From Blastocystis hominis (taxonomy: Eukaryota; Sar; Bigyra; Opalinata; Blastocystidae): DNA of 64,000 nucleotides. The stretch covers positions 310,001-374,000 of the forward strand of contig NW_013171817.1 of NCBI RefSeq assembly GCF_000151665.1, read 5' to 3'. The first letter of the stretch is position 1. Each line of letters starts with the position of its first letter. Made by a program: the position numbers and the translations under genes. The notes below the pieces were generated by a model, which was not told the origin of the DNA, did no database searches, and saw only the letters and a list, made by a program, of their open reading frames with translations. Positions 1 through 64,000 of this stretch are shown here, in pieces.

Positions 1-1
1 A

Positions 2-2285
2 TCTCCGCGATTTCCACGCCGTACCTTTCCCCGTTTCCCTTTATCACAGCGTTACCGCGGTTCTCCGAGCCTTCTCTCGCTCTCCGTGCAGTGGCCCGAC
101 TTCCCCCACGCCGCCACGCCCAGCCAGCTGCGCTCGCGCTCGCGCTCCCCGTCCCCGTCCCCGCAGCCGAGTCGCGTCCGCGGCGGACTGGCCACGACGC
201 CCATCAAGGCGCCGCGCCGAATCACCGTCTCCCCCGCGGTGTCCCCGATCACCGTGCGACCGATGAACCCGCTGGCCTCGCGGCTCCTGGCGACCACGCA
301 GCCGCTGACGCTGGGGCAGTCGGGAACACAATTGGGAACACAATTGGGAACACAATTAGGAACACAGCTGGGCACAAAGTTGGGCACAAAGTTGGGAACC
401 CAGTCAGGAACACAATTTGGAACACAATTTGGAACACAGTCGGGAACCCAGTCGGGACCACAGTCGTCGATCGTGACGGTGGAGCAGCTGGAGGCGCAGG
501 AGCGGCAGCGCGTGGCGGTGCTGCCGCAGCTGGCGTGGGCGGGGCAGCTGGAGGTGCTGCGCGGAATGAAGGGGAGACTGGAGGGGCGAGGGAAGGCGCG
601 GACGAAGGGGGAAGGGAGCTTGGAGGAGGCGGTGGAGGAGCTGTTCAACGCGCCGGTGCGCGTGGTGGTGGAGAACGTGACGAAAACCGCGGGGTCGGCG
701 GTGCTGCGCGTGACGAGCGCGAGCTTGGAGGTGTTGGGCCTGCTGGTTCGCGTGCTGCTGACCCCGGAGAACGTGGGGAGCGTGGCGGACTGCATGGCGG
801 ACTGCGTGAAGCAGCTGGTGAACGGTTCGTTCATGAGCGCCGAGAACGCGAATAGCCGCATGGTGGTGGATTTGGTGAACGATTTGCTTCGCTTGCAGTG
901 CGCGGCGCTCAACGAATCCCTCCTCTTGCTATTTACCCACAGCGTGCAGACCGCCTCCCTCTCCGCCTCCTCCCCCACCTTCCTCCACGCAGCCATGCTT
1001 CGCTCGATCACCTCCATCGCCGCTCTCCATCCCGACCTCCTCGCCACAAAACCCGATCTCGGGCGTTTCATCGTCGACGCCTGCTATCAAAGCGTCCTCG
1101 CCAATTCCACCGTTTTGCTCCGGCTCGTTCGCGATTTGCTCGCACAGCTCGCGCAGAGCTCCCCGCGGGAAACCGCCAGTGTGCTGCAGGCCCTCTCCCC
1201 CAGCAAAAAAACCGTGTTTCTGGAATTCGCGGAGAAATTCAAACTCGATGAAACCTTCGTCGCCGCCTTAAAAGCCGCCAAAAAGCCAAACCGAAACGGA
1301 GAAACCGCGGGGAGCAGCCCGGAGCGTTCTCTGGTTTCCACGTTTACTCTGTCAAAACCCGTTCATTTCGAATCCAAGCCGAGGATCCAATCGCGAATTC
1401 CCTTCCAGAAGGCCGATTCTGGGAATTCCAAAAATCCGGGGAATTTATCGAATTCCGGGAATTCCAATAATTCGGGGTATTCGGAGCTTTCGACGACGTT
1501 TGAAGAGTCGGAAGAGCCTTCTTTATCGCGTCCTGTGTCCGTTCTGCCGCTAGCGAAGGCCTATCTGTCTCCCCAGCTAATGAAAAGGATGGGATCCCAC
1601 CTGCAGCCAGTAGAGAAGCGAGTGAACGAGCAGTCGGCCAAAGGAGTCGAAAATCAGCCGATCCGAAGTGAGAAGCAGAGAAACACAGAAACACAAATCG
1701 ATGGGGAGGAGGCGTTGTGTCGATTGCAAACGGGGCAGGGAGGGAAGAGCGAATTGGATTGTATGGTGCAAGCGATTAGCAAGCGGCAGTTTTGTTCACT
1801 GCTCTCGTTTAATCAGCTGTGGAATGCGCAATCTCCCTTCCTGGTAAAAAAGGCTTGTTTTTAGTTTTAATTTTAGGTCGCCCATCCTTATTTATTTTCA
1901 TTTTGGGCAGATCGACTGCCTCAAGATGAGCAGATTGTGTTGATGCAATCAGTTCTGTCTGGACTGGTGGCAATCTCGGTAAAAGACGAAATTGAAATTT
2001 CTGAGGAGGTTTTTAGACAGCTTGTAGTGTTTTATAAGCTAATGTTGCATGTTCCTCCGAAGATGATGGTGGATGCAAAGCCACTGAAACGCTTATTGCT
2101 AAAAACGATCCGTTCTGAACGAACGGTACATCGAATGGTTGGTTACCATATAATTGTGCCTTTGTTTTTGGTTTCTGACACTGTAGAAATTTATGACCAC
2201 TTTGCTGAATGAGAAGCGCGTAGAAGACTACCTAAGTCCTCTATCTATTCAAGAGCGGCTCATTCTTTCTCGCGTCCATCTTTGA
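2..2285 (+). CDS. Hypothetical HEAT/TOG-like protein, 5' truncated
   Basis: The frame is open from the left edge with no ATG, so the start lies outside the window. The visible part is about 733 residues. It starts with a Ser/Arg/Pro-rich stretch, followed by a tandem four-residue repeat of the form G-T-[QK]-x encoded by 12-bp DNA units (about 325-465). After that comes a helical, Leu/Val/Ala-rich region that reads like HEAT or TOG repeats (about 480-1280), then a low-complexity Ser/Asn linker and a second helical block. Two introns restore one frame: 1844-1876 (33 bp) and 2138-2186 (49 bp). The stop is TGA at 2283-2285, with the poly(A) motif at 2307. A CLASP/TOG relationship is only an impression from residue pattern; no diagnostic motif was recognised. 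Confidence 0.55.
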
Positions 2286-2306
2286 TGATGAAAATCCCTT
2301 GAGTTT

Positions 2307-2314
2307 TGTTTGTT
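2307..2314 (+). terminator. TGTTTGTT poly(A) motif
   Basis: Exact motif 21 nt downstream of the TGA of the HEAT/TOG-like gene. Confidence 0.8.
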
Positions 2315-2421
2315 TTCTACATCTTTGACTCACTTTGGGTGTGATTTGGAAAGTGCGAAAGTAGGGAAATAACCGTTTTCTCGTTTTCCCTTTTTCATCA
2401 AATCCCTGCGGCTTGAATATA

Positions 2422-3568
2422 ATGAATCCAGAGCAACCGAACAATCTAAATGTGGATATGGATGTAGCTGAAGCCCGTCCTACTGATAATTTAGAGTACC
2501 CCTTCGTCTCCCACTCCTGCTCCACCCAAAGCTGCTCCCCAGAGAGGCCATGTACCTCAGTACAAGCTTCTGTTCACAGAACCTAAACAAGTACTTCAGT
2601 TCGATTTTATGGATGGATTTCGTGCCGAAGTAGTGAAGGGGGTGACTCCCGCTCTTATGATTACGCATGGGTAACACAAATGAGTTCTGGCTCACTTCCA
2701 AGATTGATGCTTGGTTCTAACTACTTTCCTCAGCAAATTGGTAACTCCGTTTATAACTTGTCGATCGACGCTATGAAAAAGACAGTACATTTGAAATTGG
2801 TTCTTCTAGCTAGGCTCGTATCAACGCCAGTTTAGACTCGCTCTGGCATATCGGTGGCGTTGTGCACGGCTTCCTTCGACCGGATCTCATGTGCATGCTA
2901 CAAGTGCAGGTACTCATGATCTCTCTCTGTCTCATCCAGACCTCCCGAAACCCGGCAGAAGACCGCGTCGTCGGCGAATTAGCGTACACAGGCCCTGTAT
3001 CCATTCTCACGGACTCGCCTACCCATAGGACTACAATGTCAGCACGGATGTGATGATCGGCAGACAAGTTGGCTTCAGCTACAGCCAATACATCACCAAA
3101 GACTGGACGATGGGTCTGGAGGCGAAATTCCAAATCCCGGACCGAGACTTGTCGTATGCGGTGAGCGCGAAGTACGACGTGGGTTCGAATCTCATCGGTA
3201 CTTTTTTTCTTTTTCTTTTTTTTTACGCACAGGAGGAACGCTCTCGAACCAGCGTATATTGGAGACGTACTATATGAAGCGAGCTTCGAATCGAACGAAG
3301 CTCGTGTCGATGCTGCGAATGGACTTCGAAAACTGGAGGAGCGAGCTGGAGGTCGGATGCATGTACACATTTAAGTCGGGGAAGATGCATATGACGTTGA
3401 ACTCGTCTGGAATCCTGCAGTCGTATATTGTATGATTTGGGGGAGTTGTGTGATGCGTAGGAGGAGTATGTGTCGAGATCGCTCATTATGACGCTGGGTG
3501 TAATGCATAATATTCCAAGCAAGCAGTCACATATTGGATTCTCTACAAAAATAATATTGGGTATTTAA
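2422..3568 (+). CDS. TOM40: Tom40, mitochondrial outer-membrane translocase channel
   Basis: Beta-barrel pore of the TOM complex, importing proteins into mitochondria or mitochondrion-related organelles. The spliced product is 308 residues, normal for a compact Tom40. Conserved elements are in order: a GFRAEV strand, the ITHG..LGSNYF region matching the SH-x-F-x-x-GS segment of other Tom40s, the KTARINASLDSLW strand, and the C-terminal SRSLIMTLGVMHN...HIGF beta signal. Seven short introns were placed by frame: 2464-2494, 2671-2702, 2785-2813, 2910-2939, 2997-3028, 3198-3232 and 3430-3460 (29-35 bp). The N-terminus is Pro/Ala-rich, as in other Tom40s. The stop TAA is at 3566. The porin/VDAC family is the main alternative, but the order of motifs favours Tom40. 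Confidence 0.85.
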
Positions 3569-3591
3569 GGCGTCTTTTACTATTGTTTACG

Positions 3592-3599
3592 TGTTTGTT
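3592..3599 (+). terminator. TGTTTGTT poly(A) motif
   Basis: Exact motif 23 nt after the Tom40 stop. Confidence 0.8.
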
Positions 3600-3781
3600 G
3601 ATAACTAATTGGGGGTTTCATTTTTGTAGTTTAATCAGAAAAGTCTGAAACTGAATAGTTTCTGGTTATATATATCTTAGATTAGTGTAGGTTTTGATGC
3701 GCAATAAGCTTATTCTAACCTTAGTATAGAAGATTACCCTGAAAGGTATTTGACGTTCGTAGAATATTTTTCTTTTCAAAT

Positions 3782-6108
3782 ATGCAAGATAAAGAAGAAA
3801 TCATCAGAGAAGCAGAAAGAACCCGAGAGCTAATGAGAACAAAGCCTTCGCTCTCAGATGCTGAAGCTGAACGAATTGTAAGCTTTCTTTGCACCTATCC
3901 GTCCTTACTTTTGTAGTATAGGGATATTGCCCCTTCCTTTCCCAAATTTACTCCCAAAAGTGATATATTAGACATTATCGTCTCTAATCAAGGAAACATC
4001 GAAGCCATAAATCGCGAAGTCCAAAAGTATTGGGAAAATGATGTTCCAGACCAGTGGACCACCGTAATCACTCGTACCGAAAAGGTATTTTTCTTTTTTC
4101 TGTTGCTCCCTTCAGAAGCAAATCAATCTCAAAAAAGCAGAAAAAGAGCGTCGACAAAGAAGAATCCAGAATCAAATGGAAGCCGAGGCGCGCCGACGAG
4201 CCGCCGCTTCTCGTTCTCAAAACGCCTCCAAGTCGGCTCCCAAGCCTGCTGCCTCGAAAGCCCATCTCGATCCCGTGATGGACCCGATGATTGTCCAGCT
4301 GGAGCATTCCTCTCTGCCCACTCTGCCCACTCTGCCCGCTTTACCCACTGCGCAGGAACCTCCCAAACTCTCTTCCGAGCCTGTCGCCGAGCCCTCTTCC
4401 AAGCCTGACGAAGCCGCCGCGTCGAAACCCTCCGGTGAGCCGGCCCAACCCTCCGTGAAGCCGGCCGAAGAGGAGCAGCCGGCCGAGTCCCAGCCTTCCC
4501 AGACCGTGGAAACTGTGGAAACCGTGGAAACCGTGGAAAAGGAGAAATCTGGCGAGGCGGCAGCGGAGGAGGCGCAGGAATCAAAACCCGATCACTCAGC
4601 GTCGACCGCGGAGTCGGCGGAGCCCTCAGCGGCGCCCTCTGCCGAGCCTGCGAAGCCTGCGAAGCCCGTGGAGCCTGTGGAGCCCGCAGAGCCGGCGAAG
4701 GCCGCGCAGGCCGCGGAGATGAGCGAGGTGTCGACCGAGGCTTCGGCGCAGGCGGCTGCGGAGCCATCGGTGGAGCAGGCGGAGGCGTCGATGGAGGCGT
4801 CGACCGAGGCTTCGGAGGCCTCTGCGCCGGGCGAGAGCGCCGCGGAGAGCAGGGAGGCGAGCTCCGCGCAGGCCGCCCCGGCAGCAGCGGCGGCAGCGGC
4901 GTCGGCTCCGCGCGGGAAGCGCGTGGTGCGGAAGATGCAGCGCCGCAAGCCGCTGGAGTTCTCGCTGGGGTCGTTCGCCTCGGCGCCCGACTCGGTCCCG
5001 GTGAGCTTCGGCTTCGCCGCCTCGCCCGCGCCGAGCACGCAGTCCGCGCAGCCCGCGCCGAGCGTGCAGCCCATGCCGCAGCCGATGCCGCAGGCGATGG
5101 GCCACCCGATGGCGCAGCCGATGCCGCAGCCGATCCCCCAGCCCATCCAGGCCATGGCCCAGCCCATGGGTCAGCCGATTGGTCAGCCGATTGGTCAACC
5201 GATGGGTCAACCGATGGGTCAACCGATGGGACAGCCAATGGGTCAACCGATGGGTCAACCGATGGGTCAACCGATCGGGCAGCCGATGCCGCAGGCGATG
5301 GCGCAGGCGATGGGCCAGCCGATCGGACCGCAAATGGCGCAGGCGATGGGCCAGCCGATGGCGCAGGCGATGCAGGCGATGCCGCAGGTGATGGCGAACC
5401 AGGCAATGCCGAGCCAGGGAGCCAACGGAGGTGCGACTGGCGGCAGGAGATAACGCGTAGAGCAGCACCACGAAGTGGATCCGATGCACGATCTGTCCTA
5501 CCACGTAGCCACGCGCAGTCGTTGTCATCTCTAGTGCTACTACAGCGTGTATCCCAGCTACCCCCAGAGCATGGTCATCGACTACTTCCCCAACGGAGGT
5601 ATCCTCGCCCCCATTCCCTCACACCCAGCGCCCGGGATGCACCATGAAGCGCCCTACCTGAACGTGCCGATCCCCGGCCAGGCGATGCCTGCGAACTCGA
5701 GCGAGCAGAACTACTCGTCGCTGCAGGGGAAGAGCGGAGCGGAGATGAACAGCGGGGAGAAGGCGCCCGGGATGAACCACGACGTGCCGATGATGTACGG
5801 GCACCAGGGCTTGCAGTTCGTGCCGCTGGGCGGGTATGGGAACTACACGTCGAACCAGGGGTACATCTATCGCGGCTATCCGTGCGCTTTGGCAGGGAGG
5901 AGTGAGCGGTAGGAACTTGATGGGGCAGATTCAGCCCACCACGTACGAGAACCAGGCGCAGAACCAGGCGCAGAACCAGGCGCAGACGGCGGAGGGGTAT
6001 GGAGCGGGGATGCAGAACAATCGCGTGATGATGGAGCACGTCGACCAGCCCTCGCGAGGCTTCGCTTATAACTCGTCGATGTGGCTGCCCCAGGGAATGG
6101 GATATTAA
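3782..6108 (+). CDS. Low-complexity Met/Gln/Pro repeat protein
   Basis: Unrecognised 721-residue protein. Residues 1-100 are charged and helical, and include a short segment (about residues 45-75, ILDIIVSNQGNIEAINREV) that resembles a UBA/CUE-type helical fold. A Lys/Arg-rich helix and a long Ala/Ser/Glu/Pro-rich stretch follow. The centre carries tandem MGQP/IGQP tetrapeptides from 12-bp DNA repeats (about 5075-5400). The C-terminus is Tyr/Asn/Gln-rich with several HPAPGMHH- and NQAQ-type repeats. Five introns were placed: 3878-3916, 4085-4115, 5431-5460, 5505-5534 and 5882-5912. The composition is typical of RNA-granule or prion-like proteins, but that is inference; no RNA-binding motif is visible. 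Stop TAA 6106-6108. Confidence 0.7.
5075..5400 (+). repeat. 12-bp tandem repeats encoding MGQP units
   Basis: About 20 consecutive, partly degenerate 12-bp units, for example aaccgatgggtc, translate as M/I-G-Q-P or M-x-Q-A tetrapeptides. The central copies (5165-5275) are nearly identical, suggesting recent expansion by slippage. Confidence 0.85.
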
Positions 6109-6130
6109 TAATAAATATGATTGGTTGCGG

Positions 6131-6138
6131 TGTTTGTT
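6131..6138 (+). terminator. TGTTTGTT poly(A) motif
   Basis: Exact motif 22 nt after the stop of the Met/Gln repeat gene. Confidence 0.8.
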
Positions 6139-6256
6139 GAAGGGAAAGAAGGGGAGCGAGCGAGATTGGAAGGAGCGGAGGGATTGGATGGATGGAGCAG
6201 CAGAGCGATTGTTTGCTTGCTTGCTTGCATGCCTGATTGATTGATTCATTGATTCA

Positions 6257-6264
6257 AACAAACA
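6257..6264 (-). terminator. TGTTTGTT poly(A) motif
   Basis: Exact motif on the minus strand, 23 nt downstream of the GT61-like gene stop. Confidence 0.8.
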
Positions 6265-6287
6265 ATCATTGACAATAGCCAAACACA

Positions 6288-7796
6288 CTACAAACTTGAC
6301 TTCTTTTTTGGAAAAATCGAAGTCACCACCATCTCCCAGTGCGAAAAATTGAACTTCGAGGTCGTGTAGAGCGAGATTCGCAGCTCTTTGCACACGCGCT
6401 TCATCACAAAACATCGCGCACACGACTCGTTTCGTAAGATCACACCCACTGAATGAGCTCGCAGAAACATAAAATAGTAAATCGGCTCCCAATCGGCCAT
6501 CATCATGAGATCCGCGGAGCCCAACATCGCTATCTTCGATTCGATCGTTCGGTTTGAAGTCAGTTCCGCGAGGGAATACTATTTCCCACAAGTTGATTGC
6601 GCCTACTCTCGTAGTATTCAACGGGATTCGGTGCTTGCTGCGAACTTCCGTCGATACAACGATATGTGGCTTCTTTCGTTGCGGCACATACAATGAAAAA
6701 CCCGCTGCTTTGTAAATGTTCAATCGGAACATTCGCAGAAAAATCCAATTCGGCTGGACCTCGTTATAAGCGGAGGACATCGCAAATGCCATCTATGTGG
6801 CACAAACACAGCAAATACTACGGCGAACTTCGAACAGAACGTTGCTTTGGCGGGGCTTCGCACGATGACAACCGAAGCCTTCGATTGGATTTCTAACAGC
6901 GGAAGTAATTCGTTGACAAATCGAAATGTATCTTCCGAAATACGACTTTCGTCGGCCGTGGTGATAGAAAGTGGCTGTGTAAATGAGAGAATGAACGAAC
7001 GAATCTACACTCGGACGAAGGTTTGAGTCGTGCATAGCGACTGAGAATGCGAGAAGCCAAAGAACTTGATCGAATTCGGCGCGACGAGGAAAAGAAAGAG
7101 TGGATGCATTGATTTTGAAAAGTCGATCGATCGTTTCATCGATGAGTTTTGGATTGTTGTTTAGAATAAGATACTGGGCAGCAAAATCGTATGCAAAGTG
7201 GTAATAAGGGAGTGGATGAATTGTGATGGAAGGATCGACTAAACAATTGGGTGTAAAAATAGAGTGAATACAATAGTATTGTGTACCGATGTCTTTTCTT
7301 TTGGCTGCGGAGGGTCGAATGGAGAAACTGTTATCGCGACGATTATAACAGAATTTCCTAAAAGAAAAATAGGCTCTCTACGAGCTGAATGATAAATATG
7401 AACAACACACAGACTCGTCATAGGCGAAATACCTATATAGATTATTCAAATGGGTGAAATCCATACTTCGATCGGCACCTTTTGTTTCCATTAGTAAATA
7501 CAATATCACATTCGGGACAAATGAACTTCTTCGTTTTGTTGAGTGCTGCGAGCGTCGAGTTATGACGCTTCATGATTGAATCCTTAGTGTGATACACAAA
7601 AACAGATGGAAGAGTCGCGAATGCAAAGTCCTGACCTAATTTGATATCTTTGTATTTATTTAGTAAAAGAAAGCAGGATACATTGATTCTTCGATACGAT
7701 TGATTTGATTCTGATTCCTAAACCACAGAAAAGTGCTAGAAGGAAAAGTGCTCCAGCCAGTATATTGACTGGTTGTAGGAGCGACTTTCGAGTCAT
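6288..7796 (-). CDS. Type II membrane glycosyltransferase, GT61/EOGT-like
   Basis: Predicted 437-residue Golgi/ER lumenal glycosyltransferase. A single hydrophobic segment at residues 10-29, after a short basic N-terminus, makes a type II signal anchor. The lumenal part has two blocks in the order expected for the GT61/DUF563 family (EOGT, POMGNT2, plant xylosyltransferases). One is a Tyr-Tyr-His-Phe..Asp segment (PLPYYHFAYDF). The other is a late ESKIAMLGSADLMMMADW block, in the position of the family's acceptor-side helix. It was assembled from seven exons. One intron is only 24 bp (7358-7381); the others are 28-46 bp. The spliced length is a multiple of three. Substrate is unknown, and the second block lacks the usual HGAG so the family call is tentative. 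The stop is TAG at 6288-6290. Confidence 0.55.
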
Positions 7797-7872
7797 TGCA
7801 CTCAAAATACAGGTAAACGAAACAAAGCGAAAGACATAAACTGCTATTTTTCTTGTCAAACTGCAGTCAATC

Positions 7873-8328
7873 ATGGCGGAAAACGCTACACAGCAGCCTA
7901 AAAAATTGGATGCACCAACAGAGATAACCTGCCTTGAAGCGGAAGAAGATTCGATCACGATCGCTTGGAAACCTGTGAAGCGTACATGAGGGAAAATGTA
8001 TATAGCATAGACGCCGCTGGATACTTGGTCTTGTGTAAAGATGTGTTAGAGGAGAGTTGGGAGAATTGCGAAAGCGTCAGTAGGTAGAGACATCGTTGCT
8101 AAATTTGTAGTTGTTTCAAAAGAGGAGACAACCGCCAAGATCACGCATTTGTGGCCCACTGCGACATTCACGATAAAGGTGATCGCTACTGCCGGAGACA
8201 AAGAGCACAGTAAGGTTTCTGGAGCTCAGTCAAGTGCAGCGGATAGTGATGACAGCGAGATTTTCTACTGCGATACAGCCGTAGGTTCCTGTGCTCCGAA
8301 GAAACGAAAATGCCTTGGTTTGTGTTAG
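7873..8328 (+). CDS. Small fibronectin type III domain protein
   Basis: A 131-residue protein consisting almost wholly of one FN3 domain: P-x-E-I-x-C-L near the start, D-S-I-T-I-A-W in strand B, A-A-G-Y-L-V in strand C and a T-F-T-I-K-V-I-A-T core. The C-terminus is Asp/Ser-rich, then basic and Cys-containing (KKRKC). No signal peptide or membrane segment is seen, so it is probably cytosolic. Introns are at 7982-8010 (29 bp) and 8080-8110 (31 bp). It is divergently transcribed from the GT61-like gene, with 76 bp between the start codons. The role is unknown. Confidence 0.65.
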
Positions 8329-8340
8329 TTGTGTGAAGTG

Positions 8341-8348
8341 TGTTTGTT
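8341..8348 (+). terminator. TGTTTGTT poly(A) motif
   Basis: Exact motif 12 nt after the TAG of the FN3 gene. Confidence 0.8.
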
Positions 8349-8437
8349 TGATCCATTTTGAGTCTGTCCGGTTTGCTACGCTCACGCTTGTGTGAATAAA
8401 CACAGAAAAAGATTTCTTATTCTAATTGTGATCCACC

Positions 8438-8728
8438 TTATGAGGAAAAGCCATTCTCCGCCATAAAACGCGTGTAGGCATCTACCACAGCCTTGCAATT
8501 ATCCATATGGTTAACACCTAATCGTCTTACACCCAAAACCCGAAAATTACCTTCTTTCTTGAAGCAGTCAGAAACTCTCTGTCGCAAGACTTCCAGCTCC
8601 TCGATCTCGATAAATCGGTCCTTGGACATTGCCTCCATGGACTTCAGCCAAGCCTCACGGTTTTCAGGGGCAATATTTCCATCAGCATCTCTGTAAGTAG
8701 AAGGGTGAACAAATCCTTCAGACGACAT
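8438..8728 (-). CDS. NDUFB10-like complex I accessory subunit
   Basis: An 85-residue protein after removal of a 33-bp intron (8518-8550), whose length keeps the frame either way. The core EELEVLRQRVSDCFKKEG..N...NCKAVVDAYTRF matches the spacing of the Cys-containing helices of NDUFB10/PDSW, a peripheral subunit of mitochondrial NADH dehydrogenase. The retained-intron reading would insert 11 residues in the middle of this motif, so splicing is preferred. Blastocystis organelles are known to keep complex I, which fits. The first ATG of the frame is used; the GTG further upstream is not needed. No exact poly(A) motif follows; TGTTTATT, with one mismatch, lies downstream. Confidence 0.55.
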   Translation of the reverse strand: MSSEGFVHPSTYRDADGNIAPENREAWLKSMEAMSKDRFIEIEELEVLRQRVSDCFKKEGNFRVLGVRRLGVNHMDNCKAVVDAYTRFMAENGFSS

Positions 8729-8821
8729 TGTAATAAACACAGTATGGCAGGAGATCTAGAACGGTGAATCCTAGGCGGTGCCCGCGGTTATTCCCACAAC
8801 CCCGCACCCCTCTCTATTTCC

Positions 8822-8829
8822 AACAAACA
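8822..8829 (-). terminator. TGTTTGTT poly(A) motif
   Basis: Exact minus-strand motif 9 nt after the TAG of the apyrase gene. Confidence 0.85.
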
Positions 8830-8838
8830 GAACGAAAG

Positions 8839-10617
8839 CTAAATTATAGAGATCCTTTGATATCGAAAATAAGACGTTCGATACGTTAGCAAGTACGCTG
8901 CAACAAACTATCCCTCATCGACAATCTCGCATTCCTACAAAGCAAAGAGCGACGATGGTCGCAAGAATCCACTTCAAACTGATCTGTCGAGGCACTGGAC
9001 TGCGTCCCTACACTCGATTGCCCTCCTCTCACCGACCATGAACAATGCCGCTCCGTACGTCCAATCAACGCTCTCTCCATTAATCTTCCGCAGAAAATCG
9101 ATCGACACCGCGTTCTGCTCCCCTTCCTCCAGCCGATATCCCTGCTCCAGCAATGTCACCACATACGCGATCTACATGCCACTCTCCGCGAATCCCTACC
9201 TGAAAACATCGCTGCGGCAGCACCTGCTCGTTCGTGTACGGATGCACGCCCCGGAAGCGGTTCTTCACATCCCTAAAAATGAGGGATCCCCCACGACGAA
9301 ACTCCCATGGGAGGGCGCAGAAGGCGCGGCCGTAGCTCTTGAGCTCCTCGATGGACAGCTGCGCGTCCTCGGAGAGGCGGAACGCCGCGCGGACGAAGTC
9401 CACCACGAAGAAATAGAGGGACATTCCCACGAAATCGACGTTCACCGCGGGGATCTGCATCGCCCAGATGGAACATTCTACGCTCGACGCCGCGCCCGAA
9501 GCCCACTGGTCCCGCGGGAATCGGTGCAGGGCGAATCTCCGCGGACAATCTGCGTGAGGAGTGCCTCGCAGCGGTCGAACTATCGGTGAGGCGGGCGTTT
9601 CGCGGCCACATTGCCGGTTCCCTCGTGCGGGAGCGCGGGGTAGTTGGGCGACTCGTCGAGATAACCGCGGTGATTGCACGGGTTGGGGACGTGGAGGCGA
9701 TCCTCGCGGGAATCGGCGTCGTCGCGGAAGGCTTCGCGATTGCTGAGGAGGAAGGCTTCGAAGCGCAGCTGCGCCTCCTTCGCGCCGAACGACAGGAACG
9801 ACCGGCAGAACAGGTCCTGCGCGAAGTCGACCGCGTCGCCGGGGCGTCGTACCGCGAACTGGTACGCGATCTGCGTCGATTCGCCGCCCAGGTCTAACGA
9901 GCCGAGCGTCGCGCGACGCGTGTACCGCAGAGAGGGAGTGATCCGACCGTTCTGATCGAGAAACTGGGGAAACTGGGTACCAGGACGTTCACCGTGATCC
10001 AGCCGTAGAGAGCCTCCAGCTCGCCGTCGATGGTCTGGAGCATGTCGCGACGCATGTAGAAATGAAGGTCGGAGCGGAGGTATGCGAAGTAGATCGCGTT
10101 GTAGATTCGGTTCTGGTCGTGCTTGTTCAGAACACGCATTCCGGCCGTGGCGTAGATGTACACTGGAATGTCCCTGGAGGGTGAGAGACCGTAGCAGAGA
10201 ACACACATTCCTGACGTTTTGACATGCTTTTCGGCATTTTTCATCAGATTGTAGAGAGGCTGCCAGACTCCACCCAAGTTCGAGGCATAGGAACTAGACG
10301 TAGAAAACAACACCCAAAATGCACTTTATGCCCGGAGTACATTCAGCCGAATACACCTCCTTCATTCGCACAATCTCATTGTTTTCGTCTCGGTCCATTT
10401 TAAACAGGTAAAAGCGGCTTCCCGTACTAAACACAGTTAACTCCGAACGAGCCACGCACACAACCAACAACCCACCTGCCTGCATCAATCATGCCCAAAT
10501 AGGGCGAATACCCAGACTTGAATGACGGAGAAGTAACTACGCACATTACGCAAAAAAGCAACATCTACATGCTACTCCAAAAAATAAACACATCATAGTA
10601 AGAAAGAGTAACGGCAT
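8839..10617 (-). CDS. Apyrase / nucleoside triphosphate diphosphohydrolase (GDA1/CD39 family)
   Basis: Hydrolyses nucleoside tri- and diphosphates in the secretory lumen or outside the cell. The 485-residue product has a signal peptide (MPLLFLTMMCLFFGVAF) and a C-terminal membrane helix (about residues 450-472). The apyrase conserved regions are present in order: ACR1 IDAGSTGSR, ACR2 YIYATAGMRVL, ACR3 LYGWITVN, ACR4 GSLDLGGESTQI and ACR5 around INGESVDW. Paired Cys residues (CNHRG, CSIWAMQ) fit the extracellular fold. Ten introns of 28-49 bp were placed; the spliced length is a multiple of three. In this arrangement, with both ends near membranes, it would be Golgi or surface ecto-apyrase. 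Stop TAG 8839-8841. Confidence 0.85.
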
Positions 10618-10685
10618 TTCTCCAAACCTTGCTCCACCTTACTCCGGTGTCAACAAAACAGAATTGTAATTTTATAAGGGATAAA

Positions 10686-10693
10686 AACAAACA
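10686..10693 (-). terminator. TGTTTGTT poly(A) motif
   Basis: Exact minus-strand motif 20 nt after the EMG1 stop. Confidence 0.8.
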
Positions 10694-10713
10694 GTCCACT
10701 AAAACAACAAGCC

Positions 10714-11561
10714 TTACAAAATGCCCCAGGTGTGTTCAAACGCATTCAGCAGCTTACTAATCGTCACCGGAGTGCTTAGCTACGCATCAATCATCTCCAT
10801 CGCCAGTCTACCGGGTAGTTCGACACAGAAATCGTTTCCTCTGCGTAATTCGGAATCGAGTGGCCGTCCGCAAAGCATCCAAAGGAGAAAACGATCGTGT
10901 CCGAATGCACCGACGCATCATCCCAATTGCTCAAAACTTGTGCGAACTCAAGTGGATCGACACTTCGACCCGTGATTGACGTTGCAAACCGACGACTGTC
11001 CACCGGAATAATCGATGGGACGCTGCCCTGAATCACTTTCATGAGGGTTTCATCGCCATCCGTGTTGCGGACCTTCTCCTTGTGGAGAAGTTGGACTACT
11101 GTGAAGAACCGAGCCAGAGCATACCCATTAGACCGGCAAAACGATTATATGTACGGGGAATACGAATGTGCGAGTTGATTTCGATGAGAACGTTTTTGGT
11201 TGTATGGACGTACACCTAGAAATGAGTATGGATGTCCTGAGCGCACTTGTAAATGACCTGACTTATTTAGTGGACTATCCAGCAAAGCAAGTAAGCTCTA
11301 GGTGGAAATTCGATATTTTGGTACCAACCTGATGGCAAATATCTGGACGAACGTTTACCGGATCGACCTTCATCTTTTTCAGTAACCCAATGTGGTCATC
11401 GGAATTGAGCAATGTGAATCCCTACATATTATCGCTGCGCACAGGTTTCTCACTTTCTTGGTTTTTACAGTTTCCAAACAAGCACCCTCCAGAATACAAA
11501 TAATCTTCATCTTCTTATAGCGCGGAGCTTCCACGATGACAGCATTTCCTCTATCGGACAT
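10714..11561 (-). CDS. EMG1: EMG1/NEP1, 18S rRNA N1-methyl-pseudouridine methyltransferase
   Basis: SPOUT-family methyltransferase of small-subunit ribosome biogenesis. The 231-residue product starts shortly before IICILEGACLETVK and carries LLNSDDHIGLLKKM, NVRPDICHQSLLALLDSPLNKSG, VYVHTTKNVLIEIN, IRIPRTYNRFAGLMV and the C-terminal SNYPLS...KLLNAFEHTWG, all diagnostic of Nep1. Five introns were removed, one of them only 26 bp (11099-11124). It is divergently transcribed from the aminotransferase-like gene, with 66 bp between starts. The stop TAA is at 10714-10716. Confidence 0.92.
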
Positions 11562-11627
11562 GACAGACAAAAGGAGCGATCCAGGAAAGAGAAAACATAG
11601 GAAAAAGGATCAAGTTTATTTCTATCG

Positions 11628-12970
11628 ATGCTGTCTATTGCAGGTCGTCGATGTGGAGTGATTGGAAAGAGTCTTTTTACACTCTTTCGTGGAATCGCAT
11701 CCACTCGGAGTGAAGTTACCCAATCTTTTTGCAGTCGTGCTTTTATGAATAGTTTTATGTGATAGATGCTATGTTAGAGACAGTGGTGGATGAACAAATG
11801 CGCGATCGCTACACTACGCTAATCTCGGCAACGGGAAACAGTTTTATTGATGGATTTTTAGAAACGTGCTTACAAAGAAGAATTATGAAATCTAGAATGA
11901 ATAAAAAGGAAGACCGTCTGTTGGTGATTTCGAATGGCTTCAATGGAGATGAAATCGTGAAATACGCCTACGAAAAAGGCTACAAAACGGAATGGGTGTT
12001 CCACTCGATGTGTCTCCCCATGGATGCCAAACAAGCCGCTCAAGATGCAGTGTACCACGAAGGGATCACACACGTTTTATTTGTAAGCGTGGATTCGTTC
12101 TCTGGAGCGTTGACTCCCCTACGCCAAATCCTTCCCAAAATGCGGAAAATGCGAAAAGATGTGAGTGTGTGTGTCGATAATCGGCATGGCTTTTGTCTTC
12201 AGCCCTTGCCTCGGATCGATGAGATCATCGATTTCTCCGTTTCCACTTTTGATGGCTACATGATGAACAGATTCATGACACTTCCATTCTGAACGTAACG
12301 CCCTCCTTTGCTTTCATGACAGCCCACAAACCCGCGATTCTTGCCGAGGCCCATCGCCATCCCCATTCTTTCCTAGGTTCCGTGTATAACCGCGGGATGA
12401 CACTCTCCAACATGAAGGAAAGCGTCCAATCATCTTACTTGCACACACTCGAAAACACCAATTGGCAAACACTTTCTTATCAATTCGAAAGCACCAAGGC
12501 CAAACTCGTAAACAAAGCCAAACTTTTTCTTCCACTGATTCCCGCGGGAATCGACCAGGTAGAGATAGAATGAAACTCCTATCGAAGGGATCGTGCAGCA
12601 CCGCGTTTTTGGTACCACAGGAAGCAGCCCACCTTCGCGAATTGATAGAGAGTTTGCGTGAAATAGGAATTCATGTGGAACATCGATTTGTAACGTCGAG
12701 TGTAATGATGGAGGGAAAAGTTGAAAGATAGTTGCCTGCGATTTCCTTTAAGACTGCAGAATTGGTCCGGTTTGAGGATGAAGGGTCGGATTGGGGAATA
12801 GGATGTGAGGTAGAGGAAACATTGATGATGTGGTGAATTGTCTGGGAAGCGTGGTCCGGAGAAGGCAGCCCGTGTTCCCAATGGATGCGAAGTTTGTGAA
12901 GATGGAGAGAGAATATCGACAGAAGAAGATTTATGGAGATCGGGATATCGAGATGAAGAGTATTGTTTAG
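11628..12970 (+). CDS. Class V aminotransferase-like protein lacking the PLP lysine
   Basis: A 392-residue protein that follows 2-aminoethylphosphonate/alanine-glyoxylate transaminases along its length: ASTRSEV near the N-terminus, SATGNSFIDGF in place of the glycine-rich loop, LLVISNGFNGDEIVKYA, SVDSFSGALTPL, a conserved Asp in VDNRHGF, and the C-terminal IDDVVNCLGSVVR. At the position of the Schiff-base lysine (family pattern S-S-N-K) the spliced sequence reads IHDTSILNVTPSFAF, with no Lys. The Arg-rich N-terminus without acidic residues suggests organelle targeting. Introns of 29-42 bp were placed; the one giving IHDTS uses the 5' site at gtttcc. The usual poly(A) motif is replaced by TGTTGGTT at 13016. 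It is probably catalytically dead or re-purposed. Confidence 0.6.
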
Positions 12971-13015
12971 TCGAGTCGTATTTATTAATTTATTAAGAAT
13001 TTGGATTTGGACTTT

Positions 13016-13023
13016 TGTTGGTT
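13016..13023 (+). terminator. Variant poly(A) motif TGTTGGTT
   Basis: One-base variant of the standard motif, 46 nt after the aminotransferase-like stop. The same variant follows RPS14. Confidence 0.4.
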
Positions 13024-13097
13024 GAAATGAATTGAGTGTGTGGAAATGGAATAGAGGATTTGAATCGAAACAACTCGTAAAATACAGGAATCTTTCA

Positions 13098-13105
13098 AAC
13101 AAACA
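13098..13105 (-). terminator. TGTTTGTT poly(A) motif overlapping the PHF5A stop region
   Basis: Exact motif 2 nt after the genomic TAG of PHF5A. The 4-nt spacing rule puts cleavage after the T of that TAG, so the mRNA stop would read TAA. Confidence 0.85.
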
Positions 13106-13107
13106 CA

Positions 13108-13565
13108 CTACCTCTTTTTAAACCCATATTTCCTTTGTTCATAGAACATATCTGTTTTTGCAGTACCAATGTTCACAATTTTGGGACACCCTACATTTGA
13201 AACCTCTTTCTCTTTTCTACCATCTCTCTACAGCATTATACCACACAATTCAAAAGCTTACATCTTTTTGCATAACGGTGCACTCTTTACAATAATACGC
13301 GTCCGAAACGCCCTCTCCACCGCAAATGATGCAGCGTCCTTGGAAGGAACCGTAGTTACATTCATCGCATATATGGACCAAAGTACAGGGTCTTACGTAG
13401 GTATCGCAAATTACACACTTTCCATCACCTACACGTTGACATGTAGAGTAGACAATTACAATTATTGCAGAGACGACCAATAGCTACCCATCACTAGCCT
13501 CCTTCAGCCCTACCTGTGCCTGGAAGTTTTCTGCACATAATCAAATCGGGATGATGCTTTGCCAT
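13108..13565 (-). CDS. PHF5A: PHF5A/Rds3, SF3B complex zinc-knot splicing factor
   Basis: A 110-residue protein, essentially collinear with human PHF5A (also 110 residues). It begins [12 protein letters not shown], contains the CxxC zinc ligands in [33 protein letters not shown] and YYCKEC, and ends [11 protein letters not shown]. It is a core component of the U2 snRNP SF3B subcomplex that recognises branch sites, of interest in a genome whose introns are about 31 bp. Four introns (30-34 bp) interrupt it. The genomic TAG (13108-13110) abuts the poly(A) motif. The start codon lies 80 bp downstream of the adaptin poly(A) motif. Confidence 0.97.
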
Positions 13566-13644
13566 AACAACTAACACAAAAAATGAGCAAACTCCCAGAA
13601 AGTTCCAGAAATAGCTTCGATTTCTGGAACGATTCTTTGCTTCA

Positions 13645-13652
13645 AACAAACA
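13645..13652 (-). terminator. TGTTTGTT poly(A) motif creating the beta-adaptin stop
   Basis: The adaptin frame has no stop before this motif. A poly(A) tail added 4 nt upstream (after 13657) turns the codon after AGT GAT into TAA. Confidence 0.85.
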
Positions 13653-13656
13653 CACA

Positions 13657-15756
13657 AATCACTATCTGCAAAAATATCCATATCAAACTCGCTATCCTCG
13701 TCCTCATCGCTGTTATCCCCCTCTTCATTATCCACATCGATCTGCAATTCATCATCATCATCATCCGCCAAAGGTGAATTGGTCGAGACAGGTTCCGGCC
13801 CTCTCTTGGGCGTGATAAACTCCTGCGCTGGTTTGTAATACACCGAAGCCACCGATCCCAGTTCCTCCAACATCATGTACAACAAATCATCATCCATGAC
13901 CTCTTCATAAATCGGCTTCATACTCGCTCTCGACGACAGCACGACCTTCTTCGCCGTCTTCGGTGCATACGACAGCAACCTCCAATACCTACCCCATCAT
14001 CATCTCTCATCTCGCTCCCCTACAAATACGCACGATCTCGCAAGTCCACGCTCAGCGTCTCCGCCGTCGCCAGCGTCAGCAGCGTGGTCACGAGCTGCTT
14101 CCCCGCATCGGGTCGCTTCACGAAGAGCTTCACAACCGCGGTTAAAAGCTGCAATTGCACGCAGGCTTTCTCGTCGTGGAAGGTTTCCACGAAGAATTCC
14201 AGCAGCTCATCCGCGTTCTCGATGACGTCCGCGTGCTCTCCGATGATCCAGACCATGGCTGCGCGTGCCCGCGGTTCATCGATCAATTCCATGGCGCTGC
14301 AGACGGGGACGAGCACGGACGTGTATTTGCCCGGGTAGAGCCGGAAGAGGTCGGCAAAGACGAGCACGACCTCCTGGACGATGTAGGAGATCTTGCTCTG
14401 GAGGAGGAAGAGCAAAACGTTGACGCAACGGTCGGCGGCGGTCTCGAGTTTGATGGCGCAGCGCGCGATCGCGCGGACGGAGGCGCGGACGAAGGGGACG
14501 TCCGCCTGCACGGCGTACTCCTTGAACTCGCCGAGGATGCGCTCGATGTGCCGCGGCGTGGCGAGGCTGATGAGCAGCTCGAGTTTCTCCATTTTGACGT
14601 AGTAGGGGTCGTTGTATTTGCAGAAGAAGACTTGGATCGTCGACGCCATGAGGTTCGGCACTTTCTGGATGATCAGACGCAGGTTCCGCAGCGCCACGTA
14701 GCGCAGCTCCGCGCACTCGATGCTTGTGAGCGAGACCAGCGCGTGCGCGAGCTTGTTCAGCGTCGCTTTCATGAGCTCTTCGTCGCAATCTTCGATGTTC
14801 AGCAGGATCACTTTCACCGCGCTAGATCTCAGCAGAACCGCGGGAATCTACCCCATGATCACCGCAGTGTTCGCGTGCTGGAGGCGCGGAGCCACGCGCT
14901 CGATGATACGGCTGGCCTCGGCTTCGTCCTCGGGGATGTACCGCGAAATCGCTTCGAGAATCGCGATTTGGCCCCACTCCGAACACTCCTCCAGACACAC
15001 CAGCAGACGGTTCAGGAGCTTGCCGTTCACGCGTACAGTGTCCGTGCCCAGCGTCTCTGCGATGTCTTGAAGGGCGAAGAGCGAGTTCGACACCACGAAC
15101 GGACTCGAGTCGCCGATCATTTTGCGAAGACGGAGGATGAAGCCCTCCTCCTCGCAGCGCTCCGGAGCCATGTCGTAGAGCTTCGCTACGCACACGGCGG
15201 CCGTCTTGCGAACGTAGGGATCGACATCATCGAGACATCGATCGAGCAGAGGAACTAGGTATTCGATGACCGACTGGACACGAAGACACGCCATCGTGCG
15301 AAGCGCCAGCGAACGAATCAGCGGGTTCTTGTCCTCACAGTCCTGAACAAACGTATTCACGGAAAGGAGCGTCAGTTCCGGATTTTCTTTTGCGTATTTT
15401 AATAGATATCTAGAAGATGAGGAAGGCGCTTGAAGAAACACGTACAAGTAAACCAACTTCTTCAATTCTAAGGTCTCGTTGTGAATGCAACTAATCACAT
15501 CGGGGAACAAGGAGGACACATCCGTACCGATTGTCATGGCTGCGATCACGCATTTCATCGTTTTTCCGACTTGTCGCTTATCCAGCCCATGCAACTGAAT
15601 TCTCCAGTCATTGATATCACCTCTCTTGGTCGTATTGAAATACCTCACATCGTTTCCTCGGATTTTGCGCATAATCTTCTTATAAACCTGCTTCGTAGCG
15701 TAATAGCCACGTTTAGCAGCATTTTCGATCTTTCGGTCGAGTTCGGCAGCTTTCAT
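13657..15756 (-). CDS. Beta-adaptin (AP-1/AP-2 type), no appendage domain
   Basis: Large subunit of a clathrin adaptor complex acting in vesicle budding. The 666-residue product matches the beta trunk: KRGD near the start, VIAAMTIGTDVSSLFPDV, NETLELKKLVYLY, VNTFVQDCEDKNPLIR, LDDVDPYVRKTAAVCVAKLYD, EWGQIAILEAISRYIPED and RDRAYLYWRLLS. After the trunk there is only a short hinge with a very acidic tail; the hinge-ear appendage (about 230 residues) is absent. Introns of 36, 30 and 35 bp were removed. Translation runs without a stop into TGTTTGTT; cleavage 4 nt upstream of the motif supplies TAA after codon 666. The CDS end at 13657 is the genomic T of that stop. The N-terminal 40 residues before KRGD are an extension. 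Confidence 0.9.
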
Positions 15757-16095
15757 CAGAATAACAGTACAAAAATAGGGAACGATTTTCACTTTTTTCT
15801 CCAGAAATGCCTTTTGAAGTCTTCGTGTTTGAACAACTTTCTGGAGCTGGCACGATCAATCGGTTGAATCAGTGCTTCTATGCTCTTATGGTTTGCCAAT
15901 CCTCCAATGCTCTATTTTTTTATCTAATATACTTGGCAATCCTTTTCTTCCTTGTCGATTCCTCTAATAATAATACATCCTATATTCAAAAATCCTTTTA
16001 AACTTTTATTTCTTCGTGTAGTATTTTGGCGGGTTTCTTGTTCACCCTCTCAATTTATACAAAATTATATATTTAATAGTACTTAGAAACAGTGG
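15757..16095. other. Intergenic region between divergent adaptin and SMC1 starts
   Basis: 338 bp, AT-rich toward the SMC1 side. It must hold both promoters. No TATA-like or repeated element stands out, and no RNA gene was recognised. Confidence 0.5.
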
Positions 16096-19000
16096 ATGGG
16101 ACGAATAGATCGAATCGAGACTGAAGATTTCAAGTCCTATCGCGGCCGTCACGTTATCGGCCCCTTCAAACAGTTCACATGCATTATTGGTCCCAATGGG
16201 GCGGGTATACTTTTAGTTGTGGAGAGTCACCGAATAGGAAAATCAAATTTAATGGACGCGATCAGCTTTGTTTTGGCCATTCCCATAAAGAACTTGCGTA
16301 GTACGAATCTAAGAGAACTAGTGTTTCGGAATGAGAGTCAGCATTTTGTGGCGCGCACCTGCTCCGTCTCCATGTTTTATATGACCGATGAGTCCGATCA
16401 GAATGTGGAACCTGGGCAAGAGATCGAATTCTATCGTCAGGTGAAAGAGAATGGGCAGTCCCAATTCAAGATCAACGGAAAGGCCTACAGATATGAAGAT
16501 TACCTGTCCAAATTAGCTGATTGTAACATCCTTGTAAAGTGCCGCAATTTTGTGGTGTACCAGGGCGATGTGCAAAACATTGCTGCCCGCTCTCCCGAGG
16601 ACCTCGCTCGTTTGTTCGAGGACCTCTCCGGGAGCGCCGACATGAAGCAGCAGTACGACGAGCTGCGCGCCGAACGCGACCGTCTGCGCAACATCATGGA
16701 CATGAACCTGAAGAAGAAGTACACGATGATCTCGGAGAAGAAGCTAGTCCAGGAGCAGAAGCGCGAGGCCGACGAGTTCCAGGAGAAGCAAATGACGCTG
16801 CGCGACCTGCGCGTGGAGTACTTTTTGTGGCAGCTGCAGTACCTCCAATCGAATTTGGAGGCGCAGCAAGCGCGCGAGGCGCAGCTGGATCGCGAGCGCG
16901 AGCTCTGCGAGCGGAACGAGGAGGTTGGACGCGAGGGGATCGATGGATTGGTTGTAGAAAGCGCGGGAGACGAAGGACTCGAGCCAACGCAGCATGGCGC
17001 AGCTGCGCGAGGAGCTGAAGAGCGAGGAGGCGAAGCAGCAGCGGATCAACGAAGCGATCCGCCAGAAGCAGCCGGAGAGCGTGAAGCTGAGCGACCGGAT
17101 TCGTCGCAACGAGTGCTCGTTCGCCCCTCTCTTGAAGCCTAGAGCGCGGATTCGGCAGTGCGACGCGGCCATCGCGCGGCTGCGCAGCGAGCAATCGACG
17201 CTAGAGGCGGAGGACCGCGCTCTGGAGGAGGATCTGCACCGCATGAACGTGACGCTGGAGGCGCTGGCGGAAGCCGTTCCGAAGACGCAGGCGGGCGTGG
17301 CGATGTCGGAGGCGCAGAAGGCGCGGTACGCGGAGCTGAAGGAGGAGTTCGACCGACAGGCGGGCTTCCTGGTGCAGGCGAACGAGGCGAAGCGGCGCGA
17401 GCGCGCGACGGTGCAGACGCAGATCAAGCAGAAGCGCGAGCAGATGGAGAGCCATCGGCAGGAGCTGGAGAACACGCGTGTAGGCGATTTTACGGAGAGA
17501 GAGAGAGTGAATAACGGGTAGAAAGTGGTGCAGGAGCTGCGCGGCCAGGAGCAGCGACTGCAGAGCAGCGCGAAGGACGCGGAGAAGATGGCGGCGGCGC
17601 TAGCGGCGCGGAGCGAGGAGATCCGATCGGACTTCGCGTCGCTGAGCGAGCAGCTGCACGAAGTGGGCGCGAGGGAGCGAGGCGAGGCGTAGAAACGCGG
17701 GGAGATGGAGCGGCTGCAGGCGGAGCTGCGCGGCGCGGCGGAGAGCCGGGAGAGCTCGAGGCGCGACGTGCAGCGCCGCGAGTGCGTGGAGCGACTGAAA
17801 GAGCTGTACCCCGACGTGCGCGGACTGCTGCTGGACATCTGCGTGCCCTCGCTGCAGAAGTACGGAGAGAGAAAGCGCGAGGGCTGAGCGGTAGGTACAA
17901 CGTGGCCGTCAACGTCGCGCTGGGGAAGCATCTCGACGCCGTCGTGGTCAACACCAAGCAAGTCGCCGTGGAGTGCGTGCAGTGGGTTCCCCGGTTTCCC
18001 CGTTCCGTAGATACCTGAAGGAGCAGCACATGCCGCCGCTGGACTTCTACCCGCTGGACTCGCTGCGCCCCAAAGACATCCGCGTGGAGATCCGGTCGGA
18101 GCTGAAGCGGTCCGGGTGCAAGCTCTTCTACGACCTGCTCAAGTTCGACGCGGACGTGGAGGTGGCGGTGCGCTACGCGATCGGGAACGCGATCTGCGCG
18201 AGCTCGCTGGCGACGGCGCGGCGACTGGCGTACGAGACGCGGATCGGGGAGAAGATCGTGACGCTGGAGGGCGAGGAGATCAGCAAGAGCGGAGCGATGA
18301 CGGGAGGCTGGGGCTGGAGCGCGGCGAAGCGCGGCGATCGGTTCACGGAGAGGGAGCTGGCCGCGAAGACGGAGCGGCTGGGCGTTCTGGAGAAGGAATG
18401 CGCGGAGATGGAGAGGCGCGTGCAGCGCGTGGCCGCGACGTCCGACGCCGTGCGGCAGGTGGAGATCGACCGCGACCGCTACGCGAGCAAGCAGCGGTGA
18501 GCGCAGAGAGCGGGGCTGATCGCGTAGAGTGCTGGCGTCGGAGCTGGAGGCCGTGCGATCCAAGCTGCAGGGCTACGCTGCGCGCATCGCCACGCTGGAG
18601 ACCGACCTCGCGCAGGCGCAGCAAGCCCTGCAAGCCCTGCAGCGCGACGAGGACGGACTGGTCTCCGCGCTCTCCGCGCTGCTGCAGAAGCTCACCGTCG
18701 CGGAGAAGCGCGTCTATGGGTCCCTGCTGGACGAGCTGGGCGTGGAGAGCCTGCAGCAGCTGGAGACGGAGATGGTGGGCAAGCTGCGCGAGAACGAGGC
18801 CATGCAGGCGGAGTGCCGCACGCACATCGCGCTGCTGCAGACCAAGAAGAAGTACGGCCGCGAGCGGCTGCAGAGCGCGCAGCGCGAGCTGGCGGAGCAG
18901 GCGGCGGCGCGGAGCAAAGCGAGTCGGCGGCTGGAGGAGCTGCGCGGGCGCGCGGAGAGCGAGGACGCGGGGCTGCGCGCGCTGGACGAGGAACTGGAGG

Positions 19001-20242
19001 CCGCGCAGGTGGCGATCGTGAAGGTGCAGCGACGCATCCGGGAGGAGGAGGGACGCATCGGCGTGGTGGACGCGCGCATCCGCGAGGTGGACACTGCTGC
19101 CAAACCGGTCACACGTAGAAACGAAGCCAGGCGAAGAAGCTGGACGACGCGGCGTCGAGCGTGCGATCGGCGATCACCATCCTGCAGACCAAGCGGAACG
19201 CGATTCTCCGCTCCGCCGCGATGGAACAGATCGAGATTCCGCTGCTGCCGGGGAGAGAGAGCGAGGCAGGAGCCACGGAGGAGAGCGAGGGAGCCACAGG
19301 AGCCACGGGAGCCACAGAAGCCACGGGAGCGATGGAGGTGGAGTCTGAATTCGCGGAGACGAGCACGGGGTTTTCCCAGCAGTACACGCAGCGATTGGAG
19401 ATGGCGATCGACGAGGACGACGCGATGATGCGGCGCATCGACTTCTCGAAGTGCAGCAAGCCGACGGAGGTAGGGACGGCGCGAAGCCTCGACGCTAGCT
19501 CTCCGAGCTGGACTACGCGCGCGTGGACGAGGAGTTCCGCGGGCGGATCGGGCAGATCGCGTCGGAGCTGGACCGCATGCAGCCCAACCTGCTCGCCGAG
19601 AAGAAGTTCCTCGACCTCTCGGAGCGCGTCTCCGCGATGAACGCCAGCCGCAAGAAGCTCGTCGCCGCCTTCCACGACGCCAACCAGGCCTTCCTCGCCT
19701 GCAGCGACACGCGCAAATCGCGGTTTTTGGAGGCTTTTCAGCTGGTGGAGGCCGCCATCGACGCCACCTACAAGGACCTCACGCGCAGCGTGCAGTTCGC
19801 CACCGGCGGGCAGGCCGTGCTCACGCTGACCAACCCCGACGTGGGTTTCATGCGGGCGTTTCACGGGTAGGAACCGTATCTGGGCGGGGTGAAATACACG
19901 GTCAGTCCCGTGGGGAAGCAGTTCCGCGACATCCACCAGCTGTCCGGGGGCGAGAAGACGATCGCGACGCTGGCGCTGCTGTTTGCGCTGCATCGGTTTA
20001 GAAGGGCGCCGTTTTTGGTGCTGGACGAAGTCGATGATGCGCTCGACAATGCCAATGTCCAGAGGGTCGCCAAGTATATCGAGGAGAACGCCAGGCACAC
20101 GCAGTGCATCGTGATTTCCCACAAGGATATGCTGTTTGAACGCTCCGATGCCCTCGTCGGAGTGTATCGCGATTGGAGGGAGGACTCCTCCGCCGTCCTC
20201 ACGCTCGATCTGGGCAAGTACGACGCGGCGGAAGAGGCGTAG
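16096..20242 (+). CDS. SMC1: SMC1, cohesin ATPase subunit
   Basis: Cohesin core subunit holding sister chromatids together. The 1263-residue product has the Walker A loop CIIGPNGAGKSNLMDAISFVL (completed across intron 1), a first coiled coil, a hinge around GRYNV-type sequence KYNVAVNVALGKHLDAVVV and GEEISKSGAMTGGWG, a second coiled coil, the ABC signature HQLSGGEKTIATLALLFALH and Walker B PFLVLDEVDDALDNANV. RSTNLRELVFR and YQGDVQNIAARSPEDL are SMC1-specific. Eleven introns (29-42 bp) were placed; the spliced length is a multiple of three. The coding region is GC-rich (Glu/Arg/Leu codons ending in G), which produces long antisense open frames that are shadows. The stop is TAG 20240-20242. Confidence 0.95.
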
Positions 20243-20289
20243 CGGCTCGCTGCTGCTTGTTTTTGTGCTCTTTGTGATGAGAAGTTGCT

Positions 20290-20297
20290 TGTTTGTT
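20290..20297 (+). terminator. TGTTTGTT poly(A) motif
   Basis: Exact motif 47 nt after the SMC1 stop. Confidence 0.75.
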
Positions 20298-20395
20298 TGG
20301 AAAGCCAAAATCGGCGAATTCCCGCGGGAGCGTGGGTTCAGCGGAAAGTGCATCCCTGTCCGACTTCTAGTTTTTTCTTTGTATCTGTGAGCGAG

Positions 20396-22708
20396 ATGTC
20401 AGCGGAAAAGTAGGGGGTGGTTGGGACGGAGCTGCTCTCACGTTTGGTCTAGTCACGAAACAAATCGTCTGATTGAGGGAACTGAACAAAATATCAAGAC
20501 TTCGGGGTTAATTGGAGGCGAGATCGAGATTACGAAAAACGCGCCATGGTTAAGCGAGCGTCTGGAGCTTTTCAACCAGTATTTTGAGGAGTACAAGAAG
20601 TCCCTTGCCGGTAGCTGTTCCTCCCTGTCTGCTCATGCTTCTAGAGAAGCCGCGTGTGGACATTACCATCACCTTGCCCGATGGTGCTGTCAAGACCGGA
20701 AAGTCGTGGGAGACGACTCCTCTCATGATTGCTGAGGGTATCTCGAAGGGTTTAGCGCAGCATGTGGTTTCCGCAAGAGTAGGTGAATCTGCGCTGCTGC
20801 TGAAACGCAGGTGCTGTACGAGGACGCCTCCATCTGCTCTTCGTGCGTGAACACCGAGGAGCCGGAGGAGCGGGAGTCGTGCGATGAGGAGGAAGGCGAG
20901 CTGTGGGATCTGACGCGCCCTCTGGAGGGCAACTGCAAGCTGTGGCTGCTGAAGTTCGAGGACAAGGGCGGAAAGGCGGTAGGGCGCGCGTGGGGGGTGG
21001 GACGTAGACGTTCTGGCACAGCAGCGCGCACATCCTGGGCGAGGCGATGGAGAACCTGTACGGCGTGGACCTGTGCATCGGCCCCGCGCTGACGGACGGG
21101 TTCTACTACGACGCGTACTTCGGGAAGATGACGGTGAGCGAGGCGGAGTGCAAGGACATCGAGGCGGAGGCGAACCGGATCATCAAGGAGAAGCAGCGGT
21201 TCGACCGGTGCGAGCTGACGAAGGCGCAGGCGCTGGAGCTGTTCAAGCACAACCCGTTCAAGACGAGCATCATTCGGAGCAAGGTCCCCGACGGCGCGAC
21301 GACGACGGTGTACCGGTGCGGGTCGCTGATTGATCTGTGCATGGGCCCGCATCTGCCGTCGACGGCGCTGGTGAAGGGCTTCGCCGTGGTGAAGAACTCG
21401 GCGTGCTACTGGCTGGGCGACGCGGAGAACGACACGCTGCAGCGCGTGTACGGCATCTCGTTCCCCGACGCGAAGGAGCTGAAGGAGTGGAAGAAGTTCC
21501 AGGAGGAGGCGAAGAAGAACGACCACCGCCGTCTCGGCGAGCAGCAGGACTTGTTCTTCTTCCACGAGCTGAGTCCCGGTAGCTGCTTCTTCCTGCCGAA
21601 GGGCGCGTACATCTACAACAAGCTCATCGAGTTCATCCGGCACGAGTACCACGAGCGTGGCTACACGGAGGTGGTCTCGCCGAACGTGTACAACCTGGAG
21701 CTCTGGAACATCAGCGGCCACGCCTCGCACTACCGCGACTCCATGTTCCTGTTCAACTGCGACGACACCGAGTACGGGCTCAAGCCGATGAACTGCCCGG
21801 GCCACTGCCTCATGTTCAAGCACGCCATGCACTCCTACCGCGAGCTCCCCATCCGCTTCGCCGACTTCGGCGTGCTGCACCGCAACGAGCTCTCCGGCGC
21901 GCTCAACGGACTCACGCGCGTGCGCCGCTTCCAGCAGGACGACGCCCACATCTTCTGCAGACCGGACCAGATCAAGCAGGAGGTCAGCGGCGTGCTGGAC
22001 TTCATGCGACACGTGTACGGCATCTTCGGCATGAGCTTCAACCTGGAGCTCTCGACGCGCCCCAAGAAGGCCATGGGCGATCTGGCGCTGTGGCAGCAGG
22101 CCGAGGCCTCCCTCACCGAGTCGCTGAACGAGTTCATCGGCGAGGGCAACTGGAAGGTGAACCCCGGCGACGGCGCGTTCTACGGACCCAAGATCGACAT
22201 CAAGGTGATGGACGCGCTGCACCGCGTGCACCAGACCGCCACCATCCAGCTGGACTTCCAGCTGCCCATCCGGTTCGAGCTGGAGTACAAGAAGGCGGAC
22301 GGCTCGATGGAGCGCCCGGTGATGGTGCACCGCGCCATTCTGGGATCCGTGGAGCGATCCTTCGCCATCCTCCTCGAGCACTTCAAGGGAAAGTGGCCCT
22401 TCTGGCTGTCCCCGCGCCAGGCCATCGTCATCCCCGTCAACGCTACCTGCATGGAGTATGCCCAGAAGGTGCGACAGAGACTCTGGGACAACTACTTCCA
22501 AGCCGAGGTCGATGACACCGGACGCACGCTCAACAAGATGGTGAGAGAGGCACAGCTCGCTCAGTTTAACTATATTCTCGTGGTGGGAAACAAGGAGGCC
22601 GAGACCGACACCGTCACCATTCGAAGTCGTAGCAATGAAATCATTGGCACGAAGACGGTTGACGAGTGCATTGCTATGTTCAAGGAGATGGAGAAGAACT
22701 ATCAGTAA
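20396..22708 (+). CDS. Threonyl-tRNA synthetase
   Basis: Charges tRNA-Thr; class II aminoacyl-tRNA synthetase. The 724-residue product has an N-terminal eukaryote-type extension, a TGS domain ([22 protein letters not shown]), the SAD editing domain with [11 protein letters not shown] and the distal C..H ligands, then the catalytic core: motif 1 in the [18 protein letters not shown] region, zinc and substrate ligands around [10 protein letters not shown], motif 2 around [35 protein letters not shown], motif 3 [21 protein letters not shown], and the anticodon-binding domain. Four introns are placed (43, 34, 32 and 29 bp), all in the first quarter. Strong C/G third-position bias suggests high expression. 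Stop TAA 22706-22708. Absence of an organelle presequence favours the cytosolic enzyme. Confidence 0.96.
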
Positions 22709-22718
22709 GCTGTTTACT

Positions 22719-22726
22719 TGTTTGTT
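22719..22726 (+). terminator. TGTTTGTT poly(A) motif
   Basis: Exact motif 10 nt after the threonyl-tRNA synthetase stop. Confidence 0.85.
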
Positions 22727-23112
22727 CAACTAATCGTGAAGTGTTTATGTGTGTACTGTGTGGGTGGGTGTTAAGGGGAGCAAGGATTGGATAGAGATAC
22801 AGAAAGAAGGAGCAAAAACACACGTTCTAAGGGGTTCGTGTTTCGAAGTGTGTTGGCCGTATTCCTCAGGTTTACTACACCCAACGCAAAGACATAGGTG
22901 TATTTCTCCCAAATACCCGACGATCAATCGGATTCACCATGCCATTGAATAGATCATTTGGAAGGCTCTATTTGAGGAGAATCCAGAATTGGCCGCTTTT
23001 CGTAAAAATACCATATTCGAAAGTATGGGAATGCCACATATATATCCATAATTGTCCCTATTAATTCTGATGGTTTTCGTTCATTATTTTCATTTTCTTA
23101 CTTTTTGAGTTA
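22727..23112. other. 386-bp interval with a possible small unresolved plus-strand gene
   Basis: A protein-like segment WKALFEENPELAAFRKNTIF...PHIYP ends at TAA 23049-23051, and an upstream open stretch (22749-22952) precedes an in-frame TAG. Several GT-AG combinations are possible but none gives a convincing complete frame, and no TGTTTGTT follows. It may be a short gene or decayed coding sequence. Confidence 0.25.
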
Positions 23113-26100
23113 ATGACAGGAGTTCTTACCCTTTCATTGCTTCTGGGTAAACGATTGTAATCCACCATGATTCATAGCAACCGTTTTAGGTGCTTGCTCA
23201 CCAAACCAACAAGAAATGACTTTGCATCGCGTTCACAAGACCGATAGCTACTATGAAACTATTAACATTTGGGAAGGAGAGGCCGATACTGGGAAGTATG
23301 TGACCACAGTTAATGGTTTGAATATGGCTGGAACGACTCGAGACTACCCCATTTGCGTTAATAATGCCGTACACACCTTGGCCCTCTCGGAGTACAATAA
23401 CAATGGATGGACCCAGGGTTCGTACATGGATATCAAGATGGGAGACGTTGTCATCGGTCGTGTTACTCTTGACAGCAACTCGATGCGCGAGGTCAAAGTG
23501 TACCGTAATCATCTTTGTTCGAATTTTACCTGCTAGCTCACCTCGAGCATACGACCACCTCTGCTTGGAGCTATTCTGACACTTCTTCCGACAATTGGTA
23601 CAGTCCCGATGGAACCGTGTCCTGGGAAAGTGCTGTTCCCGGCGCGTTCACCGAGATCGGCGCGACTGTCACTTCTCGTTTCTACCGTGCGGACGTGACC
23701 ATGCCGAGCGATGTGACCCAGTTCGGAGCCTACGAAGTGGGTATTCGCACTGGCTACGGCTACGTTCTCTACGTGAACGGCGAGCAAGTGCTGACCGTGA
23801 GCGCGGAGGAGGCGACCGCGGACACGACGACCTACCACCGCATTTCCTTCCCGATCGACACGCTGCCCAGCTCCGGCAAGGTGACCATCGCCGTGGAGGT
23901 GATTTTCCCTGCGGAGCACGAAGCCCTCACCGATGACTTCGCGGGCTTCGCCCTGCTGGTGCTCAAGTCGTCGGTCCGCAACTTCGAGGGCGTGGCGAAC
24001 TCGGACCACCCCGCCGATCTGTCGGGCGAGGGAATGGCGAACGCGTTCGACGGCGAGCGTCGTACGAAGTGGACCGCCATGTCGCTGCCCGCCTATGTGG
24101 AGCTGGCGTACCCGAACCAGCGTCGCGATTTCATCAATGCGTATTCGATTACCACCTCGGGAGGCATCGAGGCGCGCCGTCCGCACAAGTGGACGCTCAG
24201 CGGATCGAACGACAACACGCAGTGGGACGTGCTGGACCAGCGCGAGGGCGTCGTGTTCACCCACATGTACCAGACGCTGCGCTTCTCTCTGCCCCACAAT
24301 CACGTGGCGTACAATCAGTACCGCTTCGCGTTCGACGGCTCGTCCTCGGAGGCGTTGGAGGTCGGTCTGATCCAGCTCCATCTCGATGACGTGGAGTACG
24401 CCGCCACCCCCGTGCTGTCCTACCCTGCCGAGACGGTCGAGCTCTTCGTGGGCCAGACCAACGTGTACATCGCCCCCACCGCTGGAGGTTTCACTTCGTT
24501 CGCCACCACCTCGACGCTGCCCACCGGTCTGACCCTCTCGGCCACTTCCGGAGCGATTTACGGCTCTCCGGAGAGTGTTGCGGAGTCGACGACCATCTCC
24601 ATCACGGCCACGCACGTCACGACGGGCGAGACCTCCTACTCGGCGTCCTTCACGCTCTCCGTGGTAGCCTGCACCGGCACGAAGCGTCGCGTGCGCGTCA
24701 TGAAGTACGACTACTGGCAGGGATCCGCCGATCGCTGGGTGCTGAAGAAGGGCGAGGTCGTGATCGATGCGCACAACGGCCGTGACATTTTCGGCTCCCA
24801 GGCCGCCGGCCAGCAGAACTTCGAGTACTGCCTGGACGAGGGAATCTACACGCTGACGCTCTCCCAGGACTTCGATCGCGGCTGGCACCGTCAGTCGTAC
24901 ATCGACGTGTTCGTGTACGTGGGCGAGGAGGAGACGATGCGCGTGCTGCACGCCACCGGCATGCATCGCGAGCCCACCTCTGTCTACGAGTTCAACACCT
25001 ACGTGCTGTCGGACAACGATCTCACGCAGTGGACCTACAAGGCCGACGGAACCATTCCCGATGGATGGGCCACCAGCGACTTCGCCGGATCCTGGGACAG
25101 CGTGCCCTCGTCCGTCCCGGAGCTCTCGCAGAACGTCTGGCTGTTCCGCCGCGAAGTGACTCTGTCCACGATCACCAACCTGATGGGCTTCGAAGTGATG
25201 GCGTACCACCGCGCCGGTCTGATCTTCTACGTGAACGGACAGGAGGTGTTCCGCACCAACGTGGAGGGAACGCTGACCTCGGCGAGCACCGGAACCAACC
25301 AGAACGGCGGCAACCTCGTGTGGACCCACTTCTCGGGCCGCGTGGGCACGGGCAACCTGATCGCCGGCTCGAATGTGCTGGGCATTGCCATCGTCAACAC
25401 CGACAACACCGCTCGCTCCATCGACAACATCTTCCAGATCCGCATGCTGTCGCCCAACGCTATCTCGGTGGGTCTGCAGACCTCCGTGAGCGACACGCAC
25501 CACAACGACGGAAACACCATCTCGGCGAACATGTTCCACGGCGACTACAACGCTCGCTACGTCTCCACGGCCTCGCAGACGCACGAGATCACCGCGACCT
25601 TCCTGAACGGAGGCAAGCAGTACGTGAACATGTACTGCATCGTGACCGGCTGGAACGCTCTGGAGAACGCGCCCGCCGCCTGGGAAGTGCTCGTCTCGGA
25701 GAGCGGCAGCTCGTTCAACTCCGTGCACACCGTGTCCAACGAGTACTTCACCGACATGCTGCAGAAGAAGTGCTACTTCATGCCCAACGAGGTTGCGATC
25801 CGCGCGATCCGCTTCACCTTCACGGCGATCCGCGATGTCTCGGACAACCTGCAGATCAACGCTATCGATCTCTACTACGTGGATCCCGCGCAGTACACGC
25901 TGCCGACTTTCGGCTTCGGCGACGGCCAGGAGTATGTCGCCTACGTGGGTGCCAACTACTATCTGCAGAGCTCCTCCTCCCTCTACTACGAGCTCACCAT
26001 CAGTCCGGAGCTGCCCGCGGGTCTGAAGCTCTCCTCCTCGGGTTTGATCCACGGTAAGGCCACCGCCTCGGCGCAGCAGACGACCTACACGGTGTCGGGT

Positions 26101-27972
26101 CGCAATCCGAGCGGCTCGCCGGTGCAGGCGATCGTGATGCTGACGGTGGCGGACTGCTCGAACGATCACAGCCTGGTGTCGATGTCGATGACGAACACGG
26201 GCACGAACGGCAAACGCATGTCGATCCTGGTGATGGACACGAACAAGGACATTGTGTACTGGAACGACAACATTCCCGACTACACGAGCGCGTTCAATAT
26301 GGGCTTCTGCGCGGTGAAGGGCGTGGTCACCTTCGTGCTGCTGGATCGCTCGAACAACCCGTGGGGCAACACCTACACGATCACTGCCGGCAGCGAGACG
26401 ATCAGCGGCACGCACTCGCAGGGCGACACGCCTCGCTTCGTCTCCGTGGCTCCCTTCTCCTACATCACCGAGAGCGAGTCCACCGTGGAGTTCTCCATGA
26501 CCTATCTCGAGAACTGGTACAAGAAGGAGACCACGCGCAACTGGGAGGAGCTCAAGCTGAACGAGCTGCCGCCCGTGAGCAGCATCACCGCCTACTACTG
26601 CGCCCGCTTCGACGCTCCCTCGCTGGACGCGCTCGCTTCCTATGTGGTGGGCGTGAAGATCCGCGGAGGCTTCGTGATGTACCTGAACGGCCAGGAAGTG
26701 AACCGCGTGCGCGTGCCGGCGGACGCCACGCACAGCACGCCCGCCACCGAGGCGTTCGAGGAGCCGACGTACGTGCTGTACGGCGACAGCGCGCAGTTCT
26801 CGCTGATGGAGGCGACGGACAACCTGCTGTGCGTGGAGGTGCACGACACGGAGGAGCGTCCCGACGACGACAACACGTTCAACATGTACATCAAGCCGAA
26901 GATGACCTCGCGCGATCTCGTGGTCAACGGACAGGGCTCTGCGTCGCACGTGGGCTACTACGACTCGTCGTGGGATGAGCGGAACTACCATCTCTGGAAC
27001 AAGGTGAACACCGACAAGTTCTTCTCCAACGATAACAGCTGCACCAACGTGTGGGGCCTCTGGACCTTCGACAACTTCGGCCGCGACTTCGCCACCGCGG
27101 CCCGCGTGTACCAGGGCAACGTGGAGCGCCGCCGCTTCAAGTCGCTGCGCGTGGAGGCGACGAACAACCCCGAGGACGAGTCGCCGGTGTTCGACGTGCT
27201 GCTGACGATGTCGAGCGTCACCTGGACCAATAGCTACATCGACATGGAGTTCATCCCCACGAAGCCCTACCGCGCCTACCGCATGGTGTTCAACGGCTGC
27301 CAGTCCGAAGGAATCGAGGTCGGCGAGATCTACTTCTACGCCAACCGTCTGGAGGGCCAGGTGTGCCGCCCCGCCAACGGCCTGCCCGGCTCCCTGGAGG
27401 GCGGACTGGTGAACGGCCCCTGCCCCGATCTCTACGAGGGCAACGTGATCTACCAGTGCCAGAGCGGATCCTTCGTCGAGCTGAGCCAGGTCTGCTCGCC
27501 CGCCGCTCCCTCGCTGCTGAAGTACGATCAGGAGGAGTACATTCTCTACACCGGCAAGGAGTACAGCATCGAGCCCACCGTCCGCGGACTGGAGCTCACC
27601 TTCGTGACGCTGCCCACGCTGCCCACGGGATTGAAGATCAACGAGAGTACGGGAGTGATCTCCGGCAAGCCGACGACGCCGCAGGACTCGCGTCAGTACA
27701 CGGTGACGGCTCGAAATAGTGCTGGCGTGATTCAGGCGAAGTTCCGTATCCAGGTGTTGGAGTCGCCTACCCCCGTATGGCTGTATATTGTAATTGTATT
27801 GGCCGTGATTGTGGTGATCGCCATTATCGTGGTGCTGGTTTTGGCCATTTCCAAGAAGTCGAAGGGAAAGGGAAAGGGCAAGGGCAAGGGAAAAGGAAAG
27901 AACCTCCCCAAGACCGCTGCGCCCGTCCCCAAGGCGAAGGAATCGGCTGCTTCTAAGAATATTGTTGTCTAA
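23113..27972 (+). CDS. Large type I surface protein with He_PIG/cadherin-like and discoidin-like domains
   Basis: A 1594-residue predicted cell-surface protein. It has a signal peptide (MTGVLTLSLLLGACS), a long ectodomain, a membrane helix (VWLYIVIVLAVIVVIAIIVV, near residue 1530) and a basic cytoplasmic tail with a Gly-Lys tandem repeat. The ectodomain has at least three repeats of the putative-Ig (He_PIG) pattern LP.GL.....G.I.G.P.......Y.V.A.N, at about 24500-24660, 25980-26150 and 27600-27760. Between them lie F5/8-type/galactose-binding-like segments and T-x-x-W..Y jelly-roll modules that recur two to three times. Both introns (43 and 32 bp) are in the first 450 bp; the remaining 4.4 kb is one exon with extreme C/G third-position bias. 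It is probably an abundant adhesion or coat protein; the ligand is unknown. Confidence 0.85.
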
Positions 27973-27983
27973 GTGTATTGCTC

Positions 27984-27991
27984 TGTTTGTT
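27984..27991 (+). terminator. TGTTTGTT poly(A) motif
   Basis: Exact motif 11 nt after the surface-protein stop. Confidence 0.85.
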
Positions 27992-28137
27992 TGAGAGAAA
28001 ACGAAAGCTTTCGAGTTTTACAATGGAGGAAGAAGAAGAAGAAGGGGTGAATGTGTGTGATTGATCCATTCAACGATTGCCTCATTCATCCATTGATTGA
28101 TTCATCAACTTGCTCACACACCCCTTGCGATTGCTTC

Positions 28138-28145
28138 AACAAACA
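28138..28145 (-). terminator. TGTTTGTT poly(A) motif creating the RPA2 stop
   Basis: The RPA2 frame is open up to this motif. Tail addition 4 nt upstream, after 28150, completes TAA. Confidence 0.85.
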
Positions 28146-28149
28146 CCCC

Positions 28150-31100
28150 AACAAGAAATCTTTTCCACATCAAACGCCACCTTAATATTCATCGCCGCGA
28201 GCTCGTTCACCAGATACCGCGTCACATACGGCATGGGCACCAAATGGCACGTCGTGCTGGTCTTGCACACATGGCACACCACTACACCTCACTCTCCTTC
28301 CCCGTTTCCACTCTTCGGCACGCGCGAGCTGAGCGTGGCGGCTTCCTGCTGAGTCATGGGCTTGGCGGTGGCGGAGAGCATGCTTCCGCACTTATCGCAG
28401 ATCACTGCGAGATGGCGATCCGACGAGTTCAGCAGTCGCTCGTGCAGCAAAAACGACGCGCCGTGCGCAATGATCGAGTCGCGCTCCATCTCTCCGAACC
28501 GGATTCCGCCGTGGCGCTTGCGGCCCTTCAGCGGCTGGCGCGTGAGCTGGTTGATCGGTCCGTTCGCTCGCACCTGCGACTTGTCGCTCACCTAGAAGAA
28601 CTCAGCGGGGCGTTAAAGGACTACCATGTGGCGCAGTCGCTGATAATAGACCACGCCGATGTAGATGTCCGCCTCCAGCAGGTCGCCCCAGATGCCCGAG
28701 TACAGCGGCTCGCTGCCGTAGTAGTTGAACCCCGCCGCCTTCAGCTGCTCCCCGAAGAAGTCCACCGCGCACTGCTTCTCGCTGAACTGGAACGGCGTGG
28801 CGTCCTAGAGTCGACTCTCCCGCGGGGATCTACCATGTACTGTCCGTGGAGCGCGCCGGACTTGCCGGCCATGGACTCGATGAGCATTCCGATGGTCATG
28901 CGGGAGGGGAAGGCGTTGGGGTTGATGATGCAGTCGGGCGTGATGCCGGAGGCGGTGAAGGGCATGTCGATCTGCGGCCACAGCACGGAGAGCACGCCCT
29001 TCTGCCCGTGCCGCGAGGAGAACTTGTCGCCCACCACCGGGTTGCGGTTGTACCGGAACTTGATGTTCACGCGCTGCACGCCCAGCGCGGGGTCGCCGTC
29101 GAGGATGCGGACCTCGTCCACGTACGCGGGCTCCGAGGAGTCGTGGAAGCGCAGCGAGGTCTTCCCCGTCTCCGTGTTGTACACCGCGCAGATCGCGTCG
29201 CCCTTCTGCACGAACAGACCGATCGGCGGCAGTCCGTCGGGGTCCAGCCGCAGCGCCGAGGGGTTGCTGGAGGCGATGGCCTCCCGCGGGGGGCGCTTGA
29301 AGATGAGGGACTTGGTGGCGGGGTCCTTGGGGTCGACGAGGTCGATGTCGTGGCTCTTGTAGACGGAGGCGTGGGCGAAGCCGCGCTCGAAGGAGGACTT
29401 GTTGAGGATCATGGCGTCCTCGAGATCGTAGCCCGTGTAGCTGATCACCGCCACCACGCTGTTCATGCCCTGCGGGTACGAGTCGAACAGGAACTCTCGG
29501 TACAGCGCGTTGTGCACGATCGGCGCCTGCGGCGTCTGCAGACGGTACATCTTGGTGTCGGTGCGGTGCGTCCAGGACAGCCCCGGCGTGCCCATCGTCT
29601 GCTTCCCCATCTGGCACTGGTACATGTTGCGCGGACTCTGGTTGAAGTCCGAGAACGGCGTCAGCGACGCGATCAGCGACAGCATGTTCGCCGGCGAGAC
29701 CTCGATGTGCGTCGTCACGCCCTTCCGGATATCTTCCTCCACGCACGCGATCTCCAGGTACACTTGCTCCAGCGGACCGATCCACTCCGTCTTTCCGGTT
29801 CCCAGGTGCCGCACCGGCCGCTGCATGCGCGCCGCGTCCGTGCTCAGGTACACGCACGGCCACGGACCGCCCTGCTCCCCCGCGGGGACGCACACGATCT
29901 CCAGGCAGGCGGGGAGCTTGGCCCCGTCGAGCTTGAGCAGCCGGAGCTGGTCGCAGAAGGCGGCGGCCTGGGCGGCGAGGACGCGGCCGAGCAGCTGGCC
30001 GTTGAAGAACACGGGGACGTAGTGGTTGCCGTAGACGAGCGGGGAGTCGGCGGGGACCAGGCCCAGCGCCTGGCAGAGCCGCGCGAGCTGGGGGGCGGGG
30101 ACGACGTCGGTGGTGATGGAGCAGGTGGCGGTGAGGTGGTTCAGCAGGCCGCAGGGCGCGCCGTCGGGCGTGTGCACGCAGCAGAGGAAGCCCCAGGAGT
30201 CGGGGAGCAGCTTGCGCGGCTGCGTGGTCTTCATCTCGGTGAAGAACTGGCCGCGGTGCACGGAGCGGAAGTGGGAGAGGTAGCGCCAGTGGTTGAGCTT
30301 CTCGGCGACGATGGTGTAGCCCGCGGCCTGCTGGAGATCGAGTCCCGTGGAGGAGATGATGTTGCCCGTGGCGAGGAGGTAGTAGGCCTTCTTGCCGATG
30401 TCGGACTGCCGGTCCAGCGCCTTCTTGATCCACGCCGTGTCGTAGAGGTCGATCTTCTCCTTGTGCCGATCGACTTCGCGCGCGATGTTCTGGCGCACGC
30501 CGATCAAAAACTCCTCGAGCTTCTCCTTGAGGAACATGCACATCAAGTGGCCGCCGAGCAGGAGCTCCTACGCATCACCCAAAAAAACAGAAAGGAGACG
30601 TGGTTCATGAGGGAATCGGCGTTGTCGGGCGGGATTTCCTTGTTGGCGAGCTTGTAGAGCTTGCTGATCATCTCCAGCAGCAGCGCGAACTTCGCTTCGT
30701 TCGACTTCAGATGCACCAGGATGTACCGCTTCAGCAGCTCCTCGCCCACCTCCACGTCGCTGTACCGCGACGACATGTACAGCAGGATGCGGAACCGCGA
30801 GCCCAGATACGCCAAGCACTCGCGCCGCGTGGTTCTGCGCTCGATCCGCTCCCTCACCCCTACAAGTGCATGTTCTTGCTCTCGCGCAGCAGCAGCTCCA
30901 GCCGATCGCTCAGGAACGTGTTGTTCGAGTCGCCCCGCATCAGCTGCTCGTAGATCTCGCGGTCCGAGCAGTCCTTCAGCGCTTTCAGGATCAGCACCAC
31001 CGGCACGAGGAACTCCTGCTTGCGGATGAACCAGCGCAGCGTGCAGCGGCCATCGCGGAGATAGTGCAGCGTCACCGTCATCGAGGACATGTCCTCGCGC

Positions 31101-31868
31101 ACGCACTTCATCTGGCAGCCCAGCGACGTGTACTCCGGGCCTCGCTTCGTGAACGACGGACGGTCCAGCGCCACGATGATGTGGCGACGCGTCACTTGCA
31201 GCAAGCGGATCATTCGCTCCAGCCCGTTGCAGATGAAATAGCCGCCCAGCTCGTACACTTCTTCGCCACAATTCACGCGCTCCGCTGGCGTCATCCGGCT
31301 CAGGTGGCAGCGGTTCGAGCCCACCATGATGGGAAGCTGGCCCAAGTTTCGCTCGGTGACCACGATTTGGCCGTCGTTCACTTGATGAGCGACATACGCG
31401 ATGAGAGGGGAGGTGTAGCTGAAAATGAGGAATAGGACAGAGATATACGAGATTCCACGCTCTCGACACTCGTGAGGGAGGAGACGCGTCTCGCTCGAGC
31501 CATCCTCCTTGATTGGATAGCCGATCTTCACATCCTGGATCCAAATACGGAGGACCTGCTTGTTATCCGGGTTCTCGACCTAGAATCAATGGAATGCAGC
31601 GTAGAAACCTCCAGAGGGAAGATATCGCGGACGGCGAGAGACAAACCCTTGTCCAGCATGAAATTGTATGACTCAATGTGGAAGCGTACCAAATCCTATA
31701 CAAATTATCAGCCACAATAGCGTCCCACCTTTAATCGCTCCGAGTCCTCTTTTGGAATCGAACCGGGTACTCGAGACGGTGTATTTGCATATGTCTATCG
31801 AGTTACTGGGTGGACAAACGAATCACTTGGGGCACTGTAGGTCTTGGACTGTATTTACTCTCACTCAT
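28150..31868 (-). CDS. RPA2: RPA2 (POLR1B/RPA135), second-largest subunit of RNA polymerase I
   Basis: Catalytic-core subunit transcribing rDNA. The product of 1147 residues has the beta-subunit blocks in order: [83 protein letters not shown], the active-site region [34 protein letters not shown] and a C-terminal zinc ribbon (CDKC...CHVC). The wording of the RGQFF..MKTTQ and SKRG..Y blocks is Pol I type, not Pol II/III. Nine introns were removed. The frame ends [13 protein letters not shown] and then enters GGGG-TGTTTGTT; no genomic stop precedes the motif, so the T at 28150 plus two A of the tail gives TAA. Confidence 0.95.
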
Positions 31869-32233
31869 TGATATTTCAGTAAAATTAGTATTCGCAAACT
31901 AAAAGACAATTTCGAGTGAGAATAAACGAAAGAGCTAAATTCTGGGTGAAGGCAAAATAAAGGCTATTTTTGGAGTCTTGGTTAGAACCATGTTAACGTG
32001 TTTTAGTGGGATCATTAACTTATATACTCTATTATTATTCCCCTATAATATCATTTTGGAGTGGAATGATTGTATATTTATAGAGTAAATACTGTAATCG
32101 GTTTGATTCAAATCTTTCAATTTGAACCTGTTTGTTTCGATACTGAAACCGGTCCCCTATTTCACCAGGTTTTTAACCCTATCTCAGATTGTAGTTCACG
32201 GCAGTTTATAACTCCCCAAACTAACTAATTACT
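31869..32233. other. Intergenic region between divergent RPA2 and RPS14
   Basis: 365 bp, AT-rich in its first two thirds. It holds the promoters of two ribosome-biogenesis genes. No clear motif or RNA gene was found. Confidence 0.45.
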
Positions 32234-32759
32234 ATGGTAGGTGGTGAGTCCTGTGCGGAGATGCATTCTGTTGTGTGTTTGTCGAACGAAGGGTCTAACG
32301 GTCCTCTAGGCTCCTAAGAAAGAAAGACAGGAAAAGGAACAGATCAAGCTCGGACCCCAGAACGTGCGTGAGGGAGAGGAGGTGTTCGCTGTTACTCACA
32401 TCTACGCTTCCTTCAACGATACCTTCATTCACGTCACCGATATGTCCGGACGTGAGACCCTGGTCCGTGTGACTGGAGGAATGAAGGTGAAGGCTGATCG
32501 TGATGAGTCTTCTCCCTACGCTGCCATGCTTGCTGCTCAGGATGTGGCTGCTCGTTGCAAGGAGCTCGGCATCACTGCCATGCACATCAAGCTGCGAGCT
32601 ACTGGAGGTAACGGAACCACTTCTCCCGGTCCCGGTGCTCAGGCTGCTCTGCGTGCTCTGGCCCGTGCTGGAATGAAGATCGGAAGAATCGAGGATGTGA
32701 CTCCCATTCCCACCGATTCTACCCGCAAGCCCCAGGGTCGTCGTGGTCGCCGTCTGTAA
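32234..32759 (+). CDS. RPS14: Ribosomal protein S14 (uS11)
   Basis: Small-subunit ribosomal protein of the platform. The 150-residue product reads [62 protein letters not shown] and [26 protein letters not shown], collinear with eukaryotic uS11. The single intron (32237-32309, 73 bp) begins directly after the ATG and is more than twice the usual length here. The stop TAA at 32757 is followed within 3 nt by the variant TGTTGGTT. Confidence 0.97.
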
Positions 32760-32761
32760 TT

Positions 32762-32769
32762 TGTTGGTT
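32762..32769 (+). terminator. Variant poly(A) motif TGTTGGTT
   Basis: One-base variant 2 nt after the RPS14 stop. A second partial copy, TGTTTGAT, lies at 32788-32795. Confidence 0.45.
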
Positions 32770-32798
32770 ACGAACTGCGAAACGTTCTGTTTGATATT

Positions 32799-32806
32799 AA
32801 CAAACA
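32799..32806 (-). terminator. TGTTTGTT poly(A) motif (overlapping double copy to 32810)
   Basis: Two overlapping exact copies downstream of APC11, in the gap between it and the convergent RPS14. Confidence 0.8.
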
Positions 32807-32823
32807 AACAAGTGAACGAGTTG

Positions 32824-33211
32824 CTAGCTTTTCTGTACCCACCTGGAGCGACACTCGGGACAACTGTCGTGCGATTGGAGCCATTTGTTCATGCAGTGTG
32901 CGTGGCAACTGTGTCTGCACACTCCAGTCACTATTTATCACGAATGAGAACCATTTCAACCTGGAGGGCAGCTATCACCGGGAAGAGCGCAGTCTGGGCA
33001 ACAAAAGTCGAGTGGCATCTGGCAAATCGGGCAATCTTCATTCTCTGTATCCCACATCCAAAAGGCAGTGGTTTTCCATCTATTTCGTACTTGGAATTTG
33101 AATTAGAAATACTCTACAGAGTGATGCAATGTGAAAATGCCTACTAGATATCGAATAGGTCATGTCTTCCCATTTGACTGAATCCGTTATAGATCCTTCA
33201 TCTTGAGACAT
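32824..33211 (-). CDS. APC11: APC11, RING-H2 subunit of the anaphase-promoting complex
   Basis: Catalytic RING subunit that recruits E2 enzymes to APC/C. The 109-residue product has WKTTAFWMWDTENEDCPICQMPL, CCPDCALPGDSCP, the RING-H2 ligands in GVCRHSCHAHCMNKWL and the last pair SCPECRSRW, matching APC11 ligand for ligand. An N-terminal extension of about 35 residues precedes the family's usual start. Two introns: about 28 bp in the N-terminal part (the exact 5' site is ambiguous) and 30 bp inside the RING. The gene is convergent with RPS14, 64 bp apart at the stop codons. Confidence 0.9.
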
Positions 33212-33236
33212 GTAGCGATTCAAAATCAAGAATGAA

Positions 33237-33244
33237 AACAAACA
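33237..33244 (-). terminator. TGTTTGTT poly(A) motif
   Basis: Exact minus-strand motif 9 nt after the NCAPG2 stop. Confidence 0.85.
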
Positions 33245-33253
33245 GGGAAAGGA

Positions 33254-36200
33254 TTAGTATTCAGGTTCATCAAAATAGGAATCAGATAACTCTTTTTCCT
33301 TTGTAGTTTTTTGTATAGATTCGTTTGGTAATTCGATTAAGGGTTCTTCTTCTATTGGAGGTAATAGTTGTTCTGCAGTAGGTGGTTCATTGTGTGGTTG
33401 TTCGATTTCGTTTGTTTCTGGTTCATTTGTTGTTGTTGTTGTTGTTAAGGTTTGTTCGATCTGTTCTATTTTCTCCTTCTCTTCTTCCTGTTCTTCCTGT
33501 TCCTCTTGTTGTTGTTGTTCTGGCTGTGAAGGCATTTCTTTCTTTGCTGTTTCATTCATCGTTTTTCGTTCCTTCTTTTCTTTCCTCGTTTCACTTCGAT
33601 CCAATTCTTCTTCTTCTGCTGCTGCTGCTTTTTCCTCCTCTTCTTCTTCTTCTTCTTCCATTTCTTCGCTCGATTCTTCGCTGTCACTCTCCAACACTAT
33701 CGCTTCTTCCCGCTTTCGCTTCTTCGTCTTCTCTTCCTCCACCTTTTTCTTCGTCCCCGCCTCCTTTCCGCGCTTTTGAATTTCCTCCGCCACGCGCAGA
33801 ATGAACTCCACGGCCTGCTTCGAATCCGAATTCTCCGCCGCGTTCAGCGTTTCCTGGTACTTTTCCCTCGCTATTTCTCACCGCTTGGATTCGTTTCTAC
33901 TGTCCTGAACGAACTCCGCAAGCGGCGCCACGACGGAATTCGCGATGCGGAGATTGGAAGCAGCGCGCGCCTCGACGGCGAAGCGCATCATCGTGAGAAC
34001 GCACAGCGTCGAAGGGAGCGAAGAGCAGGCCTCCAGCTTCTGGAACAGAAACTGCATGCTCTGCACGTGAAACGGAACACAAAACACAATTCCATGGTGA
34101 GAAGCGGCGCGTTGCGAAGGAGCAAAGCGCACAGAACGCTCTCGCGCGATGATTCAAAGCGCAGCTCAAAGCAGCGCGCGAGATCTGCGGTTCAGTCGAT
34201 CGAGCGACGCCCACTTCGAAGCGAAATTTCGTCGCCCGTAGCTTCCTCCCATCGATGCAAAATCGACTGAATGGGGTCGTGGAGAACCGCGGGATGCGAT
34301 TTGAGCAACGGAACCAATTCGGTCTCGATGGGAAGGAAACTCTCCAGAGGGAAGAACGAAATCACGGAGTGCAGCAGATCCGAAATGATGAATTGTTTCT
34401 AGCGATAACCGCGGTTCTCGGCTGCGTACGAAGTTGGGAATCGAAACGGTCATCCACTGAATCCCCTGCAGCCATTTCGCGAACGCAGGGAGAACGTGCT
34501 GCGTCAAAACGCGTTTGATTCGAGGCAAAAAATCGTTTTCATCGTCCTCAAATGTGTTTCCTTGCCTTCGGATTGTGAGCTGGCTTTTCACTTCCGCGGG
34601 AGTGGCGTCGAAAACGGCGGAAAGATACGATCGAACGACCTGGGCGAGGAGGCTTGTGTACTTGGATTGAGTTTTGTTTGATGGGTTTGTACCTGCTCAT
34701 CGAAGAGCAACAGCGACGCGCATTTCGTGGAATGAACGAGAAGCAAGTAAAGAAGTGAAAGACAGAAGCAACCTATCGATGATTTGATTGGCTCGCCGCC
34801 ACCTGTTTCGTTGAACGGGAGAATTTCTCTTCGAAGAATCGTGCATAACTCAAGCATGCTGCTGGGAATCGGGCCGATGAGAGGGTTGGAATATTGTTTC
34901 TCGACCCAACTCAGATCGGTTCTTTCGTGTTTCGCTTTTTCGAGCGATTGCTTCGCATTGATGTGCATTTCGATGTGGAATTGAAGCGCCAATAAACGAA
35001 CAAACGCTTCCAACGTCGCGTGCGGGCGTTTCACTGTTTGGGTCTCGATATCCGCGAATAAATAGCTCTGCAGACTGACCACCACTGTCTTCAGAACATC
35101 CAAAATGTTCGTGATCATTTCTTTTTCGTAGGAGGACGTTTGTGTGATGGTGTCGTTCAAAATGGCTTCCAGAATATCGATGCTTTGCTCCAACGAAAGC
35201 GACAAATCCGACGCTTTTTCGCTGTCCTCCATTTCCGAATTCGCTTTCGAATTCGCTTTCGAATTCTTTTTCTTCTGCGTCGTTTTCGAAATGCGTTGCT
35301 TCTTCACTGGGATGCTCACGTGGATTAGCGAGGCTTCTTCGCTGCCGCCCATTTTTGCCGGGTCTTCGAGAAACAGCGCGACTTGCTTCAGCGCGACGCG
35401 AAGCAGCTGCTCGCCCATTTCCCAGTGGTAAACGAGCTGAATAAACAGCGGCAGATGCGTGTGCAAAAAGGTTTGGCTCTCCGAGAGAAGAAGGCTCGGG
35501 AAATTCTGAGCGGATCAGGCAGAACGGAGAGAAATACCGGGCTGATTTGCGTGATTTGGGAATAACTGAAGAACGTCAGGAACGAAAGGAAGTCCGCCTC
35601 CGTTTCTCCTTTTTCTCCTTTTTCTCCTTTTTCTTCTTCGTTGTGCGTGATGCGACTCTGCAGAAGGAGGAGCCGGTTACTCTGCGCGGAACACAATTGG
35701 AACACAAATACAGTGAGTTCGGTGAGGAGATATTTGCTGGATTCTTCGAGTTCTTTCGGCGAACAGGCGTTTCGAATCGACTGCAGCAGAACACAAATCA
35801 AATGGAAGAGCTTCGATTGGAATTCCTCGCTCCCCGCGGGAATCGACGCGTCTTCCAGGCCTGTTCGCGGTTCTTCGACCGTTGTTTCCACCGCGGTTAT
35901 CTCCTTCGCCGATCGCTTTCGTTTCCCTTTTTTGTTTTGTGTTTCGATTTGTGTTTCGATTTGTGTTTCTGACTCGCTCTGCTTTTCCTTGGCGGATGAA
36001 ACGCTCGCATCGCCGGGCTGCATGGAATCCAATTCGCAAAGAAAACCGCGGTTTTAAAACAGAGAAACAGGGAAATCAGGAGGAGTCGCGTGAGCTTCAG
36101 GACGCTGTCGAGTCCCGCGGTTTCGACGCTCTGCGCGAAGAAAACGGCGCAGGCGTCGGGGTCGTGGATGAGAAAATTGTGAACGCGCGTGACGACGCGC

Positions 36201-38056
36201 GAATTGTTTTTCTATGTTAGCAGAAAGGCGAATAAAAGACACCTCCTTCCAGAAGAGAGGCGTGAGGAACTTGGTGTAGAGGCGGTTGATGGAGTTGGTG
36301 GGGTTGGCGGTGTGGTCGAAGCGCAGCATGCGAAGGAAGTCGTCCAGCACGAAAACCGCGGACAGATCGAACGACTTGATGTTCTGCAGCTTGATCAGCA
36401 GCTGCAGGAAGCTCTTGCGGACCCGCAGGCTCCGATCGAAGAGGAACGGCCAGAGCTTCGCGATGTGCGGGAACAAAACCTTGTAGACCAGCCGGTTGTC
36501 CAGCAGCTCGAGGAGTCCCTGCGCTTCAATTGTCGGTCCTTTCGGCCTACGCGGAGACACAATTCGCGGACTTCCACGTGCGCGTCGTGCATCAAATGCG
36601 TCGTCACGTGCTCCAGAATCATCGACGTCACCGACACCGGCAGTAATTCGAAATAATTGCCTGCATTTCACCCTTTTTTAACAGAAATTAACATACAGAT
36701 CAAATGCAAAACTCCCGCCACCGCCACGCTCCGCACGTCGGGCGTTTCGTCGTCACACAGCACGAGAATGGCCTTGAACTGGTCCTCGATGGAATAGGTG
36801 TCACGTGCCTCGGAGGTTCCGAGGGGGAAGCAATCAATGAACAGAATGGCGGCGTGACGACGCACAATCGCGTTGGAAACCGACAAAGAGCGGAAGAGAA
36901 TCGGCTCGTAGAGCTCGGTGAGGCGAGTCCAGAGCTCTTTGTGCTTTCGGTAGTGGACGAAAGAGCCCATGAGGAGCTTCAGCACGGAGAAGACTTTGGA
37001 AGAGGACGCATGAACCGCCATGTTCACGATCTCCTGAATCACTTCATGTTCTAACGCGTTTCGAATTCTATCGAATCAGAGGGAGAAGAATAAAATAGAA
37101 AACGAATCGTCTTCGCACGCGAGATCGGCAGTCATGATCGCATCGCCCCATTTCCGTACAGAACTCACCGGGAGTTTCAGAGCGACTTGTTGGAGGGAAA
37201 GGAAGCATTCCCTGGGGAAATCCGCAGAGAGAGTCAGGAATCTAGTGAACAAACAGAGGGACGACATACAGAGGGAGGAGGCGCTTGCTGTGCGTGTGGG
37301 CGATGAATTGGGGCGAACGAACGGCTTCGAGAATGATGGCTCGTGTTGTATTGGATTGGGCACTGGAGAAATCGATGAGAACTAAACTCTCGCGAATGGC
37401 ATTTCTGAACATGAGCGAAATTTGGATGAATAGCTTTACAATCGATTCATATAACTATTGAAGCGTTTGTCAAAACGAAGTGTGCGAGCTAAGACATACA
37501 CACACATATTCGGTGCATATCGCTCTCGATTCGCATACTTTTTGACCCATAGTTTCTCAAAGAGTTTGCTCAATTCTTCTTGAAGCTCTTCTATGAACGA
37601 AAAAAACAGAGTGTGCAAAATATCTAGAATTTGATCGATTACGGCAGTATGCAGCAAGTCATTCTATTTCATATATAAGACAAAACCAAACGTCAGCACA
37701 CACCATCAACAGATGCTGAAGTGCCTCCAAAAACTCTAAATCCTTTGATGAGACTATTCTCAATTCAAATATCAATAGATACATCGATTTGGATTCGAAG
37801 GGTCGATTCCGTTCACTAAGCAATCATCCGGGTTGTCCACCGAATCGACAGCCCGATAAATCGCTTCCCAAAACTGTTTTGCGTTCTACTTATCAACATA
37901 ACGAATTTCACACACCTGCTTTGTCATCGTTTGCATCACTTCCTTAAAATCAAAATTGGATGATGGATTCATGTCATCGGCAACGATTCCCAGAACCGCT
38001 TCTTTACAGTTCTCTCCTTCCACACGTGCGATGAGCTCTTTTGCTTTTTCCGACAT
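33254..38056 (-). CDS. NCAPG2: NCAPG2, condensin II HEAT-repeat subunit G2
   Basis: HEAT-repeat subunit of condensin II, acting in mitotic chromosome compaction. The 1423-residue model follows NCAPG2 best in the N-terminal half: LTELYEPILFRSLSVSNAIVRRHAAILFIDCFPL, VRSVAVAGVLHLICNYFELLPVSVTSMILEHVTTHLMHDAHVEVRELCLRGLLELL and FLFDRSLRVRKSFLQLLIKL. The middle is Ser/Glu/Lys-rich; the C-terminal tail (33254-33811) is a very acidic and basic low-complexity region. Sixteen introns of 28-51 bp were placed, and the final spliced length is a multiple of three. One intron contains a TGTTTGTT copy. Stop TAA 33254-33256. Confidence 0.8.
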
Positions 38057-38142
38057 ACTGATGGAATGGAAGATAAGATGATTCTTGTGTTTGAATGAAT
38101 AGGTAGGCTATTGAAATAGGGTATTTGTAATAGCTTGACCGA

Positions 38143-38224
38143 GACAACTTGTCCGAGTGGTTAAGGAGACAGACTCGAAATCTGTTGGGCTTTGCCCGCG
38201 CAAGTTCGAATCCTGCAGTTGTCG
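38143..38224 (+). tRNA. tRNA-Ser(CGA)
   Basis: 82-nt class II tRNA. The GACAACT/AGTTGTC acceptor stem has discriminator G. The anticodon loop CTCGAAA has anticodon CGA at 38176-38178. A long variable arm follows (TGGGC..GCCCG), then a TTCGAAT T-loop. No encoded CCA, and a T6 run (38225-38230) serves as RNA polymerase III terminator. No intron. Confidence 0.95.
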
Positions 38225-38424
38225 TTTTTTATTAGTCAATCAATGAATCATTTTTATGAAAGCAACCTTTTTTTTATTCACTATTCCCTGTAATTGTTTA
38301 TTGCTTCTCTCCTCTTCTGCCATGATCTTTTCTTCCCTGCTTTAATTTTATAGTTTATCAAACATTGCATATAAAACAACCTTTTTCCTTTTCACTGTCT
38401 TCTTCTTCTTCTCCCTTATCATTT

Positions 38425-39706
38425 TTATTCCTTCTCCATCTTCATTCCCTCCTCTTCCTCCTCCTCCTCTTCCACCATAATCTTCTTCTCTTCCTCGTCT
38501 TCTTCTTCCATCGGAACGCCATTTTCCAGTTCTTCCAACTCCTTAATGATCGTCTCGCACTTCTGCTTCAACACTTCCAACGCCTATTCCTCACTCCCAT
38601 CCCCTTCTCTCACTCGAGGAACCAGCGACTTTGCAGATACGCAGCCCGTCGACTCCACAGAGAAGATGAAGTCATTTCGGATCACGCCCAGCTGCACCTT
38701 CTCCCGATTCTCCGGAAGGCGAATACACTCTCGGCACATTCTATCTCGCACACTCTCACGATCCTTACGTGCAATTCAGATCATGCGCCACATGCAGCGT
38801 TTTCTCGCCTCCAATGTCCTCAATATCGAACACTCCCATCGGACATGTCTGCTTCATCCGCTCTGCGTCTTCTCCCACGAGCGGCTTCGGGAATCGGATC
38901 GACGGTCGCATGCGATAAACCGCGGTACAAACCGGCGACCTTTCCTCATCGAATTCCATCGAACCTACCATTTCGCGTGATCCTCGCCCACGCCTTTGGT
39001 CGCGTAGCACTCCAAATCGATGGCTTGCCCGGGAGCGAGCTTCGTCAGAATGATGTCATCATGCACCAGACCGATCTGTCCTTCAGGCAAATCCAGCTGT
39101 CTGCCCAGCTTCTCCAGCTCCAGGCTCTGCGAATACACCGTCAGATATTCCACGTTGCGGTTGTTGGCCGCTTTCTGCAGCTCGGAAAGACTCGGGCAAG
39201 TCACGCGCAGATTGAACTTCAGCGAGTTCTTGTCCGTGAAGTCGCTGCGGTTGTGACCGTTCTCACCAGGAGGACAGATATAATCGAAGTCGTTCGCGTC
39301 CGCTTTGATGGGGATTAATCCGAGACGATGGCAAAGCACTTCGTCCTATTCATCAAACCGGAGACCATGAAGTACCTGCATCACGGACGTGTTATTGTTC
39401 ATAAAAACAGTACTTATGGCCATTGTTGGTACTTCTGCTATCAACACTCGGCGCAGAGCGTTTGCAATGGATGCATCAACGCCCACAAGTTCAAAAACGA
39501 CCTGCTCATCAGACTAGACACTCATTTCGCTTCCACCAACGAATACCTGCGAGAGAATATTAATTTTCAAGTTCTCGTCGAGACCATCTAAATAATGCTC
39601 CACAGCATGGCTGGTTTCCACGACCTTTGCATCACATCCAAAAATAACGCAGTACGTCCCTAATTCCTGAGAATTCAACAGCGGCGATGGGTTTCTTTCC
39701 TGGCAT
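38425..39706 (-). CDS. POLR1C: POLR1C/AC40, shared RNA polymerase I and III subunit
   Basis: Alpha-like assembly subunit of Pol I and Pol III. The 366-residue product has [101 protein letters not shown] and [28 protein letters not shown]. The C-terminus is an acidic extension (about 30 Glu/Asp/Lys residues). Six introns (28-33 bp). It lies on the same strand as, and 7 kb from, the RPA2 gene, its partner in Pol I. Stop TAA 38425-38427. No exact TGTTTGTT follows. Confidence 0.93.
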
Positions 39707-39814
39707 TTGAATGTAAATAGATGGCAAACTGCGATAGTAAATCAAGACTCTTTTTGCTCGAAATATTGGAATTCCATAAAGGTATTTGATTGTTTCATAT
39801 TATACTTTGTTCAA

Positions 39815-42800
39815 ATGAACAGTAATCTAACACCTTGTATTTATCGTGGAATAAAATACAATGTGTTAGCCAAATTGGACTCTCTAAAATTTTATGTTAC
39901 TGTAAAACCCTGTGCTCTTTATTATGGAATCGAGCAAAATAGAATTGAATGTATTATTTAATTCCGTATCTATGTATATAACTTCTAGGTTATGTTGGTA
40001 TGATGGAGATTTCTGAACTCCCAAACCGAAATGAAATAAGTGAAATAAGCGAAATAGTGGAAACACATGATTTGTTATTAGCTGTAAATGGAATGCTATG
40101 CTGTTGCTTTGATCTTTCACTTTCAAAAGATAAATGGGCAAGCATCTTCTCTATGCTAAATTACCCCGCTATTATCACTTTTTTTAAGCTCACGTCGGAT
40201 GGAGATGATTTCTTTGTTCCCATGAATGTGCGTTGATTGAATGTCGGTATAACTTTTTAGTGGACTTTTTGCGGAAATATGAAAATAACTGGTTCTATCT
40301 ATGGAGTGTCGAGTGTGGAGGATGAGTTGGTTTTAGCTTCTTTTGGAATTCAACTTAGTAAGATTTTGATTTGATGTCTCTTATTGAAGATAAGTCGATG
40401 TGTAAAAATGGAATGTATACGGTCAATCAACAAACTCCGGAACCTGATACTCCTGTGACATTATCGCAAGCTGAAACTTTGGAATTGGAGAACCAAAGCA
40501 TTTTCTCATTTTATGAATCAGATTCGTTGAGTTATTTATACAACGCAATCTATTATGACTATGAAAGGATTTCAAAAGAAAACGTGATTTCTTCCATGAG
40601 TCTGAAGTTGATCAGCAAATGGTTTCATCAGGTGTATGCTTTACAAAAAGAAGGGTCGTTTAAAGCCTACGAAGTGTTGTACCGGATTGGATCCAATCTT
40701 TGCTACATCATCCAAGAGTATATCAATCAAATTGATGCGTGGTTACAAAACCATAGGGAGAACCATCGCTCACCAAATACCTCTGATTTATTGAGTAAAA
40801 AGGCGCTGCTTATTGCAGTCTATAAAAACGAATTGGTTTATCATGAATTGATTGGGAAATTTTGTTTGTCCGCGATCGGTCGATCAGGCGGGCAGCTCAT
40901 CGATACGCAGGATCAATCGTATGAATTTCATGGTGGATCCTTGTACCAAAACCTCTCCATATTTGAAGTCATGAACACTTTCATGGCTACATCGATTCCA
41001 TCCATTGAAATGACGGATGTGTTTCCGGATTTGGAGCTCAACACAAAACATTATAACTCAGCATATCCCACAGTGGATGATAAACGTCATCATTCCTATA
41101 AAAGTGGAACATATACCTTCTCGAATGTGAATGTCGAGAACTTTGTGTATGAATCATCGAATCATACTATCATTGGAGGTTTGATTGTTGTCGTGATTTG
41201 ATGTAGAATCTTCTGAAAGTCGATTCGGCGAACATTATGGAAACATGTTTACGCCTGTTCCAAACTGTATGTTTAACGAATCAATGTAAGAATTCGCATA
41301 TTTATCTTTATCATAATCATAGTGCAAATAAAAAGCATGTGAATTCAATGGAAGAAATGGTTGATTATGTTGTTCAATCGGTGGAATCATCATTAAAAAC
41401 GAATCCATTGAAGGGCGCTTTAATGATGATATCGAATTATATGAATAGAAAAGAGGCATTGTCTCGCCTCTTTCATCATTTAGCCCCAAAGAACGCTGTT
41501 TTTGTATCAGCCAGGAAAAACCTGAATGAATATCTTTCTCATGCTTTGCGATTGAATGGCGAACTGCATTATTCCATCATCAATATCGATTCACTCTCCT
41601 CCACAACATCACCCTTTGTTCTTGGAATCCATTATTTGGATTTTTTGAAATCGAATTTGTCACTTTGCTTTTCTCTTCTTCATTCATAGATTTTTAAGTT
41701 ATCTAGTTAAAGCGCTTGATCCATCCTTTGATGGATTGCTAGTTATCGAAGATCTATTCCAGGTCTTTCCCCAGATCTGTACGATCGCTGGATTATACGA
41801 ACGTCTTCTTTCTTCTTTATTCGAATTACAAAAGCAACTCCCTTCGGCTTACGTCGTTTACGTTTTATCGAGTAGCAATCTGAGTGAGGAAGATCGCTGC
41901 ATCATGCGTCGAACCCGTCTCCCCGATCTTTTAGAGGAGTTGCATGCGAAGTATCCGTTGAATATCTCGTATCCGCTGTGCAACTTTGTTTGTGATTGGC
42001 AAGTCATGAAGGATCTTGACTTCCCTTGCTTCCAAGCGCAACTGAGTTCGAATGTGCGGGTCACTTTGCATTCCATGATGAACTCATTCATTTTAATTCC
42101 GTTGTATTCCTTATTCTCTATTTTCTATTGAAGGCGAAGCATTACTCTCCCGATCTGGGGACAACTCAAAGAGCTTTTTTCCAGAGCCTTAGACGTTTTC
42201 TTTTCGATCGAATTCTATCGAATAGATCGTAAATAAATACGAAACGACGGAGAATCTGCTGGTTCTCTCGGACGAAGAATTGTTCTCCTATGAAGATCAC
42301 GTCCATGTGAACGATACATGGAGACTCTTTTGGAAATCCTTCGATCTCTTCTGGTGGCTTTTCTGTCTCTCCTTGAAGGTAGTCTGAATGGGTTTGGATC
42401 GACTGTGTGTAGTTTAACGATGTCGTGGAATTGGTGAATTCTTCGATTATGCACGGAGAACAAGTTGCTATCGTTTTACCGAGTGCTCGCGAGGTTGAGT
42501 TGGAATCGCTGATGCGCGGCACATTGCTAATGGAGCACCCAGTGATTCCTCAATTAGCGAATTTGTTAAAAGGATCGTTTTTCGAGAATCGAGGTAGAGT
42601 TTATAACAAAGTGTAACAACAGACCTCCGTTTTCTCGCTCACCCGATCTCCTTTCTCTATCTAATTCTCCTCAATCTGATCGAAAAAGGGTTCCCGACCA
42701 TCGACGACTCCATGAAGTTCCGCCAATCATCGCCTTCGTCCTGTCTCTTCTCTCCTTTCTCTTCACCCCCAGCCCCAGAAGACCTCAAATCTCTCCACGA

Positions 42801-44324
42801 GCAGCAAGTCGCCACGCTGAACTCCATGAAGAACTACGCCTACCAGCTCATCATCAGCCAGATTCCCAATCTCACCACGCTGGACGATCTCATCACGCAG
42901 CTACAATGCAGCGCGCCGGTCGCCGAAATCACAAACCGATCCGTGCGGGTCTGCAAGCATTTCGCGAAGCAGGACGATGCGAGTATTGAGTTTTTGTGTT
43001 CCAAGTATGGAAACGGCAGGAACAACTTCTACCTCTCGGCCTTCCGCGAGGCGGAGTATCTGTACATCGATCAACGCGGTCAAACGCGCGAAGAAATCCG
43101 CGCGCTCAATTCTGCGGAGTGGAGCGACTTCTGGAATCTCAAAAAACGCGTCGCGATCATCGCAGAGGACGCCGTTTGGTGTCTGCCTCCGCCCTCTCCG
43201 AGAGAAGGAGTACGTTTTCGATTCGTTTCCGCCTGACTCGAAAGATTCGGTTGCAAACCATCGTGTTAACCGCGGATTCCGACGTGTCCTCGCAGGTCGA
43301 TTGGATTCTGTCGTTCTATCCCTCGCGCAACATCCAGGGCGAGATCAGCTTGCTCTCCAGCTGCATCCAGGAGGATTTCCACATTCGCTCCATCGCCTTG
43401 GAGCTCGAAACCCGCAAAGAAACGCCCAACCTCGACCTGATTCGAGAGTTTCATTGTTCCGGAGTGAGCCGAACGCGCTTCGGTCGCTCGTTGACACTAA
43501 AACTCTTCAACGAATTATTCTGCGAGGAGAACCCGCTCTGTCCTCCGACGATGCTGGACGAGAAACAGCCCTCGTTTCAGATGTACAACAGTCTGAGCAA
43601 GGAACGGCAGCTCGATCTTCTGCGGCAGTGGATGAGCTCGCTGGGGCTGCGCGAAGACGCCGCAGGACTGGACTGGAAGGCGTGGCTGGTGCGGCTGAAC
43701 TTGCTGCAGATCAGCCAGCAGCAGGTGCTGTTTATGTATGTGTACTCGCTGGCGCGCGAGATTCTGAAGAATTCGTTTTTGGACCCCATTGCGGAGGTGG
43801 AGGTGAGCGGACTGAAGTCGATTGCGGTGGACGTCGATGGGAGAAAAGGACTCGTGCATGTGGGAACCGTCTCGCCGCTGCCCGCAGCGTCGTTCATTCC
43901 GTACCTCTCTTATGGGTATTTCTTTGGGTCGATTGTGACGCGCAGATCGTTCTTTAAATCGAACACGCAGATCCTCTTTGTCCGGAAAGTCACCGACAAG
44001 CAGACCGATCAATGGCTTCCCACCACGTATATTCAGTGCTTCTCTCCGCAAGGCGGCCTTCAGCCCAATTACTGGACGTTCTCCGCTCTGATGGACGCGT
44101 ATCACGAGGTTTCGATCGAGAGTGGAGCGGCGTTGTGGACGCGGGCGGTCGAGGAGTGTCGCGAATTGCCGGTAGCGGTGATGAGCGAAGGCGTGATGGA
44201 GTTGCTGCCGGAGATCGTGAAGTTCTCGCCGATCGGGTATGTGGTGCATCTGTGTATTATGCGCGATGGAGAGGAGAGGAAGGTGGGCGTTCGCATTCCT
44301 TGTAGGGGCTGGAAGCAGCGGTGA
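39815..44324 (+). CDS. Large unrecognised multi-exon protein
   Basis: A 1372-residue protein from thirteen exons with introns of 28-38 bp; the spliced length is a multiple of three. No family was recognised. The first two thirds are AT-rich and helical; a segment GLLVIEDLFQVFPQI (near 41740) looks like a degenerate Walker B, and AYVVYVLSSSNLSEEDRC follows as in AAA-type cores, but no Walker A was found. The C-terminal third is GC-richer, globular (WILSFYPSRNIQGEIS, GYFFGSIVTRRSF, WLPTTYIQCFSPQGG) and without membrane helices. The start used is ATG 39815; an ATG at 39721 would require an 88-bp intron and leave 14 bp to the POLR1C start. Motif TGTTTGTT at 44370. Confidence 0.65.
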
Positions 44325-44369
44325 GATGTAGATGAAGCAGCGAAGCAGCTTGTAGAATATTCTTAGTGT

Positions 44370-44377
44370 TGTTTGTT
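44370..44377 (+). terminator. TGTTTGTT poly(A) motif, half of a shared palindrome
   Basis: Exact motif downstream of the large unrecognised gene. With the next 7 nt it forms TGTTTGTTACAAACA, whose minus-strand reading begins TGTTTGTA and serves the convergent PHD/CCCH gene. Confidence 0.8.
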
Positions 44378-44395
44378 ACAAACACGAGCCTATGA

Positions 44396-46625
44396 TTATA
44401 ACTGAAGTTCCATTAAAAGTGCCATGAATTCATCCTTGATATCTTCTTTCTCTTCTTCTTCTTCCTCTTCTTCTTCTTTCTTCTTTTCTTCTGCCTTCTC
44501 CGCCTTCTCTTCTTTATTGATCGATTCGTACTGTCCATAGTTCTGCGCCGCACCATACGGATCCATTCCTCCGCTCTGTTCTCCCATGAGCGACCCGTCC
44601 ATCCCCATCCCCATCCCCATCGCCATTCCGGCATCCATTCCAGGTTGCAAGGCTGTCTGCATTCCGCCCTGCATCGACCCCATCATAGGCGGCTGCATGG
44701 AGCCAGGCATGGAGCCAGGCATCATGCTGGCCATCGGATTACTCATCGGATTACTCATCGGATTGCCCATCGGATTACTCATCGGATTACTCATCGGATT
44801 GGCCATCGGGTTGCCCATCGGATTGTTTATCATGTTCGGCATCGCGCTGCCCATTCCCTGCTGCATCGGGTTCGGCATTCCGCCCTGCATTCCGCCCTGC
44901 GGTGCCTGCGGCTGCTGGTAATACTGCTCGTACCCCGCGGGCTGTCCATATCCCGCATACGCCGAGCCTCCATTTCCCCCGTACTGCCAATAATCGTACA
45001 TCGCGTCGTACCCCATCGCCTGTCCATAGCCTCCATACCCCTGCACGCCTCCATACCCCGCGTAGCTCGCCGCCTCCGCCGCCAGCGCCGCGTTGATCTC
45101 CTCCTGGCTGTGCGCGTTGCGGCAATGCGCGCCGAACTGGCAATTTCCCTGCAGGAAGAACTTGCACATCTCCTTTTTCCCGCCTCCTCCTCGCTCTCCG
45201 TCTACTCCTCACTCCCCTTCTTCGCCCCTACACCCCGTCTGCACGCGCTTTCCCCCCGCGCTCTCCCCTACGCCGTACGCCGCCTCCATCGCGCGCTTCG
45301 TCTGCGCCTGCACCACTTCCCGGTCCTCCGCGCGCACGTTTTCCACGCGGCCGTACGGAACCGCATCACGATTCCCGCGGGAACCCTCCAACCCTCGCGC
45401 ACCCGGACCTCCGCCCAGCGAATTCGACGCGGAATACGGTCCCGCGGGGACGTCGCGCGGCTGGTCCCAGCGGGAACGCGACGGTTTCGCGGGAGCGCCG
45501 CCGAAGGTGGACCGGCTCGATGAACTCCGGGGATAACCGCGGGGATCGGCCTCGGAGCGGGAATACCCGCGGGACTGGGAGGAATAGTCGGATGTTTGTG
45601 TTTGTGTTTGTGTTTGTGTTCTTCGATCGTATGGAATTCGATCATTGGAGTCGGTTCGGTAGTCACGTGGATTAGAAGAAGAGGAATAATCGCGGGAATC
45701 GGCTCTGTAGTCACGTGGATTAGAAGTAGCCGAATAATCGCGGGAATCGGCTCTGTAGTCACGTGGATTAGAAGTAGCCGAATAATCGCGGGAATCGGCT
45801 CTGTAGTCACGTGGATTAGAAGTAGCCGAATAATCGCGGGATGTGGAGTGACGGTCGGAATGGGAAGAAGAAGAAGGACGGTCGCGTGAATCGTCCCTTC
45901 GGCTGTGGGAAAAAGAAGTAGAAGAAGAAGTAGAAGAAGAATGGATGTGAGAAGAAGAAGAAATTTTGTCTTTTGAAGCGGAAGAAACGGAGGGGTCGCG
46001 CGATGATTTCTCGGGTCGAGTGGAGTGATCACGGGAGAGGGATCGCGAGGAAGAGGTAGAAGTCGTGTGAGATGAGGAATGACGTGAAGAAGTGGGGACA
46101 GAGGCAGTGGGTTGCGATTGACGCACAGCCTCGCCTGATCTTTCACGAACAATTTTAGTTTGTCCTATGCTTCGGGTAGGATCACGTTCCCGTTGTTTTG
46201 GCTGTACTCTGACTTCCTTTTCTTTAGAAGGAGGAGGAGCAGTCTTTTGATTTATCTATTTATCAGAAATTCGAATAGAGACAACAGCTAAGCGTTTTCG
46301 ATTTCTCTCTTCGCGTTTTTTGTCAAACTCGAGAGCACATTCAGGACAAGCCCAATTTCCCTAAAGAATAGTTATTAAATTGAAAAATACTCACCTCTGG
46401 TATACTCTTTAGCGGCGGAACCAAACAACTCGTATGAAACGACAAGTTACAGTAATCACACAACAATAGGTCTCCGCCCTTGCCGCAAAGTTCACAGTAA
46501 TTGTTTTGTCCCTTATGCCAAACTTTGATCAACTTCAGGTCATCTCCAACAATCTCTTCTCCCTGAGGGTGCGTAAGGAATGCCACTCGCCGATCCGGCG
46601 GCAAACGATCAATGGCGGAAGACAT
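44396..46625 (-). CDS. PHD-finger and CCCH zinc-finger low-complexity protein
   Basis: A 711-residue nuclear-type protein. Residues 30-105 hold a PHD finger (NYCELCGKGGDLLLCDYCNLSFHTSCLVPPL...GNWACPEC) with the full C4-H-C3 ligand set. The middle is Ser/Arg/Asp-rich, with a 16-residue motif (SRDYSATSNPRDYRAD) repeated four times from 48-bp DNA units. A CCCH zinc finger follows (CKFFLQGNCQFGAHCRNAH), then Gly/Tyr- and Met/Asn/Pro-rich repeats and an acidic C-terminus. PHD plus RNA-type CCCH in one chain suggests a link between histone marks and RNA processing, but this is inference. Introns are 34, 30 and 30 bp. The start is MSSAIDRLPPDRR; an upstream in-frame Met lies in the RACK1 3' region. 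Confidence 0.75.
44715..44835 (-). repeat. 12-bp tandem repeats encoding NPM[SG] units
   Basis: About ten 12-bp units of the type ggattactcatc (plus strand), translated on the minus strand as Asn-Pro-Met-[Ser/Gly/Ala], inside the PHD/CCCH protein. Confidence 0.85.
45659..45850 (-). repeat. Four 48-bp tandem repeats
   Basis: Units start at about 45659, 45707, 45755 and 45803; the last three are almost identical. They encode a 16-residue RDYRADSRDYSATSNP-type repeat in the PHD/CCCH protein. Confidence 0.9.
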
Positions 46626-46640
46626 CAAAAGAAAATTTCT

Positions 46641-46648
46641 AACAAACA
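46641..46648 (-). terminator. TGTTTGTT poly(A) motif
   Basis: Exact motif for RACK1, only 16 bp upstream of the PHD/CCCH start codon. Confidence 0.8.
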
Positions 46649-46721
46649 GCACAACCAACCTTATCACATAACACAATCCACAACAGCTTCACCCCTTCAT
46701 CCCCTCGAATCTTCTCCGCGC

Positions 46722-47696
46722 TTACATGGCCTTGACCTCCCAGACACGGATCACATTATCGGTGTATCCGGCAAAGAGCGTGGCTCCGTCGAGCGACCAG
46801 CAGAGCGAGGTGCAGTAGGGCACGAGAGCCTTGGTCGAGCGAGGCGGGAACTCGGGCTTGACGCTGGCGACGCGCTCCTTGGTCTCCAGATCGAACAGCA
46901 CGATCTCGTTCGTGGTGGCCACCGCGATCCAGTAGTTCGCGGGCGAGAACACCAGGTCCGTCACCGGGTCCTCCAGCGTCAGGCGGAAGTTCTCCACGCC
47001 GTTGGCCAGGTCCCACACGATCACGCAGCCGTCCTTGCCGGCCGAGGCGCAGAGCACGCCGTCCGGAGAGACCACCACCTTGTTCACCACCTGCGAGTGG
47101 CCGATCAGGTTGTACTCCACCTTCATCGTCTCCAGGTTCCACACCTTCACCAGCTTGTCGTACCCGCACGACACGATGCGAGGCTTCTCCTCCATGTTCG
47201 GAACGAAGCGCACGCACGTCACCCAGTCGTTGTGGCTCTCCTTGTCCAGAGTGAACTGGCACTCACCAAGGGTGTTCCACAGCTTGATCGTACGGTCGCG
47301 GCCGCAAGACATGATCAGGCGGTTGTCAGGGCTGAAGCACACAGACAGAACGTCCTTCTTGTGACCCGACAGCGTCTTCTCGCTCTTGCCCGTCTTCACG
47401 TTCCACAGACGCACCGTTCCATCCCAAGAAGCCGTCAGAGCGTACTGGCCGTCCACGGACAGACTCACCTCCTCAACAATGTGAGAATGGCCCTGCAGCG
47501 ACTTCACAGGGGTTCCGCAAGACATCACCAGAGAGGGGTCGTCGATCATGTCACCCGCCTGGAGATTCCACACCAAGCAAGTGTGATCGCGAGAAGCAGA
47601 CACCAGAGTGTTGGCATCAGCCGGAGAAGCAGCGATGGAAGTCACCCATCCGTTATGGCCCTGAAGGCATCCACGAAGACTGATTTGAGCAGACAT
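46722..47696 (-). CDS. RACK1: RACK1, ribosome-bound WD40 scaffold
   Basis: A 324-residue seven-bladed WD40 protein on the 40S head. GH-x-x-W/V and WD repeats are visible throughout: GHNGWVTSIA, SASRDHTCLVWNL, GHSHIVEEV, SASWDGTVRLWNV-type sequence, GHKKDVLSVCFSPDNR, SCGRDRTIKLWN, HNDWVTCVRF, GHSQVVNKVVVSPDG and the C-terminal GYTDNVIRVWEV. The gene is intronless, unlike nearly all neighbours, and its strongly biased codons suggest high expression. The start is MSAQISLRG; the in-frame upstream GTG start is not needed. The stop TAA is at 46722-46724. Confidence 0.97.
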   Translation of the reverse strand: MSAQISLRGCLQGHNGWVTSIAASPADANTLVSASRDHTCLVWNLQAGDMIDDPSLVMSCGTPVKSLQGHSHIVEEVSLSVDGQYALTASWDGTVRLWNVKTGKSEKTLSGHKKDVLSVCFSPDNRLIMSCGRDRTIKLWNTLGECQFTLDKESHNDWVTCVRFVPNMEEKPRIVSCGYDKLVKVWNLETMKVEYNLIGHSQVVNKVVVSPDGVLCASAGKDGCVIVWDLANGVENFRLTLEDPVTDLVFSPANYWIAVATTNEIVLFDLETKERVASVKPEFPPRSTKALVPYCTSLCWSLDGATLFAGYTDNVIRVWEVKAM

Positions 47697-48209
47697 TCTA
47701 TACAAATCGGTTAATACGACAAATTCCAAAATTTGCAATGGGCAATCGGGTTACCAAACCATGTACAGACAACCTACATTGCAAACGAGTGTTATCAAAG
47801 TCTATTGTGAGAATTGTTGAAAAGGAATGAAAGGGCGGTTTCAGAAATGAGTCCAGGATTGAGGTGGGGAATTACTCATATCAAACCGCCACCCAATTCG
47901 CCCAATTAAATTGAAATTCGGGAATGCGAAAACAAATCAAATAGGAAATGTTGCCCAAGGAATGGACATGAGTAGAGAATAGGAATGAGCAATGCTGAAG
48001 GAAAACTGAAAACTTGGATGGAACAATGGGTGATATTCTTCCAATCCAAATTTCACATGCATAGAAATTGAAACAGACTAGTGAAAGACCCACAATGCAA
48101 CCCCTTCACGATCCTAGCTAGCTGTACAATGGTATTGATCATCATACAAATCACTGTACGCCACAACCTTCTGGTCGTTTTAGAGTATTGCTGTTTTCCC
48201 AATTAGATC
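47697..48209. other. Intergenic region between divergent RACK1 and RPL37
   Basis: 513 bp, one of the longest gene-free stretches, upstream of two highly expressed translation genes. No RNA gene, repeat or convincing reading frame was found. Confidence 0.45.
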
Positions 48210-48612
48210 ATGGTAAGTCGATAAGCAAAGCTGAAATGAGTCTCCATATTTGGAGATGATCTATGAGCGTGTTTTTTGTCGTTTTAAAGAATGTCGTAAG
48301 TAACGAGTTTGTAGACTAAGGGTACTTCTTCTTTCGGTAAGAGACACACAAAGACGCACACCATCTGCAGAAGATGCGGTCGTCGTGCCTTCCACATTCA
48401 GAAGAGCCGGTGCGGTTCTTGCGGATATCCCGATGCTAAGATGCGTCACTGTACATATTTCTAGGCTAGTTTGAAGGATAGACAACTGGGCTCTGAAGAG
48501 TTCTCGTCGCCGAGGTCAGGGAACCGGTCGCATGAGCTACCTGAAGACTATGACTCGCCGTTTCAAGAACGGATTCAGAGAGGGAACCGAAGCTGTTGCT
48601 CGCAAGAACTAA
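48210..48612 (+). CDS. RPL37: Ribosomal protein L37 (eL37)
   Basis: An 89-residue large-subunit protein with one zinc knot ([20 protein letters not shown]) and conserved [35 protein letters not shown]. The first intron begins directly after the ATG and is 102 bp (48213-48314), about three times the local norm; the second is 31 bp (TAC codon split). Stop TAA 48610-48612. A later ATG at 48292 would give an out-of-frame start, so the ATG-intron model is preferred. Confidence 0.95.
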
Positions 48613-48644
48613 ATTGGTTGGGTATTGGAAGCAGCATTATGGAT

Positions 48645-48652
48645 TGTTTGTT
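48645..48652 (+). terminator. TGTTTGTT poly(A) motif
   Basis: Exact motif 32 nt after the RPL37 stop. Confidence 0.8.
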
Positions 48653-48691
48653 GGAACAAGCATCGCTCTGTTCTAAATTAACCATATCGAG

Positions 48692-49083
48692 TTAGCTTTT
48701 CTTCAATTCCTCAACTTGCTCTTCTGTTGTCATGGCAGATGGCTTATAGGTCGGGTCGATAAATACGTACGCTTTTTTCCAATCTGCTTCTTTCATAGTC
48801 TCTGAACGACCATAGCGATAGCCCTTCCCTAGAATTCACATCCTTTTCTTCGATTACCCAGGACGTTTGAAGTATTTACACGCGTAACACGCACATTGTA
48901 GATTTTGTTCAAGTACTCTTTAATTTCCGGCTTTGTCATGTTCTTTGCTACTCGAAATATATAGGGACCTAGAGCATAAGCGATCTCGAATGAAATCGAT
49001 ATCCTACCCTCCTGAGTAAAGTCTTGAATATTCTTGGATAACAAAATCATATATTGCGTAGGAAAACGAATATACTTCCACAT
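48692..49083 (-). CDS. Mitochondrial-type ribosomal protein uL23
   Basis: A 107-residue product. The pattern FRVAKNMTKPEIKEYLNKIYNVRVTRVNTSNVLGKGYRYGR is that of L23, with the helix KPEIKEYL and the strand preceding a basic loop. The DWKKAYVFID segment matches mitochondrial L23 rather than the cytosolic form. Introns are 39 and 29 bp. In Blastocystis it would act on the organelle ribosome. The start codon lies 24 nt from the end of the upstream coiled-coil CDS, and the motif of that gene (49095) sits 12 bp upstream of this ATG. Confidence 0.75.
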
Positions 49084-49094
49084 TTTACTGCTTC

Positions 49095-49102
49095 AACAAA
49101 CA
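49095..49102 (-). terminator. TGTTTGTT poly(A) motif creating the coiled-coil gene stop
   Basis: Coding is open into the motif. Tail addition 4 nt upstream, after 49107, makes TAA. Confidence 0.8.
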
Positions 49103-49106
49103 GAAA

Positions 49107-50239
49107 AACTATAATGTACATAATCACGAATGAGTTTAACAGCTTCCTCTTCCGCAAACGGAGCGAGTCTCTCCAGCGCTTCTTTGTCAAATACGAGCGT
49201 GGCATTCCTTGCACAAATCTCTTCCACCCGCATTAAACATTCCGAGCGCATCGATGGACTAACCTTTTTAACCAGCGAATAGAGTCTCCGCAGTGTCTTC
49301 CGTTCATCTCCCAGCTTCGAGTCCACTCGTTTCTTCAAGTCTTCCTTGCTTTCTGTGGGGGTAGGCGGAGCTGGTTGTCGAAGGTCTGCGATTCGCTTTC
49401 TCAGTTCTTCACAGCGTTGCCTGCTTTTGTTTAGATGCAATACAGTCTCATCAAGAGCGAGACGAGAAACGATCGGATGATCAGACAACGATGCTCGTAG
49501 TTTGCCGGTCTCTTCCTAGAAATAAGGTCATTAAATGTGATAGCGAAATACGCGGAGTGAATTGAGCTCCGTCATTAAGGATTCACTTTTTCGTTGCTCA
49601 GCCAAAATACTATCTTCGTTCAAACCTGTCAGTACTAATTCTGCTTGAGCATGAAGTGACTGAACGTTAGAGGATGATTTCTCGACCTAGAATAATAAAA
49701 ATGAAAATAAAAGTACTTGAGAATGAAGAGCTTTCAACTGTGATTCAACCTCGGTTCGTTTCTTTTGTAATACTTCCATTTTTTCGCGATGCTTATTCTA
49801 TAAAAACTAGTGCATAGCAAAGGAAATCCTACTTCTTCCACTTCCATTGTACTCGTAGCTTCCTCACTTAAGGAAGAAGATAATCTTCGTTTTTCACTTA
49901 AAATGGATTCTCTTTCCTTTTCCAAAGATTGATATCTTGTTTTCACTAAACTCAACAGAATTATGAAGGCATACATTCATCAATACATCTATTCATGTAG
50001 CGTATTGATTCTTCTTTATTCTCACCAGAAAACTCAGCAATCTCCTCTTTCAATACGAAGTTCGATTTGTGCAGCGAAACAAACTGCTTGTCTCTTTCTT
50101 CAATCTATCAAATTACAGGATTTCAAATAGAACTCACATTACACGTAATTGCAGCCATCTCGTTGCACGTGGCAACTACAGCATCGACTGCATTACAAAA
50201 AATATCAGCAATTCTTGAGAGGGAATATACTGAATCCAT
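49107..50239 (-). CDS. Coiled-coil protein of unknown function
   Basis: A 306-residue, mostly helical protein, unrecognised. After a short N-terminal helix (MDSVYSLSRIADIFCNAVDAV) it has long Glu/Lys/Gln/Leu heptads (YQSLEKERESILSEKRRLSSSLSEE, KHREKMEVLQKKRTEVESQLKAL) and a C-terminal helical domain ending KLIRDYVHYS. Kinetochore or spindle-type proteins have this look, but no signature supports it. Introns: 33, 80, 35, 30 and 36 bp; the 80-bp one is unusually long and may hide a small exon. There is no genomic stop before the motif; the T at 49107 is the first base of the tail-completed TAA. Confidence 0.65.
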
Positions 50240-50387
50240 AGAACAAAATATGCTAATGGGATGCGTTTGAAATGTATGACATTGAATTATTGATGTTATA
50301 GCGCATTAGATGAATAGAACTGACAATAATCATAACCCAGAGATGATTGTCATTACCTCAAGTCGTGATAACGTGTCGATAACACGG

Positions 50388-50423
50388 CTGTGATACTTTG
50401 TATTGAGAGTGATACAAGTATCA
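50388..50423. repeat. Imperfect inverted repeat (hairpin)
   Basis: CTGTGATACTTTGTAT and, after an 8-nt loop, ATACAAGTATCAG pair with a few bulges. It could fold into a stem of about 12 bp. Confidence 0.4.
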
Positions 50424-50566
50424 GGTAGAAAAGCGATTTGCATATAGGGAGGTGATAAGAATAGTATAACATGCTATAATCGTTATGATACAACTTGTCA
50501 TTTAATTATTTGTATAAAAATCACAAGCTGGTGATTACAGATAAGCAATAAAGTGTTTCAAAAGTC

Positions 50567-50758
50567 TCACAGTAAATATGCTTTAACCACTACTTGGTTT
50601 TTCGCAATATAAATCACAAACAGATAAAGAAAAAAAATGGTAAATATAGAATAATTATCGTGTTTCTTAAAGAAATAGTCTACAGCTATTGCTCCCATCA
50701 AAGCTACTGCGTGCTTTGCATGAATAAATCTAAACTGCTTGTTTAGAGCACCATACAT
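50567..50758 (-). CDS. Doubtful small membrane protein ORF
   Basis: 63 codons with an amphipathic N-terminus (MYGALNKQFRFIHAKHAVALMG) and a hydrophobic stretch (IFTIFFLYLFVIYI). This could be a single-span organelle protein or chance in AT-rich DNA. No poly(A) motif follows. Confidence 0.25.
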   Translation of the reverse strand: MYGALNKQFRFIHAKHAVALMGAIAVDYFFKKHDNYSIFTIFFLYLFVIYIAKNQVVVKAYLL

Positions 50759-51022
50759 TGATTCTCTGGGAATTTAGAGAAGGAACTGAATGGCATTTTT
50801 ACCGCCACATATAGAATCTGTTTTTATAGGTGTATACAGAAAATTGGAGTCTACTGAGAATAAGGTCAGTAGTGAAGATTATAACATTCTGTGCTTCATA
50901 TTGTTTTCAAGTGTTTTATATTTATATATATATGCAATTAAGAATTAAATATAATAGGTTAAAAAGAAGAAGAAAACAAAATAATAAACAAAACTGTTTT
51001 CTTAAAAACAGTTTGTTTTATC

Positions 51023-52582
51023 ATGAGTGCATTTTGTGGTGGAATCGATCTTGGAACGAGTAATTCCGTGATTGCAACATATCAGAAAAATGGATCTGAC
51101 TGTGTAACGACCATGCAAGGAAGACGTATATTTCCTTCCGTCTTAGCTATCAACAAAAATAACGAAGTATCTATTGGTGAATCGGCAGTTCCTTATATGC
51201 TTTCCCCTGCTCATTTTTCAATTCAGTATGCAAAGCGAGTTATAGGATATCAATACAATTCTGAAAGAGTTAAATTGATTAAAGATATTTGCATTGCAAA
51301 TATGAGAGAAAGCAGAGATGGCAAAGTTGAGTTTTACAAGGAAGGTTGGGAAGTGACAGAAACCCCTGTTTCTGTCTATGTGAAATTAATGAAACATATG
51401 CTAGATCGTTCTGAAGTTTATCGAGGTAGAAAGTTGGATAAAGTGGTTGTTACAGTCCCAGCTGACTTTAAACAAGAACAAATCGCTGATACTGAAGAAG
51501 CAATTCGCCAAGTTGGTTTTACAAAGGAGAACTATTGCTTACTAAAAGAGCCTATAGCTGCAGCTATCTCTTATGGACTTGAAGGCATGACCGGAAGCTA
51601 CACTTTGGTATATGATTTAGGAGGAGGCACTTTTGATTGTACGATAATGCAGATCAGTGACGATGTGTTGAAGATCTGTGGTTATGGAGGCGATGAGAAG
51701 ATTGGAGGTTTAGCATTTGATGAAACGATTCGAGATTGGGTTATTCATGAAGTCAAAGAAGTTACAAACATGGAAATCTATGATTCTAAAAGCAAAAGCT
51801 ATCAACGAAGAATGCAAAAACTACTAAGGAAATGCCATGAAGCCAAAGAAGGGCTGGTCGAAGCACAGTCTTATGAAATCGATCTGAGCGATATTGCCAG
51901 TGAAGAGGTTTTGGAAGAGATGGAACTGATAGACTTGACAAGAGCCAAAATGGATTTTCTTCTGAGTCCGTTTATCAAGCGTACGATCGAGGTGATAGAC
52001 AACACGATCGAGAAGGCAGGACTTCATCAAGAAGACATCAAGCGAATTCTGATGGTGGGCGGTTCTTCTCGTTTGCGATGCGTTCATTCAGCATTGACCA
52101 AACATTTCGGATCATCGGTTTCTCTCAAGTTCAACGTCAATCCAGACGAAGTTGTGGCTTTGGGCGCGGCAACGTTCTGCCACATCTGGTCGGAGAGCGA
52201 CCATGACCTAAGCATTCCTTTCAATGGTCGGCGAATCAAACTAGTGGAAGTACTGACGGTGACGCTTGGATTCCGAGGAAGGAATGGAGAGATGGTGGTT
52301 CTGGCAAAGAACGGCGATCTTGTGCCTCGAGGACCGCTTCGCAAACTCCTCGCCACACCCGTCGACAATGCGCAGTGTATGCGAATGGAGTTCTACCAGG
52401 GAGAGAAAAAGACGGCCGAAGAGAACGTCCGACTGAAGTGCATCGAATGGTCGAACTTCCCCTCGCTGCCCAAAGGCAAAGTGAAATTCGTTCTTTCGTT
52501 GTTTTACGTCAATTCGCTGTGGGAGTGCGAGGTCCGAGACTTCTACACAAAGCAGATCTATGTGGAGAGACAGCGAATATAA
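51023..52582 (+). CDS. Divergent intronless Hsp70-family protein
   Basis: A 519-residue Hsp70/DnaK-like ATPase. Phosphate-binding motifs are intact: GGIDLGTSNSVIA (phosphate 1), VVTVPADFKQEQ, LLKEPIAAAISYG, YDLGGGTFDCTIM (phosphate 2), GGLAFDETI and adenosine motif ILMVGGSSRLRCVHSAL. The substrate-binding part is short (about 130 residues) and the alpha-helical lid is missing, compared with about 640 residues for canonical Hsp70. It has a single exon and is AT-rich in its first two thirds, then distinctly GC-richer in the last third. No signal or organelle peptide. It is an atypical Hsp70 (Hsp70-like, not Hsp110); substrates unknown. Confidence 0.9.
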   Translation: MSAFCGGIDLGTSNSVIATYQKNGSDCVTTMQGRRIFPSVLAINKNNEVSIGESAVPYMLSPAHFSIQYAKRVIGYQYNSERVKLIKDICIANMRESRDGKVEFYKEGWEVTETPVSVYVKLMKHMLDRSEVYRGRKLDKVVVTVPADFKQEQIADTEEAIRQVGFTKENYCLLKEPIAAAISYGLEGMTGSYTLVYDLGGGTFDCTIMQISDDVLKICGYGGDEKIGGLAFDETIRDWVIHEVKEVTNMEIYDSKSKSYQRRMQKLLRKCHEAKEGLVEAQSYEIDLSDIASEEVLEEMELIDLTRAKMDFLLSPFIKRTIEVIDNTIEKAGLHQEDIKRILMVGGSSRLRCVHSALTKHFGSSVSLKFNVNPDEVVALGAATFCHIWSESDHDLSIPFNGRRIKLVEVLTVTLGFRGRNGEMVVLAKNGDLVPRGPLRKLLATPVDNAQCMRMEFYQGEKKTAEENVRLKCIEWSNFPSLPKGKVKFVLSLFYVNSLWECEVRDFYTKQIYVERQRI

Positions 52583-53011
52583 TAATAATAATAATAATGA
52601 GATTGTATACATTGAATTCTGGTTGTTTGTTGTGGAACTAATTATGGATTGGTTTGGAGCGATAAGATATCGAAGAGGGAGGGCTATTGGGGATTAAACG
52701 TGGTTTGGATGAACTGTATTTCAAATGCTAAAGGTAGATGAAGAAATGGATGCGTTTTGTATTGGGATGAATCTGGTTGTTAGTTTGTTACCAGGAAATG
52801 GCTTCATTATTCGGTTCACTCTATTGTCATATTGCATGCATCCAGATAGAACATCATAAATAGAATCATCTCCATCACAAAATAGAGGAAAACGAAGAGT
52901 TAGACAAAATGACTACGAACTATGGTATATATACTACAACATTATTCACCAAACGAACAGTCATCATGGTAATATGACATTTCGTTGAATACTGCAAACT
53001 CATAAAACAAA
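52583..53011. other. Intergenic region, motif then featureless
   Basis: 429 bp. It holds a short (AAT)n run after the Hsp70 stop and the poly(A) motif at 52624. A 44-codon frame at about 52728-52859 lacks support. Otherwise nothing was recognised. Confidence 0.45.
52624..52631 (+). terminator. TGTTTGTT poly(A) motif
   Basis: Exact motif 41 nt after the Hsp70-like stop. Confidence 0.8.
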
Positions 53012-55320
53012 ATGTCTGGAAGGGGAGATAACACTGTACATCTCAAATGAATCACCAATGACCCCTAGGTGAGAAATCGAGATCCAGCACCCATTCAAAT
53101 CACTGCTGAACAACTTTTGCGAGATACAAAAGAACGTCAGTCTTCTGAAGTGAAAACGCCTATTCAGAAGATTCAAAACTCGGAGGTATATAATAAATGT
53201 GCAAATCCGATGTGTATAGGAATTGGCCGAATGGAGATTTCTTCAGCGTCGTCACTTTGAAGAAGGTATAAAGAACCAGAGACAGCACATGGGAAACTAC
53301 ATAAAATATGCAAAATGGGAAGAGAAGCAGGTAAGTGTGTATATTGTTGATCGAATGACAGGATGAAATCGAGAGAGCCCGAAACATATATGAGCGTGCA
53401 TTGGACGTCGATCCGACAGCTTATTCTGTGTGGATAAAATATGCGGAGTTTGAGGTGCGAAATCGCAACATCAATCATGCTCGCAACGTATACGACCGAG
53501 CTGTAACGATTCTTCCTCGTGTGGACCAACTTTGGTAGATTGTTGTTTTTTCTCCTCACCCAGGTACAAATTCGCCTATCTGCAAGAGAGCATCGGCGAC
53601 ATCATCTCCACTCGCACCGTCTTCGAGCGCTGGATGCAGTCCTTCCCCAATGAGCAAGCCTGGCTGACCTACATCAAATTCGAGCAGCGCTGCGGGAAAC
53701 TGGACAACGTCCGCAAGCTCTACGAGCGAATGATCGACCAGCTCCCCGAGCAATCGGTAGCCAGCCCCTCTCTGCACTCACTCGCAGTCGTACATCAAAT
53801 TCGCGAAGTGGGAGGAGCGAAACGGAAACAAACAAGCCTGCCGCGCCGTCTTCGAGCGCGCCACGACGGAACTTCACCAAGAGAACGTGGACGAAGATTT
53901 GTACTGTGCGAGGCCGGGAGATAACGGGAAGGTATCTGGAGTTCGCCAAGTTCGAGATTCGGTGCAAAGAGATCGACCGCGCACGTGCCATTCTGAAATG
54001 GGCGCTGGAGAATCTGCAGGGCCCCAAAGACACGCTCACGGCGGAATACACGCTGTTCGAGAAGCAGTACGGCACGATGGACAACATCGAGACCATCCTT
54101 TTAGCCAAGCGCAGAGACCAATACGAGGCCATCGTCAAGGAAACGCCCTTCGATTACGACGCCTGGTTCGACTATCTGAAGATGCTCGAGCAGCAGAACC
54201 GGCCCTCGGAGGTCGTGGAAGCCTACGAACGCGCGGTGTCGAACGTCCCGCCGAGCAAGGAGAAGCGGTTTTGGCGGCGGTGAGGGTTGGCGGGAAGGAG
54301 TGAGCGGCAGCTATATTTATCTGTGGATCTACTACGCTCTCTACGTCGAACTCGAGCTCGAGGACGCCGATCGCGCCCGCGAGGTCTACAAGAAGTGCAT
54401 TCAGACCATTCCGCACAAGAGCTTCACCTTCGGAAAGGTTGGAATTCCAAAAAACCCTCGATTTTGTGTAGATCTGGATTCTCTACGCGAAGCTGGAAAT
54501 CCGCCAAAACAACCTCGCCAAGGCGCGGAAGGTGCGGATTTGATGCATAACTGAGGAATAGATCCTGGGCGAAGCCATCGGCCGCTGCCCCAAACCGAAT
54601 CTTTTCAAGTTCTACATCGCTTTGGAGTGTCGTTTAATGAACATGGATCGCTGCCGCGCCATTTACAACAAGTTCATCGAGTTCGATCCCTCGCGGTGCG
54701 CCACGTGGATTCAGTTCGCCGAATTCGAACAGAACCTCTCCGAAACCGAGCGTGCCGCCGCCATCTACGAGCTGGGCATTTCTCAGGAGTCGCTGGACAC
54801 GCCCGAGCTGCTCTGGAAGAAGTATATTGACCTGGAGAACACGCTGGAGCACCGAGAAAAGGTGGAAGAGCTGTTCGAGCGATTGCTGCAATTGGCCTCG
54901 CACAGCAAGGTCTTCATTGCGTATGCGCAGTTCGAGAGTAAATGGGACGCGGAGAAGGCCAGAGCGATCTTGGAGCGCGGTATCGAGGAGTTCAAACTGA
55001 GCGGAGAGAACGCGATGCGCCATCAGCTGCTTGTGTGTCTGAAAAGTCTGGAGGAGAGTCTGGAGGACAACGACGAGCGCATACAGAAGGTGCAGAAGCG
55101 GCAGGCGCGGATTGTGCATAAACAGAGGGAGAACCCGGAGACGGGAATTAAGGAGGATTATATTGATTATGAGTTCCCGGACGATGCGATGGAGTCGATG
55201 CAGATGCAGTTCTTGAAGGCTGCGGAGAAATGGAAGATGGCTGCGCAGAAGAAGCAAGCAGAGGAGAAGCAGGAAGAAAGTGAAGCGAAGAGATCGAAGG
55301 TGGAGGGAGAGGAGAAGTAG
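53012..55320 (+). CDS. CRNKL1: CRNKL1/Clf1 (crooked neck), HAT-repeat spliceosome factor
   Basis: NineTeen-complex scaffold in spliceosome activation. The 674-residue product opens with [23 protein letters not shown] (the crooked-neck N-terminal signature [13 protein letters not shown]) and then has about 14 HAT repeats: [156 protein letters not shown] and others. Nine introns (29-34 bp) were placed; the spliced length is a multiple of three. The Lys/Glu-rich C-terminus is typical. Stop TAG 55318-55320. Confidence 0.95.
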
Positions 55321-55346
55321 TGAGTGAACGATGGGTTAGTTTGGAT

Positions 55347-55354
55347 TGTTTGTT
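55347..55354 (+). terminator. TGTTTGTT poly(A) motif
   Basis: Exact motif 26 nt after the CRNKL1 stop. Confidence 0.8.
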
Positions 55355-55435
55355 GTGAATTAATTGACCAATATAGAGATATAGAGTAGTCGGTGTGTTC
55401 AACAGAACGAAAAAAAGGGAATGAGGAAAAAAGAA

Positions 55436-55508
55436 TTCCCACACCGGGAATCGAACCCGGATCGGCAGGGTGAGAGCCTGCTATCCTAACCTATTAGACT
55501 ATATGGGA
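55436..55508 (-). tRNA. tRNA-Glu(CTC)
   Basis: 73 nt. Acceptor TCCCATA/TGTGGGA with discriminator A. D-loop AGTCTAATAGGTTAGGAT. Anticodon stem GCAGG/CCTGC with loop CTCTCAC (anticodon CTC at 55472-55474). T-loop TTCGATT. No CCA; a minus-strand T run follows. No intron. Confidence 0.95.
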
Positions 55509-55649
55509 CCTGTTTTCAGGTCTCGCTGATGCCATATAAAACTCCGGATAGAGTTTGCATTGTGAGAAATAATACCTCATATTCGAATCATAAATCCAGA
55601 TACTCTCTGCAACTATACACTCCACACAACAACCACCATTGCTTTCTCT

Positions 55650-55657
55650 AACAAACA
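55650..55657 (-). terminator. TGTTTGTT poly(A) motif
   Basis: Exact minus-strand motif 29 nt after the IST1-like stop. Confidence 0.8.
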
Positions 55658-55686
55658 CCTCCAGCAAACAAGACAAGTAAAAACCC

Positions 55687-56587
55687 TTAATCGCTCTCGG
55701 ATTCAGACTCAGACTTTTTCTCCTTCTTCTCCTTCTTTTCCTTCTTTTCCTTCTTCTTGGGCTTCTCCTCCTCCGAAGACTCGGACTCGCTCTCGCTCTC
55801 GCTCTCCGACTCATCGGAAGACGACTCCTTCTTATGATGATGCTTCTTGGACTTGCCCGACTTTCCGGACTTCTTGGCCTTCTCGGCCTCCTTCTTGGCC
55901 TTCTCCTCCTCCTTCTCGCGCTTCTTGCAATCCTCCGTCACCTGCTTGGCGCGCTCCTTCACGGCCTTGGACTCGGGCTTGTACTCCACCATGGCGACGA
56001 TCTCCTCATCCACGTTCGTGTGCTTCTTGCCGCAGATCTTCTCGATGTACTTCTCTCCGTACTTGAAGGTGAACTGGTGCTTCACACGGAGGAACGAGGG
56101 AATGCTGAACACATCGGCCAGGTAAATCACCACGGCCACGTCCTTCTCCAGCTCCTCAGGGCACTTCTTCTCCTTGCGCAGAGTCTTGGCTTGGGCCTGA
56201 ACGTTCTCCACGATGGGGCAGACCTTCTCGATCAGAGCGATCTTCTTCTCGATGACCATCATCTCGGAAACTTTGTCTCTCATCTTATCCTTGTCGTTCT
56301 TCTTGTAGGCGAGGTAGGCCTGCTCCTCAGCGAACTCAAACTTCTCCTGGACCCATCCGTATTGCTACTCCTCAGGAATTTCCATCATCTCTACCTCGTT
56401 CAGCTCGTCAAACAGAAGGGAAGTCTGCGTTTTGAATTCCTCGGCGTTCCACTCCTTCACAGTGAGCTTCCAGGTAGGAATCTTCTTCATCAAAAAACCA
56501 GGATTAGGGACTATTCCATTAGCATCACCTCACTATAATCGTCCTACGGAAAGCCTTGATAGCCTTTTCAGCAGTGTTCACGTTCAT
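55687..56587 (-). CDS. IST1-like (ESCRT-III regulator) helical protein
   Basis: A 277-residue product. Helical residues 40-175 (FAEEQAYLAYKKNDKDKMRDKVSEMMVIEKKIALIEKVCPIVENV, LEKDVAVVIYLADVFSIPSFLRVKHQFTFKYGEKYIE) recall the Ist1 domain, including the LP.EL..VR..F..KYG pattern, that binds Vps4 and CHMP proteins in ESCRT-III turnover. The C-terminal third is charged low complexity: Lys/Glu runs, SGKSGKSKKHHHKKE, Ser/Glu repeats and KKEKKEKK. No MIM motif was seen at the end. Introns of 37 and 30 bp. Stop TAA 55687-55689. The family call is moderate. Confidence 0.5.
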
Positions 56588-56882
56588 TCAGGATACAATT
56601 CTTGATATACACTCATGGATTCACGTCAGAATCTAATCCTATTGTTTTCAATCTATTTTATACTTGGTATTTTGGGCATAGATTCGGGTGCATTTATATC
56701 AATATACAGAAATGACCCTATTATCTCAGTCAATATCATGTTCATGAAATAGCTTTGATAATGAGATTGCATTTTTATACACATCTCGGGTTCCATATAG
56801 AGTGGGGGTCCCTTTCAATCATTGCGTGTTTTTTATGCTTCGCTTAGGATCGATAGAGTATTCTCCACAAGTGTTTCTGGCA
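56588..56882. other. AT-rich intergenic region
   Basis: About 295 bp between the IST1-like start and the PIGW motif. No gene or repeat was recognised. Confidence 0.4.
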
Positions 56883-56890
56883 AACAAACA
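56883..56890 (-). terminator. TGTTTGTT poly(A) motif
   Basis: Exact minus-strand motif 5 nt after the TAA of PIGW. Confidence 0.85.
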
Positions 56891-56895
56891 CAGAG

Positions 56896-58467
56896 TTACT
56901 TGGAGAGTAGACAAGTGAAAAACGACACAACTCCCAGGTACATAGCCAGCAGCAAAAATGCTGCCCAGTTCTGCACAAATAAGGTCTTTATAGACACATT
57001 CACTACCGCAGTTAAAACATTTGCCTAGATCAAATGACAATAACGAATCTACAAGCAGAAACGCGAAAAGCTGGTGTTTGTTGAATGCATCCAAAATCAT
57101 CGGGACAAAGAACGATCCATAGAATGTATTCAACGTGTATCCGCACAGTAAAATCGACATCATCACAAATAACACCAGCAATACAAATGCAGCATTACAC
57201 TACACTCGATCCACCCTTTTTCTCTTACCATCCGTCTCGACGCAGGCTCTACAAAGCTGTTCAACATCCAGAATAAAGATCCGCTCGCTACCCAGAACGT
57301 CACCATCCATCCTGCGCATTTTCCTCCACCGCGTCGAAGAATTCCAGAGATTCCAGCGCACATCCAGTACAAACTCGTCAGTCCGAAGCAAGCGAACATC
57401 CCCACCGCATTCGCCATCAGCCATCCCTTCTCCGAGGGAGCGCGCAGCGAATCTGAAAGTCCGATTGAGAGCAGAAGCTGGTAATATCCAGCGAGCCCGA
57501 GACCGCTCGCAAGCAGAACGAACGGAGAGCGGATGAGATGCAGCGCCGTGCGACCCGCAGCGAAAACGACGGCGAGCGAGAAGAAAAAGTTCCAGTCGCG
57601 ACCATACTCGAGCGAGGAAGCGACATAGCCCGTAACTAGATGAACACGAAAAGGCAGAAAAAACCGCGGAGAAAAAGCCAGCGCGTAAAACCCAAAGCCA
57701 ACAACACGAGCTCCGATCGCAAAAAGGAAGCTAGGGATCGGCGCGACGATGCAACGAGAGCACTGATAACGATGTAGAGGCCCACACCGATATCCATCTG
57801 GATGAGAGATGGAGGGAAAAGTCCTACCAAAGAAAACCCCTGCAAATAAGTTTTGGCATATTTCCGTGGAAAGAGAGGGAAATCTACAGCCAAAATGCAG
57901 AGGATTCTATGTGGAAATGGGGAGAGAGAAACGGATACGTGTAGAGGACAACGATGCCGCGGAACATCGTGATGTATCCCTTGCGATCACTCTCAATCGA
58001 CCCCATTGTGAGAATGAGCGAAGCGTTTTTCTTTGTCTCATCGTCAAAGGGGATGCTGGATATTATCATTCTTTGAGATAAAAAAATACAGTCTATTGAT
58101 TCCGTGGAGTGCTGCGATGACGACTATACTGCCGAGATACAGATATTTGCGCTCATGGAACACAGTACACACACACAAAATCGGAATCACGATGATGACA
58201 AACTCCAAAGCGAAGTGGACACAGAATAGAATCCAGCGATGCAACTTTGAATACCACTAACACTCAATTCAGGAATGTGAGTAATACGCGTGATTTCATA
58301 AGCAGAGTAACCAGCTCGTGGTAAATTACGCTGACTACCGCGGAATACAGGATCGTTGACAAGATGTCAACTAAAGAACACCCGGTGGCATTGATCGAGA
58401 ATAGCTCTTTTCCCTGTTTGTAGTTATTCTCCGCCACTTGCAATACACTCAATGTTGAGTTTTCCAT
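56896..58467 (-). CDS. PIGW: PIGW/GWT1, inositol acyltransferase of GPI-anchor synthesis
   Basis: ER enzyme that acylates the inositol of GlcN-PI. The 452-residue product is polytopic (about 12 hydrophobic segments). Diagnostic blocks: ILCILAVDFPLFPRKYAKT followed by SLMDIGVGLYIVISALV, SSLEYGRDWNFFFSLAVV, EKGWLMANAVGMFACFG, EPASRRMCNAAFVL and, at the C-terminus, NKHQLFAFLLANVLTAVVNVSIKTLF. These match the conserved Gwt1 lumenal and membrane motifs. Seven introns (28-34 bp), with a spliced length divisible by three. The start codon is 25 bp from the end of the FNTB CDS and 13 bp below its poly(A) motif. Stop TAA 56896-56898. Confidence 0.93.
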
Positions 58468-58479
58468 TTCAATTGTTTG

Positions 58480-58487
58480 AACAAACA
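58480..58487 (-). terminator. TGTTTGTT poly(A) motif creating the FNTB stop
   Basis: The FNTB frame stays open into the motif. Tail addition 4 nt upstream, after 58492, gives TAA. Confidence 0.85.
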
Positions 58488-58491
58488 TTCC

Positions 58492-60039
58492 ACTCTTCCA
58501 CGATATCCACCTTAATCGAAATCTCGTCTCCGTTCAAGATATCTTCATGCATGCAGCTAAACTGACTGAAGTACTCCATGCACTGTTCCACCTTCGATTT
58601 CTCGATTCCGAACACGCTATCCACTTCCTTCTACTCCTCACCGCGTCTCCTCTCCCTCACCTCCAACACGCCCCCCAGCAAGCTCAGTCCGCACAGTCCA
58701 TAATTGGTATGATACAAATCGGGTTTCATTTCCGGTTTATCGCGTAACCCTCCGCTCCGCGGGTTCTGCTCCATCCTCAGCATATACTGCATCAACCGCG
58801 CGCGATCCGTCCACTCCTTCGCGCCCCTCGCCTTGGCCACATTCGCGATCGCCGACCCCACATACCACGAATAGCACCCATCGACCAGCTTATTGGTCCG
58901 TCCATTGTACCCTCCCTCCAGACTCGTCTGCCGGTCATACAGCCACTTCTACACTCCCATCTCTTCCCAATCCCCACTTCCAGCGCGTCCAAATCCGCGT
59001 CACGCAGACTCTCCAGAATCGACAGCCCCGCCACGCTGCAGAACGTGTATCCTCCGTGCGCCTCCGTTCCCGGAACGCTCCCGAAGCCTCCTTCGTACGT
59101 CTGGCATCTACTCACCAGCCCCGCGGAACACCCACCTCAGCAGGAACTCGCGAACCCCCGCGGTGAGCTGCGGCGTGAGCATGTGGAGGAGCTTGGCGAT
59201 GGCGAGAACGCAGTACGTGCTTCGCGAGTCGGCTTCGCTGCGGAGAAAAGTGGAAACGGAGAACTACCCGTGCGTGTGGACAGAGAAGGAGCCGTCCGGC
59301 TGCTTGACGCTGAGGAAGAAGCGATAGATGTCGGAGCGATGGATGAGGGCGTAGGATCGGAGGATGGCGAGCGTGTTCACAGCGGCATAAGTGACCATGG
59401 TGTGCGGATACTGGGCAATGAGGGGAGGAGAGGGAGAGATACTTCGAGATGGCTGCCTGCGTAGCCGCCCAGAGCGCAGCGACACGCTTCGATGGAGTTG
59501 ATGGCTTGGGGATAGCAGTCAATCGCCTCGGCGTTGAGCAGATCGAGCGAGTTGAGGACATAGTAGTAGAGCCAGGGTTTTCTATTTTTGTTAAAAACAG
59601 GGAAAAAAGAGAAGTACGCAGAGCATTGACTCATATAAGCGCCTCCTAGAGTGCCCAGGTGCTTGCGACAATACTGAATGTGTTGATCTCGCATAAAACA
59701 TATATTTCCATGTTCATCAAAGTATCCAGATTTGATTCTAGTTGCTAGTTCGTCTTGAGATAGCATATCATTCGGAATTAGGTAAGCAGCGCATCGTTCT
59801 TCACATTCTTCTTGATCTATCGTTGTTCGTGTCATGTAGCCATCGAAATCCTTGCAATAGTCAACAACTCCTGCAATTTCGCAATTTGTCTCATTGTTAC
59901 CAAAATCCTTCGAATCCGTATCTTCGGGCATTAGAAATACTCCTCTTTCTTTTAGAGATAATATACAAAAATCAAAATCTGCAGCTATTTCTTCCAAACC
60001 TGAAGCATTTCTCACCAATGCGTTGATATTTCTACCCAT
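58492..60039 (-). CDS. FNTB: Protein farnesyltransferase beta subunit
   Basis: Catalytic beta subunit that farnesylates CAAX proteins. The 454-residue product has the alpha-alpha barrel repeats: KPWLYYYVLNSLDLL, YPHTMVTYAAVNTLAIL, SVKQPDGSFSVHTHGEADSRSTYCVLAIAKLL, CQTYEGGFGSVPGTEAHGGYTFCSVAGLSIL, YNGRTNKLVDGCYSWYVG and the zinc/lid region DKPEMKPDLYHTNYGLCGLSLL. FNTB is favoured over GGT-beta by the zinc region and insertions; Rab GGT-beta is less likely. Six introns (28-36 bp). The frame ends ..KVDIVEE and runs without stop into GGAA-TGTTTGTT; the T at 58492 plus the tail completes TAA. Confidence 0.88.
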
Positions 60040-60094
60040 ATCTTTGTTCGATGGCACTAGATTTGTGTGAACATCGTTTTCGATCCAATTCTGT

Positions 60095-60102
60095 ATTCAA
60101 CA
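60095..60102 (-). terminator. Variant poly(A) motif GGTTTGTT (approximate)
   Basis: One-base variant immediately downstream of the ORC6-like TAG, at the FNTB 5' side. Confidence 0.45.
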
Positions 60103-60109
60103 AACCCAT

Positions 60110-61084
60110 CTATTTCTTGTGAGAAAAGAAATCTGAAATGGCTGTTTGCTTTGAAGCAACATGCTTGCTAGAACGAGCAGACTCATCTTTCCGTCGTTCA
60201 TTTGCATCGTGAACAGATTGTCTCCATTCTTTGTATTCCTTTGCTTTTTTCACATCCTGCGGGTCTGCTAACAATTCCTCCTCTTTCGATAACTCCCCAT
60301 CTACCACTTTCGCTCTCAATCGCTTCTCATCCTCCACTATCCCTCACTTTTCCACCATTTTCTTTTTACCTTTTACTCTTTTTGCTTCGATTTCCTCCGA
60401 AGATTGCCTATATTCTCTCTGTGTCACTCAATAGCCAGAATTACTATAGTCAGGAAACACGGTTTCGAACAAGGAAAGTGTGTGATCGAACGTGTCGATT
60501 GGAATGAGTAATTCTTCACAGAGTTTGCGTCGATTCAGAGAAACGCCTTCTTTTCGTAGCACAGCGTACATGCAGACTGCAGGAAGGCAAGGCGAAAAAG
60601 AGAGTGATGCGCTTTTGGTGGTTTGGATGCGCTGCTCCTATAAAAAAACAAATCAAAGCAGCCTTTCATTCTATACCTTGTACTTTTCCAATCGATCTTT
60701 TATTCTCTCCTTAAAGCGCTCTCCTCCATACCGTTTTACCAATTCATCAAGGGACGGATAAATCGGAATGTTCAAAGCCATCGCCACCTTGCTCACTAAC
60801 GGAGTGTACTGTTGTGTATCTGAAAGCATCGAACGTTTGGGAATATCATCGTAGTTAAATTCCCTTCCAAGAGAGCTGAGTATTAGGTGAAATGGGGTGA
60901 TATTCACCGCAAGGCTAACTCAAACGCGGCCGCAGGAAGAGCTACACGAAGCTAGATCAGAGTCGTTGAGAACGGATACATTTGGAGAGATGGAGGCAAT
61001 CTTCTCCGCCTTTGTGCGAATCTCATTCGTTTTCTGAATGAGCTCCTTGTCTTTGATATTGTAAACACGGAAAATGAAACTCAT
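60110..61084 (-). CDS. ORC6/TFIIB-fold-like protein (tentative)
   Basis: A 279-residue protein. Residues 70-210 contain a helix-rich part ending LPAVCMYAVLRKEGVSLNRRKLCEELLIPIDTFD, like the second half of the cyclin/TFIIB-type fold found in ORC6. The C-terminus, KQTAISDFFSHKK, resembles a PIP box (Q-x-x-I-x-x-F-F), used by replication proteins to bind PCNA. Together these suggest a replication role, most simply ORC6. Introns: 33, 39, 30 and 33 bp. The start is MSFIFRVYNIKDKE. The stop is TAG at 60110-60112. Confidence 0.4.
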
Positions 61085-61121
61085 TTAGAAAACACTGTAC
61101 ATGAAAATCACTACTTCCTCT

Positions 61122-61973
61122 TCACATGTTAATGCTGGAATTGTTCTTTCCCTTTATAGTAATAATTCTAGTAGACTTAATCTTCGGATTCTTGATCTCC
61201 TCATCCTTCAGTGAGGTTCGTTTTACAGATGCAACCGCGTCTTTTGCGCTTTGATCTTGGTGAGAAATTGTCTCGAGAGCTGTCTCCAGATACCGTTTGT
61301 TGATAACATGTCGAGCATAAAAGAATGTTAGAATATATCGAAACGGATCACTACGGATAAAACACAATGATAAAAATTGAAATACAAGAGATCACTCGCC
61401 AAATTCGAGATGATCAGATAACTAAACTACAGATGAATCTACACCCTATTGACAACTCACATTCGGGTATTGTTGTACTAAAGTAATCGCCTTGCTGGTG
61501 TAGGCGGTTTTCCCTAGGAAATCTACAAGAGAATCCATAGGAAGGAGGCCGTTCTTGAGCAAAACATATAATCCTCCCCAAACACCAAGATAACTAGAGA
61601 TTACAGCGATGAACGCTGGCATACACTACTGTGGTAAACACGACCACGTTGAGTCCGCCCAGTTTCAAGATCTGGTTTTTAATTCCTCCAACCCGCTTGA
61701 AGAATCCCTGGTTTCTATTCTCTGGTAAATCTATCAGACACATGATGTCCCTCCATTTTAGATTAGGAATATCCTTTTTAGGAGGTGAAGAAGATTCTAC
61801 AACATAAAGAACGACAAAGTTGTACCCTTTCTGAAAAAGAGCCTATCCCGAAAAGGAGAATTCGAGCTCGAAAAACGAACAACAAGCGAGATGCTCGCTC
61901 TGCTTTGAACAGACCTGAGCAGCATAGGAAACTGCAATACGCGAGAAGTACTCACAACACTTCTGGACAACAT
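61122..61973 (-). CDS. FAM210/DUF1279-like organelle membrane protein
   Basis: A 235-residue product. The N-terminus MLSRSVVSTSRVLQFPMLLRSVQSRASISL is basic, Ser-rich and free of acidic residues, as in mitochondrial presequences. The DUF1279 core follows: LKLGGLNVVVFTTVVYLGVWGGLYVLLKNGL (membrane helix), LVDFLGKTAYTSKA and DPFRYILTFFYARHVINKRYL. A charged helical tail follows, as in FAM210A/B. Introns of 29, 31, 39 and 45 bp; the third and fourth are less certain. The start lies 30 bp below the poly(A) motif of the kinase gene. Stop TGA 61122-61124. Confidence 0.6.
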
Positions 61974-62002
61974 CGAAAATCCCTAGTGTCCAAAATGATT
62001 CT

Positions 62003-62010
62003 AACAAACA
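62003..62010 (-). terminator. TGTTTGTT poly(A) motif creating the kinase stop
   Basis: Tail addition 4 nt upstream, after 62015, turns the codon after AAA CAG into TAA. Without cleavage the genomic frame reaches TAG just inside the motif end. Confidence 0.85.
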
Positions 62011-62014
62011 ACAC

Positions 62015-63526
62015 ACTGTTTCACATATTTACACGGCGTCAGCGGATAATACTGCTGCTCCTCGATGAAGCCATTTACCACATCGTCCATCGTCCGGAAG
62101 CTCATCAGTCTGATCTCCAGACCTTCATCATCTCCTACCTCGCCTCCCACTCCGCATCAAACCGTTCCTCGCACGCATTCGGCACGATCTCATCCCGCAG
62201 ACTCGAGAAAAACGGATGTTGCAAAGCCTCCTACATCATCATCATCATCATCCCTTCCTCCACCGCCGCACTAATCCGCTTCGCCGGATTAAACGTCAGC
62301 ATCTTCAGCATCAAATCCGCCGCATCCGCGGGCACCGCTCTCGAGATGCACTGCAAAAACGGCCGTTCTTCGACGCGTTTTCGCCTCACAAACTCGCGAA
62401 CTTCCGCTTTTTCGATCATTTCCAGATCCTATTCTCAACAAAACGCATCGCTCTCACTTCCTCCGTCGGCCTGCCGAAGAAGCTGAGGATCAGGTCCATC
62501 AATTTGTCCGCGTTCGGAGCCTGGGAGTGACCGCTACCCGCGGGAATGACCTGGAAAAAGGAGGATCCGTGGAGCATTTCGGCGAGAACGACGCCGCAGG
62601 ACCAAATATCGACTTTGTTCGTGTAGGTCTGATCAAAACCCGATCACTCCTGGTACCTCGTTTTCCACGAGCAGCTCGGGAGGGCGATAATCGCGGGTCA
62701 CGACGTAGGAAGTGAGGTTGATCGCGTTGGAACGCGCCAAGCCGAAGTCGCAGAGCTACACGCCATGAAAGATTGTGTTTTTGTGTACCGCGACGTCGCC
62801 GGAGGACGTGAGGAGAATGTTCCCGGGCTTGATGTCGCGGTGGATGAACTAGGGAAAAGGGGAAACCGGGGAAAACGCCCGCGGAATGGATGTAGCGAAG
62901 ACCGAGAAGGATTTGGTAGGTGATGACGCGGATTTGATCGATGGAGAGGTACTGGGGAAAAGGGGAAACGGGGAATGAAACGTTCTGTGCGTCGATGGCG
63001 ACTTCGAGGTCGAAGGAGTAGAGCGGAGAGACCATGTAGAGCATGATGGAGCGGTTTTTCTGGGGAAGAACGGAGAGAGGGGAGTACGATGTTGCGGATG
63101 TCGCAGACGTAGGGATAGCAATAGAAATCGACGATGTCGAGGACTTGGGGGCACTTGTTGAAGAAACGCAAGTAGCGGAGTTCTCTCTAGGAAAAATCAA
63201 AAGAAAAAATGGGGAAAACGAGAGAACGAATATGTGTAGTATCGAAAGTGGGCAGCAACGGAGATATTTTGATTGCCACCTTCATGTTTGTCACCTGGAC
63301 ATGAGATAAAGACATTGAGAGAAACAGAATCAATAGCGGAGCAGACAATTCCATAACTGCCGCAACCTATCGCTGCCAAGGAATGATAGCGCGCATCGAT
63401 GTGTAAAATCAGCTTCTTCACGGAATACGTCACAAAGGACCTGGAAAAGTGAGAGTGAGGAAAAAACCGCTACCGCTTCAAAAGCGCAACAGAGCTTATT
63501 CCCAAAGGATTCGGGACTGCCTCCAT
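62015..63526 (-). CDS. MAP-kinase-like CMGC kinase with TSY activation loop
   Basis: A 382-residue Ser/Thr kinase. It has a Gly-rich loop GCGSYGIVCSA, VAIK lysine, RELRYLRFF helix C, [23 protein letters not shown] catalytic loop, LCDFGLAR, an activation segment NAINLTSYVVTRDYRPPELL and CMGC-type VDIWSCGVVLAEML. The threonine-x-tyrosine motif is TSY, and the residue after TR is Asp instead of W or Y. It is otherwise close to the ERK/JNK/p38 group. Twelve introns (28-34 bp) were placed. The frame ends ..TPCKYVKQ and enters GTGT-TGTTTGTT; the T at 62015 is completed to TAA by the tail. The start is MEAVPNPLGISSV. Confidence 0.88.
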
Positions 63527-63787
63527 CAAGTAATTCAACAAAAGTCTAGGTTCAACAAGAATGGAGTGAAAGCGAATCTTTCCCTCTTCATTTCTCTATT
63601 GTCCTCTGAACGTATGTGCTCGTAAAAACAGAAATCCAAGCGCGGTATTTAAATCTAGTGTGTAATTGTGGGTATTGAGACATATGTCCTTGTCAATCGT
63701 TTCTTTCGCTGGATACCTGATAGGAACCACATTTGCCAAATTCATTTTATGCCAAACTACGGTTCCCTCCCTATTTTACTTTGTTCA

Positions 63788-63795
63788 AACAAACA
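63788..63795 (-). terminator. TGTTTGTT poly(A) motif
   Basis: Exact minus-strand motif 5 nt after the TGA of the truncated coiled-coil gene. Confidence 0.8.
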
Positions 63796-63800
63796 CAATA

Positions 63801-64000
63801 TCACTTTCTTTGTAACGCCTGAAAAGCCACAACAAATTCCTTGAGCGCCTTCCCCTGGTTCTGAACAATACGGATAATCTCCCGAATTTTGGAATGCAAT
63901 TTGTCATCTTCCTTTTTACTCGTCGCACACATCTCCTTCACTCGTTTATTCTCCAAATCCAGTCGCTCATTCTCCCTCCGCAGCAGATTCAGCGTAGACG
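63801..64000 (-). CDS. Coiled-coil protein, C-terminal end only
   Basis: The last 65 residues of a gene truncated by the window edge. The visible part is one long helix (LLRRENERLDLENKRVKEM, KIREIIRIVQNQGKALKEF) ending ALQRK-TGA at 63801-63803. The family cannot be judged. Confidence 0.6.
   Translation of the reverse strand, partial: STLNLLRRENERLDLENKRVKEMCATSKKEDDKLHSKIREIIRIVQNQGKALKEFVVAFQALQRK

Follow-up and report, generated by a model that had tools for sequence, protein, structure and literature searches.

Predicted tail-completed stop codons four nucleotides upstream of a downstream element in Blastocystis genes

Five genes on the minus strand of the window, the whole 64,000-nucleotide stretch of Blastocystis hominis DNA analysed here, remain open up to a last templated T that is followed by four nucleotides and an exact copy of TGTTTGTT. 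We consider it very probable that all five are ordinary nuclear genes of a Blastocystis-like stramenopile in which a downstream element determines the 3′ end and the poly(A) tail completes the stop codon. In such a scheme, pre-mRNA 3′ ends would be specified by the element UGUUUGUU, which the cleavage machinery would bind in order to cut about four nucleotides upstream, preferably after a U. Poly(A) polymerase would then add A's, and where the cut falls in frame after a codon's first base (U), the tail would write UAA. Many genes would have lost their templated stop because their 3′ UTRs shrank towards zero, and the subunit that recognises the element and fixes the spacing may be a shortened CstF-64 (CSTF2). 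The motif, spacing, frames and base preferences come from the present analysis, and the poly(A) sites were established by EST in published work (PMC4159000). That the 3′ signal must be intact was shown with a reporter, in which changing the motif and two upstream T's together brought expression down 324-fold (PMC6395660).

When all exact motifs were extracted together with their surroundings, the five sites were recovered, all on the minus strand and with the bases that the earlier note had given, and the observation is confirmed as real. The sites, together with those of a neighbouring sixth gene, are the following.

13098-13105, minus strand: motif after the PHF5A stop (exact match)
13108..13110, minus strand: templated TAG of PHF5A/SF3b14b, cut after its T, predicted to become UAA (by homology)
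13645..13652, minus strand: TGTTTGTT downstream element of the AP-beta gene, motif start 13652 (exact match)
13653..13657, minus strand: last templated T and spacer TGTG, predicted T|AA, AP-1/AP-2 beta adaptin gene (frame from homology)
13658..13988, minus strand: predicted final exon of AP-beta, with a 35-nt putative intron (14023-13989) upstream
28138..28145, minus strand: TGTTTGTT downstream element of the RPA2 gene, motif start 28145 (exact match)
28146..28150, minus strand: last templated T and spacer GGGG, predicted T|AA, Pol I RPA2 gene (by homology)
49095..49102, minus strand: TGTTTGTT downstream element of the coiled-coil gene, motif start 49102 (exact match)
49103..49107, minus strand: last templated T and spacer TTTC, predicted T|AA, coiled-coil protein gene (136 open codons)
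58480..58487, minus strand: TGTTTGTT downstream element of the prenyltransferase beta gene, motif start 58487 (exact match)
58488..58492, minus strand: last templated T and spacer GGAA, predicted T|AA, protein prenyltransferase beta-subunit gene (by homology)
62003..62010, minus strand: TGTTTGTT downstream element of the kinase gene, motif start 62010 (exact match)
62011..62015, minus strand: last templated T and spacer GTGT, predicted T|AA, MAPK/CMGC-like protein kinase gene (by homology)
62109-62016, minus strand: inferred last exon of the kinase gene (by homology)

With the last T as codon position 1, the upstream frames stay open for 113 (13657), 46 (28150), 136 (49107), 46 (58492) and 47 (62015) codons. 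The five sites of the earlier note all have T at position −5 from the motif in the correct phase, and their agreement follows in part from how they were chosen. At three of them (28145, 58487 and 62010) a TG|A stop with a 3-nt spacer is also possible; because both distances give stops there, genome sequence does not decide between four and three nucleotides at these sites.

The gene identities were obtained by aligning joined translations with solved structures and by Pfam profiles. Homology names four of the five genes as RPA2, AP-beta, prenyltransferase beta and a kinase. The last exon is covered to a large extent in RPA2 and AP-beta, partly in prenyltransferase beta and barely in the kinase. 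In RPA2 (28150), residues 3-121 of 126 align to residues 1017-1134 of a 1135-residue solved chain, and the predicted end therefore lies five residues past the aligned end. The AP-beta product (13657) aligns with AP-1/AP-2 beta adaptins over residues 1-191 of its 238-residue joined translation; what follows is acidic and still belongs to that open exon. For prenyltransferase beta (58492; inferred last exon 58630-58493), alignments extend to residue 111 of 146, while for the CMGC/MAPK-like kinase (62015) most end before the short last exon and a few reach residue 167 of 187. The coiled-coil gene (49107) has no solved relative and a Pfam match only below threshold, so that the case for it rests on its 136 open codons. 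PHF5A represents a related case in a sixth gene: its joined translation matches a solved relative over the full C-terminus, up to and including the final residue, and the predicted cut falls within its templated TAG (13110-13108). As an aside, the AP-beta gene (13658-14847, minus strand) apparently ends at the acidic hinge without an ear (appendage) domain, for which there is no space because PHF5A starts about 75 nt past the motif.

The element itself is strongly over-represented in both the window and the genome. The window holds 31 exact copies of TGTTTGTT, whereas 100 shuffles gave 1.71 on average and at most 6, and the whole genome (18,707,701 bases in 40 contigs) holds 7,304 matches with overlaps counted. 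A backward-pattern control is also high, at 5,456 matches, because the control word overlaps the motif and its T-rich flank; TGNNNTGTTTGTT gives 1,573 matches versus 161 for its own backward-pattern control. In motif number the genome fits Blastocystis ST7, for which counts of 3,329 + 3,403 are given (PMC5608401), compared with 3,601 + 3,703 here with overlaps. In the window plus 100 kb on each side (264 kb), T is the commonest base at −5, occurring at 58% of 101 exact sites; genome-wide it occupies this position in 4,298 of the 7,304 matches, tandem arrays included. The spacer had been described as free in sequence, a claim at odds with the same 101 sites, where −4 is mostly T (43%) or G (37%) and −3 is G in 45%. 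Across all of them the element looks wider than TGTTTGTT, being T-rich at −6/−5 with G or T at −4 and G at −3, and on the 3′ side the motif is followed by G or T and then an A-rich run. Two further observations concern the layout of the motif. A TGTT tandem array at 75114-75145 in window-offset coordinates (outside the window, contig C3) contains seven motifs that overlap one another and closely follow a templated stop. The motifs at window position 52624 (plus) and at offset −11377 (minus) are embedded in identical flanking sequence, ttgaattc tggt TGTTTGTT gtggaa, which suggests a duplicated gene end.

How often the tail would make the stop was evaluated in two samples. In the 264 kb, using a codon model trained on long frames, an upstream frame was assigned at 50 of the 101 exact motifs, 7 of them in one TGTT array; the second sample comprised 80 further sites on contig 1 that had been selected to have T at −5, of which 41 were assigned. 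Sites without a clear upstream frame numbered 51 of 101 and 39 of 80, respectively. Among the 50 assigned sites, 36 reach a templated stop ahead of the cut, a tail would complete T|AA at 10, one has TA|G, and 3 would be left with no stop. Considering only frames that run open to the cut, T|AA accounts for 10 of 13 and no stop for 3 of 13, against 22% T|AA expected from base frequencies at random phase (p = 5e-5); outside the window alone, T|AA is found in 6 of 9 (p = 0.006). One of the ten, at 75185, may be false because a coding-like frame continues downstream. In the second sample a stop lies upstream at 26 of the 41 assigned sites; a further 10 would give T|AA, at 2 a templated stop would be converted (T|AG or T|GA) and 3 would lack a stop, and phase 1 is used in 10 of 13 open-through frames versus the one third expected (p = 0.0016). 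Some of the sites without a stop (3/50 and 3/41) may reflect motifs arising by chance, repeats or introns that were overlooked. When one mismatch was allowed in the motif, frames that end comprised 5 tail-made and 10 no-stop cases and continuing frames 20 no-stop cases; most one-mismatch matches are thus chance, since no-stop frames outnumber tail-made ones, and the search yielded zero additional tail-made stops inside the window.

These counts bear on the reading that the five genes end conventionally, at the first in-frame stop after the motif or in a further exon, with T at −5 there by chance. A templated in-frame stop does begin at the motif's last T in three of the five (28145, 49102 and 62010), and in the first sample such a stop was present at 7 of 11 tail-made sites, compared with 22 of all 89 sites outside tandem arrays (p = 0.007). 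This enrichment was not replicated in the second sample, with 1 of 10 tail-made sites (p = 0.94). Genome-wide, RA after the motif accompanies 536 of 4,298 matches with T at −5 (12.5%) versus 432 of 3,006 without (14.4%), hence slightly rarer with T (p = 0.019, tandem arrays included). Furthermore, published ESTs place cleavage before the motif (PMC4159000), and the in-phase T in 10 of 13 open-through frames contrasts with the 22% expected, so that we find conventional stops highly improbable. A back-up stop after the motif, considered as a candidate feature, was rejected as well, having failed in the second sample and lacking a positive genome-wide association.

To what extent the sequence defines the distance between cut and motif was evaluated by scanning spacers of 0-8 nt at 21 tail-made sites, 11 from the 264 kb (10 assigned and 49102 added by hand) and 10 from the second sample. 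A stop results at all 21 for a distance of four, which is built in, at 15 for a distance of three (8/11 in the 264 kb and 7/10 in the second sample), at 9 for a distance of one, and at 5 or fewer for the remaining distances. Three does well too because T at −5 often precedes G or A. With four and three both performing well, the sequence narrows the distance without fixing it.

The direct measurement is found in the literature. Among 2,419 poly(A) sites mapped with Blastocystis ST7 ESTs, 2,333 have the motif exactly 4 nt downstream, allowing up to 2 substitutions in it, and the remaining ~4% are described as departing from the motif at more positions, as lying 3 or 5 nt away, or both (PMC4159000); a second study reports the same distance between cut and motif, mainly at the fourth base (PMC4360255). 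A rigid 4-nt distance and hence a ruler-like cut, with one dominant distance expected between poly(A) site and motif, is what the earlier note had proposed, and the distance had in fact been measured in 2014. Alternatively, the spacing could be a selection artefact: cutting would be loose, at about 3-5 nt, and only working sites would look like exactly four. The 15 of 21 tail-made sites at which the sequence leaves a distance of three open would fit loose cutting, whereas among the EST-mapped sites 2,333 of 2,419 lie at exactly four, most of them without a tail-dependent stop (PMC4159000). T is also favoured at −5 in 16 of 27 sites of the 264 kb whose templated stop lies 11 nt or more upstream of the motif, an argument qualified by the same 27 sites favouring T at −6 too (18/27). 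Taken together, we attach very little probability to loose cutting and continue with a cut held about four nucleotides from the element.

On the published EST evidence the distance stands, and with it a ruler-like cut; a fixed codon phase, also claimed, does not, any more than the free spacer. Published work counts 372 genes with tail-made stops, 13 of them UGA (PMC4159000), a stop that needs TG|A, making the phase favoured rather than fixed. One TA|G occurs in the 264 kb, and there are predicted T|AG conversions, for example in PHF5A at 13110. Since sites with a stop upstream share the T at −5, the cut seems to prefer U regardless of the need for a stop. This preference alone predicts a T|AA share of 78% for tail-made stops at random phase, so that five out of five is unsurprising (0.78^5 = 0.29); the dominance of T|AA is about what the T preference at the cut predicts.

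One might argue instead that the phase is actively held, with selection favouring T|G at the cut because a slip of one nucleotide then still yields UGA. Indeed, 8 of the 11 tail-made sites in the 264 kb would survive such a slip. Against this, G at −4 occurs in 21 of 26 stop-upstream sites with T at −5 versus 5 of 10 tail-made sites (second sample, counted by eye, p = 0.10), and G at −4 therefore looks like a general preference, being as common or commoner where a stop lies upstream. We judge active maintenance of phase unlikely. Slip tolerance of T|G was discarded as a selected trait, as it shows no excess over stop-upstream sites, and is kept as a by-product.

The earlier note had also suggested looking for altered cleavage subunits, and a six-frame profile search of the genome, exon by exon, returned several components. 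CSTF2 appears to be a short protein: it was found as a 132-amino-acid ORF with the end of an RRM and the hinge, followed by a templated stop, and the rest of the RRM would lie in an exon upstream; in the CSTF2_hinge search the bacterial control matches lay below the cut-off. In Blastocystis ST7 the protein has 142 amino acids, and the authors propose short CSTF2 as the reader of the motif (PMC4159000). Fip1 and the CPSF73/100 C-terminal domain were both found. CstF-77-like Suf repeats are present, in a family that also matches other HAT-repeat proteins. CFIm25, which reads the upstream element, was not found, a weak negative in an intron-rich genome searched exon by exon and with one sub-cut-off control match, and Symplekin_C and CSTF1_dimer gave no match in the six-frame search, uninformatively, as the controls were silent too. 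Within the window, a weak Suf/HAT-repeat match at 53350-53756 (plus strand), in a gene that is interrupted by putative introns of short length, is likely another HAT protein rather than CstF-77.

Tentatively, the cleavage machinery may be a stripped one that takes the position of the cut from the downstream element alone, with CstF-77, the short CSTF2, Fip1 and CPSF73/100 retained and no CFIm25. Short CSTF2 would act as a ruler holding the endonuclease four nucleotides off, with a built-in preference for U before the cut and G/U after it. Base preference, and not selection for stops, would then make T|AA the usual tail-made stop. We offer this as a possible reading, though a rather doubtful one.

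Turning to known systems, a literature search for Proteromonas with Blastocystis and polyadenylation returned no match, and at the level of search results nothing on nuclear genes elsewhere was retrieved. In animal mitochondria, stops consisting of U or UA are completed to UAA by the A-tail, and transcript ends derive from tRNA punctuation rather than from a downstream element. These tail-completed stops share the U/UA plus tail giving UAA with the present ones and differ in being mitochondrial.

For Blastocystis, the pattern of tail-made stops is already known from Klimes et al. 2014 (PMC4159000), and for ST1 a figure of 26% of genes is given (PMC5608401). The window therefore represents an independent, sequence-only recovery of a known rule for genes without stop codons. 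It has practical consequences for annotation, as gene finders requiring a templated stop mis-end such genes (PMC4159000, PMC5608401), and raises the question of which part of the 3′-end machinery fixes the four-nucleotide distance. A B. hominis study (PMC4360255) describes the same element at the same distance, with U preferred at the attachment position; as far as its account goes, it is, unlike the present analysis, not centred on missing stops. With Klimes et al. (PMC4159000) our sites share TGTTTGTT, a predicted distance of 4 nt between cut and motif, the predicted T|AA stop, the predicted conversion of TAG to UAA, the occurrence in nuclear protein genes and the short CSTF2. There is no substantive difference, the rule being read here from the genome alone, and in all features that could be tested the genes follow the Blastocystis system already in print.
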